Positions 1 to 64,000 of a stretch of 64,000 bases of DNA are shown piece by piece; within the stretch, counting starts at the first letter, position 1; each line of letters opens with the position of its first letter. The notes under the pieces are model-generated. The model was given only the letters and a program-made list of their open reading frames with translations, was not told where the DNA came from and did not search any database. This DNA is from Azonexus sp. GTDB taxonomy: Bacteria; Pseudomonadota; Gammaproteobacteria; Burkholderiales; Rhodocyclaceae. Made by a program: the position numbers and the translations under genes. Location of the stretch: the NCBI GenBank assembly GCA_017983755.1, contig JAGOAU010000004.1:95628-159627 (forward strand). Reading direction: 5' to 3'.

Positions 1-160
1 CCAGCGCCAGTTTCTTGACCGGCGACGGTTTCAGGGCCATGCCGCGCCCGGCCGGGCGGTCGGGTTGGGTCAGCACCAGCGCCACGTCGTGCCCGGCAGC
101 AACGATTGCCTGCAGGGCTAGCGCGGCAAATTCCGGGGTCCCGGCGAAAGCCAGCCTCAC
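1..160 (-). CDS. fmt: Methionyl-tRNA formyltransferase, N-terminal part (cut by window edge)
   Basis: Formylates the methionine on initiator tRNA using 10-formyl-tetrahydrofolate. Reading leftwards from a GTG at 160, 53 codons are visible before the edge. They contain [11 protein letters not shown], the [13 protein letters not shown] loop and [10 protein letters not shown], all typical of the N-terminal formyltransferase domain. The GTG start overlaps the TGA stop of the deformylase gene (GTGA), so the two are translationally coupled. That pairing fits their jobs: one adds the formyl group and the other removes it. The catalytic Asn-His-Asp residues and the C-terminal tRNA-binding domain lie outside the window. 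Confidence 0.93.
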
Positions 161-660
161 GCCGTGACCCGCGCCTGCTTGGCCAGCTTGTTCCTGATGC
201 GTGTCTGTTTCAGTTGCGAAAGATGATCGACGAACACCATTCCGTTCAGGTGGTCGAGTTCATGCTGGATGCACACCGCCAGCAGGCCTTCGGCGACCAG
301 TGTCCGCGCCTGACCGTCGGCATCCTGATAATGGACGGTAACCCGCTCGGCGCGCTCGACCTTCTCGAAGATGCCTGGTACCGACAGACAGCCCTCCTCG
401 CCTTCCTGCTGTCCCTGGAAATTCTCCAGGCGCGGGTTGATCAGCGCCAGCAGGTCGTTGCGGTCTTCCGAGACATCGATCACGACCACCTGCTTGTGGA
501 CGTCCACCTGAGTCGCCGCCAGCCCGATGCCGGGCGCTTCGTACATGGTTTCCGCCATGTCGGCGATCAGGCGGCGAATGGAATCGTCAATTTTGGTGAC
601 AGGCGCCGCAATCTTCTTCAGGCGCGGATCGGGGAAACGCAAAATGGGTAGAAGGGCCAT
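157..660 (-). CDS. def: Peptide deformylase
   Basis: Metalloenzyme that removes the N-formyl group from nascent proteins. At 167 aa it has the normal length and all three family motifs: GIGLAATQ at residues 44-51, EGCLS at 89-93 (metal-binding Cys90) and HELDH at 133-137 (two metal-binding His and the catalytic Glu). The ATG at 660 opens the [14 protein letters not shown] sequence typical of proteobacterial Def. It is the first gene of a def-fmt operon and is divergent from the LysM gene, with a 143-bp shared upstream region that must hold both promoters. Confidence 0.97.
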
Positions 661-803
661 AGGAAATACCGAAAAAAGCTTGCTCGCTTAAGTTATTACG
701 TGCAGAATCTAAAGCAATTCCCGAGATATGGAAGCGGATTTGCCTGACATGGATAGGACCATGATGGCAACTCCGTGTTCCGTCGGCACGTGAGGTTACG
801 ACT

Positions 804-1847
804 ATGGTCCGCATTATATCCGCGCTCATCCTGGCCGTGACGGCCGTTTGTGCATCGGCCGCCGAGCCCCTTCAGCTCGTCGACAACCCCCCAGATCGCC
901 ACGTCGTGGTCAAGGGCGACACGCTTTGGGGCATTTCCGGCAAGTTCCTCAAGGAGCCTTGGCGCTGGCCGGAAATCTGGAACATGAACCGTGACCAGAT
1001 CAAGAACCCGCACCTGATCTACCCCGGCGAAGTCGTTTTCCTCGACCGCTCGGGCAAGAGCCCCCGCCTGCGCATCGGCAAGCCGGTCAAGTCCGGCACC
1101 GGCGGCACCGTCAAGCTCGAGCCGCAAGTCTATTCGACCGCCGACCGGACTGCCATTTCGAGCATTCCGCCGAACATCATCGAGCCCTTCCTGTCGCAGC
1201 CCCTGGTAGTCGAACAAGGCCAGCTAGACAGCGCGCCGCGCATGGTCGCCGGCCCCGAATACCGCAACCTGATGGGTGCCGGCGACAAGGGCTTTGCCGC
1301 CGGCATTACCGATGCCAGCGTGATCAACTGGCACGTCTTCCGCCCGGGCAAACCGCTCAAGGATCCGGAAACCGGCGACGCCATCGGCTACGAGGCCTTC
1401 TTCCTCGGCAACGCCCGTCTGCTCCAGCCGGGAGAACCGGCCGTACTGCAAATCACGGTGGCCAAGGAGGAAATCCTCCCGGGCGATCGCCTGGTGCCGG
1501 CCCCGCCCACCAATCTCATTGCCTATGTCCCGCACCGGCCCGACCAGCAGGTTGCGGCCAGGGTCATGTCGATCTATGGTGGTGTCGATCAGGGCGCCCG
1601 CGGTTCGGTTGTCTCGCTGAACCGTGGCCAGAGCGACGGGCTGGAAGTCGGCCACGTTCTTGCCCTGTTCCGCAACCGCATCGCCGAACGCATCGCCGAG
1701 GATGGCAGCGGCCGCGTCTATACCCCGATTCCGGAAGAGCGTTATGCGCTGGTCTTCGTCTTCCGTGTCTTCAACCGCGTCTCCTATGCGCTGGTTCTCG
1801 ACTCTTCGATTCCCGTGACCGTCGGTGATTCGGCAAGGAATCCGTGA
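804..1847 (+). CDS. Exported LysM-domain protein
   Basis: A 347-aa protein with a signal peptide (about residues 1-20, ending CASAA) followed by one LysM domain at about 33-80 (VVKGDTLWGIS ... NPHLIYPGEVV), which normally binds the glycan of peptidoglycan. The remaining 260 residues are a periplasmic domain with no catalytic motif I recognise. The arrangement matches a conserved proteobacterial protein encoded just before dprA and opposite def. The stop overlaps the dprA GTG start (GTGA), so the two genes are coupled. The exact function is unknown; a role at the cell wall is inferred from LysM. Confidence 0.85.
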   Translation: MVRIISALILAVTAVCASAAEPLQLVDNPPDRHVVVKGDTLWGISGKFLKEPWRWPEIWNMNRDQIKNPHLIYPGEVVFLDRSGKSPRLRIGKPVKSGTGGTVKLEPQVYSTADRTAISSIPPNIIEPFLSQPLVVEQGQLDSAPRMVAGPEYRNLMGAGDKGFAAGITDASVINWHVFRPGKPLKDPETGDAIGYEAFFLGNARLLQPGEPAVLQITVAKEEILPGDRLVPAPPTNLIAYVPHRPDQQVAARVMSIYGGVDQGARGSVVSLNRGQSDGLEVGHVLALFRNRIAERIAEDGSGRVYTPIPEERYALVFVFRVFNRVSYALVLDSSIPVTVGDSARNP

Positions 1848-2923
1848 TCGATAAGGACGGGCTGGCCGCCTGGTTGCGGCTGACCCTGATCCCCGGCCTT
1901 GGCGGCGAGACGCAAAGAAAGCTTCTCGCCGCTTTCGGTTTACCGGAAGCGATTTTCGCCGCCGGACGGCTGGCCACCCGCGCCGTGGCCGGCGACCGTG
2001 CCGATCTCCTGTTCGAATTCGACCCTGCCGAAGGCGTCGACCGCAGCCTCTCCTGGGCCGCGCAACCCGGCCAGCACATCGTCACCCTGGCCGATGCCGA
2101 CTACCCGCAGGCCTTGCTGGAGATCGCCGATCCACCGTGTCTGCTTTACGTGCGCGGCAATCCGGCACTGCTGCGCAGACGCGGGCTGGCCATGGTCGGC
2201 AGCCGCAACGCAACCCCTCAGGGCATGCAAACGGCAGAAAGTTTTGCCAGAACCCTGGCCGGCAAGGGCCTTGCCATCATCAGCGGCCTGGCGCTCGGCA
2301 TCGATGCGGCGTCCCATCGCGGCGCCCTGGCCGCCGGCGGCGAGACCATCGCCGTCATTGGCACCGGTGCCGACCGCCTGTACCCGGCCCGCAACCGCGA
2401 ACTGGCCCTGGCCATTGCCGAACGCGGCGCCATCGTTTCCGAATTTCCCCTCGGCACGCCAGCCATCGCCGCCAATTTTCCGCGCCGTAACCGCATCATT
2501 TCCGGCCTGTCGCGCGGCGTGCTGGTCGTCGAAGCGGCGCCGGAAAGCGGCTCGCTGATCACCGCGCGGCTGGCCGCCGAGCAGGGCCGCGAGGTGTTCG
2601 CCATTCCCGGTTCGATTCATTCACCGGTCGCCCGCGGCTGCCACAAGTTGATCAAGCAGGGTGCCAAACTGGTCGAGACGGCCCAGGACATTCTCGAAGA
2701 GTTCGGGAATTACCGGGAATCGACGGAGGTCGAACCAGCCGAGATTCCCGGCGGCGACGAAAACGCCGTGCTCGCTGCGCTCGGCCACGATCCCTGCTGC
2801 CTCGACGACCTCGCCGAGCGTACCGGACTGGCCGCCGACCAGCTGCTGACCGAACTGCTGACGCTGGAGCTGGTTGGCCAGGTCGCCACCCTGCCCGGCA
2901 ACCGCTACCAGCGCCTCGCCTGA
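1844..2923 (+). CDS. dprA: DNA processing protein DprA (Smf), competence
   Basis: Binds incoming single-stranded DNA during natural transformation and loads RecA on it. The 359-aa protein has an N-terminal helical part (about 1-60), a Rossmann-like DprA core with MVGSRNATPQG, SGLALGIDAASHRGAL and FPRRNRIISGLS, and a C-terminal winged-helix domain (about 295-359). It starts at GTG 1844, overlapping the previous stop. DprA occurs in many non-competent bacteria, so alone it does not prove transformation. It matters here because the window is rich in an uptake-signal-like repeat. Confidence 0.96.
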   Translation: MIDKDGLAAWLRLTLIPGLGGETQRKLLAAFGLPEAIFAAGRLATRAVAGDRADLLFEFDPAEGVDRSLSWAAQPGQHIVTLADADYPQALLEIADPPCLLYVRGNPALLRRRGLAMVGSRNATPQGMQTAESFARTLAGKGLAIISGLALGIDAASHRGALAAGGETIAVIGTGADRLYPARNRELALAIAERGAIVSEFPLGTPAIAANFPRRNRIISGLSRGVLVVEAAPESGSLITARLAAEQGREVFAIPGSIHSPVARGCHKLIKQGAKLVETAQDILEEFGNYRESTEVEPAEIPGGDENAVLAALGHDPCCLDDLAERTGLAADQLLTELLTLELVGQVATLPGNRYQRLA

Positions 2924-3001
2924 GCCCCCCATATATGTAGACGGCTTGCCAAGCCGCGCGCCGGGCACTTATCATGCCCCGGCATCCAACCGACAGAACC
3001 C

Positions 3002-5527
3002 ATGACAAAAAAGCTGATCATTGCCGAAAAACCCTCCGTCGCCGCCGACATCGCCAAGGCGCTGGGGGGCTTTACCAAGCACGACGACTACTACGAAAGC
3101 GAGTCGCACGTGCTTTCCTCGGCCATCGGCCACCTGCTGGAACTGTCCTGCCCCGAAGAATTCGAGGTCAAGCGCGGCAAATGGTCCTTCGCCCATCTGC
3201 CGGTGATCCCGCCGCATTTTGCGCTGTCGCCGATCGAGAAGACCGAGTCGCGCCTGAAGCTGCTCAACAAGCTGATCAAGCGCAAGGACGTCGAAGGCCT
3301 GATCAATGCCTGCGACGCCGGGCGCGAGGGTGAACTGATCTTCAACTACATCGCCCAGCACTCCAAAACCACCAAGCCGGTGCAACGTCTGTGGCTGCAA
3401 TCGATGACCCAGGGCGCCATCCGCGACGGCTTCGCCCGCCTGCGCCACGGCAACGACATGCAGGGCCTCGGCGACGCCGCCGTCTGCCGTTCCGAATCCG
3501 ACTGGCTGGTCGGCATCAACGGCACGCGGGCAATGACCGCCTTCAACTCGAAGACCGGCGGCTTCCACCTGACCACCGTCGGCCGCGTGCAGACGCCGAC
3601 GCTGGCCATCGTCGTCGAGCGCGAAAGGAAGATCCGCGAATTCAAGCCGCGCGCCTACTGGGAAGTCGAGGCCGAGTTCGCCGCCCGGGCCGGCAACTAT
3701 ACCGGCAAGTGGTTCGACGAAGGCTACAAGGGTAAGGAAGAAGACGAACACGCCCGCGCCGACCGCCTGTGGGAACAGAACAAGGCCGATGCCATCCGTG
3801 TCGCCACCCTCGGCAAGCCCGGCATCGTTACCGAAGAAGCCAAGCCCGAAACCCGTCTCTCGCCGCTGCTTTTCGACCTGACCAGCCTGCAGCGCGAAGC
3901 CAATGCCCGCTTCGGCTTCTCGGCCAAGACCACGCTGTCGCTGGCACAGGCGCTCTATGAAAAGCACAAGGTGCTCACCTACCCGCGGACCGACTCGCGC
4001 TGCCTGCCGGAAGACTACCTGGCCACGGTCAAGGAAACCATGCGCGTACTGACCGGCGAAGGTGCCGGCAAGGGTCATGACGAGGTGCTGCTCGCCCGCT
4101 ATTCGCCCTTCGCCCACCAGATACTGGCGCGCAACTGGGTGCTGCCGAACAAGCGCATTTTCAACAACGCCAAGATCAGCGACCACTTCGCCATCATCCC
4201 GACGCCGCAGGCGCCCAAGCACCTGAACGAACTGGAACAGAAACTCTACGACTTCGTCGTCAAGCGCTTCCTCTCGGTCTTCTTCCCGGCTGCCGAATAC
4301 CTGGTCACCACCCGCATCACCCGCGTCGAAGGCCATCCCTTCAAGACCGAAGGCAAGGTGCTGGTCAATCCTGGCTGGCTCACCGTGCACGGCAAGGAAG
4401 GCCAGGAAGGCAGCGAAGGCAACCTGGTTGCGGTCGACGCCGGCGAAAAGGTCAAAACCGAGGAAGTCAGCGTCAAGGCCAACGAGACCAAGCCACCACC
4501 GCGCTACTCGGAAGCGACCCTGCTCAGCGCCATGGAAGGCGCCGGCAAGATGGTCGACGACGAGGAACTCAAGGCGGCGATGGCCGGCCGCGGCCTCGGC
4601 ACGCCGGCGACGCGCGCCCAGATTATCGAGAACCTGATCGGCGAACAGTACATGCACCGCGAAGGCCGCGAGTTGATCCCAACCGCCAAGGCGTTCTCGT
4701 TGATGACGCTGCTCAACGGCCTCGGCGTCACCGAACTGACCCAGCCGGAACTGACCGGCGAGTGGGAATGGAAGCTCGGCCGCATAGAGAAAGGCGAATT
4801 CACCCGCGCCGAATTCATGCGCGAAATCGCGGAAATGACCCGCCACATCGTCGAGCGCGCCAAGACCTTCGACAGCGACACCATTCCCGGCGATTTCGGC
4901 GTGTTGACCGCGCCGTGCCCGCGCTGCGGCGGCCAGATTCGCGAAACGTACAAGAAATTCCAGTGCGGCGGCTGCAACTATTCGCTGTGGAAGATCGTCG
5001 CCGGGCGCCAGTTCGAGCCGGCCGAAATCAACACCCTGATTACCGAAAAGCAGATTGGCCCGCTGACCGGGTTTCGCAACAAGATGGGCCGTACTTTCGC
5101 CGCCGCCATCAAGCTGAACGACAACATGGAGCCGGAATTCGATTTCGGCCAGGACAAGACGGGTGACGAGGCCAATGCCGAACCGGTCGACTTCTCCGGC
5201 CAGCAAAGCCTCGGCAAGTGTCCGAAATGTGCTGCCGGCGTCTACGATCTCGGCACCTCCTACGTTTGCGAGAAATCCGTCGGTCCGGCCAAAACCTGCG
5301 ATTTCCGTTCCGGCAAGATCATCCTTCAGCAGCCGATCGATGCGGCCCAGATGCAGAAGCTGCTGGCCGACGGCAAGACCGATCTGCTGAAGGAATTCGT
5401 TTCCAACCGCACCCGCCGCAAGTTCTCGGCCTATCTGGTGGCCAAGGACGGCAAGGTCGGTTTCGAATTCGAGAAGAAGGCAGCGGCCAAGAAGCCGGCC
5501 GCCGCCAAGAAAAAGGCCGAAGCCTGA
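3002..5527 (+). CDS. topB: DNA topoisomerase III (type IA)
   Basis: Cuts and passes single strands, decatenating DNA and resolving recombination intermediates. The 841-aa protein starts with the TOPRIM domain (KLIIAEKPSVA; DAGREGELIF). The active-site tyrosine is residue 327 in TYPRTDSR. Two C-terminal zinc-ribbon-like modules follow (CPRCGGQI ... CGGC and CPKCAAG ... C), and the tail is Lys/Ala-rich (KKAAAKKPAAAKKKAEA), likely non-specific DNA binding. It lies 78 bp after dprA on the same strand. A copy of the dispersed repeat lies in frame at 4426-4457 and encodes AVDAGEKVK. Confidence 0.97.
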   Translation: MTKKLIIAEKPSVAADIAKALGGFTKHDDYYESESHVLSSAIGHLLELSCPEEFEVKRGKWSFAHLPVIPPHFALSPIEKTESRLKLLNKLIKRKDVEGLINACDAGREGELIFNYIAQHSKTTKPVQRLWLQSMTQGAIRDGFARLRHGNDMQGLGDAAVCRSESDWLVGINGTRAMTAFNSKTGGFHLTTVGRVQTPTLAIVVERERKIREFKPRAYWEVEAEFAARAGNYTGKWFDEGYKGKEEDEHARADRLWEQNKADAIRVATLGKPGIVTEEAKPETRLSPLLFDLTSLQREANARFGFSAKTTLSLAQALYEKHKVLTYPRTDSRCLPEDYLATVKETMRVLTGEGAGKGHDEVLLARYSPFAHQILARNWVLPNKRIFNNAKISDHFAIIPTPQAPKHLNELEQKLYDFVVKRFLSVFFPAAEYLVTTRITRVEGHPFKTEGKVLVNPGWLTVHGKEGQEGSEGNLVAVDAGEKVKTEEVSVKANETKPPPRYSEATLLSAMEGAGKMVDDEELKAAMAGRGLGTPATRAQIIENLIGEQYMHREGRELIPTAKAFSLMTLLNGLGVTELTQPELTGEWEWKLGRIEKGEFTRAEFMREIAEMTRHIVERAKTFDSDTIPGDFGVLTAPCPRCGGQIRETYKKFQCGGCNYSLWKIVAGRQFEPAEINTLITEKQIGPLTGFRNKMGRTFAAAIKLNDNMEPEFDFGQDKTGDEANAEPVDFSGQQSLGKCPKCAAGVYDLGTSYVCEKSVGPAKTCDFRSGKIILQQPIDAAQMQKLLADGKTDLLKEFVSNRTRRKFSAYLVAKDGKVGFEFEKKAAAKKPAAAKKKAEA
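4426..4457 (+). repeat. Dispersed TGCGGTCGAC repeat copy inside topB
   Basis: Exact core (4429-4438) followed by GAAAA and then AAAA tracts. It is a nearly ideal copy although it is read as topB codons (AVDAGEKVK). Confidence 0.7.
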
Positions 5528-5578
5528 TCGTCGTCGCAACGAAGCAACAAAGCATCACTAATTCCAGGGAGAAGATCG

Positions 5579-6721
5579 ATGTCGTTGAAAACGAGCATCC
5601 GCCGCCTGTTCGCTGTCGCCGCACTGGCCGCAAGCACACTGGCCACCGCCGAGACCGGGGTTACCGACGGCTCCATCGTGATCGGCCAGTCGGTTCCGCT
5701 GAGCGGTCCGGCCCAGGAACTGGGCATCGAGATGCAACTCGGCGCCAAGCTTTATTTCGATCACATCAACGCCCAAGGCGGGGTCAACGGGCGCAAGATC
5801 AAGCTGCTCACCCTCGACGACGGCTATGAGCCGGACCGTGCAACGGCCAACACCAGGCAACTGATCGACAAGGATGACGTCTTCTCCCTCTTCGGCTACG
5901 TCGGCACGCCGACCAGCCTGGCCGCGCTGAAGGTATCCAACCCGGCGGGCGTTCCCTTCATCGGCGCCTTCACCGGCGCCGAGGCGCTGCGCATGCCGTT
6001 CAACCGGCTGATCTTCAACATCCGCGCCAGCTATGGCGACGAAACGGAGAAAATCGTCGAGCAATTCACCTCGCTCAACGTCAAGCGCATCGCCGTTTTC
6101 TACCAGAACGACGCCTATGGCAACGCCGGCCTGAGCGGTGTCGAAAAGGCGATGGCCAAGCGCGACCTGAAGCTGGTCGCCACCGCCACCGTCGAGCGCA
6201 ATTCGAGCGACGTCGCTGCCGCCGTCAAGACCCTGATCGCCGCCAAACCCGACATGGTGGTCATGGTCACCACCTACAAGTCGACCGCTGCCTTCATCAA
6301 CGCCATGCGCGCCGCCGGCAGCGCCGCCCAGTTCTACACCGTTTCCTTCGTCGGCAGCCGGGCACTGGCCAACGAACTCGGTGCCGCCGGCGCCGGTGTC
6401 GGCATTTCCCAGGTCGTACCCTTCCCTTGGTCACGCACCGTACCCGTCGTCCGCGACTACCAGAAGCTGCTGGCCGCCTCCGGCAGCGGCCGCGACGTCT
6501 CGTTCACCAGCCTCGAAGGTTACATCGCCGCCCGGGTATTCGTCGAAGGACTGCGCCGCGCCGGCAAGGAACTGACTCGCGACAAGTTCATCTCGGCCAT
6601 GGAAAACCTGCGTAACTTCGATGCCGGCGGCTTCGCCGTCAATTTCACGCCAGGCAACCATAACGGATCGAACTTCGTCGAACTGACCATCATCCGCAAG
6701 GACGGCAGCTTCATGCACTGA
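5579..6721 (+). CDS. Branched-chain amino-acid-type ABC substrate-binding protein
   Basis: A 380-aa periplasmic binding protein of the LivJ/type I family. It has a signal peptide (residues 1-24, ending STLATA) and then the family opening GVTDGSIVIGQSVPLSGPAQELG with INAQGGVNGRKIKLL. A purine-like binding loop FLF-type region lies at about 100-120. RBS GGAG precedes the ATG. No permease or ATPase gene is adjacent, so it is an orphan: it may serve a transporter elsewhere or act as a sensor. The ligand cannot be predicted beyond an amino acid or other small carboxylate. Confidence 0.88.
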   Translation: MSLKTSIRRLFAVAALAASTLATAETGVTDGSIVIGQSVPLSGPAQELGIEMQLGAKLYFDHINAQGGVNGRKIKLLTLDDGYEPDRATANTRQLIDKDDVFSLFGYVGTPTSLAALKVSNPAGVPFIGAFTGAEALRMPFNRLIFNIRASYGDETEKIVEQFTSLNVKRIAVFYQNDAYGNAGLSGVEKAMAKRDLKLVATATVERNSSDVAAAVKTLIAAKPDMVVMVTTYKSTAAFINAMRAAGSAAQFYTVSFVGSRALANELGAAGAGVGISQVVPFPWSRTVPVVRDYQKLLAASGSGRDVSFTSLEGYIAARVFVEGLRRAGKELTRDKFISAMENLRNFDAGGFAVNFTPGNHNGSNFVELTIIRKDGSFMH

Positions 6722-6736
6722 ACCCAGGTGCGCCGG

Positions 6737-6750
6737 GTTTCACGTGAAAC
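6737..6750. promoter_or_regulatory. parS centromere site (ParB-binding), perfect palindrome
   Basis: GTTTCACGTGAAAC, the conserved 14-base core of bacterial parS. It sits in the 30-bp gap between two convergent genes, about 13 kb from dnaN. Confidence 0.88.
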
Positions 6751-6751
6751 C

Positions 6752-7666
6752 TCAACGTACCGCGGTCGCCCCTGGCAGCTGGCAGGACAGGATCGCCGCC
6801 CGCACGGCGTCGATGGCCTGCGGCCGCGGGAAGGTCACCCGCCACACCAGCCCCACCGTACGCGCCGGCTGGGTGCCGGCAAAAGGCAGCACGCGGACCA
6901 TCGGTTCCCTGGCGATTAGCGGATCGGCCGCCGTGCTCGGCATCACCGCCACGCCGGCGCCACTCGCCACCATGTAGCGGATGGTTTCCAGCGAACTGCC
7001 TTCGAGCGAATGCTCCAGCGCATCCGGCGCCGTCAGGCGCGGGCAGGATTCCAGCACCTGGTCGCGGAAACAGTTGCCCTGGCCAAGCAGCAGCAGGTTC
7101 TGGCCGTCGAGTTCCCCGGCGGCAACATCAGGCCGCCCGACCCAGGGATGGGCGGCGGGGACGACGACGCGGAACGGCTCCTCGTAGACCGGCTGGGCGA
7201 CCAGTCCCGCTTCCGCGAAGGGCAGTGCAATGACGATGACGTCAAGTTCGCCGGCCTTCAGCGCCGGAATCAGGTTGCCGGTGAAATCCTCCTTGAGGAA
7301 CAGCGGCATCCTGGGCGCCTGCCGGTTCAGGGCCGGGATCAGCTGCGGCAGCAGGTAGGGCGCAATCGTATAGATGATGCCGACGCGCAGCTGGCCGCTC
7401 ATCGGATCGCCGGTCGCTTCGGCGATCTCTTCCAACTTGACCGCCTCATCCAGCACCCGCCGGGCCTGGGTGACGATGCGCTCGCCGAGGGCGGTAATCC
7501 GTACGTCGGAGGCGGTGCGCTCGAACAACGCGGCGCCGAGCTGGCCTTCGACCTTCTTCAAGGCGACCGACAGCGTCGGCTGGCTGACGTGGCAGGCCTC
7601 CGCCGCCCGGCCGAAATGTCGCTCGCGGGCCAGCGCGACGATATAGCGCATTTCGGTCAGGGTCAT
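6752..7666 (-). CDS. oxyR: Hydrogen-peroxide-sensing LysR regulator OxyR
   Basis: LysR-type activator of peroxide defence. The N-terminal winged helix-turn-helix spans about residues 1-60 (HFGRAAEACHVSQPTLSVAL). The effector domain carries the two redox cysteines in QGNCFRDQVLESC, at residues 199 and 208, the same numbers as in E. coli OxyR. The start is the ATG at 7666 (MTLTEMRYIVALARERHFG), the conserved family opening; a longer upstream frame is possible but unlikely. It overlaps the rsuA stop by 4 bp, so its translation is coupled to a ribosomal-RNA modification enzyme. A perfect parS lies right after its stop codon. Confidence 0.95.
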   Translation of the reverse strand: MTLTEMRYIVALARERHFGRAAEACHVSQPTLSVALKKVEGQLGAALFERTASDVRITALGERIVTQARRVLDEAVKLEEIAEATGDPMSGQLRVGIIYTIAPYLLPQLIPALNRQAPRMPLFLKEDFTGNLIPALKAGELDVIVIALPFAEAGLVAQPVYEEPFRVVVPAAHPWVGRPDVAAGELDGQNLLLLGQGNCFRDQVLESCPRLTAPDALEHSLEGSSLETIRYMVASGAGVAVMPSTAADPLIAREPMVRVLPFAGTQPARTVGLVWRVTFPRPQAIDAVRAAILSCQLPGATAVR

Positions 7667-8370
7667 GGCGAATAGCCCAGTTTTTGCAGGTCGACCGCAG
7701 TCAGCCAGCGCCACTCACCGGGCTTGAGGTCCGGCGGCAGGAAGAACTCGCCGACCGCCTCGCGATGCAGGCCCTCGACCCGGTTGCCGGCGGCGGCGAC
7801 CATGCGTTTGACCTGGTGGTATTTGCCCTCGGTCACCGTCAGCCGCAGCAAATTCTCGTCGGCAATTTCGGCGGCTGCCGCCGCGATCGGTTCCGGCTCG
7901 TCGTTGAGCAGCACGCCGGCCAGCAACTGGTCGACCTGCGCCTGGTCGACCGGGTGTTTGGTCGTTGCCAGGTAAACCTTTGGCACCTTGCGCCTGGCAG
8001 ACGACAGGACATGGTTGAGCTGGCCGTCGTCGGTAATCAGCAACAGGCCGGTGGTGTCCTCGTCAAGGCGGCCGATCGGCTGCACGCCCCGCTCGCGCAA
8101 TGGCAGCGGCAGCAGTTCGAGCACGCTCGGGTGATGCTGCGGCTTGCGCGAACATTCGTAGCCCGCCGGCTTGTGCAGCACCAGGCTGGCGAATTCGGCA
8201 TAGGGCCAGTCGACGCCATCGACCGTGAAGACGAGGCCGGCAGTATCGACTTCGGCGAAGGGATCGTCGCAGAGCACGCCATTGACGGCGACCCGTTCGT
8301 GGCGAATCAGCGCCCGGCAGCCCTTGCGGGTGCCGAAACCGTGCTTCTGGAGGAGTCGTTCTAGTTGCAT
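7663..8370 (-). CDS. rsuA: Small-subunit rRNA pseudouridine synthase (RsuA family)
   Basis: Isomerises one uridine of 16S rRNA to pseudouridine. The 235-aa protein has an N-terminal S4-like RNA-binding part (LERLLQKHGFGTRKGCRALI) and the catalytic motif GRLDEDTTGLLL, whose first Asp is the nucleophile. EGKYHQVKRMVAAAGN near the C-terminus is also typical. The start is the ATG at 8370 by alignment to RsuA (231 aa in E. coli). It is the first gene of an rsuA-oxyR unit and overlaps oxyR by 4 bp. The C-terminal codons AVDLQKLG are encoded by a repeat copy. Confidence 0.92.
   Translation of the reverse strand: MQLERLLQKHGFGTRKGCRALIRHERVAVNGVLCDDPFAEVDTAGLVFTVDGVDWPYAEFASLVLHKPAGYECSRKPQHHPSVLELLPLPLRERGVQPIGRLDEDTTGLLLITDDGQLNHVLSSARRKVPKVYLATTKHPVDQAQVDQLLAGVLLNDEPEPIAAAAAEIADENLLRLTVTEGKYHQVKRMVAAAGNRVEGLHREAVGEFFLPPDLKPGEWRWLTAVDLQKLGYSP
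7679..7702 (-). repeat. Dispersed TGCGGTCGAC repeat copy at the rsuA 3' end
   Basis: Exact core on the minus strand (7690-7699) followed by an AAAAA tract. It encodes the last residues of the pseudouridine synthase. Confidence 0.55.
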
Positions 8371-8510
8371 GGCGTGGATGCTAACACGGCCGATTGATTT
8401 CGTTGGCGGGCCGCCCAGGGCGCGAAGACGAGCCGCCGACAGTGCGATTGGCACGGCAAGGCGAAGTCGACAAAGCGATGGGCGGCCGGCGAATGAAATA
8501 CAATTCCGCC

Positions 8511-8981
8511 ATGAATTTCGAACACCTTATCCAGATCAACGACCCGGAAAACCCACTCATCCTGCCGCTGACCCGCGACCAGGTATGGCAGGGACTGCTC
8601 CACCGCGTCGAAGACCCCGTTCCCTTTCTGCCGGGACTGGAGTCGTGCACCATCCTCGAACGACAGGCCGGCGAACTGTCGCGCGAGCTGGATTTCGGCT
8701 CGGCAACGATCCACGACCGGGTGACGCTGGCCGAAGCCCAATGGGTGCGTTTCGACATCGTGCAGTCCGCCACCCACGCCGGCGGCAGCCTGACCATCAG
8801 CATCGAGGAACCGCAACCGACCTGCCTCTTCCTGCGCTTCGCCTACCGGACGACGCTGGCCAGCACCCCGAACTCAGAAGAGCGGGCCTACATCGAATAC
8901 GTCAAATCGGCCTACCATCAGTCCGACGTCGATTGCGTGCGGATCATCCGCACGCTGGCAGCCGGCGGCAAGGCGCAATAA
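8511..8981 (+). CDS. DUF1857-like START/SRPBCC-fold protein
   Basis: A 156-aa cytoplasmic protein with no signal peptide or membrane segment. The opening (FEHLIQIND ... PLTRDQVWQGLLHRV ... FLPGLESCTI) is characteristic of the AtaL-like DUF1857 family, which adopts the ligand-binding SRPBCC fold. The start is the ATG at 8511, just after a weak purine stretch; an in-frame ATG at 8394 is less likely because the family motif starts at 8511. It is divergent from rsuA across 140 bp. The ligand and role are unknown. Confidence 0.75.
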   Translation: MNFEHLIQINDPENPLILPLTRDQVWQGLLHRVEDPVPFLPGLESCTILERQAGELSRELDFGSATIHDRVTLAEAQWVRFDIVQSATHAGGSLTISIEEPQPTCLFLRFAYRTTLASTPNSEERAYIEYVKSAYHQSDVDCVRIIRTLAAGGKAQ

Positions 8982-9009
8982 ATAGGCCGCAGACGTAGCG
9001 CCTGCGGCC

Positions 9010-9043
9010 GGTTGCGGTCGACGCCCGAAAACGGGCAAAAACC
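9010..9043 (+). repeat. Dispersed TGCGGTCGAC repeat copy, intergenic
   Basis: A textbook copy: GTTGCGGTCGAC, four bases, GAAAA, five bases, AAAAA. It fills the 70-bp gap between the convergent DUF1857 and ybiT genes and contains a short CCCG/CGGG stem that may help termination. Confidence 0.8.
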
Positions 9044-9051
9044 GGGATCGC

Positions 9052-10674
<1,623 letters not shown>

Positions 10675-10716
10675 GGCGATTCCGATCTGAAAAATACGGT
10701 AGGACGAAGGGGCGGA

Positions 10717-10749
10717 TTTTACCTGTTTTCAACGGGTTGACCGCGAATC
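10717..10749 (-). repeat. Degenerate dispersed repeat copy in the ybiT/gshA promoter region
   Basis: On the minus strand CGCGGTCAAC (one change in the palindrome and one before it), then GAAAA and AAAA tracts at the usual spacing. It lies between the divergent starts of ybiT and gshA, so it may overlap their promoters. Confidence 0.5.
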
Positions 10750-10824
10750 GACGCCCCATTTTTGTGCACTGCGGTGTAACATTCCAGACAACAACTACTC
10801 GCCCTTGCGGCACCGAGACAGCCT

Positions 10825-12111
10825 ATGGTTCCCCACCTCACCACCGCCCTGACCGGCCCCCTGCTCGAACTCGAGCGCAAGTTCCTCGAAAGCAGCACGC
10901 AGATCGAACACTGGCTGCGCGCGCAGTGGCAGGAATACAGCCCGCCCTTCTACTCGTCCTGCGATCTGCGCAATTCCGGCTTCAAGCTGGCGCCGGTCGA
11001 CACCAACCTGTTCCCCGGTGGCTTCAACAACCTGAACCCGGCCTTCCTGCCGCTCTGCGTGCATGCGGCGATGGTCGCCATCGAGAAGATCTGCCCGGAA
11101 GCGCGCAACCTGCTGCTGATCCCGGAAAACCACACGCGCAACCAGTTCTACCTGCAGAACGTCGCCCAGATCGCCGCCATCCTGCGCCAGACCGGACTCA
11201 ACGTCCGCATCGGCTCGCTGCTGCCGGAAATCGACAAACCGACGCCGATCGAGCTGCCCAACGGCCAGAGCCTGCTGCTCGAACCGCTGGTGCGCGGCCA
11301 GTACCGCCTCGGGCTGGACGGCTTCGACCCCTGTGCCATCCTGCTCAACAACGACCTCTCGGCCGGCATCCCGGAAATCCTGCAGAACCTGCACGAACAG
11401 TTCGTCCTGCCGCCGCTCCACGCCGGCTGGGCTGTGCGCCGAAAGTCCAATCATTTCGCCGCTTACGACGAAGTGGCCACTAACTTCGCCAAGGAAATCG
11501 GCATCGACCCGTGGCGCATCAACCCGGCCTTTTCCGTCTGCCGCAGCATTAACTTCCACGAACGCCAGGGCGAGGAATGCCTGGCCGCCAACGTCGCCGC
11601 CGTACTCGACCTGGTGCGCGAAAAGTACAAGGAATACGAGATCGACGAGACACCCTACGTCGTCGTCAAGGCCGACGCCGGCACCTACGGCATGGGCGTC
11701 ATGACGGTGCGCGACGCCGACGAAGTGATCGCCCTCAACCGCAAGCAACGCAACAAGATGAGCGTCGTCAAGGAGGGCCTGGAAGTCTCCGAGGTACTGA
11801 TCCAGGAGGGCGTCCATTCCTTCGAGACGCTGAATGACGCGGTGGCTGAACCGGTGATCTACATGATCGACCGCTACGTCGTCGGCGGCTTCTACCGCGT
11901 CCATACCGGGCGCGGCAAGGACGAGAACCTCAACGCGCCGGGCATGCACTTCGAGCCGCTGGCCTTCGACACCGGCTGTAGCCTGCCCGATTACCGCTGC
12001 GGCAACCCGGATTCGCCGCCCAACCGCTTCTACGCCTACGGCGTCGTCGGCCGCCTCGCCTGTCTGGCGGCAGCCGTTGAACTGGCGCGGTCGACACCCG
12101 AAAACGAGTAG
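10825..12111 (+). CDS. gshA: Glutamate-cysteine ligase (proteobacterial short type)
   Basis: First and rate-limiting step of glutathione synthesis: joins glutamate and cysteine with ATP. The 428-aa protein belongs to the betaproteobacterial/Acidithiobacillus type, not the larger E. coli GshA. Recognisable parts include FYSSCDLRNSGFKLAPVDTN and LFPGGFNNLNP near the N-terminus and the ATP-grasp-like VVVKADAGTYGMGVMTV at about 275-290. It is followed after 8 bp by gshB. The last codons and the stop are carried by a repeat copy (12084-12117). Confidence 0.93.
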   Translation: MVPHLTTALTGPLLELERKFLESSTQIEHWLRAQWQEYSPPFYSSCDLRNSGFKLAPVDTNLFPGGFNNLNPAFLPLCVHAAMVAIEKICPEARNLLLIPENHTRNQFYLQNVAQIAAILRQTGLNVRIGSLLPEIDKPTPIELPNGQSLLLEPLVRGQYRLGLDGFDPCAILLNNDLSAGIPEILQNLHEQFVLPPLHAGWAVRRKSNHFAAYDEVATNFAKEIGIDPWRINPAFSVCRSINFHERQGEECLAANVAAVLDLVREKYKEYEIDETPYVVVKADAGTYGMGVMTVRDADEVIALNRKQRNKMSVVKEGLEVSEVLIQEGVHSFETLNDAVAEPVIYMIDRYVVGGFYRVHTGRGKDENLNAPGMHFEPLAFDTGCSLPDYRCGNPDSPPNRFYAYGVVGRLACLAAAVELARSTPENE

Positions 12112-12117
12112 AAATCA
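12084..12117 (+). repeat. Dispersed repeat copy spanning the gshA stop codon
   Basis: CGCGGTCGAC (one base off the core) followed by GAAAA and GAAAT at normal spacing. The gshA TAG lies between the tracts and the gshB ATG follows 3 bp later. Confidence 0.55.
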
Positions 12118-12119
12118 CC

Positions 12120-13091
12120 ATGCCCCTGAAACTGGCGTTCGTCCTCGACCCGCTCGATTTACTGAAGGCGTGGAAGGATTCCTCGGTGGCGATGATGCGC
12201 GCCGCCGAAAACCAGGGGCACGAAGTATTCGCCATCGATGCCGCTACCCTCGGCTGGCGCCAGCCGGAAGCTGACGACGGTGGCGGCGTCTTCGGCGAAG
12301 CGGTGCAACTGGCGTTGCGCCCGGACGACCACGACTGGTTTCGCGAGCTCGGCTGCGAAATCCGGCCGCTGACCGACTTCGACGCGGTCATCATGCGCAA
12401 GGATCCGCCCTTCGATTTCGAGTACCTGACCGCAACCTGGCTGCTCGAACGCGCCGAGACCGACGGCGTGCGCGTCTTCAACCGGCCGTGCGCCCTGCGC
12501 GACCACTCGGAAAAACTGGCGATCGCCGAGTTCGACCAATTCACCCCGCAAACGCTGGTCGCCCGCGACATGGAGCAGCTCCAGCAATTCATAGACGCTC
12601 AGCGCGACACCATCCTCAAGCCGCTCGACGGCATGGGCGGCAGCCAGATCTTCCGCGTCCATCGTAACGACCCGAACCGCAACGTGATCGTCGAGACGCT
12701 CACGCACGAGGGCCAGCGCACGGTCATGGCACAGCGCTACCTGCCGGAAATCACGCAGGGCGACAAACGCATCCTGCTCATCGCCGGCGAGGTCGTCCCA
12801 TTCAGCCTGGCACGCATCCCGAAGGCCGGCGAGACGCGCGGCAACCTCGCCACCGGCGGTACCGGCGTGGCGCAGGAACTCTCGCCGCGCGACCGCGAAA
12901 TCGCCGAAACGCTCGCCCCCATCCTGTTCGCCCGCGGCCTGCTGCTGGTCGGCATCGACGTCATCGGCAACCATCTCACCGAAATCAACGTCACCAGCCC
13001 GACCTGCATGGTCGAAATCCGCCAGCAGACCGGTTTCGATGCGGCAGCGCTCTTCATCACCGCCATCGAAGACGCATGCAGCGTTTCCTGA
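12120..13091 (+). CDS. gshB: Glutathione synthetase
   Basis: Adds glycine to gamma-glutamylcysteine. ATP-grasp enzyme of 323 aa. It has the N-terminal FVLDPLDLLKAWKDSS and MMRAAENQGHEV, MRKDPPFDFEYLTATWLLE, the ATP loop LKPLDGMGGSQIFRV at about 160-175, and the metal-binding end GIDVIGNHLTEINVTSPT. It is 8 bp after gshA and overlaps apbE by 16 bp, so gshA-gshB-apbE-Sir2 reads as one operon. Confidence 0.97.
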   Translation: MPLKLAFVLDPLDLLKAWKDSSVAMMRAAENQGHEVFAIDAATLGWRQPEADDGGGVFGEAVQLALRPDDHDWFRELGCEIRPLTDFDAVIMRKDPPFDFEYLTATWLLERAETDGVRVFNRPCALRDHSEKLAIAEFDQFTPQTLVARDMEQLQQFIDAQRDTILKPLDGMGGSQIFRVHRNDPNRNVIVETLTHEGQRTVMAQRYLPEITQGDKRILLIAGEVVPFSLARIPKAGETRGNLATGGTGVAQELSPRDREIAETLAPILFARGLLLVGIDVIGNHLTEINVTSPTCMVEIRQQTGFDAAALFITAIEDACSVS

Positions 13092-14104
13092 TCGCTGCCC
13101 TGGCCCTGCTCCTGACGGCCTGCGGCCGCACCCCGCTGCAGGAACAGCAGGCCTACGTCTTCGGCACCCGCGTCGAGGTCATTGTCGTCAGCGCCGAGGC
13201 GGAACAGGGCCGCCAGGCCATCGCCGCCGTCCTGCGCGAATTCGACCGCCTGCACCGCGCCTATCACGCCTGGCAACCTTCCGAGCTTATGACCCTGAAT
13301 TCGGCGATTTCCGAGGGTCGACCGCAACCGGTCAGTCCGGAACTCGCCGCCCTCGTCAGCGAGGCCCGGCAGCTCAGCCAGCAGGGCGACTACCTGTTCG
13401 ACCCCGGCATCGGGCAACTGATCAAACTCTGGGGCTTTCAGGCCGACGAGTTCAAGGCCGAGGTACCGCCGGCTGCCGACATCGCCGCCTGGCTCGCCAA
13501 AAAGCCCTCGATCGCCGACATCACGGTCGCCGGCAACACCGTCAGCAGCAGCAACCGCCACGTCGCCCTCGACTTCGGCGGCTACCTGAAGGGCGTCGCG
13601 CTCGACCGCGCCGCCGACATCCTACGCGCCCAGGGCATCCGCAACGCGCTGATCAACATCGGCGGAAACGTCATGGCGCTCGGCAGCAAGGAAGGCCGCA
13701 AGTGGCGCGTCGGCATCCAGCATCCGCGCCAGCCGGGGCCGCTGGCCACGGTGGAACTGGGCGACGGCGAAGCAATCGGCACTTCCGGCGATTACCAGCG
13801 TTTCTTCGAAGTCGATGGCAAGCGCTACGCCCACCTGCTCGACCCGCGCAACGGCTTCCCGGCCGACCACACGCAGGCCGTCACCATCCTCATCCCGGCC
13901 GGCGCCAAGGCCGGCACGCTTTCGGACGCCGCCTCCAAGCCGATCTTCATCGCCGGCCCCGAGCATTGGCGCGAGATGGCGCGAAAAATGGAAATCGGCC
14001 TGGTTTTGCGCGTCGACCGCGACAGCCGGATTTTCGTCACCGAAGGCCTGCGCCAGCGCCTCGAATTCGTCGGCAAGCCGCCGGAAATGACCGTCGTTGA
14101 ATAG
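13076..14104 (+). CDS. apbE: FAD:protein FMN transferase ApbE, lipoprotein
   Basis: Attaches FMN covalently to Thr/Ser of exported flavoproteins such as Nqr/Rnf subunits. The 342-aa protein has a lipoprotein signal (lipobox LLTAC, Cys at about residue 17). Family motifs include FGTRVEVIV, LDFGGYLKGVALD, NIGGNVMALG and the Mg-binding C-terminal region with THTQ-type GFPADHTQAVT and SDAASKPIF. The ATG at 13076 overlaps gshB. No flavoprotein substrate gene is in the window. A repeat copy lies in frame at about 13300-13330. Confidence 0.93.
   Translation: MQRFLIAALALLLTACGRTPLQEQQAYVFGTRVEVIVVSAEAEQGRQAIAAVLREFDRLHRAYHAWQPSELMTLNSAISEGRPQPVSPELAALVSEARQLSQQGDYLFDPGIGQLIKLWGFQADEFKAEVPPAADIAAWLAKKPSIADITVAGNTVSSSNRHVALDFGGYLKGVALDRAADILRAQGIRNALINIGGNVMALGSKEGRKWRVGIQHPRQPGPLATVELGDGEAIGTSGDYQRFFEVDGKRYAHLLDPRNGFPADHTQAVTILIPAGAKAGTLSDAASKPIFIAGPEHWREMARKMEIGLVLRVDRDSRIFVTEGLRQRLEFVGKPPEMTVVE
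13301..13330 (-). repeat. Dispersed TGCGGTCGAC repeat copy inside apbE
   Basis: Exact core (13317-13326) on the minus strand, then GAAAT and GAATT tracts at the usual distance, within apbE codons. Confidence 0.6.
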
Positions 14105-14921
14105 CCATGACGAAATCGAGCGCGCCGCCCGCTGGGTCGCCGACGCCGATGCACTGCTGATCACCGCCGGCGCCGGCATGGGCATCGATTCCGGCCTGCC
14201 GGATTTTCGCGGCCCGGGCGGCTTCTGGTGCGTCTATCCGGCACTCGGCAAGGCCGGCATCCAATTCGAGTCCATCGCCAACCCCGCCGCCTTCGCGCGC
14301 GACCCGCGGCTTGCCTGGGGCTTCTACGGCCACCGCCTCGATCTCTACCGGCGCACCGTGCCGCACCCCGGCTTCACCCTGCTGCGCGACCTCGCCGCCG
14401 AAAAAAAACACGGCGCCCGCGTGTTCACCAGCAATGTCGACGGCCAGTTCCAGCAGGCCGGTTTCCCCGCCGAGCACATTTGCGAAGTGCATGGCTCAAT
14501 CCATCACCTGCAATGCGCTTCCGGATGCAGCGACCGCATCTGGCCGGCCAGCGATTTCCGGCCCGACGTCGATGCCGAGCACTGCCGACTGCGCAACGAG
14601 TTGCCGCACTGCCCGGCCTGCGGCGGGCTGGCGCGACCCAACATCCTGATGTTCGGCGACTGGGGCTGGGTCGAACGCCGCACGGAATCGCAATACCAGC
14701 GTCTGCAGGAATGGCTGGCTGGGGTCGACCGCCTCGTCTGCATCGAAATCGGCGCCGGCAGCAATATCGCGACCGTACGCCATTTTTCGGAACAACAGGC
14801 GGGACACCTCGTCCGCATCAACCCCAACGAACCGGAAGTTCCCGGCAACGGACGCAGTATCGGCCTGGCGCTGGGCGGGCAACAAGGCATCGCCGCCCTG
14901 GTCGCCGCCATGGGCGGCTGA
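14097..14921 (+). CDS. Sir2-family NAD-dependent protein deacetylase (sirtuin)
   Basis: A 274-aa sirtuin. The NAD-binding motif GAGMGIDSGLPDFRG is near residue 25, TSNVDGQF and the catalytic His in EVHGSIHHLQC near 135, and four zinc Cys are arranged as C-x3-C ... C-x2-C (LQCASGC and HCPACGG). The frame opens at TTG 14097, overlapping the apbE stop; I see no in-frame ATG before the NAD motif, so TTG is the likely start. Co-transcription with glutathione and flavinylation genes suggests a redox/NAD theme, but the substrate is unknown. Confidence 0.88.
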   Translation: MNSHDEIERAARWVADADALLITAGAGMGIDSGLPDFRGPGGFWCVYPALGKAGIQFESIANPAAFARDPRLAWGFYGHRLDLYRRTVPHPGFTLLRDLAAEKKHGARVFTSNVDGQFQQAGFPAEHICEVHGSIHHLQCASGCSDRIWPASDFRPDVDAEHCRLRNELPHCPACGGLARPNILMFGDWGWVERRTESQYQRLQEWLAGVDRLVCIEIGAGSNIATVRHFSEQQAGHLVRINPNEPEVPGNGRSIGLALGGQQGIAALVAAMGG

Positions 14922-14927
14922 AACTCG

Positions 14928-15380
14928 CTACTGCGGGTCGCGCGAATCGATCGCCAGCGTCACCGGCCCGTCGTTGACCAGATTGACCTGCATGTCGGCA
15001 CCGAAAACCCCGGTCGGCACCGGCTTGCCCAGTTCCGCGGCCAACCGCGCCACGAAGCGCTCGAACAGCGGCCCCGACACCTCGCCGCGCGCTGCCCGCC
15101 CCCACGACGGCCGGTTGCCCTTCCTGACCGACGCGTAAAGGGTAAATTGCGACACGGCCAGGATCTCGCCGCCCGCTTCCCGCACGCTGCGATTCATCAC
15201 GCCATCGGCGTCGGCGAAAACGCGCAGGCGGATGATCTTGCCCGCCATCCAGTCGAGATCGGCCTCGCCATCGCCCTCCTCGAACCCCGCCAGCACCAGC
15301 AGGCCGGGGCCGATTTTGCCGGTGATTTCATGGTCGACCGCAACCGACGCCTCCTTGACCCGCTGCACGACTACCCGCAT
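14928..15380 (-). CDS. dtd: D-aminoacyl-tRNA deacylase
   Basis: Removes D-amino acids (and glycine from tRNA-Ala) from mischarged tRNA. The normal-length 150-aa protein has [13 protein letters not shown] at the start, the SQFTLYA motif near residue 80 and a [10 protein letters not shown] motif near the C-terminus corresponding to the cross-subunit Gly-Pro motif. It is 6 bp downstream of the HIT gene on the same strand. A repeat copy falls in frame at its 5' end. Confidence 0.96.
15312..15344 (-). repeat. Dispersed TGCGGTCGAC repeat copy inside dtd
   Basis: Exact core on the minus strand (15333-15342) followed by GAAAT and AAAAT tracts. It encodes [11 protein letters not shown], a region that is variable in Dtd. 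Confidence 0.55.
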
Positions 15381-15386
15381 GCTGCC

Positions 15387-15836
15387 TCAGCCAACTCCGG
15401 CCAGCGCGTCGCGCAATCGGGCGGCATATCCTTCCAGCACCTCACGCGAGGGGTCCTTGCGCGGCCAAAGCAGACCGACTCCGTCTTCCGCATGACGCGG
15501 CACGACGTGAATGTGGAAGTGGCCAACCGTCTGTCCACCCTCCTGGCCATTGCATTGCAATAGTGTCAGGCCAGGCGGATCGAAAGCTTCGCGGATACCT
15601 TGGGCAACCCAGTGCGCCGTGCGCATGGCCGCAGCCGCTTCATCCGGCGTCAGATCGAACAGGGTTGCAGCATGCCGTTTGACAACCACCAGCGCATGGC
15701 CGGGGTTCAGCTGTCCCAAGTCCAGGAACACTAGGGTTTCGTCATCTTCGTAGACGCGAGAAGCGGGAATCTCGCCGGCAATCAGGCGACAGAAAATGCA
15801 TTCACCGGGCGGCGAGGTATCGACAAAATGAGGCAT
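15387..15836 (-). CDS. HIT-family nucleotide hydrolase
   Basis: A 149-aa histidine-triad protein with CIFCRLIAGEIPASRVYEDD at the N-terminus and the catalytic motif HFHIHVVPR at about residues 105-113. The two N-terminal cysteines may bind zinc as in other members. Family members hydrolyse nucleoside phosphoramidates or dinucleoside polyphosphates. It is followed by dtd with 6 bp between. Upstream is the gyrB terminator, so it probably has its own promoter. Confidence 0.92.
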   Translation of the reverse strand: MPHFVDTSPPGECIFCRLIAGEIPASRVYEDDETLVFLDLGQLNPGHALVVVKRHAATLFDLTPDEAAAAMRTAHWVAQGIREAFDPPGLTLLQCNGQEGGQTVGHFHIHVVPRHAEDGVGLLWPRKDPSREVLEGYAARLRDALAGVG

Positions 15837-15854
15837 GAAATCACCTGAAAGAAA

Positions 15855-15887
15855 CAGGCCAACCGCGTGAGGTTGGCCTGAATTTTT
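15855..15887 (-). terminator. Rho-independent terminator of gyrB
   Basis: A perfect 10-bp stem (CAGGCCAACC / GGTTGGCCTG) with a 6-base loop, T-rich on the minus strand after the stem. ATTTTT on the other side lets it work in both directions. Confidence 0.8.
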
Positions 15888-15905
15888 AGACTGACGAAAA
15901 ACCTG

Positions 15906-19561
<3,656 letters not shown>

Positions 19562-19771
19562 AAGTTAAATTCCTAAGTTAACTATATCGGGAACAATGCT
19601 GTTGATAACAAAAACAATTCTTTTATTTTCAGGTAGTTGATTCAATTTTCAGGCTCTGGAGAAAGCTCCGGATTGCCTGTGGGTGAAATCTGAACAATTT
19701 TCCCACAAAGCAGAAATCCCCTGTTGCCTCACAATCGCCCGACAGCATCCACACAGGTTTATCCACAGCTT
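19562..19771. other. Candidate oriC / dnaA-dnaN intergenic region
   Basis: 210 bp between dnaN and dnaA, clearly more A+T-rich than its surroundings (for example 19601-19650). It holds a perfect DnaA box TTATCCACA at 19759-19767, next to the dnaA stop, and a one-mismatch reverse box TGTTGATAA at 19600-19608. GCATCCACA and TTTCCCACA look like weaker boxes. The other candidate is the dnaA-rpmH gap. Without skew or marker-frequency data the exact start site is undecided. Confidence 0.45.
19759..19767 (+). promoter_or_regulatory. DnaA box, perfect
   Basis: TTATCCACA, 4 bp beyond the dnaA stop codon. Confidence 0.7.
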
Positions 19772-21148
19772 TCATCCCTTCAGGACTTGCAGCAGCACAT
19801 GCAGGTCATGGTTCAGCTCGTTTTCCTTGAGGCGCAGCGAGTCGATCGTCTTGACCGCGTGGATGACCGTGGTGTGATCGCGGCCGCCGAAGGCATCGCC
19901 GATTTCCGGGTAGCTGTGCGACGTCACTTCGCGGCACAGCCACATGGCGAGTTGGCGCGGCCGGGCAATGGCGCGCGTTCGTTTCTTCGAGAAGAAATCG
20001 GCGACCTTGATCTTGTAATAGTCGGCAACCGTCTTCTGGATGTTGTCGATGCCGACGTTGCGCACCGAGCCGATGAGATCCTTCAGCGCTTCCTTGGCCA
20101 GGTCGAGCGCGATGACGCGGCCGTGGAACGACGAGTAGGCAAGCACTTTCTTGAGTGCGCCTTCGAGCTCGCGGACATTCGAACGCAAGTGCTTGGCGAT
20201 GAAGAAGGCGACTTCGTCGTCGAGTTGCAGGCCTTCGGCCTCGGCCTTCTTCTTCAGGATGGCGACCCGCATTTCCAGTTCGGGCGGCTCGATCTGCACC
20301 GTCAGGCCCCAGTCGAAACGGGTCACCAGGCGGTCGTCGAGGCCGTTGATGTCCTTCGGATAGGTGTCGCAGGTGATGATGATCTGCTTGCGCGCCTCGA
20401 TCAGGGCGTTGAAGAGGAAAAAGAATTCCTCCTGCGAGCGGTTCTTGCCGTTGAAGAACTGCACGTCGTCGAGCAGCAGCACGTCGAGCGAGCGATAGGT
20501 GCGCTTGAAGGTGTCGAAGGACTTCTGCTGGTAGGCGCGCACGACGTCCGAGTAGTAATCCTCGGCGTGAACGTAGCGGATGATCTTTTCCGGAGCTTCG
20601 GCTGTAATGGTGTTGCCGATGGCGTGGATCAGATGGGTCTTGCCGAGGCCGGCGCCGCCGTAGATGAACAGCGGGTTGTAGGCGCCGCCGGGATTGTTGG
20701 CGACCTGCACGGCAGCCGCGCGGGCCAGATCATTGGCCTTGCCGACGACCAGGTTGTCGAAGGTGAAGGAAGGGAAGAGGCGCGATTTCTCGTAAGTGTT
20801 GTTCCTGCCTCGCACCTTTTCGGCGGGCGGCGGTGGTGGTGGGACCGTGGCGCTCGGGGCTGCCTCCGCGGCGCTGGCGCGGGTGGCAACTTGGCTGCCC
20901 TTGCCGCCGTCGATGACCAGCGCGATCGTGACCGGGCCGCTGAAGAAGGCGCGGCTGTAGTCCTCGATGCGCGTCAGGTAGCGGTCGCGCACCCACTTCA
21001 TGATGAAGCCGTTGGGGGCAATCAGTTGCAGGCCTTCGAGGGGATGGCTTTCCCCTTCCAGACGCAAGGGTTTGATCCAGGTATTGAACTGCTGTACAGG
21101 CAATTCCTGTTCAAAACGCTGCAAGCAGGATTCCCAAAAACCGGCCAT
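19772..21148 (-). CDS. dnaA: Chromosomal replication initiator DnaA
   Basis: Binds DnaA boxes and melts the origin. The 458-aa protein has domain I at 1-85 (FWESCLQRFEQELP, FNTWIKPL), a Pro-rich linker with PPPPPP at about 103-108, and an AAA+ domain with P-loop GGAGLGKT at 164-171 and LLLDDVQFF. Domain IV carries the DnaA signature (GGRDHTTVIHA). The start is ATG 21148, preceded by GGGGAGGAG at good spacing. A TTG start 13 codons upstream is open but has no comparable RBS. Confidence 0.97.
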   Translation of the reverse strand: MAGFWESCLQRFEQELPVQQFNTWIKPLRLEGESHPLEGLQLIAPNGFIMKWVRDRYLTRIEDYSRAFFSGPVTIALVIDGGKGSQVATRASAAEAAPSATVPPPPPPAEKVRGRNNTYEKSRLFPSFTFDNLVVGKANDLARAAAVQVANNPGGAYNPLFIYGGAGLGKTHLIHAIGNTITAEAPEKIIRYVHAEDYYSDVVRAYQQKSFDTFKRTYRSLDVLLLDDVQFFNGKNRSQEEFFFLFNALIEARKQIIITCDTYPKDINGLDDRLVTRFDWGLTVQIEPPELEMRVAILKKKAEAEGLQLDDEVAFFIAKHLRSNVRELEGALKKVLAYSSFHGRVIALDLAKEALKDLIGSVRNVGIDNIQKTVADYYKIKVADFFSKKRTRAIARPRQLAMWLCREVTSHSYPEIGDAFGGRDHTTVIHAVKTIDSLRLKENELNHDLHVLLQVLKG

Positions 21149-21292
21149 CGCCAACAATACTCCTCCCCGCGCAGTCGAAAGAATCAACGCTGGCGGTTTT
21201 ATTAACTATCTGTTTAGGTGGATTTTCTTGAACAACGACTGGCGATAGGCAGGTCGCATTCGAGGCCCCGATTCTACCCTTGCAGGCAGAAG

Positions 21293-21301
21293 TTATCCAC
21301 A
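21293..21301 (+). promoter_or_regulatory. DnaA box, perfect
   Basis: TTATCCACA upstream of rpmH and dnaA; possible DnaA autoregulation. Confidence 0.7.
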
Positions 21302-21321
21302 GCTTTTGGAAATAAATGATC

Positions 21322-21351
21322 TTGACAGAGGCACGCAAAACACGGTGTAAT
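21322..21351 (+). promoter_or_regulatory. Sigma-70 promoter of rpmH-rnpA operon
   Basis: -35 TTGACA (21322-21327), 18-bp spacer, -10 TGTAAT (21346-21351), 35 bp before the rpmH ATG. It is the best promoter match seen in the window. Confidence 0.75.
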
Positions 21352-21386
21352 TGCGCGTTTTTCTTAGCACATCAAGGGATTACCAC

Positions 21387-21524
21387 ATGAAACGCACGTA
21401 TCAACCGTCGGTCGTGCGCCGCAAGCGCACCCATGGCTTCCTGGTTCGTATGCGCACCAAGGGTGGCCGCGCAGTCATTGCTGCTCGCCGCGCCAAGGGT
21501 CGCAAGCGTCTGGGCGTTGTTTAA
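21387..21524 (+). CDS. rpmH: Ribosomal protein bL34
   Basis: A 45-aa, very basic protein too short for usual ORF cut-offs: [20 protein letters not shown], then [20 protein letters not shown] and a GVV end. It is nearly identical to the family and one residue longer than most. It is a component of the large ribosomal subunit and the first gene of rpmH-rnpA-yidD-yidC-mnmE, opposite dnaA, the classic origin arrangement. Confidence 0.98.
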
Positions 21525-21541
21525 CCCGGACGTTCGGCGGG

Positions 21542-21913
21542 GTGGAACAAGCCTTCGCCAGACGCTATCGCCTGACAAAAACGGATGAGTTCTCATCCGT
21601 TTTTGGTTTCAGGAGGGCGATTCGCGGCAAGTTGCTGATGCTGCACTACCAGCCGCGTGGCGAGGGTTTCAGCGATGCCCGTCTGGGAATCGTGGTCGGC
21701 AAGAAACTGCTCAAGAGGGCGGTCGACCGCAACCGGGTCAAGCGGGTGATCCGCGAGCAGTTTCGCCGCCTGCGGCCGCAACTGCCGCCGGTGGATCTGG
21801 TGGTTCGCCTGGCCGTCAAGCCGGCGCCGCTCGATGCCAGGGCGCTGGCCGGCGATTTTCTCGCCCTGCTGGAAAAGCTGCAGCGGCCAAGGCCGCCGCG
21901 GGAAGAACGATGA
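21542..21913 (+). CDS. rnpA: Ribonuclease P protein component
   Basis: Protein cofactor of RNase P, which trims the 5' end of tRNA. The 123-aa protein opens [19 protein letters not shown] and carries the RNase P signature [20 protein letters not shown]. It uses a GTG start (21542), 17 bp after rpmH, and overlaps yidD by 4 bp. The VDRN codons contain the exact 10-mer core of the dispersed repeat, but without A-tracts and in a conserved protein motif, so I do not count it as a repeat copy. Confidence 0.97.
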
Positions 21914-22119
21914 AACGCCTGCTGATCGCGCTGCTGCGCATCTATCAGTATGCAATCAGCCCCTTTCTGGGGCGACGATGCCGTTATTATCCGAGCTGTT
22001 CGGAGTATGCGGTGGAAGCAGTAGAGAAACACGGTGCCATTAAGGGTGGCTGGCTCGGCGTCAAGCGCGTCTGCCGCTGTCACCCCTGGCATCCCGGCGG
22101 GTACGATCCGGTACCCTGA
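21910..22119 (+). CDS. yidD: Membrane protein insertion efficiency factor YidD
   Basis: A 69-aa protein with all family hallmarks: [24 protein letters not shown] with conserved Cys, then [23 protein letters not shown]. Membrane-associated; helps YidC-dependent insertion. Overlaps rnpA (ATGA) and precedes yidC by 30 bp. Confidence 0.97.
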
Positions 22120-22149
22120 TTTGAGAATGCTTGATTACGTAGGCTGTTC

Positions 22150-23808
22150 ATGGACACTCGTCGCCTGATCCTGGTTTTGATCTTCACCTTCTCCAGCTTC
22201 ATGCTGTGGGAAAGCTGGCAGAAGTACAACCAGCCCAAGCCGCCGGCCAATGCCGCCACAACCGCGCCGGCCGGTAGCGCCGTGCCGCAGCCTTCCGCTG
22301 CCCTGCAGGCGGGCAGCAGCGCCGGCGCAGCGCCGGTTGCCGCCACCGCTGCTCCGGCGGCCGCGACGGCCGAAACCTTCACGGTCCAGACCGACGTGGT
22401 CAAGGCCAGCATTTCGCCGCTGGGCGGCGACATCGTCGAGCTGGACTTGCTCAACTACACGCAGCACGACAACAGCGAAAAGACCTTCGCGCTGTTCGAT
22501 GCCAAGCACCAGTACATGGCGCAGAGCGGCCTGATCGGTGAGGGACTGCCGACTCACCGCACGCAATTCCGCCGGGTCGACGGGCCGACCAAACTCGCCG
22601 ACGGCGCCGACGAACTGAAGATCCGTCTTGAAGCCACTGCCCCGAATGGCGCCAAGGTAGCCAAGATCCTGACCTTCAGGCGCGGCTCCTACCTGATCGA
22701 CGTGGCCTGGGAGATCGATAACAAGGGCGATAAGCCGCTGGTCTCGCATGCTTACTACCAGCTGCAGCGCGATGCGGTGACGCCGGAAGGCGAAACGGCA
22801 ATGGTGTCGACCTTTACCGGCCCGGCTGTCTACACCGACGGCGAAAAATACCAGAAGATCAGTTTCGACGACGTTGGCGCCGGCAAGGCCAAGTTCGCCA
22901 AGACCGCCGACAACGGCTGGCTGGCCATGGTCCAGCATTATTTTGTCTCCGCCTTCGTGCCAGGCGAAAAGACGCCGCGCGAGTACTACATGCGCAAGGT
23001 GGATGGCCAGAACGTCTATCAGGCGGGCGTCATCGTGCCGGTCGCGGAAATCGCGCCGGGCGCCACGGGGCAGACCTCGGTCAGCCTGTATGCCGGTCCG
23101 CAGGAGCAGGATACGCTGAAGAAGGTGGCGCCGGGCCTCGACCTGGTGGTCGATTACGGCTGGCTGACGGTGGTCGCTGCACCGATCTTCTGGGCCCTGC
23201 AAGCCATCTACAAGCTGGTCGGCAACTGGGGCTGGGCGATTGTCGTGCTGACTGTCATCCTCAAGCTCATCTTCTTCCCGCTGTCCGCCGCTTCATACAG
23301 GTCAATGGCCAAGATGAAGCTGCTGACGCCGCGCCTGATGCAGCTCAAGGAGCGTTACGCCGACGACAAGCAGCGCCTGAACCAGGAAATGATGAAGCTG
23401 TACCAGACCGAGAAGGTCAATCCGCTCGGCGGCTGCCTGCCGATCCTGGTCCAGATCCCGGTCTTCATCGCCCTTTACTGGGTGCTGCTCGGTGCCGTCG
23501 AGATGCGCGGCGCGCCGTGGATCCTGTGGATCAAGGACCTTGCCGCGCCCGATCCCTTCTACATCCTCCCCGTCATCATGATGGCGTCGATGTTCGTCCA
23601 GACCAAGCTGAACCCGACCCCGCCCGATCCGATCCAGGCCAAGGTCATGATGATGATGCCGCTGATCTTCGGCTTCATGTTCTTCTGGTTCCCGGCCGGC
23701 CTGGTGCTCTACTGGGTGGTCAACAACATCCTGTCGATCGCCCAGCAGTGGCAGATCACGCGCATGATCGAAGTCGGCGGCAAGGCAGCCAACGACGCCA
23801 AGGCCTGA
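22150..23808 (+). CDS. yidC: Membrane protein insertase YidC
   Basis: Inserts and folds inner-membrane proteins with or without SecYEG. The 552-aa protein has an N-terminal anchor (about residues 5-20), an Ala/Pro-rich linker, the large periplasmic P1 domain (about 75-335), then five membrane segments in the conserved 60KD domain. Within that domain are LKLIFFPLSAASYRSMAKMK, the positively charged cytoplasmic hairpin LTPRLMQLKERYADDKQRLNQ, and NPLGGCLPILVQIPVFIALYW. The length and order match Gram-negative YidC. Confidence 0.98.
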   Translation: MDTRRLILVLIFTFSSFMLWESWQKYNQPKPPANAATTAPAGSAVPQPSAALQAGSSAGAAPVAATAAPAAATAETFTVQTDVVKASISPLGGDIVELDLLNYTQHDNSEKTFALFDAKHQYMAQSGLIGEGLPTHRTQFRRVDGPTKLADGADELKIRLEATAPNGAKVAKILTFRRGSYLIDVAWEIDNKGDKPLVSHAYYQLQRDAVTPEGETAMVSTFTGPAVYTDGEKYQKISFDDVGAGKAKFAKTADNGWLAMVQHYFVSAFVPGEKTPREYYMRKVDGQNVYQAGVIVPVAEIAPGATGQTSVSLYAGPQEQDTLKKVAPGLDLVVDYGWLTVVAAPIFWALQAIYKLVGNWGWAIVVLTVILKLIFFPLSAASYRSMAKMKLLTPRLMQLKERYADDKQRLNQEMMKLYQTEKVNPLGGCLPILVQIPVFIALYWVLLGAVEMRGAPWILWIKDLAAPDPFYILPVIMMASMFVQTKLNPTPPDPIQAKVMMMMPLIFGFMFFWFPAGLVLYWVVNNILSIAQQWQITRMIEVGGKAANDAKA

Positions 23809-23811
23809 CGT

Positions 23812-25158
23812 GTGAAATCCGACACCATCGCCGCCATCGCCACGGCCCCCGGCCGCGGCGGTGTCGGGGTGATCCGCATCTCGGGCAGCAATTTGCTGCC
23901 CTTTGCTTTTGCGCTGACCGGCAAGACGCCAAAGCCGCGCTACGCGACGCTGGCCGATTTCCGGGCGGCCGACGGTTCGACGGTCGACAGCGGCATCCTG
24001 CTCTTTTTCCCCAATCCGCACTCCTTCACCGGCGAGGACGTCATCGAACTGCAGGGCCATGGCGGCCCGGTGGTCATGCAGATGCTGCTCGCCCGCTGCC
24101 TCGACCTCGGCGCGCGGCTGGCCGAACCCGGCGAATTCAGCCGGCGCGCCTTCCTCAACGGCAAGATGGACCTCGCCCAGGCCGAGGCAGTGGCCGACCT
24201 GATCGACGCGGCGACGGCCAGCGCCGCCCGTTCCGCCGTGCGTTCGCTACAGGGCGAGTTCTCGCGCGCCATTGGCGAACTGAATGAGGAACTGATCAAC
24301 CTGCGCATGCTGGTCGAGGCGACCCTCGACTTCCCCGAAGAAGACATCGATTTCCTCAAGGCTGCCGATGCCTTCGGCCGCCTGCAGCGCCTGCAGGCGA
24401 AGCTGGCCGAAATCTTCGACCGCGCCGGCCAGGGCCGGCTGCTGCAGGCCGGCCTGCATGTCGTCCTCGTCGGCCAGCCGAACGTCGGCAAGTCATCGCT
24501 GCTCAATCGCCTGGCCGGCGACGAACTGGCGATCGTCACGCCGATTGCCGGCACCACGCGCGATGCGTTGCGGTCGACCATCCAGATCGAGGGAATTCCG
24601 CTGCACATCATCGATACCGCCGGCCTGCGCGAGACCGAGGACGAGGTCGAGAAGATCGGCATTGCCCGCAGTTGGCAGGAAATCGAGCGGTCGGATGTGG
24701 TTCTTCTGCTGGTCGATGCCCAGGCCGGCGTCAGCGAAGCCGACCGCGAAATCCTCGCCAGGCTGCCGGCCCGCCTGCAGCGGGTCACGGTGCACAACAA
24801 GATCGACCTCACCGGCCGCGCCGCCGAGCGTCACGACGAGCCCGACACGGTCGCCATTTCGCTGTCGGCGCGTTCCGGCGCTGGCATCGACCTGCTGCGC
24901 CGGGAACTGCTGCGCATCGCCGGCTGGCATCAGGCCGAAGACGTCTTCATCGCCCGCGAGCGCCACCTGCGCGCGCTCGCCACGGCGCAGGAACATGTCG
25001 CGGCGGCGCGCAATGTCGTCGAAGGCCGCCTGCCGGCGCTCGAACTCTTTGCCGAGGAACTGCGCCTGGCGCAGCATTCGCTCGGCGAAATCACCGGAGA
25101 ATTCACCGCCGACGACCTGCTCGGCGTGATCTTCAGCCGTTTCTGTATCGGCAAGTAG
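23812..25158 (+). CDS. mnmE: tRNA uridine-5-carboxymethylaminomethyl GTPase MnmE
   Basis: With MnmG modifies wobble uridine 34 of several tRNAs. The 448-aa protein begins at GTG 23812 with [22 protein letters not shown], the folate-binding domain start. The G domain has [12 protein letters not shown] (P-loop), the GTTRD switch and [13 protein letters not shown], and the C-terminus is FSRFCIGK with the essential Cys. It is the last gene of the rpmH operon core. Confidence 0.98.
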
Positions 25159-25938
25159 GTGGATTTCCTCGATCCGGGCCTGCTAGCGCTGATTCTCGCC
25201 GCTTTCGTCGCCGGCGCCATCGACGCGGTGGTCGGCGGCGGCGGCCTGATCCAAATACCGGCCTTGTTCGCCGTGCATCCCGGCGAGTCGGCGGCGACGC
25301 TGTTCGGCACCAACAAGTGCGCCAGCGTCGTCGGCACGGCCAACGCCACCTGGCGTTATGCGCGCCGCGTCGTCATGCCGTGGCGGACCATCCTGCCGGC
25401 GGCGCTCGCCGCCTTCGCCTTCTCGTATCTCGGGGCCGCGGCCGTTGCCTGGCTGCCGAAGGACGCGGTGCGGCCGCTGATCCTCGTCTTGCTCGTCTTC
25501 GCCGCGGTCTACACCCTGATGAAGAAGGATTTCGGCGAGCAGCACCGGCCGGCCCACAGCGGCCACCGCGAACTGTTCTACGCGATCCTGCTCGGCGGCG
25601 TCATCGGCTTCTACGACGGCTTTTTCGGGCCGGGCACCGGCAGCTTCCTGATTTTCCTGTTCGTCCGCTTTTTCGGCTTCGATTTCCTGCATGCCTCGGC
25701 CGGCGCCAAGGTGGTCAATGTCGCCACCAATCTCGCCGCCCTCGCCTACTTCCTGCCCAACGGCCATGTCCTGCCGCTGCTGGCGGCGGCGATGGCGGTG
25801 GCCAACGTCGGCGGCTCGGTTGCCGGTACCTGGCTGGCCCTGCGCCACGGCAGCCGCTTCGTGCGCCAGGTCTTCCTGGTGCTGGTCGCGGTGCTGATCG
25901 TCAAGTTCGCCCGGGATACGCTGGCGCCGTTCCTGTGA
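25159..25938 (+). CDS. TSUP (TauE/SafE/DUF81) family membrane permease
   Basis: A 259-aa integral membrane protein with about eight hydrophobic segments and the family's repeated glycine-rich motifs (VGGGGLIQIPALF near residue 27 and FGPGTGSFLIF near 157). Family members export or import sulfite, sulfoacetate and other small anions. The GTG start follows the mnmE stop directly with no gap, so it is probably co-transcribed. The substrate cannot be predicted. Confidence 0.85.
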   Translation: MDFLDPGLLALILAAFVAGAIDAVVGGGGLIQIPALFAVHPGESAATLFGTNKCASVVGTANATWRYARRVVMPWRTILPAALAAFAFSYLGAAAVAWLPKDAVRPLILVLLVFAAVYTLMKKDFGEQHRPAHSGHRELFYAILLGGVIGFYDGFFGPGTGSFLIFLFVRFFGFDFLHASAGAKVVNVATNLAALAYFLPNGHVLPLLAAAMAVANVGGSVAGTWLALRHGSRFVRQVFLVLVAVLIVKFARDTLAPFL

Positions 25939-25993
25939 ATAGGGCCGCGATCCGGGGAAGGTATAATCGGGGTCGCAGTCGAAGGGATTCCTG

Positions 25994-26629
25994 ATGTCAC
26001 AAACCAGCATTTTTGGCTATTTTCGGCGGTCGACCGCAGCTGTCGTGGTCGCCCTGCTGGCGGCCTGCGCCGGCGGTCCGGGCGGGACGCAAGGCGATGG
26101 TACGGCGCCGCCGCGAGCGGCCAGGACGGCTACCCTGCAGTCCGGCTACGCCTGCTGCAACCTGCGTTACGACGGCGACCAGATCAAGGATTCCAACCTC
26201 GGTCAGCTGCCGTTCATCGCGGCGGGAACGCCGGTCCGGGTGAAGACGATCGACGACAACGTCGCCCAGGTCGATGTCGATGGCCGGCCGATGCGCATGG
26301 TGCTCGAGAATCGCGGCGCGGAGACGATCCAGCAGTGGCTGGCGCGGCTCGTCGTCGGCGAAGACCCGCGCACCAGGCTGGCCGCCTTCCCGCCCGCCGT
26401 GCGCGACGCGATCAGGGCCGGCAAGCTGGCCAAGGGGATGACGCGGGAACAGGTGATCATGGCCGTCGGCTATCCGCAGACCAGCGACAAACTGCCCCTG
26501 GACGGACCGCACTGGCGCTACTGGTGGTCCGGCTTCTCGCCCTATTACGTCTATTGGTCACGCGACAAGGTCAGCCGCATCGACGGCCAGGGCGAAGTCG
26601 TCGGCAACGTCATTTTCAAGGGCAGGTAA
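25994..26629 (+). CDS. Lipoprotein with OmlA/BamE-like C-terminal domain
   Basis: A 211-aa lipoprotein: its signal peptide ends at lipobox LLAAC (Cys at about residue 25). The middle is unassigned. The C-terminal 80 residues (GMTREQVIMAVGYPQTSDKLP ... WSRDKVSRIDGQGEVVGNVIF) resemble the small SmpA/OmlA fold. The signal peptide codons FGYFRRSTAA are encoded by a full copy of the dispersed repeat. Whether it belongs functionally to the pigment operon 37 bp downstream is open; it could share its promoter. Confidence 0.7.
   Translation: MSQTSIFGYFRRSTAAVVVALLAACAGGPGGTQGDGTAPPRAARTATLQSGYACCNLRYDGDQIKDSNLGQLPFIAAGTPVRVKTIDDNVAQVDVDGRPMRMVLENRGAETIQQWLARLVVGEDPRTRLAAFPPAVRDAIRAGKLAKGMTREQVIMAVGYPQTSDKLPLDGPHWRYWWSGFSPYYVYWSRDKVSRIDGQGEVVGNVIFKGR
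26010..26040 (-). repeat. Dispersed TGCGGTCGAC repeat copy in a lipoprotein signal peptide
   Basis: Exact core (26029-26038) on the minus strand, then GAAAA and AAAAA tracts at ideal spacing. It provides codons for the signal peptide of the 25994 gene. Confidence 0.78.
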
Positions 26630-26666
26630 TCCCTGCTGCCGCGCAACCATTCGCAAGGATCCGCCA

Positions 26667-28004
26667 ATGGAACAACACGCTGAGGCAACGCAATCCCGGC
26701 ACTGCGACGTGCTGGTGATCGGCGGCGGGCCGGCGGGGTCGACGGTGGCGCCGCTGCTCGCCGAAATGGGCTACAAGGTGGTGCTGCTCGACAAGGCCCG
26801 GCACCCGCGCTTTCACATCGGCGAATCGCTGTTGCCGGCCAACCTGCCGCTGTTCGAGCGCCTTGGCGTCGGCGCCGAGGTGCGCGCCATCGGCATGGAG
26901 AAATGGGGTGCCGAGTTCGTTTCGCCGCATCACGACCACAAGCAGGCCTTCCATTTCGCCGAGGCCTGGGACAAGTCGATGCCCTACGCCTACCAGGTCA
27001 AGCGCGCCGAGTTCGACACCGTGCTGATCCGCAACGCGGCGCGCAAGGGCGTCGCGGTGCATGAAGGCTGCAAGGTGCGGCGTGTCGATTTCCTGCCGGA
27101 CAATGGCGGCGCGGTGGTGAGCGCCGGCCATGACGACGGGCGCGAAGAAGTATGGCAGGCGCGCTTCGTCGTCGATGCGTCCGGCCGCGACACCTTCCTC
27201 GCCAACCGTTTCCGGATCAAGCAGCGCAACCCGCGCCACAACAGTTCGGCGGTCTATGGCCACTTCGCCGGCGCCCGCCGCAACGAGGGCCAGGCCGAAG
27301 GCAACATCACCATCTTCTGGTTCGAGCACGGCTGGTTCTGGTTCATCCCGATGCAGGGCGGCGTCACCAGCGTCGGCATGGTGACCTGGCCGTATTTCAT
27401 GCAGACCCGCGGGGGGCGCGCCCTGGAACAATTTCTCGCCGACGGCATCGCGCTCTGCCCGGCGCTCGCCGAGCGCCTGGCGGACGCCCGCCTGGTCAAC
27501 GAGGTCGAGGCGACGGGCAATTTCTCCTATGTTTCCGAGCGCAACCACGGCCCCAACTACCTGCTGCTCGGCGATGCCTACGCCTTCATCGACCCGGTCT
27601 TTTCGTCAGGTGTCTGGCTGGCGATGAACAGCGGCGTCATCGGCGCCGAGACCATCGACGCCTGCCTGAAGAACCCGGCCGCCGCCGGCGCCGCGCTCAA
27701 GCGCTTCGACCGCCTGATGAAACGCGGGCCGAAGGAATTTTCGTGGTTCATCTACCGCGTGACCAACCCGATCATGCGCGACTTCTTCATGGGGCCGAAA
27801 AACATCTTCCGCGTCAAGGAAGCGCTGCTTTCGGTGCTCGCCGGCGACATCTTCGGCAAGACGCCGATCTGGCATTCGCTTCGCGTGTTCAAGCTGTTCT
27901 ACTACACCGCCAACGTCCTCCAGCCACGCCGCGCCTTCCGCGGCTGGCAGCGCCGCCGCTTCAACATCCGCCGCGTCGACGATCCGGCCGTCCCCGCAGG
28001 CTGA
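26667..28004 (+). CDS. Flavin-dependent halogenase-like oxidoreductase of the aryl polyene cluster
   Basis: A 445-aa FAD enzyme. The dinucleotide loop GGGPAG is at residues 19-24 and the RFHIGESLLP motif follows at about 49-58. It also has the halogenase fingerprint WFWFIP (W223 to P228; consensus WxWxIP) and FIDPVFSSG at 307-315, the FxxPxxSxG motif reported for FADH2-dependent halogenases. It is the first gene of the plus pigment operon, followed 3 bp later by the chorismatase. Xanthomonadins made by related clusters are brominated, which fits. It could instead be a non-halogenating member of the family; the catalytic Lys needs alignment. Confidence 0.75.
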   Translation: MEQHAEATQSRHCDVLVIGGGPAGSTVAPLLAEMGYKVVLLDKARHPRFHIGESLLPANLPLFERLGVGAEVRAIGMEKWGAEFVSPHHDHKQAFHFAEAWDKSMPYAYQVKRAEFDTVLIRNAARKGVAVHEGCKVRRVDFLPDNGGAVVSAGHDDGREEVWQARFVVDASGRDTFLANRFRIKQRNPRHNSSAVYGHFAGARRNEGQAEGNITIFWFEHGWFWFIPMQGGVTSVGMVTWPYFMQTRGGRALEQFLADGIALCPALAERLADARLVNEVEATGNFSYVSERNHGPNYLLLGDAYAFIDPVFSSGVWLAMNSGVIGAETIDACLKNPAAAGAALKRFDRLMKRGPKEFSWFIYRVTNPIMRDFFMGPKNIFRVKEALLSVLAGDIFGKTPIWHSLRVFKLFYYTANVLQPRRAFRGWQRRRFNIRRVDDPAVPAG

Positions 28005-28006
28005 CG

Positions 28007-29020
28007 GTGCTGGAACTGCTCACCCGCCAGTCGCCATGCGACCTGCCGAATGTCGCCGCGGCCGGCTACGTGCTCGGCGGCGCCGGCCTCGGTCAGTCGC
28101 TCCCGGCCGTTGTGCCGGCGTGGCCGGAGCAGCGCATTTTCGCCCCGCTGGCGGGGTCGACCGCAACTGGCCTGCATGAACTCTGGCGCAGCGCTGATCC
28201 CTGTGAGGCGGGTAATTCGCAAGGCATCGCCTGGCGTCGCGCCGGCGACGTGCTCTACGGCGTCATCGAAATGGCGGAAGCCGACATTGCCGGCGCTGGG
28301 GTGCGCTCGCCGCTGCAGGCAGCCAGCCAGGAAGCCTATGCCCGCATCTTCCGGCTGCTCGACGCGCAGGGATTGCCGCACCTGTGGCGGGTGTGGAACT
28401 ACTTCGCCGACATCAACGGCGAGTCGCACGGCCTCGAGCGTTATCGCCAGTTCAACATCGGCCGCCAGGATGCCTTTCTCGAATTCCAGCGCGGGGCCAC
28501 CGGCAACGTGCCGGCCGCCTGCGCCATCGGTCTGGCCGGCGGGCCGCTGCGGATCGCCTTCATGGCCGGCGGGAAAGCCGCAACGGCACTGGAAAACCCG
28601 CGCCAGGTCAGCGCCTACAACTACCCTGCCGACTACGGCCCGCGCAGCCCGACCTTCTCGCGCGCCGCGCTGGCCTTTCCGCCCGGCCAGGAAATCCTCT
28701 TCGTTTCCGGTACCGCGAGCATCCTCGGCCACCGGACGGTGCATGCCAACGATGCCGCCGCGCAGTGCCGCGAGGTGCTGGCCAATATCGAGGCCGTGGT
28801 GGCCGAGGCGAACCGGCTGCGTTGCTCGGCCATATTCTCCCTCGGCGAACTGTGCTACCGGGTCTATATCCGCCATGTCGCCGATTTCGCCAAGGTGGAG
28901 GAAGCCCTGACCGACCGACTCGGCGCCGCCGCCGATGTCGTCTTCTTGCAGGCCGATATCTGCCGCGCCGATCTGTTGCTGGAAATCGAGGCGACCGGCA
29001 TCCACGCGCTGGCCGGATGA
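28007..29020 (+). CDS. Chorismatase (XanB2/FkbO/Hyg5 family), hydroxybenzoate synthase
   Basis: Converts chorismate to 3- and/or 4-hydroxybenzoate, the aryl head of the pigment. The 337-aa protein carries family blocks LWRVWNYFADIN, GLERYRQFNIGRQDAF, YNYPADYGPRSPTFSR, LFVSGTASILGH and the C-terminal Glu-rich end. A GTG start at 28007 lies 2 bases after the halogenase stop; the frame is open further upstream but only as a shadow. The stop overlaps the next ATG (ATGA). Which isomer it makes cannot be told by eye. A repeat copy lies at 28137-28168. Confidence 0.85.
   Translation: MLELLTRQSPCDLPNVAAAGYVLGGAGLGQSLPAVVPAWPEQRIFAPLAGSTATGLHELWRSADPCEAGNSQGIAWRRAGDVLYGVIEMAEADIAGAGVRSPLQAASQEAYARIFRLLDAQGLPHLWRVWNYFADINGESHGLERYRQFNIGRQDAFLEFQRGATGNVPAACAIGLAGGPLRIAFMAGGKAATALENPRQVSAYNYPADYGPRSPTFSRAALAFPPGQEILFVSGTASILGHRTVHANDAAAQCREVLANIEAVVAEANRLRCSAIFSLGELCYRVYIRHVADFAKVEEALTDRLGAAADVVFLQADICRADLLLEIEATGIHALAG
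28137..28168 (-). repeat. Dispersed TGCGGTCGAC repeat copy inside the chorismatase gene
   Basis: Exact core (28156-28165) with only the distal GAAAA tract kept; it encodes FAPLAGSTATG. Confidence 0.5.
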
Positions 29021-29799
29021 GCGGCCCGCAACGCGCCGGCAATCCGCTGTGGAGTGCCTACGAAATCCTCGCCATGCTGCTCGGACTCGGCATGCTGGCG
29101 CTTCTATGCCTGATCTGGCTGCCCTTCGCGCTGCTGCTGCACGCGTTGCTGCCACGCCGCCTCGGGCAGCCGCTCGGGCGGCGGGCGATCATGCGCGGCT
29201 TCCGCTTCTACCTCGGCTTCCTGCAGGTTTTTTGTGCCTGCCGCTTCGAGCTCGCCGAACTTGACCGCCTGCGCGACGCCGGGCCCCTGATCGTCGCCGC
29301 CAACCATCCGTCGCTGCTCGACGTGGTGCTGATCGCTTCGCGCCTGCCCAACGCCGTCTGCGTGATCAAGGCCGCCCTGCTCGACCGCCTGCTGTTCGGT
29401 GCGGCAGCGCGCCTTGCCGGCTACATCCGCAACGATGCACCGCTGGAAATGATCCTGCAGGCGCGCGCCGAACTGCGCGAAGGGGCGCAGCTGGTGATCT
29501 TTCCCGAAGGATCGCGAACCGCCGGCTTCCCGCTCGATCCCTTCGCGCCGGGCTGCGGCCTGCTCGCCTGGCGGGCGACGACGCCGGTCCAGACGCTGCT
29601 GATCGAGTTCTCGACGCCCTATCTCGGCAAGGCCTGGCCGCTCTTCCGCCGCCCGTCGCTGCCCCTGCATTGCCGCATCCGCCTTGGCCGGCGCTTTCCG
29701 CCGCCCGCCGACCACGCTGCCTTCACTCGCGAACTCGAGGCCTGTTTCCGCGCGGAATTGAGCCAAAATACGGCGTCGACCGCAACCGGCGCGGCCTGA
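29017..29799 (+). CDS. Lysophospholipid acyltransferase-like (PlsC family) enzyme
   Basis: A 260-aa membrane-associated acyltransferase. N-terminal hydrophobic segments span about residues 18-50, then the HX4D catalytic motif NHPSLLD near 95 and FPEGSRT near 165. It overlaps the chorismatase stop by 4 bp. In aryl polyene clusters acyltransferases attach a fatty acyl or the polyene chain to the glycolipid anchor; which acceptor applies here is unknown. The last residues (NTASTATGAA) are translated from a repeat copy that precedes the stop codon. Confidence 0.83.
   Translation: MSGPQRAGNPLWSAYEILAMLLGLGMLALLCLIWLPFALLLHALLPRRLGQPLGRRAIMRGFRFYLGFLQVFCACRFELAELDRLRDAGPLIVAANHPSLLDVVLIASRLPNAVCVIKAALLDRLLFGAAARLAGYIRNDAPLEMILQARAELREGAQLVIFPEGSRTAGFPLDPFAPGCGLLAWRATTPVQTLLIEFSTPYLGKAWPLFRRPSLPLHCRIRLGRRFPPPADHAAFTRELEACFRAELSQNTASTATGAA
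29763..29789 (-). repeat. Dispersed TGCGGTCGAC repeat copy at an acyltransferase 3' end
   Basis: Exact core (29775-29784) with one A/T tract (TATTTT). It codes for the C-terminal tail STATG, 9 bp before the stop. Confidence 0.6.
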
Positions 29800-29809
29800 C
29801 CACGAACCC

Positions 29810-30568
29810 ATGCCCACCGCCTCCCGCACCCATCTCGTCATCATCCCCAGCTACAACCCGGGCCCCGGCGTGGTCGCCACGGTGCGCGCTGCGCGTGCGC
29901 AGTGGACGCCGGTCTGGGTGGTGGTCGACGGCAGCAGCGACGGCAGCGCCGCAGCGCTGCGGGCGCTGGCGGCACAGGACGATGGGCTGCAGGTCATCGT
30001 CCTTCAGGAAAACCGCGGCAAGGGCGCGGCGGTGCTCGCCGGCATCAAGCAGGCCGCCGCTGCCGGCTTCACCCACGCGCTGACCATGGATTCCGACGGC
30101 CAGCACCCGGCCGACCTGATCCCCGCCTTCATGGCCGCCTCGCAGGCCGATCCCGGCGCCATGGTTCTCGGCAAGCCGGTATTCGGGCCGGAGGCGCCGG
30201 CGCTGCGCGTCAATGGCCGCAAGGTGTCGAACGGCTGGGCCAATCTCGAAACGCTGTGGATGGGGATCGGCGATTCGCTGTACGGCTTTCGTGTCTATCC
30301 GGTCGCGCCGCTGATCCGCATCATGCAAAAAAACCGCTTCATGCGCCGCTTCGATTTCGATCCCGAGGCGGTCGTCCGCCTGTGCTGGGCCGGCGTCCGG
30401 CCGCGCAACCTCGACGCGCCGGTGCGCTACCTGTCGGCGGCCGAAGGCGGCGTCTCGCATTTCAAATACCTGCGCGACAATACGCTGCTGACCTGGATGC
30501 ACACGCGGCTGTTCATCGGCTTCCTGCTGCGCCTGCCGTGGCTGGTCTGGCAGCGCGCCACCCACTGA
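29810..30568 (+). CDS. Family 2 glycosyltransferase
   Basis: A 252-aa GT-A fold transferase: VIIPSYNPG at the start, VVDGSSDGS, the NRGKGAAVLAGI loop and the metal-binding DSDGQH at about residues 95-100. It resembles dolichol-phosphate-mannose-synthase-type enzymes without C-terminal membrane helices. In the best-known aryl polyene clusters a glycosyltransferase domain is fused to an acyltransferase; here they are separate genes. Likely role: adding a sugar to the lipid or polyene anchor. Confidence 0.85.
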   Translation: MPTASRTHLVIIPSYNPGPGVVATVRAARAQWTPVWVVVDGSSDGSAAALRALAAQDDGLQVIVLQENRGKGAAVLAGIKQAAAAGFTHALTMDSDGQHPADLIPAFMAASQADPGAMVLGKPVFGPEAPALRVNGRKVSNGWANLETLWMGIGDSLYGFRVYPVAPLIRIMQKNRFMRRFDFDPEAVVRLCWAGVRPRNLDAPVRYLSAAEGGVSHFKYLRDNTLLTWMHTRLFIGFLLRLPWLVWQRATH

Positions 30569-30592
30569 AATCCTTTCCTGATCGTTGCCAGA

Positions 30593-31363
30593 ATGAACCC
30601 GAGCGAACCGCGCCATGCCGCCCTCAAACCCGATGCCCGCCTCGACGCCTATTTTTCCGGCGAGGACGAGCGGCGCCGCGTCACCCGCGAGCTGTTCGAC
30701 CAGGCGGCCGCCGGCTACGATGAGGCCGAGCGCATCACCGGCTTCGGCACCGGACCCCGCTATCGGCGCGAGGTGCTGCAGCGCAACGGCCTCGGCGCCG
30801 GCATGCACCTGCTCGACGTGGCGGCCGGCACCGGCCTGGTGACGGTTGCCGGGGTCGAACTGGTCGGCCCGCAGGGCCGGGTGCTGGCCCTCGACCCCTC
30901 GCCCGGCATGCTTGCCGAGCTGCGCCGGAAGGTCGATGTCGAGACCATCGAAGGCTATGCCGAGGCGATCCCGTTGCCCGATGCTCATGTCGATTTCATC
31001 TCGATGGGCTACGCGCTGCGCCACGTCGGCGACCTCGACCAGGCGTTTTCGGAATACCTGCGTGTGCTGCGTCCCGGTGGGCGGGTCTGCCTGATGGAAA
31101 TCAGCCGCCCACAAAACCGGCTCGGCCAGTGGCTGCTGGCGGCCTACCTGGGCCACGTCGTACCGCTGCTGTCGCGCTTGGGCCGCCGCCGGGCCGATGT
31201 CGGGCGCCTGTGGGCGTACTACGGCGACACCGTCACTGCCGCTGTCGACCCGGCGCAGGTGCTCGCCGCCCTGCGCCAGGCCGGCTTCGAGGATGTCCAC
31301 TGCATGGTCACCCTCGGCATCTTCCGCGAGTATCTCGGACGCAAGGCCGACCGGGCTTCATGA
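30593..31363 (+). CDS. Class I SAM-dependent methyltransferase (UbiE-like)
   Basis: A 256-aa Rossmann methyltransferase with motif I LLDVAAGTGLVT at about residues 68-79, motif II region VLALDPSPGML and FISMGYALRHVGDL. Its similarity to UbiE/MenG fits methylation of an aromatic ring, and aryl polyenes often carry ring methyl groups, so methylation of the hydroxyphenyl head is the natural inference. O- versus C-methylation cannot be decided. It overlaps the antiporter ATG by 4 bp. Confidence 0.83.
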   Translation: MNPSEPRHAALKPDARLDAYFSGEDERRRVTRELFDQAAAGYDEAERITGFGTGPRYRREVLQRNGLGAGMHLLDVAAGTGLVTVAGVELVGPQGRVLALDPSPGMLAELRRKVDVETIEGYAEAIPLPDAHVDFISMGYALRHVGDLDQAFSEYLRVLRPGGRVCLMEISRPQNRLGQWLLAAYLGHVVPLLSRLGRRRADVGRLWAYYGDTVTAAVDPAQVLAALRQAGFEDVHCMVTLGIFREYLGRKADRAS

Positions 31364-32559
31364 ACACCACCGAAGTCTTCCTGATCGCGATGACGATCAT
31401 CTTCACCGTGCCCTGGCTGATCTGGCGCCTTGCGCGGACCGACTACTGGGCGCCGCTGGTCGTCGTCCAGATCATCACCGGCATCCTGCTCGGGCCCGGC
31501 ATCCTCGGCCGCTTCCTGCCCGATTACTACGCCTTCGTGTTCACGCCGGCCGTCGTTCAGGCGCTGAACGGCATCGCCTGGTGGGCGGTGATGCTGTTCG
31601 TGATGATCGCCGGCATCGAACTCGACCTGAAAAAGGCCTGGGCGCACCGCCGCGAGAGCACCATCACCGCCGGGCTGGCGCTCGGCACGCCGCTGCTCTT
31701 CGGCTGCCTGGCCGCCGCCGGCCTGCTCCTGCACGACGGCTGGATGGGCCCGCAGGCACGGACCTGGCAATTCGTGCTCGGCGTCGGCATGGCCTGCGCC
31801 GTCACCGCCCTGCCGATCCTGATCCTGCTCATGGAAAAGCTGGCCATCCTGCGCCAGCCGATCGGCCAGCGCATCCTCCGTTACGCCAGCCTCGACGACA
31901 TCGCCATCTGGGGCGTGCTGGCGCTGATCCTGATGGACTGGCAGCGGGTCGGCAAGCAGGCCGCCTTCCTGCTTGCCTTTGCCCTCGCCGCCTGGACTTT
32001 CCGCCGCCTGATGCAGCGCCTGGCCGAGCGCGACCGCTGGTACGTCGCGCTGATCTGGCTCGCCGCCTGCGCCTTCGGCGGCGACTGGGCCGGCCTGCAT
32101 TTCATGGTCGGCGCCTTCCTCGCCGGCGCCGTCATCGAGGCCGACTGGTTCGACCAGGAACGCATGGACCAGCTGCGCCACCACGTGCTGCTGGTCATGA
32201 TGCCGGTCTTCTTCCTGAGCACCGGCCTGCGCACCAACTGGGAGGTCGGCGGCGTCGCGGTGTTCCTCGCCGCCGGCCTGCTGCTGGTTGCCTCGGTGGC
32301 CGGCAAGCTGATCGGCGTCCGCCTCGCCGGCCGCATCCTCGACTGGGCGCCCGGCGAGGCGGGCGTCATCGGCTGGCTGCTGCAGACCAAGGCGCTGATC
32401 ATGATCATCTTTGCCAACATCCTGCTCGACAAACAGATCATCACCAGCGCGGCCTTCACTGCCCTGCTGCTGATGGCGGTCGCCAGCACCATGCTCACGG
32501 TGCCGCTGGTCGCCCCGCGACTGGCGCGGCTGCGGGCGCTTATCCGACGACCTGCCTGA
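31360..32559 (+). CDS. CPA2-type cation/proton antiporter
   Basis: A 399-aa membrane protein with about eleven hydrophobic segments and the Na+/H+ exchanger family features: VVQIITGILLGPGILGR near residue 35 and SLDDIAIWGVLALI near 180 (ion-binding Asp pair). It lacks the cytoplasmic RCK/TrkA domain seen in KefB/KefC. The ATG at 31360 overlaps the methyltransferase stop. It is an unexpected partner for pigment synthesis; see findings. Confidence 0.85.
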   Translation: MNTTEVFLIAMTIIFTVPWLIWRLARTDYWAPLVVVQIITGILLGPGILGRFLPDYYAFVFTPAVVQALNGIAWWAVMLFVMIAGIELDLKKAWAHRRESTITAGLALGTPLLFGCLAAAGLLLHDGWMGPQARTWQFVLGVGMACAVTALPILILLMEKLAILRQPIGQRILRYASLDDIAIWGVLALILMDWQRVGKQAAFLLAFALAAWTFRRLMQRLAERDRWYVALIWLAACAFGGDWAGLHFMVGAFLAGAVIEADWFDQERMDQLRHHVLLVMMPVFFLSTGLRTNWEVGGVAVFLAAGLLLVASVAGKLIGVRLAGRILDWAPGEAGVIGWLLQTKALIMIIFANILLDKQIITSAAFTALLLMAVASTMLTVPLVAPRLARLRALIRRPA

Positions 32560-32570
32560 AGGAATTACCC

Positions 32571-32900
32571 ATGACCTACAATCCGACTTATGCGGTCGAC
32601 GGCCCCGACCGGGCAGAAATCGCCGCCCTTCCCGGCCCCCTGCTGCTCGAATTCGGCGTCGACTGGTGCCCGCACTGCCAGGGCGCGCAGCCGGCCATCG
32701 CAGCGGCCCTGCGCGACTACCCGGCATTGCGTCATGTCAAGGTCGAAGACGGCCCCGGCCGCCCGCTGGGGCGCGCGTTTCGCGTCAAGCTGTGGCCGAC
32801 GCTGATCCTGCTGCACGACGGACAGGAAACTGCCCGCGTGGTCAGGCCGACGGATGTTTCCGACGTCAGCGGGATCCTGTCGGCTGTGGCAGCCGGGTAA
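32571..32900 (+). CDS. Thioredoxin-like protein
   Basis: A 109-aa single thioredoxin fold with no signal peptide. The redox motif WCPHC is at about residues 29-33 and the cis-Pro in LWPTLILLHDG at about 75. It lacks the usual CGPC. GAAGGA RBS 6 bp upstream of the ATG. It is the last gene of the plus pigment operon; its stop is one base from the stop of the convergent minus operon, so no terminator fits between them. Confidence 0.85.
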   Translation: MTYNPTYAVDGPDRAEIAALPGPLLLEFGVDWCPHCQGAQPAIAAALRDYPALRHVKVEDGPGRPLGRAFRVKLWPTLILLHDGQETARVVRPTDVSDVSGILSAVAAG

Positions 32901-32901
32901 G

Positions 32902-33318
32902 CTATGTGCCGCTCCGGCGCCGCGTCTTGACGCGGGCGATTTCGTCGAGCTGGAAGCGCAGCGCGGTGATCGCGTCGCGTTCGGCGTCGTCGAGCTGCTC
33001 CAGCTTGACGTGCCTGATCAGCACCGCCAGCGCATCGCCGATGCGCCCGAGCTGCTTGCCGTAGCTGCCGACCTCGTCGAGCACTTCCTGCTCCAGGTCC
33101 GGATCGCTGCTGCGCCCGAGGTTGATGTTGACCAGGCCGACCTGGCTGCTTGCCGACCCGAAGGTCCAGGTCCATGGATTGATCGCCTGCGTGACGTCGC
33201 CTGAGAGCGGCATCTGCAGCGCAGTCCAGGCGGGGTTGTGGAAATAGCGCAGCAGCGGCAGCCAGGGATTCGCGGCGGCCGGCGCCGAGGCGGCAAGGCG
33301 CGGTTGGAAGTTCGGCAT
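32902..33318 (-). CDS. Unrecognised cytoplasmic protein at the end of the aryl polyene operon
   Basis: 138 aa, no signal peptide, membrane segment or known motif. The first half is rich in Trp, Pro and aromatic residues (NPWLPLLRYFHNPAW, INPWTWTFGS); the second half is predicted helical and charged (LEQEVLDEVGSYGKQLGRI, LDDAERDAITALRFQLDEIA). ATG 33318 is chosen because GAGGAAACC precedes it; an ATG 14 codons upstream is possible. It is last in the 16-gene minus operon after the ketoreductase. Function unknown; it could be a scaffold or regulator of the synthase. Confidence 0.7.
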   Translation of the reverse strand: MPNFQPRLAASAPAAANPWLPLLRYFHNPAWTALQMPLSGDVTQAINPWTWTFGSASSQVGLVNINLGRSSDPDLEQEVLDEVGSYGKQLGRIGDALAVLIRHVKLEQLDDAERDAITALRFQLDEIARVKTRRRSGT

Positions 33319-33395
33319 GGCGGTTTCCTCGGGAAGTGATCCGGACAGATCATCCGGCATCGTCCCGCTCCATGCAAGATGGATGAGCAGCGGCC

Positions 33396-34115
33396 TCAGA
33401 CCATGGCGCCGTTGATCGAGATCACCTGCCCGGAAATGTAGGCCGCCTGCTCGGAAGTGAGGAAGGCGACGAGGTCGGCGACTTCCTCCGGTGTGCCGGC
33501 GCGCTGCATCGGCACCAGCCGCTTGATCGCCTCGGCGTCGAAGGCATCGTCGCTCATCCCGGTGGCGATGATGCCGGGCGCCACGGCGTTGACCGTGACG
33601 CCGCGGCTGGCCAGTTCGAGCGCCAGCGACTTGCTGGCCGCGTGCAGGGCGCCCTTGGCCGCCGCATAGTTCACCTGGCCACGATTGCCGGCGATGGCGG
33701 CGACCGAGGAAATATTGACGATGCGCCCCCAGCGGGTGCGGAGCATCGGCAGGGTCAGCGGCTGGGTGACGTTGAAAAAGCCGTTCAGCGAGACGTCGAC
33801 CACGGCATGCCACTGCTCGGCCGACATGCCGGGAAACACCGCGTCGGCGTGGATGCCGGCGTTGTTGACGAGAATCTGGATGGGGCCGGCTTCGAGCAGC
33901 CGTTCCAGCGCGGCGGCCGTTGCCGCGCGCTCGGTGACGTCGAAGGTGACCGCTTCAGCGCTGCCGCCGGCGGCGACGATTCCGGCGACGACCGCCGCCG
34001 CCTTGTCCTGGCTGCGGTTGGCGTGGACGATGACGTGATGGCCGTCGGCGGCCAGGCGGCGGCAGATCGCCGCGCCGATGCCGCCGCTGCCGCCGGTGAC
34101 GAGGGCGCGTTTCAT
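33396..34115 (-). CDS. 3-ketoacyl-ACP reductase of the aryl polyene synthase (FabG/ApeQ-like)
   Basis: A 239-aa short-chain dehydrogenase: TGGSGGIG at residues 8-15, NNAG at 84-87, Ser at 136/137, Tyr150 and Lys154 (YAAAK) form the catalytic set. NADPH-type loop HANRSQDK. It reduces the keto group after each extension round. The start overlaps the dehydratase stop by 4 bp. Confidence 0.92.
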   Translation of the reverse strand: MKRALVTGGSGGIGAAICRRLAADGHHVIVHANRSQDKAAAVVAGIVAAGGSAEAVTFDVTERAATAAALERLLEAGPIQILVNNAGIHADAVFPGMSAEQWHAVVDVSLNGFFNVTQPLTLPMLRTRWGRIVNISSVAAIAGNRGQVNYAAAKGALHAASKSLALELASRGVTVNAVAPGIIATGMSDDAFDAEAIKRLVPMQRAGTPEEVADLVAFLTSEQAAYISGQVISINGAMV

Positions 34116-34561
34116 GACGGGTTTTCCTTTCGGGCAGTGGCGTCGAGGATGACGGCGGCGCGCCCTTCGAGCAGGCAATGGCCGGCGTGGCTGACGGCGA
34201 ACTGGTAGAGGATGTGGTTGCCTTCGCCGGAGAGGCGTTCGGCGGTGATGCTCAGTTCGCCGGGCAGATCGTCCAGGCGCGCGACATGCAATTGCACGCC
34301 GCGCACGCTGGCCAGGTAGCCCTGGCGTGGTGGCGCGTCGGCGGCGGCGAGCAGCGCGCCGTGCACGGCCATCGCCTGGGCGGCGTATTCGATGCCGCTG
34401 GCCGCGCCAAGCCGGCCGTCGGCGCGCAGCGGGTTGGCCGGATCGGCATGGCTGACGGCGCGGCAGGAAATCGCCATTTCCGACCAGTCGACCACGGCAG
34501 CGAGCAGGCACATGGCGCCTTGGTGCGGAATGCGGGCGGCGATCCCGGTGTGGTCTAGCAT
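34112..34561 (-). CDS. 3-hydroxyacyl-ACP dehydratase, hotdog fold (ApeP-like)
   Basis: A 149-aa single hotdog domain with the FabZ-like IPHQGAMCLL opening (catalytic His near residue 13) and GIEYAAQAMAVHGAL on the central helix (catalytic Glu near 58). Together with the other hotdog protein of the operon it removes water to make each double bond. ATG 34561 overlaps the end of the upstream gene by 7 bp. Confidence 0.85.
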   Translation of the reverse strand: MLDHTGIAARIPHQGAMCLLAAVVDWSEMAISCRAVSHADPANPLRADGRLGAASGIEYAAQAMAVHGALLAAADAPPRQGYLASVRGVQLHVARLDDLPGELSITAERLSGEGNHILYQFAVSHAGHCLLEGRAAVILDATARKENPS

Positions 34562-35358
34562 GGCTGCAGATCGACGCGAAGCTGCAACGGTGGCAGGTAA
34601 TCGAGTGTGACGCTGCCCGATTCGCCGCGGGCGAGCAGCTGCAGCAACGGCAGGCCACGCAGCGCCGGGACGGTGGCGCGCAGGGTTTCCAGCGCCGGGT
34701 CGGCCAGTGCCGCCGGGGCGTCTTCGCCGAGGCGGACGGTCATGCCGGCCAGCGCGCGCGCCCCGCGTTCGGGCGTCAGCAACAGCGCGATGCCGGCGAC
34801 GTCGGGCAGCGGGCGCTTGCTGTGCAGTGGTTCCGGATACTCGCTGTCGTAGGCGATCAGCAGGGTCGGCTGGCGGTCGACGACGACCTGGCCGAGGGCG
34901 TCGAGCAGCCCGGCGCCGAAGCTGGCGTCGTAGGCGCACAGCACCTGGCACGGCGCCCGCGACTGGGTGGCGATGCCCCAGTAGCCGGCGGCGGCGTTGT
35001 GCACCGAGTTGTGGAAGCGGGTCGGCGAAATCTGGCGGTCGTCGCTTGCCAGCTGTTCGCACAGCGCGTGGCAGTTGTGGCCGTCGGCGCCCGAGGCGGC
35101 GAAGACGGTGGCCAGGGTGGCGACGTCGGCGCCCGCATCGGCGGCGGCCTCGAGGCCGATGGTCAGCGCCAGCTTGATGACGCGGCTGGCCCGACGGCGC
35201 TCGGCCGGCGGCAGGATGGCCGGCGCCTGGAGGACCGAAGCTGTCGTGCCGATGGCCTGCTCGCCGCGCAGCACGGCACGGGCGCTCGGCCAGTCGGGCA
35301 GGCCGGGCGCGAGGAAGCCGACACCGGCGATCCAGGCATTGAGCGGCATCGCGTTCAT
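34555..35358 (-). CDS. Ketosynthase-like chain-length-factor protein (ApeC-like)
   Basis: A 267-aa protein with the truncated beta-ketoacyl synthase N-terminal fold: WIAGVGFLAPGLPDW, FAASGADGHNCHALCEQL, RFHNSVHNAAAGYW and VLCAYDASFGAGLLDAL. The usual active-site TACSSS and the C-terminal His residues are absent, so it is probably catalytically silent. Known aryl polyene systems pair such a protein with a true ketosynthase, as in type II polyketide KS/CLF dimers. The start overlaps the ketosynthase stop by 4 bp, matching a heterodimer partner. Confidence 0.85.
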   Translation of the reverse strand: MNAMPLNAWIAGVGFLAPGLPDWPSARAVLRGEQAIGTTASVLQAPAILPPAERRRASRVIKLALTIGLEAAADAGADVATLATVFAASGADGHNCHALCEQLASDDRQISPTRFHNSVHNAAAGYWGIATQSRAPCQVLCAYDASFGAGLLDALGQVVVDRQPTLLIAYDSEYPEPLHSKRPLPDVAGIALLLTPERGARALAGMTVRLGEDAPAALADPALETLRATVPALRGLPLLQLLARGESGSVTLDYLPPLQLRVDLQPC

Positions 35359-36548
35359 TCGGCGACTCCCAGGATCAGGCTGCAGTTGCTGCCGCCGAAG
35401 CCGAAGGAATTGCTCAGGGCGCGACGGATGCGGCCGTCGCGGCTGTGCAGGAGGTAGGCGAGCGGCAGGGCCGGGTCGAGGGTCGCGGTGCCGGGGCTGC
35501 CGGGCAGCAGGTCGTGCGTCAGCGCCAGCGCGCAGATCACCGCTTCGACGGCGCCGGCGGCGCCCAGCGTGTGGCCGATGGCGCCCTTGGTCGAGCTGCA
35601 CGCGACGCGCTCGCCGAACAGTGCGGCGACCGCCCTGCCTTCGGCGGCATCGTTGGCCGGCGTCGCCGTGCCGTGCAGGTTGATGTAGTCGATGTCGGCC
35701 GCGGCGAGGCCGGCGGAATGCAGCGCGGCCTCCATCGCCAGCCGGGCACCGAGGCCTTCCGGGTGCGGCGCCGACATGTGGTAGGCATCGCTCGATTCGC
35801 CGCTGCCGAGCAGCAGGACGGCGCCGGCCGGCGCCTTGGCGGGGGCGCGTTCGAGCAGGGCAAAGGCGGCGCCCTCGGCGACCGAAATGCCGTCGCGCGT
35901 CGCATCGTACGGGCGACATGGGCGGGACGAGGTCAGTTCGAGCGAGGCGAAGCCGTAGAGCGTGGTCAGGCACAGCGAATCGACGCCGCCGACGACGGCC
36001 GCGTCGATCACGCCGCAGTCGAGCAGGCGGGCGGCGGCGGCGAACACCTTGGCGCTCGACGAGCAGGCGGTGGACACAGAAAAGGCCGGCCCTTCCAGCG
36101 CGAAATAAGCGCGCGTGAATTCGGCCAGCGAGAAGGCATTGTGCGTCGTGCGGTAGTTGAAGTCGTCCGGCAGGGCGCCGGTTGCCGGGTCGCGCCGGCG
36201 ATAGGCGAGCTCGGTCTGCAGGATGCCGGCGGTGCTGGTGCCGAGGAAGACGCCGATGCGTCGCGCGCCGTAGCGGGCGGTCGCTTCGCGCACGCGGTCG
36301 GCGAAGCCGTCGGCCTCCAGCGCCAGCGCGGCCAGGCGGTTGTTGCGGCAGTCGTAGGCGGCAAGCATTTCGGGCAGTTTTCGGGAGTCGACCGCAGCGA
36401 CCTCGCCGATCCAGGTGTCGAGGCTGACCGTCTCGAAGGCGCAGGGCCGCAGGCCGCTGTCGCCGCTGTGCAGGGCCGCCAGCGTGGCGTCCAGCCCGTG
36501 GCCGAGGCAGGTGGTTGCGGTGTACGCGGAAAGAAGCTGCGGAGTCAC
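35355..36548 (-). CDS. Ketosynthase of the aryl polyene synthase (ApeO-like, partner of the CLF)
   Basis: A 397-aa thiolase-fold ketosynthase with complete catalytic residues: Cys162 in STACSSS, His292 in LHGTATPAND, Lys321 and His326 in TKGAIGHTLGAAG. It extends the aryl-primed chain with malonyl units on ACP. It is coupled to the CLF gene by a 4-bp overlap. Residues AVDSRKLPEM near the N-terminus are encoded by a copy of the dispersed repeat, at a surface-loop-like position. Confidence 0.93.
   Translation of the reverse strand: MTPQLLSAYTATTCLGHGLDATLAALHSGDSGLRPCAFETVSLDTWIGEVAAVDSRKLPEMLAAYDCRNNRLAALALEADGFADRVREATARYGARRIGVFLGTSTAGILQTELAYRRRDPATGALPDDFNYRTTHNAFSLAEFTRAYFALEGPAFSVSTACSSSAKVFAAAARLLDCGVIDAAVVGGVDSLCLTTLYGFASLELTSSRPCRPYDATRDGISVAEGAAFALLERAPAKAPAGAVLLLGSGESSDAYHMSAPHPEGLGARLAMEAALHSAGLAAADIDYINLHGTATPANDAAEGRAVAALFGERVACSSTKGAIGHTLGAAGAVEAVICALALTHDLLPGSPGTATLDPALPLAYLLHSRDGRIRRALSNSFGFGGSNCSLILGVAE
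36366..36398 (-). repeat. Dispersed TGCGGTCGAC repeat copy inside a ketosynthase gene
   Basis: Exact core (36387-36396), then GAAAA and GAAAT tracts; in frame as AVDSRKLPEM. Confidence 0.7.
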
Positions 36549-36610
36549 GTCGGGCCTCGAGTCGATCAGGCCGGAATTTTAGACCAGAACCCGGCGCGCC
36601 GGGGTTGGGC

Positions 36611-37426
36611 TCAGGTGGGCGGCGGCCCGTCTACGGCAGCGGCCAGCGTGACGGGGCGCAGCCCGCGTTCGGCGATGGTGCGCAGCAGGTCGGGCAAGAC
36701 GGCAAGGATCAGCGGCTCGCCGGCGGTGCTGCGGCCGGCGTGGCCGTCGTGCAGGAGCAGGATGTCGCCGGCGGCGAGGCGTCTGGTCAGGCGTTCCAGT
36801 ACCGTTTGCGCCCTGCCGTCGCGGGTATCGTAGGGGCGCCGCGTCCATGCCGCGAGGCGCAGGTCGAGACCGGCCAGCACCGGGTCGAGCAGCGGGCTGC
36901 GCAGGCCGGCGGTCGGCCGGAAGAAGCGTGGCGCTTGGCCGCTAAGATCAGCCAGCGTCGCTTGGGCGGCGGCGATGTCGGCCCGCATGCGGCCCATGCC
37001 GAAGGTCGAGAAGGCCCAACTATGCGAATCGCCGTGATTCTCGACGCGGTGCCCGCGGGCGACGATTTCGCGGCACAGTTCAGGATGCGCGCGGGCGCGG
37101 TGGCCGATGCAGAAGAAGCTCGCTTTGGCGCCGGCGGCGTCGAGCTGGTCGAGGACGCGCGGGGTGACTTCCGGGTCGGGGCCGTCGTCGATGGTCAGCG
37201 CGATTTCACCGCGGGCGCCGGCGGCCGCCGGCAGGCGGGTCAGGTTGGGGCCGAGCAGGGTCGAGCGCGGCAGCAGGCCGGCGGCAGTGAGGACCAGATG
37301 GTTGAGACCGAGCGCGCCGAGCGCCCACGGCCAGGCGGCGGGCGCGGCGAGCAGCCCGGCCGCGGCGGCGCCGTGCACTGCGAACGACAGCTTGATGGCG
37401 GGCGATGGTTTCCAGGGCTGCGGCAT
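36611..37426 (-). CDS. Polysaccharide deacetylase (NodB homology) protein
   Basis: A 271-aa protein with two N-terminal hydrophobic segments (about 10-55) and a carbohydrate esterase 4 domain. Motifs are TIDDGPD (Asp base and metal), ENHGDSHS (metal His pair), RFFRPTAG and LLLHDGHA. It probably removes an N-acetyl group from a sugar of the lipid anchor. It is 4 bp after the hydrolase gene; the next gene downstream starts after a 62-bp gap. Deacetylases are not part of the E. coli aryl polyene gene set, so this is a lineage-specific addition. Confidence 0.85.
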   Translation of the reverse strand: MPQPWKPSPAIKLSFAVHGAAAAGLLAAPAAWPWALGALGLNHLVLTAAGLLPRSTLLGPNLTRLPAAAGARGEIALTIDDGPDPEVTPRVLDQLDAAGAKASFFCIGHRARAHPELCREIVARGHRVENHGDSHSWAFSTFGMGRMRADIAAAQATLADLSGQAPRFFRPTAGLRSPLLDPVLAGLDLRLAAWTRRPYDTRDGRAQTVLERLTRRLAAGDILLLHDGHAGRSTAGEPLILAVLPDLLRTIAERGLRPVTLAAAVDGPPPT

Positions 37427-37430
37427 GGAC

Positions 37431-38078
37431 TCAGGTGGGAAAATGGCCGAGATCGAGAAAATGTTCCCACAATTGCTGCCACACCGGCCACTCGTGACCG
37501 CCGGGGATGGTGTGGCGGGCGGCCGCCGGGAAGCGTTCGGCAATCCGCTGCATGCCAGCGGCGAAGCGGTCCTCGCGGCCGTAGCCGACGAAAACCGGCA
37601 GACCGGTTGGCGGGCGCTGCAGCCAGCGCCACATGCGGAATTCCGGATCGGCCAGTTCTTCCGGTGTCGCCTGCCAGTGATCGAGGCCGCCGGCGCGGTC
37701 GATGGCGCTGGCCGTCAGCCGGCTGCCCGGATAAGGGGCGAACAGGCAGAGGCCGTCGATGCAGCCCGGCGTGTCGGCGGCATGGCAAAGCGCAAGCAGA
37801 CCGCCGAGCGAAATTCCGCCGAGCCAGATTTTCTCGTAGCCCTGACGATGAGCTGGAGCGAGAACCTCTTCCTGAACGGCGGGCAGTGCCGAGCCGGCAG
37901 AAATTGCACCTAGATCGAGGTCGACCGCAACCAGGTCGAGCGCCAGCCGGCGGCGGGTGACGGCGGCGAAGAAATTGGCGGTAACGAAATCTTCAGCGCG
38001 CATGTAGGCGCCGGGCAGCAGCACCAGCAAATTTGGCGCGCCGGTGGTCTGGCGCAGGGTTGGCAGCGGCTCGCTCAT
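37431..38078 (-). CDS. Alpha/beta hydrolase of the aryl polyene cluster
   Basis: A 215-aa hydrolase with the nucleophile elbow GISLGG near residue 92, an acid in FVGYGREDRF and His in PGGHEWPVW. Small and single-domain, without a signal peptide. It occupies the place where the E. coli cluster has a thioesterase, so chain release or editing is a reasonable guess. It overlaps the MMPL gene by 4 bp. Confidence 0.75.
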   Translation of the reverse strand: MSEPLPTLRQTTGAPNLLVLLPGAYMRAEDFVTANFFAAVTRRRLALDLVAVDLDLGAISAGSALPAVQEEVLAPAHRQGYEKIWLGGISLGGLLALCHAADTPGCIDGLCLFAPYPGSRLTASAIDRAGGLDHWQATPEELADPEFRMWRWLQRPPTGLPVFVGYGREDRFAAGMQRIAERFPAAARHTIPGGHEWPVWQQLWEHFLDLGHFPT

Positions 38079-40399
38079 GCGACGGTTTCACGTGGAACGA
38101 AGATGGCGGCCAGCAGCAGCGCAAGGACGGCGCCCGGGCCGACGGTGACGCCGATGGCGTGCAGCATCGGCACCTGCGACAGGCCGAGGGTGCCGAAGCC
38201 GATGGCGGTGGTCAGGTTGGCGACCGCCATCGAGGCCAGCGTGTCGTTGCCGAGTTTGGCGGTACGGTCGAAGAACAGCGCGTAGTTTGAGCCGACGGCG
38301 ACGATCAGCAGCATGCCCACCAGGTGCAGCAGGTGCAGGCGTTCGCCGCTCAGGTGCAGGCCGGCGACGACGAACAGCACGGCGAGCGCCAGCGGCAGCA
38401 GGACGGCGGCCAGCCGGCGCGGCGAGCGCAACGTGGCGGCGAGCAGCGCGACGATGGCGGCGAAGCCGGCCAGCGCGAGCAGCACTGCTTCGTGCAGATA
38501 GTCGTTGTAGAGCGTGTCGAGTTCGCCCTTGAGGTCGATGGTCAGTGCGCCGCTGCCGGCCAGCGCCTGACGTACCGCGCTGATGGCGGTCGCCTGCCCA
38601 TCGTCCGCCAGGCGCAGCGGCAGCACGGCGCTCCAGCCGCCGGGGCGTTGCAGCAGCAGCGCATCGACGGCCAGTCCGAGGCTGCTGCCGTCCAGGTCGG
38701 AGCGGTCGAGGTCCGGCGCCTTGCGGGCGGCGGCGACGTCGGCGATGAAGCCTTCCAGCTTGCCGGCGCCGAGCGGCGACTCGGCGAGCGCCGCCTGCAG
38801 GCGGGGACGCAGTTCGTCCGCGGTCGGCAGGCTGGCGCGGCGGGCTGCCTGCAAGGCCCGGCTGGGCAGGAAGCGCGCCGGGCTGTCGTAGCCGGCTATG
38901 CTGCCGGCGGTCTGCAGGCCGGCCAGCACCTGCCCTGCCCGCTCGGCCGCCTGCAGGGCCGCTTCGCGGTCGGCGCCGTTGACGACGACCATGAAGCGCG
39001 AATCGGCGGTGCCGAGATCGGCACGCAAGGCCTGGTCGGCCGCGGCATCCGCGCGGCTGGTGGTGCTCAGCACCGACAGGTTGGACGACCACAGCCGGTC
39101 GTGCTCGCCGGCCAGATAGGCGGTTGCCGCCAGCGCGAGGGCCAGGGCCGGCCAGCGCAGGCGGGAAAGAGAGCGCATCGCGCGTTGCAGGGCGCCGCCG
39201 AGCGGGGCGAGATCGCGCATGGCGATGCGCTCGCCGGCCAGGTGCGGCAGCACGAAGCGGGTGACGATGGCGGCGGTGGCAACACCGCTCAGGGCGTAGA
39301 GGCCGAGCTGGGCGAGACCGGGAAAGCCGGAGAAAATCAGCGCGCCGAAGCCGCAGACCGAGGTCAGCACGCCGAGCCGGATGGTCGGCCAGAAGCGCGC
39401 CTGCCACGCGGCGACGCCGCTGCGCCCGGACTGCACGAAGTAGTAGATGGAGTAATCGACGGCCTCGCCGATCAGCGCCGAGCCGAAGCCGACGGTGATG
39501 CCGAACACCGTGCCGTAGGCCAGGCTGACGGCGACGATGCCGGCCAGCGCGCCGGATAGCACCGGCAGCAGACCGAGGGTCAGCAGGCGCAGCGAGCGAT
39601 AGACGAAGAACAGGACGGCGACGATGGCCAGCGTGCCGATCGCCGACAGGCGGCTGACGTCGTGCCTGATCGTCGCCCGCGACTTGACGGCGAAGAGGCC
39701 GGGGCCGGAAAGCTGCAGGCGCGCATCGCCGATCCCGGCAGCGGCGGTGACGGTCGCAAACTGTTCGTGGATGGTCCGGATGGCGGCTTCCTGGCCGTCG
39801 GTATCGGCGCCGGGGGCGCGGGTCTGGATCAGCAGCAGCGCCCGTTCGCCATCGGGAGAGGCCCAGACGCCGGCCTGGCTGATGGGCTGGGCGCCGGGAT
39901 TTAGCTGGCGCAGCACCTCGTACAGCTCGCCGGTCGGGTCGTGCTGCAGCAGCTTTTTCAGCATCATCCCGGCCGGCGAGGCGAGGCGGTCGATGCTGTC
40001 GGCAATCGCCGTCCGCAGGCCGTCGACCGTGAAGCGTTCGGCTGCCACGGCAGGGCTCAGCAGATAGCGGTGGCGGAACAGGTAGTCGCGATCGGCATCG
40101 AGGCTGCCGGCTTCGCCGTTCTGCACCGCCACGAATTCGGGCATTTTGGCGAGTCGACCGCGCAGGTCGCGCGACAGCGCGGCGCGTTGCCCGCCGTCGC
40201 CGCCGGCGATGGCGACCATCAGCAGGCGGGCGACGGCGCCTTCCTTCAGCTGGTCGACCAGCACCTGCTGTTCGGCGCTCGGCCGGGCCGGCAGGAAGAA
40301 CGACATGTCGGCGGTGAAGCGGCTGTTCCAGACGACGGCGGCGCCGGCCAGCATGGCGAGCAGCCAGAGCAGGACGACGCGGCGGCCGCTGCGGGTCAT
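38075..40399 (-). CDS. MMPL/RND-type exporter (ApeM-like)
   Basis: A 774-aa membrane protein with two repeats, each one TM segment, a large periplasmic loop and a block of five TM segments (about residues 230-400 and 620-770). Conserved pieces include LIGEAVDYSIYYFVQSG and GSNYALFFDR in the transport core. It probably lifts the polyene lipid out of the inner membrane, working with the LolA-like carrier encoded just upstream (4-bp overlap). A parS-like site lies in its last codons (38085-38098). Confidence 0.9.
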   Translation of the reverse strand: MTRSGRRVVLLWLLAMLAGAAVVWNSRFTADMSFFLPARPSAEQQVLVDQLKEGAVARLLMVAIAGGDGGQRAALSRDLRGRLAKMPEFVAVQNGEAGSLDADRDYLFRHRYLLSPAVAAERFTVDGLRTAIADSIDRLASPAGMMLKKLLQHDPTGELYEVLRQLNPGAQPISQAGVWASPDGERALLLIQTRAPGADTDGQEAAIRTIHEQFATVTAAAGIGDARLQLSGPGLFAVKSRATIRHDVSRLSAIGTLAIVAVLFFVYRSLRLLTLGLLPVLSGALAGIVAVSLAYGTVFGITVGFGSALIGEAVDYSIYYFVQSGRSGVAAWQARFWPTIRLGVLTSVCGFGALIFSGFPGLAQLGLYALSGVATAAIVTRFVLPHLAGERIAMRDLAPLGGALQRAMRSLSRLRWPALALALAATAYLAGEHDRLWSSNLSVLSTTSRADAAADQALRADLGTADSRFMVVVNGADREAALQAAERAGQVLAGLQTAGSIAGYDSPARFLPSRALQAARRASLPTADELRPRLQAALAESPLGAGKLEGFIADVAAARKAPDLDRSDLDGSSLGLAVDALLLQRPGGWSAVLPLRLADDGQATAISAVRQALAGSGALTIDLKGELDTLYNDYLHEAVLLALAGFAAIVALLAATLRSPRRLAAVLLPLALAVLFVVAGLHLSGERLHLLHLVGMLLIVAVGSNYALFFDRTAKLGNDTLASMAVANLTTAIGFGTLGLSQVPMLHAIGVTVGPGAVLALLLAAIFVPRETVA
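38085..38098. promoter_or_regulatory. parS-like ParB site, one mismatch, inside the exporter gene
   Basis: GTTTCACGTGGAAC, one change from the parS core, in the last codons of the MMPL gene (reading FVPRETVA). Confidence 0.65.
40136..40164 (-). repeat. Dispersed repeat copy inside the MMPL gene
   Basis: Core with one change (CGCGGTCGAC) then CAAAA and GAATT tracts, in frame. Confidence 0.5.
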
Positions 40400-40962
40400 C
40401 TGTCGGCGAGCGGTTCGATGAGCAGCAGCGAGCGGTCGCCGTCGGCCTGCAGGTACTCGATGCTGCGGATCTGGTCGCGGCTGCCGCTGACCGTGATGCG
40501 CTGGACCAGCGCGGCGATCTTCTGTTCGCTGGGCAGCAATGTGAGCACCCACTTTTCCGGATTTCCCGACAAATGCAGGAGATAGTTCTTCTCAAGCGCG
40601 GCACGGTTGCCGTTCAGCGTGCCGCGCAGGCTGTCGACGAAGGCGAGCGCTTCCGGCTGGTTGGCGAGGTTGATGCTCAGTTTCTGTTTTTCCCGCTCGA
40701 TGCTCAGCAGGTCCTTGTCAAGCCGCAAGGTTTCCGGCTTCGGCATCAGCGTGCGCTTTTCCAGCCGGTCCGGGGCGCTATAGGTCAGCTCGCCGGTGGA
40801 GACGATCGGCCGGTCGAGCAGCGCGATGTATTTCTTCTCGACGAATTTCGCGGTGCCGCCCTTGTGCCGGGCGAGATCGTTCATCAGCTGGGTGACGTCG
40901 AAGGCGGCAAAAACCGGCAGGGCGAGGCCAAGCAGCAGGAGGCCGGCGAAAAGTCGTTTCAT
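40396..40962 (-). CDS. LolA-like lipoprotein/glycolipid carrier (ApeL-like)
   Basis: A 188-aa periplasmic protein with a signal peptide (residues 1-19, ending VFAA) and the LolA-type half-barrel sequence: FDVTQLMNDLARHKGGTAKFVEKK, LDRPIVSTGELTYSAPDRLEKRT and TLRLDKDLLSIE. In aryl polyene clusters this protein probably shuttles the finished pigment lipid across the periplasm. It overlaps the acyltransferase before it and the MMPL exporter after it by 4 bp each. Confidence 0.88.
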   Translation of the reverse strand: MKRLFAGLLLLGLALPVFAAFDVTQLMNDLARHKGGTAKFVEKKYIALLDRPIVSTGELTYSAPDRLEKRTLMPKPETLRLDKDLLSIEREKQKLSINLANQPEALAFVDSLRGTLNGNRAALEKNYLLHLSGNPEKWVLTLLPSEQKIAALVQRITVSGSRDQIRSIEYLQADGDRSLLLIEPLADR

Positions 40963-41873
40963 GGGTTCTTCTGCCAGAAATCGAAGAAATTGAACCAGTT
41001 GTACGGCGCTGCCCGGCAGAAATGCGTCAGGCGGTCGGCGTAATTCTGCATCGCCGCGCGAATGGCGGCGTCGCGTTCGGTGCGCGGCGTCGCCGAAAAA
41101 TCGGCCAGCGGCTCGAAATGGATCTGATAGCGATTGCCGCCGAGATAGAGGCCGGTCATGAAGAATACCGGCCGGCCGAGCATGGCGGCGGTGCGGAAGG
41201 GGCCGAGCGGAAACGGCGCCATTTCGCCGAGAAAATCGCAGTCGACCGTGGCATCGTCGCCGAGGCCGCGGTCGGCCAGCATGCCGACGACGTAGCCGCG
41301 GTCGAGCTTGTCGCGTGCTTCGAGCATCGCCCCCAGTTGGCCGAGGGCGATGATGTCGTCGCTCGCCGCCGGGTTGATCGCCGCCAGCGTGGCGTTGATC
41401 TTGCGCGCATTTTCCTCGTACATCAGCATCGCCACCTTGAGCCCGGCTCGGCCGCGGCCGACGGCGCGCAGGACTTCGAAGCTGCCGAGGTGGGCGCCGA
41501 TCAGCAGCGCGCCGGGCTGGCGGGCTGCCGCAGCGTGCAGTGCCTCGGCGCCGATGACTTCGATGTCGAACAGGTCGAAACGGTTGTTGAGCAGGTAGAT
41601 GCGGTCGTGGATGGTGCTGGCGAAGCTGAATACATGGCGGAAGCCATCGGCCCAGCCGGACCAGCGACCGAGGGCACGGTTCAGGTAGGCGCGGCTGTAG
41701 CGCCGGGCGCGCGGCGCGAACAGCACGTAGTAGGCGGCGATGCCATAGAGCACGACGCGGCCGACGCGGCGGCCGAGGGTCAGTGAAATCCACACCATCA
41801 GCCTGAGGATGGCGAGATTGCTCCGTTCCTGCTGGCGCAGCCAGTCGGCGCGCTGCGGCGCTTCCCGATTCAT
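40959..41873 (-). CDS. LpxL/HtrB-type acyltransferase
   Basis: A 304-aa membrane acyltransferase of the lipid A late-acyltransferase family: one N-terminal hydrophobic segment, the HX4E motif in GAHLGSFEVLRAV near residue 125, and ENARKINATL. It probably transfers the aryl polyene or a fatty chain to the glycolipid anchor. It overlaps both neighbours by 4 bp. Lipid A biosynthesis itself is less likely given the operon. Confidence 0.88.
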   Translation of the reverse strand: MNREAPQRADWLRQQERSNLAILRLMVWISLTLGRRVGRVVLYGIAAYYVLFAPRARRYSRAYLNRALGRWSGWADGFRHVFSFASTIHDRIYLLNNRFDLFDIEVIGAEALHAAAARQPGALLIGAHLGSFEVLRAVGRGRAGLKVAMLMYEENARKINATLAAINPAASDDIIALGQLGAMLEARDKLDRGYVVGMLADRGLGDDATVDCDFLGEMAPFPLGPFRTAAMLGRPVFFMTGLYLGGNRYQIHFEPLADFSATPRTERDAAIRAAMQNYADRLTHFCRAAPYNWFNFFDFWQKNP

Positions 41874-42172
41874 GCGGCGGGTGTCAGGCTGCCGGCGGCG
41901 ACCTCGCGGCCGGCAGCGCGCACGGTGAAGCCGATCGCCCCGCCGGCCTTTTCCTGCAGGGTGAAGGTGAGCAGTTCGCCGGGTCCGGCCGGGCTGAAGA
42001 ACTTGGCATTGCCGATCTGCCAGCCGCCGTCCGGCCGGCCGCGCAATTGTTCGGCAAAGATGATGGCGCGGTCGAGCAGGACGACGCCCGGCACGATGGG
42101 GCGGCCGGGGAAATGGCCGGCCAGCGCGGGATGGTCGGCCGGCACCGGCCAGGTGAATTCAGCGGCCGGCAT
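41870..42172 (-). CDS. Short hotdog dehydratase (ApeI-like)
   Basis: A 100-aa hotdog domain: HPALAGHFPGRPIVPGVVLLDRAI holds the catalytic His and the conserved FPGxPIVPG loop seen in ApeI. Half the size of FabZ-type partners but complete for this family. It works on 3-hydroxyacyl-ACP with the second dehydratase gene. It overlaps the ligase gene by 14 bp. Confidence 0.88.
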   Translation of the reverse strand: MPAAEFTWPVPADHPALAGHFPGRPIVPGVVLLDRAIIFAEQLRGRPDGGWQIGNAKFFSPAGPGELLTFTLQEKAGGAIGFTVRAAGREVAAGSLTPAA

Positions 42173-43502
42173 GCGTCACCTTGTCGGCGTACAACGCCTG
42201 CAACTGATTGCGTGGCAGCTTGCCGGTGCTGTTGCGCGGCAGCGCATCCAGCAGCACCAGTGGCCGCGGCAGGAAGACCGGGTCGATGCGCTGCCGCATT
42301 TCGCTGACGAGCTGCCGGCTGCTCAGGCCGGGGGCGACGACGAAGGCGCAGAGACGGGTGATGCCGTCCGCCGTCTGCGCGTCGGGCAGGAAGAAGGCGG
42401 CATCGACAACGCCGGCGATGGCGGCGATCTCGTGGTTCAGGTAGGCCAGCGAGGTCCGTTTGCCGGCGATGTTGACCATGTCGGCATTGCGGCCGTGGAG
42501 CAGGAAGCGGCCGTCGGCGCGGATCTCGATCAGGTCGGAAAGCGGCACCCGGCCTTCGACGTGGCCGCCACCGGCGAACGTCGTCTCGTCCTGCTGTTCG
42601 AGCGTGACGCCGGGCAACAGGTCCCAGGCGAGGTCGGCGGTGGTGCGCCGGCTGGCCAGCTGGCCGCTTTCGGTCGAGCCGTAGATTTCGTGGAGCGGCG
42701 CCCGGCAGGCAGCCTCGGCATCGCGCGCCAGCTGCGCCGAGAGCGGCGCGGTGGCCGACAGCAGCAGGTCGACGGCGGGGATTTCGAGGCCGGCGGCGAG
42801 CAGCGCCGACAGGTGGAAGGGCGTTGTCACCAGCAGGCGTGGCGCCGGCACGGCCTGCAGGGCGGCGACGATGTCCTGCGGGTAGAAGGGCTTGCCGGAC
42901 CAGAACGGCGAGTGGCCGTGCAGGGCGAGCAGCACCGTCGATTCGAAACCGTAGCTGTGCTGCGCCGGCACTGTGCCGACGATGCTGTGCGGCTGCCGCA
43001 GCAGGCCGAGGCGTTCGGCTTCGAGGCGGCCGCTCAGCACCAGCTTGCCCCAGGTCTTGTCGTGGGCGACCGGGCGGCCGGTCGAGCCGGAGGTGAACAG
43101 TCGGGCGGCGATCAGCTCGGCCGGAATGGCCGGGATTTTTGCCACTTTTGCGCCGTCGACCGCAGCCATCGCCGGAAAATCCAGGCGCGGCAGGTCGAGG
43201 CTGTCGAATTCGCCGTCGCTCAGGCAATAGACATCCGGGCATTCGGCCGCGATCTGGCGCAGCGTTTCGGCCGACTGCGAGGCCGGTTGCAGGCTGGTCT
43301 TGCCGCGCAGCAGGCCGGCCGCGAAGCCGAGCGTGAAGCGGTAGCGATCGTGGCAGACATTCAGTTGGTGGCGGCCCGCCGGCAGCAGGGCAGCCAGCGC
43401 CTCGGCCTCGGCGATGAACTCGCGGATGCGGATCGGGCCGTCGGCGCGCCAGGCGAAGATGTCGTCGAGGCTGGCGTGCCCGAGCAGCGGGGCCAGGCTC
43501 AT
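42159..43502 (-). CDS. AMP-dependent acyl-ACP ligase (ApeH-like)
   Basis: A 447-aa ANL-family adenylating enzyme: P-loop LFTSGSTGRPVAHDK at about 137-151, YGSTESG, LLHGRNADMVNIAGKR hinge and C-terminal catalytic Lys in RNSTGKLPRN. Short for the family because the N-terminal domain is reduced. It activates the hydroxybenzoate made by the chorismatase and loads it on ACP. A repeat copy at 43135-43166 encodes AVDGAKVAKI. Confidence 0.9.
   Translation of the reverse strand: MSLAPLLGHASLDDIFAWRADGPIRIREFIAEAEALAALLPAGRHQLNVCHDRYRFTLGFAAGLLRGKTSLQPASQSAETLRQIAAECPDVYCLSDGEFDSLDLPRLDFPAMAAVDGAKVAKIPAIPAELIAARLFTSGSTGRPVAHDKTWGKLVLSGRLEAERLGLLRQPHSIVGTVPAQHSYGFESTVLLALHGHSPFWSGKPFYPQDIVAALQAVPAPRLLVTTPFHLSALLAAGLEIPAVDLLLSATAPLSAQLARDAEAACRAPLHEIYGSTESGQLASRRTTADLAWDLLPGVTLEQQDETTFAGGGHVEGRVPLSDLIEIRADGRFLLHGRNADMVNIAGKRTSLAYLNHEIAAIAGVVDAAFFLPDAQTADGITRLCAFVVAPGLSSRQLVSEMRQRIDPVFLPRPLVLLDALPRNSTGKLPRNQLQALYADKVTHAGR
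43135..43166 (-). repeat. Dispersed TGCGGTCGAC repeat copy inside the ligase gene
   Basis: Exact core (43155-43164), then CAAAA and AAAAA tracts at ideal spacing. Confidence 0.72.
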
Positions 43503-44167
43503 CGCTGGCCTGGCAACGGCGCCTGGCGCTGCCGGCCGGCGCGGAAGGCGCGAATCGTGTCGGCGATGCTGGCGCGATCAGCGGGCGGCAGGACGAGATG
43601 GCGGCACAGATGCTCGCCGGCGAACATCGCCAGGATCAGCGGCAGCATCAGGAAATTGGCGAAGACCGACCAGACGGCAGCCGGCGCCAGCAGAATCAGG
43701 CCGGTCGACACGGCGGCGACGGTGACGAAGAAAGCGGTCCACGCCACCGTCACCTGCCGCGTGTAGCGCAGCTTGGCCGGCGACAGGCCTTCCGGGTGGG
43801 CGAAGCGCGCCAGCTGGGTGATCAGCGGCTCATGGCCGGCACCCAGGGTGCGACCGAAGATGACGGCGAACGCCAGGTTGGTGCCGACGTGTTCCACGTA
43901 ATGAAGCAGCGCGCCGTTCTCGCGCAGTTGCGGCCAGGCCCAGGCCAGCACGGCGAGCGCCGCGAGAGCGCCGCTGGCGATCCACAACGGGTTGCCGAGG
44001 CGCCGCAGCAGCATGGCGGCGACGATGACGATCGGCGTCGCGGCGAGCGCGGTGGAAAAATCGGAGGTGCCGCCAATGCTGTTGCGATGGGCGAAGATCG
44101 CCCAGGCCACCGCCAGGCCGCCGACGGCCGCACTGCGCAGCAGGTTGGTGGCGCCCGCCGTACTCAT
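43499..44167 (-). CDS. Multi-pass membrane protein of aryl polyene clusters (COG4648-like)
   Basis: A 222-aa protein with about six hydrophobic segments and conserved GTNLAFAVIFGRTLGAGHEPLI and LRYTRQVTVAWTAFF. Proteins of this type stand between the ACP and ligase genes in many aryl polyene operons (ApeG position). Biochemical role unknown. Overlaps both neighbours by 4 bp. Confidence 0.8.
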   Translation of the reverse strand: MSTAGATNLLRSAAVGGLAVAWAIFAHRNSIGGTSDFSTALAATPIVIVAAMLLRRLGNPLWIASGALAALAVLAWAWPQLRENGALLHYVEHVGTNLAFAVIFGRTLGAGHEPLITQLARFAHPEGLSPAKLRYTRQVTVAWTAFFVTVAAVSTGLILLAPAAVWSVFANFLMLPLILAMFAGEHLCRHLVLPPADRASIADTIRAFRAGRQRQAPLPGQR

Positions 44168-44445
44168 TTCGTCCGCTGTGCCGCGATGTGGGCGGCGAGC
44201 GCGCGCAGCGACGAGAAGATGCGGATGTTGTCCTCGTTGTCCGAACGCAGCTGGAAGCCGTAGCGTTTGGAAATCACCAGCGCGAGTTCGAGGATGTCGA
44301 TCGAATCGAGGCCAAGGCCTTCGCCGAACAGCGGCGCGTCGGGGTCGATGGTGTCGGCGGCGATCTCGAGATTGAGCGCGCTGACGACCAGTTCGGCGAT
44401 TTCGGGCAGGAGGGCGGCGCTGGCTTCCGGGGTGGTGGCTGGCAT
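44164..44445 (-). CDS. Acyl carrier protein 2 of the aryl polyene synthase
   Basis: A 93-aa ACP. Ser48 in GLDSIDILEL is the phosphopantetheine site, and helix II/III sequences such as LELALVISKRYGFQL are typical. The C-terminal extension is longer than in primary-metabolism AcpP. It starts 14 bp after the ketosynthase stop. Confidence 0.92.
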   Translation of the reverse strand: MPATTPEASAALLPEIAELVVSALNLEIAADTIDPDAPLFGEGLGLDSIDILELALVISKRYGFQLRSDNEDNIRIFSSLRALAAHIAAQRTK

Positions 44446-44459
44446 GTCGGGATGATCCG

Positions 44460-45716
44460 TCAGGGTTGGGCGGCAACGGCGCGGAACGCGAGCACCGCGT
44501 TGCTGCCGCCGAAGGCGAATGAGCTGGCCAGGGCGGCGCGCAGCGGCTGCTGGTGGCGCGCCGTGGCGACGTGATCGACGCCGGCGCAGGCCGGGTCGAG
44601 GTGATCGAGATGGGCGGTCGGCGGAATGGCGCTCTCGCGCAGGGCGAGGACGGTGATGATGGCCTCCAGGGCGCCGGCGGCACCGAGCAGGTGGCCGTGC
44701 AGCGACTTGGTGGCGCTGACCGCCAGGTGTTCGGCGCGCTCGCCGAAGACGGTGCGCAGCGCCTCGATTTCCACCGGGTCGCCTTCCGGCGTCGCCGTGC
44801 CGTGGGCATTGACGTAATCGATGTCGGCGGCGCCCAGGCCGGCATCGGCTAGCGCCGCACGCAAGGCGCGCACCTGCCCGGCGGCGGCCGGACGAACCAG
44901 ATGGCTGTGATCGCAGGTTGTGCCGTAGCCGGCGAGTTCGCCGTGGATAACGGCGCCGCGGGCGACGGCATGGTCCCAGTCTTCGAGCACCAGCGCCGCC
45001 CCACCCTCGCCCAGCACCAGTCCGCTGCGGTCCGCCGCGAAGGGCCGGCAGCAGTGCGGGGCGCCGGCCTCGTCGGCGTTGGCCAGCACGCGCAGGGCTT
45101 CCCAGGCGCGAGCGACGGCATAGGCCTGCGGCGTGTCCGAGCCGCCGGCCAGCATGACCGGCGCTTCGCCGCTGCGTACCCGGCGGAAGGCTTCGCCGAT
45201 GGCGATCGACGACGAGGCGCAGGCCACGGTATGGCTCATGCTGACGCCGCCGAGGCCGAGCTGGATCGAAATCTGCGCGTTGGCCGCATTGTTCATCCCG
45301 AGCACCACCGAGAGCGGCGACAGGCGCTGCTGCCCGTGCTGCCAAAGTTCGCGGTAGCCCTTTTCGTAGGCCATGGTGCCGCCCAGCGCCGTGCCCCAGG
45401 CGACGCCCCAGTCCTCGCGCTCGTCGCCCTGCGGCGCGCGTGGCAGGCCGGCATCGTCCCAGGCGGCGAAGGCAGCGGCGACGCCGAGCTGGGCGAAGCG
45501 GTCGAGCATGCCGGCGAGCGGACGGCCGAGCGCCGCCTCGGCGTCAAAACCGGGGCAGCCGGCGAAGGGCATGTTCAGTGGCCGTGGCAGGTCGTCGGTG
45601 CGCAGCAGGCGGATTGCCGATTCGCCAGCCAGCAGGCGCGCGAAGAAATCGGCGAGGTCGCCGCCGAAGGGGCTGACCAGACCGAGTCCGGTGATTGCGA
45701 CGCGACGCGGATTCAT
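44460..45716 (-). CDS. FabF-like ketosynthase of the aryl polyene synthase
   Basis: A 418-aa full ketosynthase with Cys166 in VACASSS, His305 in AHGTATPEGD and Lys337/His342 in TKSLHGHLLGAAG. More FabF-like than the ApeO-type enzyme, so it may do the first condensation on the aryl starter or act as a second homodimeric KS (ApeR-like). It sits between the two ACP genes. Confidence 0.92.
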   Translation of the reverse strand: MNPRRVAITGLGLVSPFGGDLADFFARLLAGESAIRLLRTDDLPRPLNMPFAGCPGFDAEAALGRPLAGMLDRFAQLGVAAAFAAWDDAGLPRAPQGDEREDWGVAWGTALGGTMAYEKGYRELWQHGQQRLSPLSVVLGMNNAANAQISIQLGLGGVSMSHTVACASSSIAIGEAFRRVRSGEAPVMLAGGSDTPQAYAVARAWEALRVLANADEAGAPHCCRPFAADRSGLVLGEGGAALVLEDWDHAVARGAVIHGELAGYGTTCDHSHLVRPAAAGQVRALRAALADAGLGAADIDYVNAHGTATPEGDPVEIEALRTVFGERAEHLAVSATKSLHGHLLGAAGALEAIITVLALRESAIPPTAHLDHLDPACAGVDHVATARHQQPLRAALASSFAFGGSNAVLAFRAVAAQP

Positions 45717-45720
45717 GCGT

Positions 45721-45957
45721 TCAGCTTTTTTCGCTGCGCAGGCGTTCCATCAGCACCACCATGTCGCCGACGGTTTTCGGGCTCTTCAGGTTCTTGTCCA
45801 GCGCGACGCCGAAGCGGTCCTCGAACTCGAACACCAGTTCGAGCATCATCAGGGAGTCGACGCCGAGCGCGGCCAGCGTCGCTTCGGGGACCACCTGCTC
45901 GGGCGGGACGCCCAGGCGGCCGTCGAGAAACTCGCGAATTACGGTTAGGGAATTCAT
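45721..45957 (-). CDS. Acyl carrier protein 1 of the aryl polyene synthase
   Basis: A 78-aa ACP, first gene of the 16-gene minus operon. Ser35 in LGVDSLMMLEL is the attachment site for phosphopantetheine. No phosphopantetheinyl transferase gene is in the operon, so it depends on one elsewhere. ATG 45957 faces the PAP2 gene across a short shared promoter region. Confidence 0.93.
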   Translation of the reverse strand: MNSLTVIREFLDGRLGVPPEQVVPEATLAALGVDSLMMLELVFEFEDRFGVALDKNLKSPKTVGDMVVLMERLRSEKS

Positions 45958-46045
45958 AAGACCATGAATTTTAGCCGAAAAACGCCGTTTTCCACAGCCT
46001 TGCGGTAGGATGCCCCATTGCTTGCCGAGATTTCTGCCCGAGTTG

Positions 46046-46747
46046 ATGCCCATTCCGTCCCCCTCGCCTGCCCCGTTGCCGGTAACCGAGGTGTTGTCCT
46101 GGCGGCAGCAGGCGCTCCGCCGCTTTTCCACCCTCTGGCCGCTCAAGGCCGGCGGGACGGTGATCTTCATGCTGCTTTTTTTCTGGGGCTACTTCGGCGT
46201 GCTGCAGAATCCGGGCGGGTCGGTGACGGTCATGCCGCTGACCGTCGTCGATGCATGGGTTCCCGCCACGCCGGCCGCGTTCGGCATCTATGCCTCGCTC
46301 TGGTTCTATGTCTCGCTGCCGCCGGCCTTTTTGGCCGACCTTCGCCAGCTGGTCATCTACGCCTGCGGGATCGCCGCCCTCTGCCTGAGCGGCCTGGCGA
46401 TCTTCTGGCTGTGGCCGACCGCGGTGCCGCACGCCGATGTCGATTGGGCCGGCCATGCGGGTGTCGCCATGATCAAGGGCATCGATCTTGCCGGCAACGC
46501 CTGCCCTTCCCTGCACGTGGCGACCGCCGTGTTTTCCGCCGTCTGGCTCGGGCATCTGCTGAAGAGCATCGGCGCACCGCCCGTTTTTGCCGCGTCGAGC
46601 TGGCTGCTGTGCGCAGCCATCGTCTGGTCCACCCTGGCCATTCGCCAGCATGTCTTTCTCGACGTGCTGGCCGGCCTCGCGTTCGGCCTCGTCTTCGCCC
46701 TTCTCTCGCTGCGCCGCGTCAGCCGGCAGCCCGCGCCAGCTGCTTGA
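46046..46747 (+). CDS. PAP2-family membrane phosphatase
   Basis: An integral membrane protein (about 233 aa) with about six TM segments and PAP2 motifs CPSLHVATAVFSA and RQHVFLDVLAG (SxxxH-type and RxxxxD-like catalytic residues). I choose ATG 46046; an ATG at 46010 adds 12 residues and is possible. It faces away from the pigment operon and may share its promoter region. Dephosphorylating a lipid or prenyl pyrophosphate would fit anchor synthesis, but that is inference. Its 3' end overlaps dsbD on the other strand by 29 bp. Confidence 0.82.
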   Translation: MPIPSPSPAPLPVTEVLSWRQQALRRFSTLWPLKAGGTVIFMLLFFWGYFGVLQNPGGSVTVMPLTVVDAWVPATPAAFGIYASLWFYVSLPPAFLADLRQLVIYACGIAALCLSGLAIFWLWPTAVPHADVDWAGHAGVAMIKGIDLAGNACPSLHVATAVFSAVWLGHLLKSIGAPPVFAASSWLLCAAIVWSTLAIRQHVFLDVLAGLAFGLVFALLSLRRVSRQPAPAA

Positions 46748-48467
46748 CGAAGAGCGCGGCTTCCTGGAAGCCGACGACGCGCAGGCCGGCGATTTCCCGG
46801 CCGCCGCGGTCGAAGAAGATGATCCCGGGCGGCCCGTAGAGGCCGAAACGAGCGAGCAGCGCCTTGTCTTCCGGCGTGTTGGCGGTGACGTCGGCCTTGA
46901 GCAGCGTGAAGCCGGCCATTTTCTCGCGCACCGCCGGGTCGGCGAAGGTGTAGCGCTCCATTTCCTTGCACGATACGCACCAGTCGGCGTAGAAATCGAG
47001 CATCACCGGGCGGTCGACCGCAGCTAGGCGGGCGTCGAGTTCGGCGAGCGAGCGCACCGGCTCGAACGGCAGCTTCTGCTCCTGCGCCGCCAGCGCCTGC
47101 CCGCGCAGGCCGGCCAGCGGCTGCAGCGGGTCGCGGCTGCCGGCCAGCGCGCCGATCAGCAGCGCGGCGCCGGTCAGCAGCATGACGATGCCGATGCCCT
47201 TCCAGAACCGCTGCCAGCCGGAAGCATGCGGCGGCAGCGGGTCGAGCGCGTGTAGGAAGATGGCGGGGATGATGAGCAGCGCCGCCCATGCCAGCATCGC
47301 GGCGACCGGCGGAATCACCGGCGACACCAGCCAGACGGCGGTGGCCAGCAGCAGCACGCCGAAGCCCTTCTTGACCGCTTCCATCCACGGCCCGGTCTTC
47401 GGCAGCAGCGAGCCGCCGGCGGTGCCGACGGCGATCAGCGGCGCGCCCATGCCGAGCGCCATGACGAACAGCGCGGTGCCGCCAAGCACGGCGTCGCCGG
47501 TCTGGCCGATGTAGAGCAGCGCGCCGGCCAGCGGCGCGGCGACGCAGGGGCCGACGATCAGCGCCGACAGCGCGCCCATGGCGAAGACGCCGACGCCGCG
47601 CCCGCCGCGCAGGTGGCCTGATTCTTCCGACAGCTTGCTCTGCAGCGCGGTCGGCAGCTGCAGTTCGTAGAAGCCGAACATCGAGAACGAGAGCACGACG
47701 AAGACCAGCGCGAAGGCGCCGAGCACCCAGGCGTTCTGCAGGGCGGCCGAGAGCAGCGTGCCGGTCAGCCCGGCGGCGATGCCGGCGGCGGCGTAGGTGA
47801 CGGCCATGCCGAGCACGTAGGCGAGCGAGAGCGCGAAGCCGCGGGCGTGCGAATTCTTGTGCCCCTGCCCGGCGATGATGCCGGAGAGGATGGGGATCAT
47901 CGGCAGGACGCAGGGGGTCAGCGCCAGGCCGAGGCCGGCGACGAAGAAGAAGGCGATATTGGCCCAGAAGCCGGCGTGGCGCAGGACGCCGGCGATTTTG
48001 CCGCTTTCGTCGGTGTCGACCGCAAGCGGCGCGCTCGCCGGACTGCCGGCGGCCGGCAGTTCGAAGCTGACCGTCTGCGTCTGCGGCGGGTAGCAGACGC
48101 CGGCATCGGCACAGCCCTGCGAGGTCACGTTCAGCCTGAGCGGCAGTGCGCCCGAGGCGTTGCGGTCGACCGGCAGGCGGATGGCGACGTTCTTGTAGAA
48201 GACCTCGACCTTGCCGAAGTTTTCGTCGTTCTTCTCCTTGCCCCTGGGAAAGACCGGCGTGCCGAGCGTCACGATGTCGCCGTCGACGGCGAAGCGGAAC
48301 TTGTCGCGGTAGAGGTAATAGCCCTTGGCGATTTCGAAGGCGACTTCGATGGTCTGTGCGTCGAGCGCGCGCGCGCTCGGCTTGAAGGCGACCGCCGGGT
48401 CGAGGAATTCCTCGGCGTGGGCGAGCGAAATCAGGAAATAGAAGAGGAAGAACAGTATGCGCATCAT
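46719..48467 (-). CDS. dsbD: Thiol:disulfide interchange protein DsbD
   Basis: Carries electrons from cytoplasmic thioredoxin to periplasmic disulfide reductases. The 582-aa protein has a signal peptide (1-18), the N-terminal immunoglobulin-like domain with its Cys pair (about 118-124, QGCADAGVCYPP), eight TM segments with LTPCVLPMIPIL and IVGPCVAAPLAG (each with a redox Cys), and a C-terminal thioredoxin domain with DWCVSCKEME. Two repeat cores fall in its codons, one of them a clear copy (47995-48026). Confidence 0.96.
   Translation of the reverse strand: MMRILFFLFYFLISLAHAEEFLDPAVAFKPSARALDAQTIEVAFEIAKGYYLYRDKFRFAVDGDIVTLGTPVFPRGKEKNDENFGKVEVFYKNVAIRLPVDRNASGALPLRLNVTSQGCADAGVCYPPQTQTVSFELPAAGSPASAPLAVDTDESGKIAGVLRHAGFWANIAFFFVAGLGLALTPCVLPMIPILSGIIAGQGHKNSHARGFALSLAYVLGMAVTYAAAGIAAGLTGTLLSAALQNAWVLGAFALVFVVLSFSMFGFYELQLPTALQSKLSEESGHLRGGRGVGVFAMGALSALIVGPCVAAPLAGALLYIGQTGDAVLGGTALFVMALGMGAPLIAVGTAGGSLLPKTGPWMEAVKKGFGVLLLATAVWLVSPVIPPVAAMLAWAALLIIPAIFLHALDPLPPHASGWQRFWKGIGIVMLLTGAALLIGALAGSRDPLQPLAGLRGQALAAQEQKLPFEPVRSLAELDARLAAVDRPVMLDFYADWCVSCKEMERYTFADPAVREKMAGFTLLKADVTANTPEDKALLARFGLYGPPGIIFFDRGGREIAGLRVVGFQEAALFVKQLARAAG
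47995..48026 (-). repeat. Dispersed TGCGGTCGAC repeat copy inside dsbD
   Basis: Exact core (48015-48024), then GAAAG and AAAAT tracts; in frame as AVDTDESGKIAG in the linker before the first TM segment. Confidence 0.65.
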
Positions 48468-48787
48468 CCTTGGAGCGTTTCCGCCGCCACCCAGTTCAGG
48501 TAGGCCGGCAACCCGTGCGCGACCGGCAGTGCGATGATTTCCGGCACGTCGTAGGGATGGTGCTGGCGGATGATGGCTTCGAGCGCCGGGTAGTTGGCTG
48601 CGGTCGACTTGATGAACAGGGGGATTTCCGTCGCTGATTCGACGCTGCCCTGCCAGCAGTAGACCGACTGGGCGCGCGGCAGGATATTGACGCAGGCGGC
48701 CAGCTTGGCTTCGACGAGGGCGAGCGCGATGGTGTTGGCGCAGGCTTCGTCCGGGCAGTTGGTGAACACGATCAGGATCTGGGACAT
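48464..48787 (-). CDS. cutA: Divalent-cation tolerance protein CutA
   Basis: A 107-aa CutA1 with LIVFTNCPDEACANTIALALVEAKLAACVNI and the trimer-forming VYCWQGSVESATEIPLFIKST; it ends ALPVAHGLPAYLNWV. Overlaps dsbD by 4 bp, as in many proteobacteria where cutA and dsbD are paired. Binding of copper has been reported for the family; its real role is uncertain. Confidence 0.95.
   Translation of the reverse strand: MSQILIVFTNCPDEACANTIALALVEAKLAACVNILPRAQSVYCWQGSVESATEIPLFIKSTAANYPALEAIIRQHHPYDVPEIIALPVAHGLPAYLNWVAAETLQG
48597..48627 (+). repeat. Degenerate dispersed repeat copy inside cutA
   Basis: Exact core (48599-48608) with a GAACA and ATTTC tract; weaker tail than other copies. Confidence 0.4.
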
Positions 48788-48796
48788 CGGCGGATT

Positions 48797-49588
48797 TTAC
48801 TTGAGCAGGCGGCGGCGCGTCAGGCGCAGGGCGATGGCGAAGGCTACGCCGGTCGTCGCCAGCAGCGCCATGATGTGGATCAGGGCATCGGCCGGCAGCT
48901 GCCCGGCGAGCAGCGGCCGCACCAGCGCGACGCCCTGAGCAAGTGGCAGCCAGCCGCCGATCGTCGCCAGCCAGCCGGGCAACTGGTCAGTCGGGAAGAA
49001 GACGCCGGAAATCAGCGTCATCGGCGTGATGAACAGCGTGAAGTAGTACATGAAGAAATCGTAGGACGGTGCCAGCGCGTTCCAGATCAGGCCGAGGGCG
49101 GCGAAGGCGAGCCCGGTGAGGACGATGGCCGGCAGCGCCCATAGCGCCAGCGGCCCGTTGGTAAGGCCGAGGGCGGCGACGACGACGAGGATGGCGGCGC
49201 CCGAGAACAGCGACTTGGTCGCCGCCCAGAACAGCTCGCCGGCGACGACGTCGGCCAGTCCGAGCGGCGTGTTGAGGATGGCGTCCCAGGTCTTCTGCAC
49301 GTGCATGCGCGAGAAGGCCGAATACAGCGCCTCGAAAGTGGCGGCGTTCATCGTCGAGGCGCAGACGGTGCCGGCGGCGAGGAAGGCGACGTAGGACTGG
49401 CCGGCGATTTCCGGCAGCATGGCGCCCAGCCCGTAGCCGAGGCCGAGCATGTAGATCAGCGGGTCGGCCAGGTTGCCGAGGATGGACGGGAGCGCCAGCT
49501 TGCGCCAGACCAGAAAGTTGCGCCGCCAGACCGGAAACCAGCCGATCGCCGGGGAGCGGACGGCGCTTGCCGCTAAGGCTGCGCTCAT
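48797..49588 (-). CDS. ABC-2 type transporter permease (NodJ-like)
   Basis: A 263-aa membrane protein with six hydrophobic segments and the family pieces SILGNLADPLIYMLGLGYGLG, MHVQKTWDAILNTPLG and ISGVFFPTDQLP. It belongs with the ATPase at 50779-51696 on the same strand. The unknown exported protein between them overlaps this gene by 4 bp. NodI/NodJ-type pumps export lipo-oligosaccharides or other glycolipids; the substrate here is not known. Confidence 0.9.
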   Translation of the reverse strand: MSAALAASAVRSPAIGWFPVWRRNFLVWRKLALPSILGNLADPLIYMLGLGYGLGAMLPEIAGQSYVAFLAAGTVCASTMNAATFEALYSAFSRMHVQKTWDAILNTPLGLADVVAGELFWAATKSLFSGAAILVVVAALGLTNGPLALWALPAIVLTGLAFAALGLIWNALAPSYDFFMYYFTLFITPMTLISGVFFPTDQLPGWLATIGGWLPLAQGVALVRPLLAGQLPADALIHIMALLATTGVAFAIALRLTRRRLLK

Positions 49589-50673
49589 CGCCCGAACAGG
49601 CCCTTCAGCAGGGTGCCGACGCCGGGCGTCGCGGCATCCTGGGCGGCGCCGGCGGCGGCCATCTCCATGCCGAGCATGACGCTGTCGAAGGCGCTGACAT
49701 TGACTGTCGCCGTCCAGATCAGCGGCTTCTTTTCGCCCGGCTTCTGCGGCGGGTAGGAGAAACCCTGCACTGGCCCGTGCGCGATGCCGGTCAGCATCGC
49801 CATCTCGCCCTTGGCGAAAATGCCTTCGGGGATGGTGCAGTCGCGCTGGCTGGCCGGCAGCATCGGGCTCTTGTTGCGCGCAGCGAGCCAGATCACGACG
49901 TCCTTGTCGTTGCCGGCGGAAACCGCCTGCAGGTCGTAGCCGCGGGCGCGGGTCAGCGCGTTCCAGGTCAGCGGGATGGCCGCCTTGAGGTCGCTCGCCT
50001 GCGCCTTGAGGCCCATCGGCTCGAGGAAGTCGAGCGCCGGGGTCAGCGCGAGACGGATGTCGTCCTTCATGAAATTGGCCTTGACGACGTGGTCGCCGAC
50101 CGCCGAGGCGCCGTCCGGGATACCGCGATAGTTCTGGTCACCCTGCGGCCAGCCGATCGAGCGCGGCGGTAGCGAGGCGTCGCGTGGCGCCCGGCCCTGG
50201 CTGCGGCTCTGGCGCGCCATCGCCTGGATCTCGGGCGGCACCTTGCCGGTCAGGGCGCGGAAATCGATGACTTCGGGCTGGCCTTTCTGCACCGTCGGCG
50301 AGCAGCCCCAGTAGATCAGCACGCGCCCGTCCGGCTCGCCGTCGGGGGCGCTACCGCCACCACCCCGCCGTTCGCCCTGCAGCGGCAGTTGCGGGCCGAT
50401 GCGCATGGCGTCGGGAACGGTATGCGCCGCCTGGTAGTCGGCCGGCAGGTCGCCCGGCGAAGTCAGGCGCAGGTCCATGTTGTGGCTGACGCTGCTGCCG
50501 CCACCACCGCCGGACAGCATGCCCATGATGCCGCCCATGCCGCCGGCGCCCATGCCGGCATGGGTCATCAGGCGCATTTCGTAGACGGTCGGCGCGGCGG
50601 CCGCCGGCAGGGCCAGGAAGGCCAGCGAGAGGGACAGCGTGCGCAGCGTGGACGGCAAGGGACGGGTTTGCAT
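49585..50673 (-). CDS. Exported protein of unknown function between ABC transporter genes
   Basis: A 362-aa protein with a signal peptide (about 1-26, ending PAAAA). A Gly/Met-rich stretch GGMGGIMGMLSGGGGGSS follows at about 45-62, then a Pro-rich region and a globular C-terminal part with a Cys-containing motif (RDCTIPEGIF). I recognise no family. The start at ATG 50673 is supported by the signal peptide. It is trapped between the ATPase and permease of an ABC-2 pump, so it may be a periplasmic partner of that pump. Confidence 0.72.
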   Translation of the reverse strand: MQTRPLPSTLRTLSLSLAFLALPAAAAPTVYEMRLMTHAGMGAGGMGGIMGMLSGGGGGSSVSHNMDLRLTSPGDLPADYQAAHTVPDAMRIGPQLPLQGERRGGGGSAPDGEPDGRVLIYWGCSPTVQKGQPEVIDFRALTGKVPPEIQAMARQSRSQGRAPRDASLPPRSIGWPQGDQNYRGIPDGASAVGDHVVKANFMKDDIRLALTPALDFLEPMGLKAQASDLKAAIPLTWNALTRARGYDLQAVSAGNDKDVVIWLAARNKSPMLPASQRDCTIPEGIFAKGEMAMLTGIAHGPVQGFSYPPQKPGEKKPLIWTATVNVSAFDSVMLGMEMAAAGAAQDAATPGVGTLLKGLFGR

Positions 50674-50736
50674 GGTGCGGCCTCCGCGGGTGTCGGGTTG
50701 GGGTGGCTTCATTCTAGACCATCGCCATGGCCGGCC

Positions 50737-50770
50737 GGTTGCGGTCGACCGTCGAAAATGGGCGATTTTC
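50737..50770 (+). repeat. Dispersed TGCGGTCGAC repeat copy, intergenic
   Basis: GGTTGCGGTCGAC, GAAAA, then GATTTT at standard spacing, in the 105-bp gap between the ABC ATPase and the unknown exported gene. Confidence 0.8.
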
Positions 50771-50778
50771 ACGGCCGC

Positions 50779-51696
50779 TCAGTCTCGCAGTTCGCGGCCG
50801 GTCAGCTTGATGAAGACGTCTTCGAGGTTCGAGGCGCGGTGCACGTAGCGCAGCCCGGGCGCCTCGGCCAGGCGGGCGAGCAGCGGGCGCGGGTCGCTGC
50901 AATAGAAGAAAGCGGTTTCGCCGCTGGTTTCGACGCGCCCGGCAAGGTGGCGGTGGGCTGCGACGAAGGCAGGCAGGTCGCCACCGGCTTCGTCATAGAC
51001 CTCGACCACCTGCGGTTCGATGTGTTCGGCGATCAGCTGGCGTGGGCTGCCCTCGGCGATCTTGCGCCCGTGGTCGATGACGATCAGCGTGTCGCATAGC
51101 CGCTCGGCCTCGTCCATGAAATGCGTGGTCAGGATCAGCGTCTTGCCGGCCGACTTGAGCTGCTTGAGGCGATCCCAGATCAGGTGGCGGGCCTGCGGGT
51201 CGAGGCCGGTGGTCGGCTCGTCGAGAAAGACGATGTCGGGGTCGTTGACCAGCGCGCGGGCCAGCGTCAGGCGCCGCTTCATGCCGCCCGAGAGGGTCGC
51301 AATGCGCGCCCCGGCCTTGCCGGCGAGGCCGGCGAAGTCGAGCAGCTGCGGGATGCGGGCACGGACGGCGGCATCGGACAGCCCGAAGTAGCGGCCGAAG
51401 ACGAGCAGGTTCTCGCTGGCGGTGAAATCGGGGTCGAGGTTGTCGAACTGCGGGACGACGCCGACCCGCGCCCGCGCCTTCTGTGCGTCATCCGGGATGG
51501 TGTAGCCGTTGAGGCTGACGGCCCCGCTGTCGGGCGCGGTCAGCCCGAGGCAGAGGCGCAGGGTGGTCGTCTTGCCGGCCCCGTTCGGCCCGAGCAGGCC
51601 GAAGCAGCGGCCGGGTTCGACGGCGAACGAAAGGCCGGCGACCACCTCGGTGCCGCCATAGGTCTTGCGGAGTTGGCCGACGCTTAGTGCCGCCAC
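50779..51696 (-). CDS. ABC transporter ATPase (NodI-like)
   Basis: A 305-aa ATPase: Walker [10 protein letters not shown] near residue 37, signature LSGGMKRRL and Walker [15 protein letters not shown], with a C-terminal regulatory extension. It starts at GTG 51696, overlapping the hydrolase stop by 13 bp; no ATG fits before the first strand. With the permease at 48797 it forms an ABC-2 exporter. Confidence 0.92.
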
Positions 51697-52322
51697 GCGC
51701 GGTTGATGATGTCGCGGATCAGGTGTAGGCGGCGGTGGAAGAAATGGTCGGCGCCGGGCACGACGACCACCGGCACGTCGAGCGGCAGTGCCCAGTCGAA
51801 GACATTGGCCAGCGGCACCGTCTCGTCGGCCGAGCCGTGGATGACGATGGTGTCGTGCGGCACGGCTTCGGTGTCGTACTGACGGGTGCCTTCGACGAAG
51901 CCGGCGGCGGTGCCGACCAGCACCAGGCGCTGCGCCGGGTGGCCGAGTTCGACCAGGCGCTTGGCCAGGCGGGTCTGGCAGAAGGCGCCGAACGAGAAAC
52001 CGGCGAGCGCCACCGGCAGGTCGCCGCAGCGGCACTTGGCATCCTGCAGCACGGCCAGCAGGTCGTCGGTTTCGCCGTGGCCTTCGTCATGGATGCCTTC
52101 GGTATCGCCGACGCCGCGGAAATTCGGGCGGAAGGCGGCGTAGCCGAGGCTGACGAAGGTGCGCGCCAGCGTGTAGGCGACCTTGTTGGTGTTGGCGCCG
52201 CCGCCGAGCGGGTGCGGGTGTGCGATCAGCGCGATGCCGCGCGGCGCGTCGGGGCGCTCCATGATGACGTCGATCTTGCCGGCCGGGCCGTCGATCAGGA
52301 TTTTCTCTTCGGGGGCTCTCAT
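51684..52322 (-). CDS. Alpha/beta hydrolase of the COG2945 type
   Basis: A 212-aa serine hydrolase with [15 protein letters not shown] near residue 35, the nucleophile elbow GFSFGAF near 110 and the His in GADHFFH. Cytoplasmic and single-domain. Such proteins often sit beside ABC-2 exporters and [2Fe-2S] proteins in betaproteobacteria; their substrate is unknown. Overlaps the ferredoxin-like gene by 4 bp and the ATPase by 13 bp. Confidence 0.88.
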
Positions 52323-52627
52323 ATCTTCAGGCGCTCCACGACGCGGCCATGGACCAGGTGTTCCTGGATGATTTCCTCGACGTCTTCCGTGTCGACATAG
52401 GTGTACCAGACGGCTTCCGGATAGACGACCATGACCGGGCCTTCGTCGCAGCGGTCGAGACAGCCGGCCTTGTTGATGCGCACCTTGCCGGCGCCCTTCA
52501 TCTTCAGTTGACCGATGCGGTCCTTGGCGTAGGCCTGCAGGGCGCTGGCGCCGTGCGCGTTGCAGCAGGTCTCGCCCGGCTCGCGCTGGTTGCAGCAGAA
52601 AAAGACGTGATGTTTGTAGTAGCTCAT
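52319..52627 (-). CDS. Thioredoxin-fold [2Fe-2S] protein
   Basis: A 102-aa protein with cysteines at 11/12, 21/22, 56 and 60 (CCNQREPGETCC and GCLDRC), the pattern of thioredoxin-like [2Fe-2S] ferredoxins related to NuoE. The start is ATG 52627; a frame extending upstream crosses the gltS start and is rejected. It is the first gene of a run that includes the hydrolase and the ABC exporter. Partner proteins are unknown. Confidence 0.9.
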   Translation of the reverse strand: MSYYKHHVFFCCNQREPGETCCNAHGASALQAYAKDRIGQLKMKGAGKVRINKAGCLDRCDEGPVMVVYPEAVWYTYVDTEDVEEIIQEHLVHGRVVERLKI

Positions 52628-52715
52628 CTTTCCTCCTTGGGGTGGGAAATTATAGTTCCTGCACCCGGCGAACTGCGCGAAAATGCAGCCAATCCATCCT
52701 GAATAGGCGACCGCC

Positions 52716-53918
52716 ATGCTCGAACTGGACGTTTATGGAACGCTGGTCGCCGCCTCGGCGGTGCTGCTGCTTGGACAACTGCTGGTGACGCGCGTGCGCT
52801 GGCTGGCTGCCTACACGATCCCGGAGCCGGTGGCCGGCGGCCTGGTGGTGGCGCTGCTGATGCTCGTCCTGCGTACCGGCTTCGATTTCAAGGTGCAGTA
52901 CGACACCAGCCTCAGCGCGCCGCTGATGCTGACCTTCTTCGCCTGCATCGGCCTCAACGCCGATCTGGCCAGCCTGCGCAAGGGCGGGCGGCCATTGCTG
53001 GTCTTTCTCGGCATCGTCCTCGGTTTTCTCGTCCTGCAGAACATCACCGGCCTGCTGCTGGCGCTGGCGCTCGGCCAGTCGCCCTTCTTCGGCCTGCTCG
53101 CCGGGTCGATCGCGCTCTCCGGCGGGCACGGCACCGGCATTGCCTGGGGCACAGTGTTCGCCGAGCAGTACGGCGTCGCGTCGGCGACCGAAATCGCGCT
53201 GGCCTGCGCGACCTTCGGGCTGGTGCTCGGCGGCGTGCTCGGCGGGCCGGTCGCCAAGTTCCTGTTGCGCCGGGTGACGCTGCCGGCGACCGCGGCGAAC
53301 GGTGAGGCCGAGAACACCTTCGAGAAGCCGCATGAAGTGCGCCTGATCACGGCGCCGGCGCTGATCGAGACTCTGGCCCTGATCTCGATCTGCCTGCTCG
53401 CCGGTCAGGCCATTTCACGCGGACTCGCCGGCAGCTTCCTGGCCCTGCCTGCCTTCGTTTGCGTGCTGTTCGTCGGCGTCCTGCTGCGCAACGGCCTGAG
53501 CGCAGTCGGCTGGTACGACGTCTTCGAGCGCGCCGTGTCGGTGCTCGGCAACGTCTCGCTCGCCCTCTTCCTGGCCATGGCGCTGATGACGCTGCGCCTG
53601 TGGGAACTCTCGGCACTGGCCCTGCCGCTGCTCGGCCTGCTCTTCGGCCAGGCGCTGCTGATGGTTGTCTACGCCGTCTTCATCACCTTCCCGGTGCTCG
53701 GCCGCAATTACGATGCGGCGGTGGTAGCCGCCGGCCATTGCGGCTTCGGGCTGGGGGCGACGCCGACGGCGATCGCCAACATGCAGGCGGTGACCGACCG
53801 CTTTGGCTCGTCGCCGCTGGCTTTCCTGATCGTGCCGATGGTGGGGGCTTTTTTCATCGACATCGCGAACGCCATCGTGATCAAGCTTTTTCTTGCGTTG
53901 CCGGTCTTTTCTGGCTGA
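52716..53918 (+). CDS. gltS: Sodium/glutamate symporter
   Basis: A 400-aa transporter with ten or more TM segments and pseudo-twofold glycine motifs: IALSGGHGTGIAWGTVF and AGHCGFGLGATPTAIANMQ. AYTIPEPVAGGL near the N-terminus is also typical. Takes up glutamate with Na+. Divergent from the 2Fe-2S gene. The stop codon lies inside the first bases of the large inverted repeat, whose stem could end transcription. Confidence 0.95.
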   Translation: MLELDVYGTLVAASAVLLLGQLLVTRVRWLAAYTIPEPVAGGLVVALLMLVLRTGFDFKVQYDTSLSAPLMLTFFACIGLNADLASLRKGGRPLLVFLGIVLGFLVLQNITGLLLALALGQSPFFGLLAGSIALSGGHGTGIAWGTVFAEQYGVASATEIALACATFGLVLGGVLGGPVAKFLLRRVTLPATAANGEAENTFEKPHEVRLITAPALIETLALISICLLAGQAISRGLAGSFLALPAFVCVLFVGVLLRNGLSAVGWYDVFERAVSVLGNVSLALFLAMALMTLRLWELSALALPLLGLLFGQALLMVVYAVFITFPVLGRNYDAAVVAAGHCGFGLGATPTAIANMQAVTDRFGSSPLAFLIVPMVGAFFIDIANAIVIKLFLALPVFSG

Positions 53919-54449
53919 AACGTTGGGTTCCGCGCCTGACGCGCGGCATTACTTTCTTTTGCTTCGCCAAAAGAAAGTAAGCAAAGAAAAGGCGACCCTG
54001 GGTCGGTGCCCGGCTTTGCCGGGTTCCCTGCGCTACTCGGGTTTCGCGGGGGCTGCGCAACTCGGGGCTGTGCCCCTCAGACAGTGCTCGCCCTTTATCC
54101 GCGAATCCCTGCGTTGCTCGGCACCTCCCAAGGGCCCGGTGAACCAGTGGTGGTGTTGCGGTCGACGGGCAAAAATGGCTGTTTTTCGGGGTCGACCGCA
54201 GCAGACGAGCTGCGGTCGGTTTTCGGGTCCCCATGTGAAGCGCGGAGCAACGGAGATGGGCCGGGGGCAGTCGGCGAGGACTGTCTGAGGGGCAACGCCC
54301 CGAGTTCCGAAGCCGCCCGGCCCGTCGAGTAGCGCAGGGGAGTCGGCGCAGCCGACCGCGCAACCTGGGGTGGCTTTTTCTTTGGCTACTTTCTTTTGGC
54401 CACACAAAAGAAAGTACGCCCGCGCGTCAGGCGCGGAAACTAGCGTTTC
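53917..54449. repeat. About 530-bp imperfect inverted repeat (gltS - P-type ATPase gap)
   Basis: The whole 570-bp gap between gltS and the P-type ATPase gene is a palindromic structure and holds no convincing gene. Left arm 53917-54140 and right arm about 54225-54449 match each other in reverse complement over most of their length. Examples: ACTTTCTTTTG ... CCAAAAGAAAGTA on both ends, CCCTGCGCTACTCG, and CCCCTCAGACAG near the middle. Each end also has its own short stem (CTTTCTTTTGCTTCGCCAAAAGAAAG). The loop contains two face-to-face copies of the TGCGGTCGAC repeat. Open frames of 66-174 codons within it on both strands look like by-products of the repeat. Confidence 0.8.
54154..54203. repeat. 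Two dispersed repeat copies facing each other, sharing their A/T tracts
   Basis: Core on plus at 54157-54166 and core on minus at 54191-54200, joined through AAAAATGGCTGTTTTT. Together they make a near-perfect hairpin at the centre of the large inverted repeat. Confidence 0.82.
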
Positions 54450-54491
54450 GGAAAAACTCTTCCGCCGGCCGGATGCAAAACCCAACCCAAA

Positions 54492-57206
<2,715 letters not shown>

Positions 57207-58221
57207 AGGGTCGCCACCCAGCGGGTCAGGCCGTTGAAGTTGAGGAAGTGCCCCTGCCGCCAGACGGCCAGCGCAGCGGCGGAGTAAGGGTTGGGCGGCG
57301 CCAGGTTGACCAGGATGGCGCCGGCCATCAGCGCCAGCGCCGCCAGCATCAGGCGTGCCGTGGCCGGCAGGGCGATGCCGACCGCCAGCCCGACGACGGC
57401 CAGCAGCAGGCCCATCTGCGCGCCGGGCGTCAGCCAGGCGAAGGCCTCGTCGGGGCTGACCAGGATCGCCGTCGCCAGCGTGCGGACGACGAGGCCGAGC
57501 AGGAGAAAGAGCGGCACTGCCAGATAGGCGATGGCGGTGCGTACGCACAGCAGGCGCACGATGAGGCCGACGGCCAGCGCGTTGAAGGCGGTGATGCTGG
57601 CCTCGATGAGGACGAAGCTTTCGGCGGCGAAGGGCATGGCACCGCTCAGGCCGAGCAGCTGGCGGAGGTCGCCGGCGCCGAAGAGCAGGGTTTCCGGCGA
57701 CAGCGGGATCAGCAGCCAGAGGCCGAGCAGGGTCAGGCCGAGCTCGGCGTGCGGCAGCGGCGCGATGTGGCGCTGCTGCCAGGCGGCGATGCGGTTGAAG
57801 ATGCGCGGCCCGACCAGTTGCGCCCAGACTGCGCCGAGCAGGCCGCCGATGGCGTTGCAGGCGAGATCGACATTGGACGGCACGCGCGACGGCAGCCAGG
57901 TCTGCACGGTTTCAAGCGCGAAGCTGAGCGCGGCGGCGAGCAGCACCGCCAGCACCGGCGCCGTGAAGCGGCCCGGCAGGCGATGGAGCGCCAGCGTCAG
58001 GAAGAAGCCGAACGGGACGTAGACCGCGACATTGGCAGCGAGGTCAAAGGCGGTCCAGTAGCGCGGCCAGCCGCCTTCGAGAAAGGCGATAGGCGAAATG
58101 CCCTTGTCCAGCCAGCCGGAAAACGGGTGCAGGCTCCCGTAGACGACCAGGCCGAGCCAGGCCAGGGCTAGGTAGCGGGCGAGGATTACGGGGCCGCGGG
58201 TGTCCATGGCCCGATTGTATG

Positions 58222-59718
58222 TCAGTGGTGATGCGGGTGTTCTACTGCGTGATGGGTTTCGGCAGCGGCACGATGGTGCAGCGCGGCGTGGATGTCCTCG
58301 GGCGGCGTCGGGTGGCCGACCCATTGCGGCAGCAGCGAGCCGGCGACCATGCCGAGCATGCTGACGGCAAGACCGATCAGCTGCGGCGGCACCAGGCTGG
58401 CCTCGCCGATCAGCACTTCGACCAGCAGCCATGACGCCAGCCCGCCGAAGATGGCGGCCAGCGCGCCCTGCGTCGTCGCCTTTTTCCAGAAGGCGCCGAA
58501 GAAGAGCGGTACGAAGGCGCCGGCCAGCGTCACCTTGTAGGCGTTCTCGACCATCTTGAAGATGCTGGCATTCGAGTACAGCGCGAAGCCGAGGACGATG
58601 GCGGTGAAGCTGACGATGGAGATGCGCATGACCTTGAGGAACTGGTGGTCGCCCATGCCGGGGAAGAAGCCGCGCACGATGTTTTCCGAGAAGGCGACCG
58701 ACGGGGCGAGCAGGGTTGCCGACGAGCAGCTCATGATCGCCGACAGCACGGCGCCGAAGAAGATGGCCTGGGCGAAGACCGGCGTGTGCTGCAGGACCAG
58801 CGTCGGCAGCACCAGCTGCGAGTCGGTTTCGAGCAGGCCGGTGAATAGTTCGGGGTCGATCAATGTCGCCGAATAGGCGATGAACATCGGCACGAAGGTG
58901 AAGCAGAAGTAGATCGAGCCGCCGAGGATCGAGCCCCAGATGGCGATGGTCGAAGTCTTGGCCGAGGTGATGCGCTGGAAGACGTCCTGCTGTGGAATCG
59001 AGCCGAGCATCATGGTCATCCAGGCGCCGAGGAAGGTCAGCCACTGCCAGGGATCGGGCGGCGGGAAGAAATCGAGCTTGCCGGCGGCCGAGGCGTGATT
59101 GACCACCAGCTCCACCCCGCCGGTCAGGCCCGAGACGATGTAGCCGATGTACAGCATGCCGCCCATGATGACGCCCATCTGCACGAAATCGAGGATGGCG
59201 ACCGACAACATGCCGCCGAAGGTGGTGTAGGTGAGGACGATGGCGGCGCCGAGGATCATGCCGGCGGTCTGGCTGACGAAGCCGTTGGTGACGACATTGA
59301 AGACCAGCCCGAGCGCCTTGATCTGCGCCGACACCCAGCCGAGGTAGGAGGCGACGATGCACAGTGTCGTCAGCACTTCCACGGTGCGGTTGTAGCGCAG
59401 GCGGAAATAGTCGCCGAGGGTCAGGATATTCAGCTTGTACAGTTTTTTGGCGAAGAAGAAGCCGGCGATGATCAGGCACAGCGAGGAGCCGAAGGGATCG
59501 GCGACGACGCCGCGCAAACCCTCCTTGACGAAGGTGGCGGAAACGCCGAACACTGCCTCGGCGCCGAACCAGGTGGCGAACACGGTGGCGGTGACGACCG
59601 GCAGCGGCAGGTGGCGGCCGGCGACGGCAAAGTCCTTGGCGGTATGCACGCGCGTGGCGACGTAAAGGCCGATGCCGATGGACAGCATCAGGTAGAGAAC
59701 GACGAACCAGATCAGCAT
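58222..59718 (-). CDS. Sodium:solute symporter family transporter with His-rich tail
   Basis: A 498-aa transporter of the SSS/LeuT-like fold with 13 or so TM segments; conserved pieces are AGRHLPLPVVTATVFATWFGAEAVFG, LTYTTFGGMLSVAILDFVQM and SCSSATLLAPSVAFSENI. Closest in look to bacterial members of the choline/pantothenate/sugar symporter group; the substrate cannot be told. The C-terminal 25 residues hold ten His (ALHHRAAAETHHAVEHPHHH), an unusual metal-binding-like tail. Confidence 0.88.
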   Translation of the reverse strand: MLIWFVVLYLMLSIGIGLYVATRVHTAKDFAVAGRHLPLPVVTATVFATWFGAEAVFGVSATFVKEGLRGVVADPFGSSLCLIIAGFFFAKKLYKLNILTLGDYFRLRYNRTVEVLTTLCIVASYLGWVSAQIKALGLVFNVVTNGFVSQTAGMILGAAIVLTYTTFGGMLSVAILDFVQMGVIMGGMLYIGYIVSGLTGGVELVVNHASAAGKLDFFPPPDPWQWLTFLGAWMTMMLGSIPQQDVFQRITSAKTSTIAIWGSILGGSIYFCFTFVPMFIAYSATLIDPELFTGLLETDSQLVLPTLVLQHTPVFAQAIFFGAVLSAIMSCSSATLLAPSVAFSENIVRGFFPGMGDHQFLKVMRISIVSFTAIVLGFALYSNASIFKMVENAYKVTLAGAFVPLFFGAFWKKATTQGALAAIFGGLASWLLVEVLIGEASLVPPQLIGLAVSMLGMVAGSLLPQWVGHPTPPEDIHAALHHRAAAETHHAVEHPHHH

Positions 59719-59802
59719 GTCGTGCCGCCCGCAGGCAAGAGGTTGAAAACGCGGAAATTATAAGGCTGTTGCGCTGCAGCAGCGATGCCTGCGCCAGGCA
59801 TC

Positions 59803-59835
59803 GGTTGCGGTCGACCCCGGGAAAAGGGCCAAATC
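59803..59835 (+). repeat. Dispersed TGCGGTCGAC repeat copy, intergenic
   Basis: GGTTGCGGTCGAC, GAAAA and AAAT at usual spacing, in the recA upstream region, 41 bp before the LexA box. Confidence 0.78.
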
Positions 59836-59875
59836 CATGGCCGGCGCCGCTTGCCAATCCGGCCGAATCATTATA

Positions 59876-59891
59876 CTGTGATTATGAACAG
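59876..59891. promoter_or_regulatory. LexA-binding SOS box of recA
   Basis: CTGT-N8-ACAG (CTGTGATTATGAACAG) with flanking TA bases, 119 bp upstream of the recA ATG. A -10-like TATACT (59872-59877) overlaps it, with TTGCCA (59851-59856) upstream at 15 bp, so LexA bound here would block the promoter. Confidence 0.85.
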
Positions 59892-60010
59892 TAGTTCGCG
59901 CGATGCTTCCCGCATTTATCCCCGCCGGGAATTCGCGCCGTATCAGCAGCAATTTCTATTCCATCTCCGGCCCCTGTGCCATAATCCCGTCAAATTTCCG
60001 AGGTATCGCA

Positions 60011-61031
<1,021 letters not shown>

Positions 61032-61039
<8 letters not shown>

Positions 61040-61475
61040 TCCGGTTTCGGCGCTGCGTGTTGCGGCCCTGCGACTGCTGACCCGGCGCGATCACAGCCGG
61101 GCCGAGTTGACGGCCAAACTGGCGGCGCAGGCCGAATCGGCGGAGCAGTTGAACCAGGTGCTCGACAGGCTGCAGGCGGAGCGCCTGCTTTCCGACCACC
61201 GCTTTGCCAGCCAGCGCGTAGCCGCGCGGGCCGGACGTTACGGCGACGCGCGCCTGAAGCAGGAGTTGCGGCAGCACGGTGTAGGCGACGAGGACATCGC
61301 GGCCGCCCTCCCCGAGGGTGGCGACGAGACCGCCCGTTGCCAGGCCGTGTGGGCGCGGAAATTCGGCGCCTTGCCGCACAGCGCGGAAGAGCGCGCCAAA
61401 CAGATGCGTTTCCTGCAATATCGCGGCTTTTCCGGCGATGCGATTCGCCGGGTGATGCGCGGAGTCGATGAATGA
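61032..61475 (+). CDS. recX: RecA regulator RecX
   Basis: A 147-aa helical modulator that limits RecA filament growth. Typical repeats: [42 protein letters not shown] and [15 protein letters not shown]. Overlaps recA by 8 bp and lptB by 4 bp, tying LPS transport to the recA transcript. Confidence 0.95.
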
Positions 61476-62209
61476 GCGATCCCCAGGTGTCCAGTCTCGT
61501 TGCCCGGAACCTGCGCAAGAAGTACAAGGCGCGGACGGTGGTCGAGGACGTTTCCTTCGAAGTAAAAAGTGGTGAAGTGGTCGGCCTGCTCGGTCCCAAC
61601 GGTGCCGGCAAGACGACCTGCTTCTACATGATCGTCGGCCTCGTGCCGGCCGATGGCGGCGATGTCTATATCGACGATGTCCGGCTGACCCATCTGCCGA
61701 TGCATAACCGGGCCCGCCAGGGTCTTTCCTACCTGCCGCAGGAGGCTTCGGTCTTCCGCAAGCTGAATGTCGAGGAAAACATCCGTGCGGTGCTGGAGTT
61801 GCTGAATCTTCCCGAGCCGGAACTCAACGACCGGCTCGAAGGCCTGCTCGGCGAACTGCATGTCGACCACGTGCGCCACATCAATGCGGCCGCCCTTTCC
61901 GGCGGCGAACGGCGGCGCGTCGAAATCGCCCGTGCGCTGGCGACCAACCCGCGCTTCATCCTGCTCGACGAACCGTTCGCCGGGGTTGACCCGATTGCCG
62001 TGCTCGAAATCCAGAAGATCATCCGCTTCCTCAAGGAACGCGGCATCGGCGTCCTGATCACCGACCACAACGTGCGCGAAACCCTCGGCATCTGCGATCA
62101 CGCCTACATCATCAACGCCGGGCGCGTACTTGCCGCTGGACGTCCGGACGAAATCGTGGAGAATGAAAGCGTGCGCAAGGTTTACCTCGGCGAGCACTTC
62201 AAGCTCTGA
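61472..62209 (+). CDS. lptB: LPS export ABC ATPase LptB
   Basis: ATPase that powers LptFG extraction of LPS from the inner membrane. The 245-aa protein has Walker [10 protein letters not shown], the Q-loop region with [19 protein letters not shown] typical of LptB, signature [12 protein letters not shown] and Walker [14 protein letters not shown]. Normally lptC and lptA stand before it; here recX does. It is 24 bp before rpoN. Confidence 0.96.
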
Positions 62210-62233
62210 CCCTAGGCAGCGCAACGACAATCG

Positions 62234-63703
62234 ATGAAGCCCGCACTTCAGCTAAAACTCTCCCAACATCTCGCGCTGACGCCGCAATTGCAGCAGTCGA
62301 TCAAGCTCCTGCAGCTGTCGACCGTCGAGATGCAGCAGGAAATCGAGCGCTACCTGCTGGAAAACCCGATGCTGGAACGCGACGACGACGGCCCCGCCGA
62401 GTCGTTTGCAGGGGCCCAGCAGTTCGACGCCCCGCGCAGCGAGGCGGCCGAGCGCAGCGACCATGACGAGCGCGAGGAGCGCGACGCCCGCGACGATCGC
62501 GAACAGGCGGTGCCGGCGGCCCCGTCAGGCGTCGATGACGACCGCTGGACGAGCGATGCCGGCACCTTCACCGGCGCCGGGCGTGACGAGGACGACGACA
62601 GCGACGCCCAGGACATCCATGCCAGCACCCCCAGTCTGCGCGATCACCTGAACCTGCAGCTCGGCGTGACCCAGTTGAGCGAGCGCGACCGCAGCCTGGT
62701 GCGCTTCCTGATCGAGGCGCTGGACGAAGATGGCTATCTATCGACCCCGTTGGTCGAGCTTTGGGAAACCCTGCCGCCGGAGTACGAGATCGAGCTGGAA
62801 GAGCTGGAAATCGCCCTGCGCCACATCCAGAGCTTCGACCCGACCGGCATCGGCGCCCGCAGTCCGCAGGAGTGCCTGGCGCTGCAGCTCAAGGCCTTGC
62901 CGGGCGACGAGCAGAGCGCCCTGGCCCTGCAGGTTGTCGAGAAACACCTCGAACTCCTAGCGGCGCGCGATTTCGTGAAAATAAAGCGCCTGACAGGCTG
63001 CGACGACGAAGCGCTCAAGGAGGCGCATGCCCTGATCGTCAGCCTCAATCCCCGTCCCGGTGCGCGCTTTGCGCAGATCGAGGCGCGCTACATCACGCCC
63101 GACGTCATCGTCAAGAAGCTCAAGGGCAAATGGACGGCCTACATCAACCCGGATGCATACCCGCGGCTGCGCATCAATCGCCTCTACGCCGAAGTCCTGG
63201 CGCAGCAGCGGCGCGGCAACGGCAACCTGACCGGCCAGCTGCAGGAAGCGCGCTGGCTGATCAAGAACGTGCAACAGCGCTTCGAAACGATCCACCGCGT
63301 TACCCAGGCCATTGTCGACCGCCAGCGCCAGTTCTTCGAGCATGGCGAAGTGGCGATGCGGCCGCTGGTTCTGCGCGAGATCGCCGATATCCTCGGCCTG
63401 CACGAGTCGACCGTCTCGCGGGTGACCAGCCAGAAATACATGGCGACGCCGCGCGGCATTTTCGAACTGAAATATTTTTTCGGCAGCCATGTGTCCACCG
63501 ATACCGGTGGCGCCTGCTCTGCCACTGCCATCCGCGCCCTGATCAGGCAGCTGATCGGAGCCGAGGATGGCAAGAAGCCCTTGTCGGATAGCCAATTATC
63601 CGAAATACTAGGCCAGCAGGGAATCGTTGTGGCTCGACGCACGGTGGCAAAGTACCGCGAGTCGCTCAACATCCCGCCGGTCAATTTACGCAAGACCCTG
63701 TAG
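62234..63703 (+). CDS. rpoN: RNA polymerase sigma-54 factor
   Basis: A 489-aa sigma-54. The Gln-rich activator-binding N-terminus (KLSQHLALTPQLQQSIKLLQLS) is followed by an acidic low-complexity linker (about 50-130, DEREERDARDDRE), core-binding region and helix-turn-helix (ADILGLHESTVSRVTSQKYM). The RpoN box ARRTVAKYRE is near the C-terminus. Upstream lptB and downstream hpf keep the common order. Confidence 0.97.
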   Translation: MKPALQLKLSQHLALTPQLQQSIKLLQLSTVEMQQEIERYLLENPMLERDDDGPAESFAGAQQFDAPRSEAAERSDHDEREERDARDDREQAVPAAPSGVDDDRWTSDAGTFTGAGRDEDDDSDAQDIHASTPSLRDHLNLQLGVTQLSERDRSLVRFLIEALDEDGYLSTPLVELWETLPPEYEIELEELEIALRHIQSFDPTGIGARSPQECLALQLKALPGDEQSALALQVVEKHLELLAARDFVKIKRLTGCDDEALKEAHALIVSLNPRPGARFAQIEARYITPDVIVKKLKGKWTAYINPDAYPRLRINRLYAEVLAQQRRGNGNLTGQLQEARWLIKNVQQRFETIHRVTQAIVDRQRQFFEHGEVAMRPLVLREIADILGLHESTVSRVTSQKYMATPRGIFELKYFFGSHVSTDTGGACSATAIRALIRQLIGAEDGKKPLSDSQLSEILGQQGIVVARRTVAKYRESLNIPPVNLRKTL

Positions 63704-63717
63704 TGAGAGGAGAAAAC

Positions 63718-64000
63718 ATGAATCTGCAGATCGCTGGTCACCATATCGAAGTTACGCCGGCATTGCGCGACTATGTGGAAAACAAGCTGGATCCGGTGGT
63801 TCGCCATTTTGACAAGGTCACCGGCGTCAACGTGGTCCTGTCGGTTGAAAAGCTGAAGCAGAAGGCTGAAGTAACCGTCCATGTGCCCGGCAAGGACATG
63901 CATGTCGAAGAATCCGGCGACGATCTCTATGCCGCCATCGATGCGATGTTCGACAAGCTCGATCGCCAGGTCCAGAAATACAAGCAGAAGATGCAGGACC
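63718..64000 (+). CDS. hpf: Ribosome hibernation promoting factor, cut by window edge
   Basis: First 94 codons of a short- or long-form HPF/RaiA. MNLQIAGHHIEVTPALRDYV, an LDPVVRHFDKVTGVNVVLSVEKLK core and the IDAMFDKLDRQVQKYKQK helix are diagnostic. RBS GAGAGGAGA lies 7 bp before the ATG. It follows rpoN by 14 bp. Whether a C-terminal dimerisation domain exists cannot be seen. Confidence 0.95.
   Translation, partial: MNLQIAGHHIEVTPALRDYVENKLDPVVRHFDKVTGVNVVLSVEKLKQKAEVTVHVPGKDMHVEESGDDLYAAIDAMFDKLDRQVQKYKQKMQD

Follow-up and report, generated by a model that had tools for sequence, protein, structure and literature searches.

A putative genus-specific DNA uptake sequence with two phased A/T tracts in Azonexus

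According to PMC12616744 (2025, in excerpt), only two families are known to show uptake specificity. The uptake signal sequences (USS) of the Pasteurellaceae (Hin AAGTGCGGT, Apl ACAAGCGGT) consist of a short core with two A/T segments downstream of it, spaced by about one turn, occur in hundreds of copies on both strands with an excess in non-coding DNA, originate by substitution, and display dialects and some opposed pairs (excerpts of PMC1626085, PMC1852404 and PMC12616744). The Haemophilus influenzae motif is aaAAGTGCGGTnrwwwwwnnnnnnrwwwww (PMC1852404, in excerpt), in which 12 positions separate the centres of the two A/T segments (PMC1626085, in excerpt). The excerpted text of PMC12616744 names ComN as a predicted receptor of USS and gives the function of the A/T tracts as a proposal. 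The DNA uptake sequences (DUS) of the Neisseriaceae (GCCGTCTGAA and dialects) also vary within the family, form overlapping dyad pairs and inverted pairs, the latter tied to terminators, and are lacking in some family members (PMC3630211, in excerpt). Our literature search found no uptake sequence reported for the family Rhodocyclaceae and nothing on transformation of Dechloromonas. Other short oligomers, such as HIP1, Chi, KOPS and matS, also reach high copy numbers. To our knowledge, none of these or similar elements combines a core with two tracts.

The DNA analysed here (the window) is a stretch of 64,000 nucleotides from Azonexus sp. (GCA_017983755.1, contig JAGOAU010000004.1, positions 95,628 to 159,627, forward strand), a member of the Rhodocyclales, class Betaproteobacteria in NCBI. 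Its G+C content is 66.3%, close to the 65% estimated in an earlier note on this sequence. The genome assembly amounts to 2.5 Mb and is only 74% complete; several analyses were made on a 464-kb sample comprising the window and 20 further stretches of the same genome. The genus is taken here as Azonexus plus the former Dechloromonas, a grouping that is inferred, and the division into coding and intergenic DNA relies on a home-made gene caller. Judging from sequence properties, we consider that the motif described below is very probably a genus-specific DNA uptake sequence of the uptake-signal kind serving natural transformation.

The earlier note had listed 24 exact copies of TGCGGTCGAC in the window, with well under one expected, and had proposed a genome-wide count, a Markov comparison, a logo and a test of tract spacing. 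Every listed position was exact, and 100 dinucleotide shuffles gave 0.22 copies per window, the largest shuffle containing 1. The 2.5-Mb genome contains 586 copies, split by strand into 295 and 291, versus 13 for the reversed pattern, the only control used at that scale. In the 464-kb sample, 117 copies were found versus 7.2 under an order-4 Markov model and versus a mean of 2.1 and a maximum of 18 for 400 permutations of the ten letters of the core. The same sample contains 193 single-mismatch copies, 147 of which are expected, so that the excess over the Markov model is 110 for perfect copies and 46 for all single-mismatch variants together.

In full, the motif consists of G[T/C]TGCGGTCGAC, then an A-tract, then GGC and finally a second, stronger A/T tract. 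The copies in the window are listed below with the two transformation-related genes near its ends. Site scores are in bits, and the best reversed control reached 13.2.

1844..2923, plus strand: dprA, DNA processing protein of transformation (DNA_processg_A, E 6.7e-78)
2014..2048, minus strand: motif, exact core at 2036-2045, inside dprA; 27.1
4426..4460, plus strand: motif, exact core, inside a topoisomerase gene (Pfam); 32.9
7668..7702, minus strand: motif, exact core; 25.3
9010..9044, plus strand: motif, exact core, called intergenic, between convergent calls; 38.7
10714..10748, minus strand: degenerate copy with two mismatches, called intergenic; 14.1, against 13.2 for the best reversed control
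12083..12117, plus strand: degenerate copy, CGCGGTCGAC; 23.4
13295..13329, minus strand: motif, exact core; 26.8
13789..13823, minus strand: doubtful degenerate copy, TGCCATCGAC; 13.7 (best reversed control 13.2)
13990..14024, minus strand: degenerate copy, CGCGGTCGAC; 25.5
14717..14751, plus strand: degenerate copy, TGGGGTCGAC; 15.6
15311..15345, minus strand: motif, exact core; 31.2
17882..17916, plus strand: motif, exact core, inside gyrB; 20.4; 4 of 5 alignments gapless
21700..21734, minus strand: motif, exact core; 20.2; 7 of 7 alignments gapless
24566..24600, plus strand: motif, exact core, inside mnmE; 25.7; 7 of 7 alignments gapless
26007..26041, minus strand: motif, exact core, called intergenic; 33.7
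28134..28168, minus strand: motif, exact core; 28.6
29753..29787, minus strand: motif, exact core; 34.2
32588..32622, plus strand: motif, exact core; 24.4
36365..36399, minus strand: motif, exact core; 29.7
37898..37932, minus strand: motif, exact core; 29.9
40131..40165, minus strand: degenerate copy from the earlier note, CGCGGTCGAC; 11.5, under the best reversed control (13.2)
43133..43167, minus strand: motif, exact core; 38.1
46991..47025, minus strand: motif, exact core; 23.0
47993..48027, minus strand: motif, exact core; 30.7
48158..48192, plus strand: exact core with a poor tail; 8.2, the weakest of the 24
48596..48630, plus strand: motif, exact core; 28.6
50737..50771, plus strand: motif, exact core, called intergenic; 38.9
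54154..54188, plus strand: motif, exact core, forming the left arm of an inverted pair flanked by convergent genes; 36.8
54169..54203, minus strand: motif, exact core, right arm of the pair with 54154..54188; 36.8
54758..54792, minus strand: degenerate copy, CGCGGTCAAC; 16.8
55620..55654, plus strand: degenerate copy with a full tail, TGCGGTCAAC; 33.8
59803..59837, plus strand: motif, exact core, called intergenic, upstream of recA; 38.6
59903..61039, plus strand: recA, recombinase for transformation and repair (RecA, E 1.8e-142)

Four sites given earlier as one-mismatch cores all exist, within 20 bases of the positions then assigned to them (10736, 12086, 40153 and 55623), the first having two mismatches and the other three one; further degenerate copies occur beyond these, for example at 14012 and 54780. 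The gene at 23812-25158, first taken as der, was reassigned to mnmE by Pfam.

The tracts following the core are centred at +16.3 (the A-tract) and +26.9, and the spacing test gave 10.5 bp between centres, corresponding to one helix turn. At positions +25 to +28, at least three of the four bases were A or T in 109 of the 117 copies (background A+T of 0.36), whereas permuted 10-mers had an A/T fraction of 0.36 at these positions. As claimed earlier, the tail is kept outside coding DNA, being present in both coding (n = 83) and intergenic (n = 34) copies. The first tract is stronger in intergenic than in coding copies, and the second is stronger and more conserved than the first. The signal in the logo extends beyond codons and returns to background past about +31.

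Copies are enriched 3.7-fold between genes, with 34 of the 117 falling in the 7.9% of the 464-kb sample that is intergenic and the other 83 in called genes, where 43 of 53 same-strand copies use one dominant reading frame. Five close opposed pairs were found: in three, the copies overlap to form a perfect 14-bp dyad, and in the other two they lie 34 bp apart. The predicted hairpin of the inverted pair at 54154..54203 has a folding energy of -30.9 kcal/mol (z of -3.13; 3 of 200 shuffles as good). Spacing is slightly over-even (variance/mean of 0.79; 4.2% of 2000 random placements as low). No strand polarity was detected: runs were near expectation on five pieces, and within the window the copies to either side of dnaA were of mixed strand, which speaks against a KOPS- or Chi-like role. 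The motif is missing from a 20.6-kb low-GC island carrying a phage integrase, which is the only gap exceeding 9.5 kb in the 464 kb when degenerate copies are counted.

Pairwise alignment with orthologs covered ten of the 24 sites, every one of them coding. Among the 31 alignments, 24 were gapless and none contained a motif-length insertion, the present genome having at most 5 extra bases. Thus, base substitution at the existing site gave rise to these copies, a mode of origin also described for USS (PMC1626085, in excerpt). The earlier description of a real repeat family rather than codon bias therefore holds for a genome-wide, tail-bearing signal but not for a copied element.

The core plus the second tract was found in 365 to 1378 copies in 40 of the 76 genus genomes; in the other 67 genera sampled in the family, no genome had more than 19 copies. 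The motif is thus confined to one of 68 genera sampled. Presence is bimodal among close relatives, and high-count genomes are clustered on the genus tree, with repeated changes (mnmE tree of 58 of the 76 genomes; 60 had been selected, of which G022 and G332 were excluded for want of a full-length match). The search for overrepresented k-mers, which imposed no pattern, and logos revealed that the core differs between species while the position of the tail is constant. In the G002 dialect, CACGGTCAAC, GTCGAC is absent and the tail retained; G002 and others have ACGG where the main dialect has GCGG. Several findings count against an uptake function, two of them from these comparisons. The bases upstream of CGGTC are weakly defined in G029, G030 and G323, and the exact 10-mer, counted as core alone, exceeds its reversed control in some genomes of other families (89 versus 17 in G047, 64 versus 16 in G040 and 38 versus 5 in G057). 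In a search for other uptake motifs in motif-poor genomes, overrepresented 9- and 10-mers formed no comparable family in 140 kb of G016 or 100 kb of G026, samples in which the core-plus-tract pattern occurred 0 times and 1 time, respectively. Overrepresented k-mers of G021 were dominated by a CRISPR-like repeat, and the 60-kb sample of G005 was too small for the k-mer search.

In the sequence properties tested, the motif matches the USS of the Pasteurellaceae except for the exact core and the density. TGCGGT is common to the H. influenzae and Azonexus cores, and GCGGT to USS and the main Azonexus dialect. The USS core, AAGTGCGGT or ACAAGCGGT with an invariant GCGG, is not matched, since the Azonexus core is G[TC]TGCGGTCGAC, with ACGG in some species. 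The lineage also differs, the Azonexus core is longer, reaching TCGAC or TCAAC, GGC lies between the tracts, and conservation is higher in the second A/T tract than in the first. Exact cores occur at 0.23 per kb in Azonexus, compared to about one per kb for USS and DUS (PMC1626085, in excerpt), a lower density that counts against the uptake reading. Azonexus shares with DUS the dialects, the overlapping dyads, the inverted pairs and the relatives lacking the motif, but the cores are unrelated (DUS contains CTG), DUS has no A/T tracts, and its receptor, ComP, is known.

In addition to dprA and recA, the genome contains a minor-pilin operon encoding ComP_DUS-matching, GspH/FimT-like and PilW proteins, and a ComEA-like HHH frame. 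ComEC is present in 71 of the 76 genus genomes, including all 51 high-quality ones. It was not found in the present assembly, a point against uptake that can be explained by the 74% completeness. ComP_DUS (PF16732) matches were obtained in 34 of 36 genus genomes including this one, motif-rich and motif-poor alike. The match in the present genome is weak (41 to 42 bits), and its nearest solved structures were the ordinary pilins PilA/PilE, with no ComP-named chain among the 18 listed, which also counts against the uptake reading. Across the genus, the matching pilins are a mixture rather than one obvious ortholog (30 loci compared, five without a pilin frame, G023 apparently contributing a neighbouring GspH-like frame). 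As receptor candidates judged by presence or absence, ComP_DUS (36 genomes), ComEC (PF03772), GspH (PF12019) and HHH_3 (PF12836; 76 genomes each) were rejected, since all also occur in motif-poor genomes and none explains the split between motif-rich and motif-poor genomes. Likewise, comEC matches are broken, split or truncated in motif-poor (G018, G034 and G346) and motif-rich (G002 and G008) genomes, indicating no clean link to the motif.

An alternative is that the copies are sites for a protein that organises the chromosome (a nucleoid, replication or segregation factor) and bends DNA through the core and the phased A-tracts. Systems of this type include matS, KOPS, parS and SlmA, and phased A-tracts are usual in bent-DNA binding sites. 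The dispersed, slightly over-even copies would suit such a protein, and variation of the core could track its changes. We nevertheless regard this as unlikely: there is no polarity on either side of dnaA, and bimodal presence, many changes on the tree and baseline counts in 67 other genera would be odd for a basic chromosome function. The excess of perfect copies over that of single-mismatch copies is also unlike intracellular binding sites, following an argument in the excerpted text of PMC1626085. The same strong consensus (117 perfect copies, single-mismatch excess of 46), expected of active or recently lost uptake (PMC1626085, in excerpt), makes it quite improbable that the motif is a relic in this genome of a former uptake sequence. 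That possibility draws on the missing ComEC, for which incompleteness of the assembly suffices, and on motif-poor relatives whose small excesses resemble relics.

A dispersed mobile or copied repeat (REP, MITE or similar) would account for the high copy number, the inverted pairs and the strong consensus. It is very improbable in view of the gapless alignments (24 of 31, at most 5 extra bases, at the ten coding sites), the return of the logo to background past about +31, and the 83 of 117 copies lying in called genes. Finally, an oligonucleotide bias of other cause (codon or Val-Asp bias, a methylation site or a HIP1-like palindrome) could invoke the palindrome GTCGAC within the core, which is also the SalI site, and the dominant coding frame (43/53). 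This is hardly credible, given the 34 of 117 copies in the intergenic 7.9% of bases, the tail at a fixed distance in coding and non-coding copies, the ceiling of 18 copies for permuted 10-mers, and the CACGGTCAAC dialect of G002, which keeps the tail without GTCGAC.

If the motif is a DNA uptake sequence, the present species and about half of the species of the genus would be naturally transformable via type IV pili, now or until recently. Double-stranded DNA carrying G[T/C]TGCGGTCGAC followed by two A/T tracts one helical turn apart would be preferred by a protein that binds DNA at the cell surface, probably a minor pilin. This receptor would read the core, and the phased tracts would make it possible for the DNA to bend or melt while being drawn across the outer membrane. 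Because fragments bearing the motif would be taken up and recombined more often, each chance base change improving it would spread in the population. Substitution would thereby produce hundreds of near-perfect copies, concentrated at the positions of lowest cost (intergenic DNA and a tolerant reading frame), and recently acquired mobile DNA would be without the motif. A shift in receptor preference would make the motif set drift to a new dialect, and loss of uptake would let it decay.

It seems rather likely that the motif represents a third code of self-recognition in natural transformation, one that evolved independently of the Neisseriaceae and Pasteurellaceae codes in free-living environmental bacteria, with several core dialects and repeated losses in one genus and the phased A/T tail kept in place. 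If so, the same tail would have arisen in two unrelated groups, implying that the machine for uptake across the outer membrane has a general physical requirement which phased A/T tracts satisfy, the core being read by a separate, fast-changing receptor. With 76 genomes at species level, this third lineage, in which several core dialects and many apparent losses are seen, would lend itself to comparative tests: genes for the receptor would be expected to vary along with the dialect and to degenerate where the motif does. The genus includes perchlorate reducers and phosphorus accumulators. The motif would mark the DNA flowing between these environmental bacteria and would offer a way to transform strains of the genus.

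All 24 exact copies of TGCGGTCGAC that the earlier note had claimed in the window were recovered at the positions claimed, against an expectation of 0.22. The whole assembly (2,515,346 bases, 43 contigs, 74% complete) contains 586 copies (295 forward and 291 reverse) and 13 copies of the reversed control. The Markov comparison proposed in that note was run on a 464-kb sample of the same genome, comprising the window and 20 further stretches, and gave 117 copies versus 7.2 from an order-4 model; 400 permutations of the letters of TGCGGTCGAC occurred 2.1 times on average and at most 18 times. Scoring with a weight matrix derived from sequence outside the window detected 41 window sites above 8 bits, including all 24 exact copies. 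Sites below ~13 bits are doubtful because the best reversed controls reach 13.2 and 11.3.

A logo of the 117 copies revealed the predicted tail beyond the core, with an A-tract at +14 to +18 and an A/T tract at +25 to +29, centered at +16.3 and +26.9 (10.5 bp apart). The core is preceded by G at -2 (85%) and T/C at -1 (91%) and followed by C at +12 (63%) and a G/C-rich segment at +20 to +23; the signal falls to background beyond about +31. The second tract (at least 3 of 4 positions A/T) is present in 109 of the 117 copies and was seen in both the 34 intergenic and the 83 coding copies, as expected from the claim that noncoding copies retain the tail. Intergenic copies have a stronger first tract than coding copies do. 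Core variants TGCGGTCAAC (25 copies, A/T 0.89 at the second tract) and CGCGGTCGAC (23 copies, 0.71) keep the tail, indicating that these changes are tolerated, whereas variants like TGCCGTCGAC (15 copies, 0.28) behave as background.

Based on a custom gene caller, 34 of the 117 copies are intergenic, in 7.9% of the sequence. Coding copies lie on the strand of the gene in 53 cases, 43 of which use the frame xxT-GCG-GTC-GAC, and on the opposite strand in 30. Of five close opposed pairs, three overlap to form the 14-bp dyad TGCGGTCGACCGCA, and the members of the other two are spaced by 34 bp. One of the latter pairs (54157/54191) lies between convergent genes and has a predicted fold of -30.9 kcal/mol (z, -3.13; matched by 3 of 200 shuffles). 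Spacing is slightly over-even: the variance/mean ratio in 5-kb bins is 0.79, and 4.2% of 2000 random placements gave a ratio this low. With degenerate copies counted, only one stretch free of copies exceeds 9.5 kb in the 464 kb. Besides a phage-type integrase, this 20.6-kb stretch (G+C, 0.56 versus 0.625 in its contig sample) encodes a DUF3987 protein and a CHC2 zinc-finger match that is weak and below cutoff; it serves as a single illustrative case of a motif-free island.

Orthologous DNA from up to seven relatives could be aligned at 10 of the 24 sites, each of them in a called gene, using the longest match per relative. The motif region was gapless in 24 of the 31 alignments, relatives differing by substitutions, and the Azonexus sp. 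genome had at most 5 extra bases. Thus, the ten aligned coding copies are not insertions.

The nearest named relatives by mnmE are Betaproteobacteria bacterium HGW-6, Dechloromonas sp. STC_125, and Azonexus hydrophilus DSM 23864, suggesting that the genus sampled is Azonexus in the wide sense. Counts of CGGTCRAC-N15-AWWW (core plus second tract) were 365 to 1378 in 40 of 76 genus genomes (motif-rich) and 6 to 136 in the other 36 (motif-poor), with 0 to 15 for reversed controls; A. hydrophilus is motif-poor (74 versus 3). Among 249 sampled genomes from 68 genera of the family, counts above 19 were limited to genus members (610 to 1064 in seven, 84 in the eighth), the highest outside being 19 and 18. 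Other families were checked by the exact 10-mer TGCGGTCGAC without the tail: 24 genomes of the order had 0 to 89 copies, many close to the reversed control, with excesses in, among others, G047 (89 versus 17), G040 (64 versus 16), and G057 (38 versus 5). Within the family, the other-genus genomes G106, G154, G200, and G260 display a slight core-plus-tract excess (13 to 19 versus 1 to 2), including the full-tailed copy CGGTCGACGCCGAAAAACGGGCCAAAT; the last three belong to genus g43, whose members G093 and G233 have no excess. These copies were possibly acquired from Azonexus.

An mnmE tree built from 58 genus genomes, with Accumulibacter as the outgroup, has motif-rich deepest branches and requires at least 10 rich/poor changes, 6 of them forced by well-supported branches (17.8 with shuffled labels). 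This tree, a thin, one-gene basis on which gain and loss are not strictly separable, is consistent with an ancestral motif that was lost several times. In motif-poor G322 (102 copies), the copies listed appear clustered (L351, G322:C14:82001-92000, and other stretches), e.g., 8 in ~7.5 kb in the neighborhood of PepSY-TM and HlyD-type protein genes, which might reflect import of tagged DNA from a motif-rich relative.

Overrepresented k-mers, searched without an imposed pattern, revealed dialects of the core: TGCGGTCGAC and TGCGGTCAAC in G010 and G020, TGCTGCGGTC and CGCGGTCGAC in G031, and CACGGTCAAC and CCGGTTGACC (reverse GGTCAACCGG) in G002. In logos built with the tail unconstrained, these four genomes all had the second tract at an unchanged distance. 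With CGGTCRAC and the second tract held fixed, the commonest upstream bases were GTTG/GCTG in the window's own genome (77/110), GCCA/TCCA, then CGGAAAAA, in G002 (18/29), and TTCA in G222 (7/23); they were weakly defined in G029 (GCTG/GTCG/TTCG, 14/32), G030 (TTGA/TTTG, 11/34), and G323 (GCAG/GTAG, 7/30). The pattern was absent or nearly so in 100- to 140-kb samples of G016 (0), G026 (1), and G321 (0). In 140 kb of G021 (L145, L146, L203-L207), a CRISPR-like repeat of ~36 copies dominates the overrepresented k-mers.

The window contains gyrB, dnaN, dnaA, and mnmE and therefore probably the origin region, which is flanked within 60 kb by two transformation-related genes:
1844-2923, dprA, with a motif inside the gene
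59903-61039, recA, with a motif 88 bases upstream
The same genome carries a minor-pilin operon in which the gene for a ComP_DUS-matching pilin (PF16732, 41 bits) is followed by those for a GspH/FimT-like protein, an N-methyl pilin, and PilW. The ComP_DUS match alone does not prove a receptor, because ordinary pilins are the closest solved structures. The genome also has a ComEA-type HHH_3 frame (G000:C26, 85 bits, open frame of 210 residues); a stronger HHH_3 match sits in an 829-residue frame and is a different protein. ComEC was detected in 71 of the 76 genus genomes, including 51/51 of high quality, and was not found in the 74%-complete assembly containing the window. None of the ComP_DUS, ComEC, GspH, and HHH_3 proteins separates motif-rich from motif-poor genus genomes. 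In motif-rich G002 (C33, 109525-144033) and motif-poor G346 (C1, 2218607-2251879), the match to the ComEC profile is split into two pieces ~33 kb apart, at almost the same point of the profile (1-28/29 and 26-267; short G002 piece below cutoff), as though comEC had been interrupted by an inserted element. Elsewhere in the window, ketoacyl synthases, an AMP-binding enzyme, and an MMPL-type transporter (34555-45716), with a tryptophan-halogenase-like flavoprotein (26667-28001), could represent an aryl polyene-type pathway.

These sequence comparisons provide strong evidence that the motif is subject to a force acting on the DNA itself, within a single genus of the family and with changeable specificity. 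The main rival explanation is a nucleoid or segregation protein binding the motif. However, copies occur on both strands on both sides of the probable origin region, and orientation runs are near expectation in five pieces of the 464 kb, revealing no strand polarity; the motif also turns over rapidly among close relatives, and counts are at baseline in sister genera. To our knowledge, preferential uptake with recombination is the sole process that leaves all these traces. We infer that this process produces the motif, competence genes alone not predicting the carriers.

According to excerpts of four papers (PMC12616744, PMC1852404, PMC1626085, PMC3630211), known properties of the uptake signal sequences (USS) of Pasteurellaceae and the DNA uptake sequences (DUS) of Neisseriaceae include high copy number, strong consensus, noncoding preference, dialects, and opposed pairs able to act as terminators, and certain lineages have lost competence; USS copies arise by mutation rather than insertion, and two downstream A/T segments, anticipated to aid melting and kinking (PMC12616744), occur in USS but not in DUS. 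The Azonexus motif shares these sequence properties with USS, except for the exact core and density. Among the matches listed in the open-licence literature, the motif was unreported for uptake sequences in Rhodocyclales/Rhodocyclaceae, Dechloromonas, Azoarcus, and a set of several genera, which does not prove that no report exists, and likewise for the 10-mer TGCGGTCGAC itself, Dechloromonas transformation, and newer families with uptake sequences. The excerpt on Verminephrobacter transformation suggests some sequence preference and gives no motif (PMC4212676). Because the core differs, we do not claim membership in the Pasteurellaceae USS family proper. The Azonexus motif would work like USS, shares the architecture of the Pasteurellaceae sequences, and probably represents a third kind of DNA uptake sequence.
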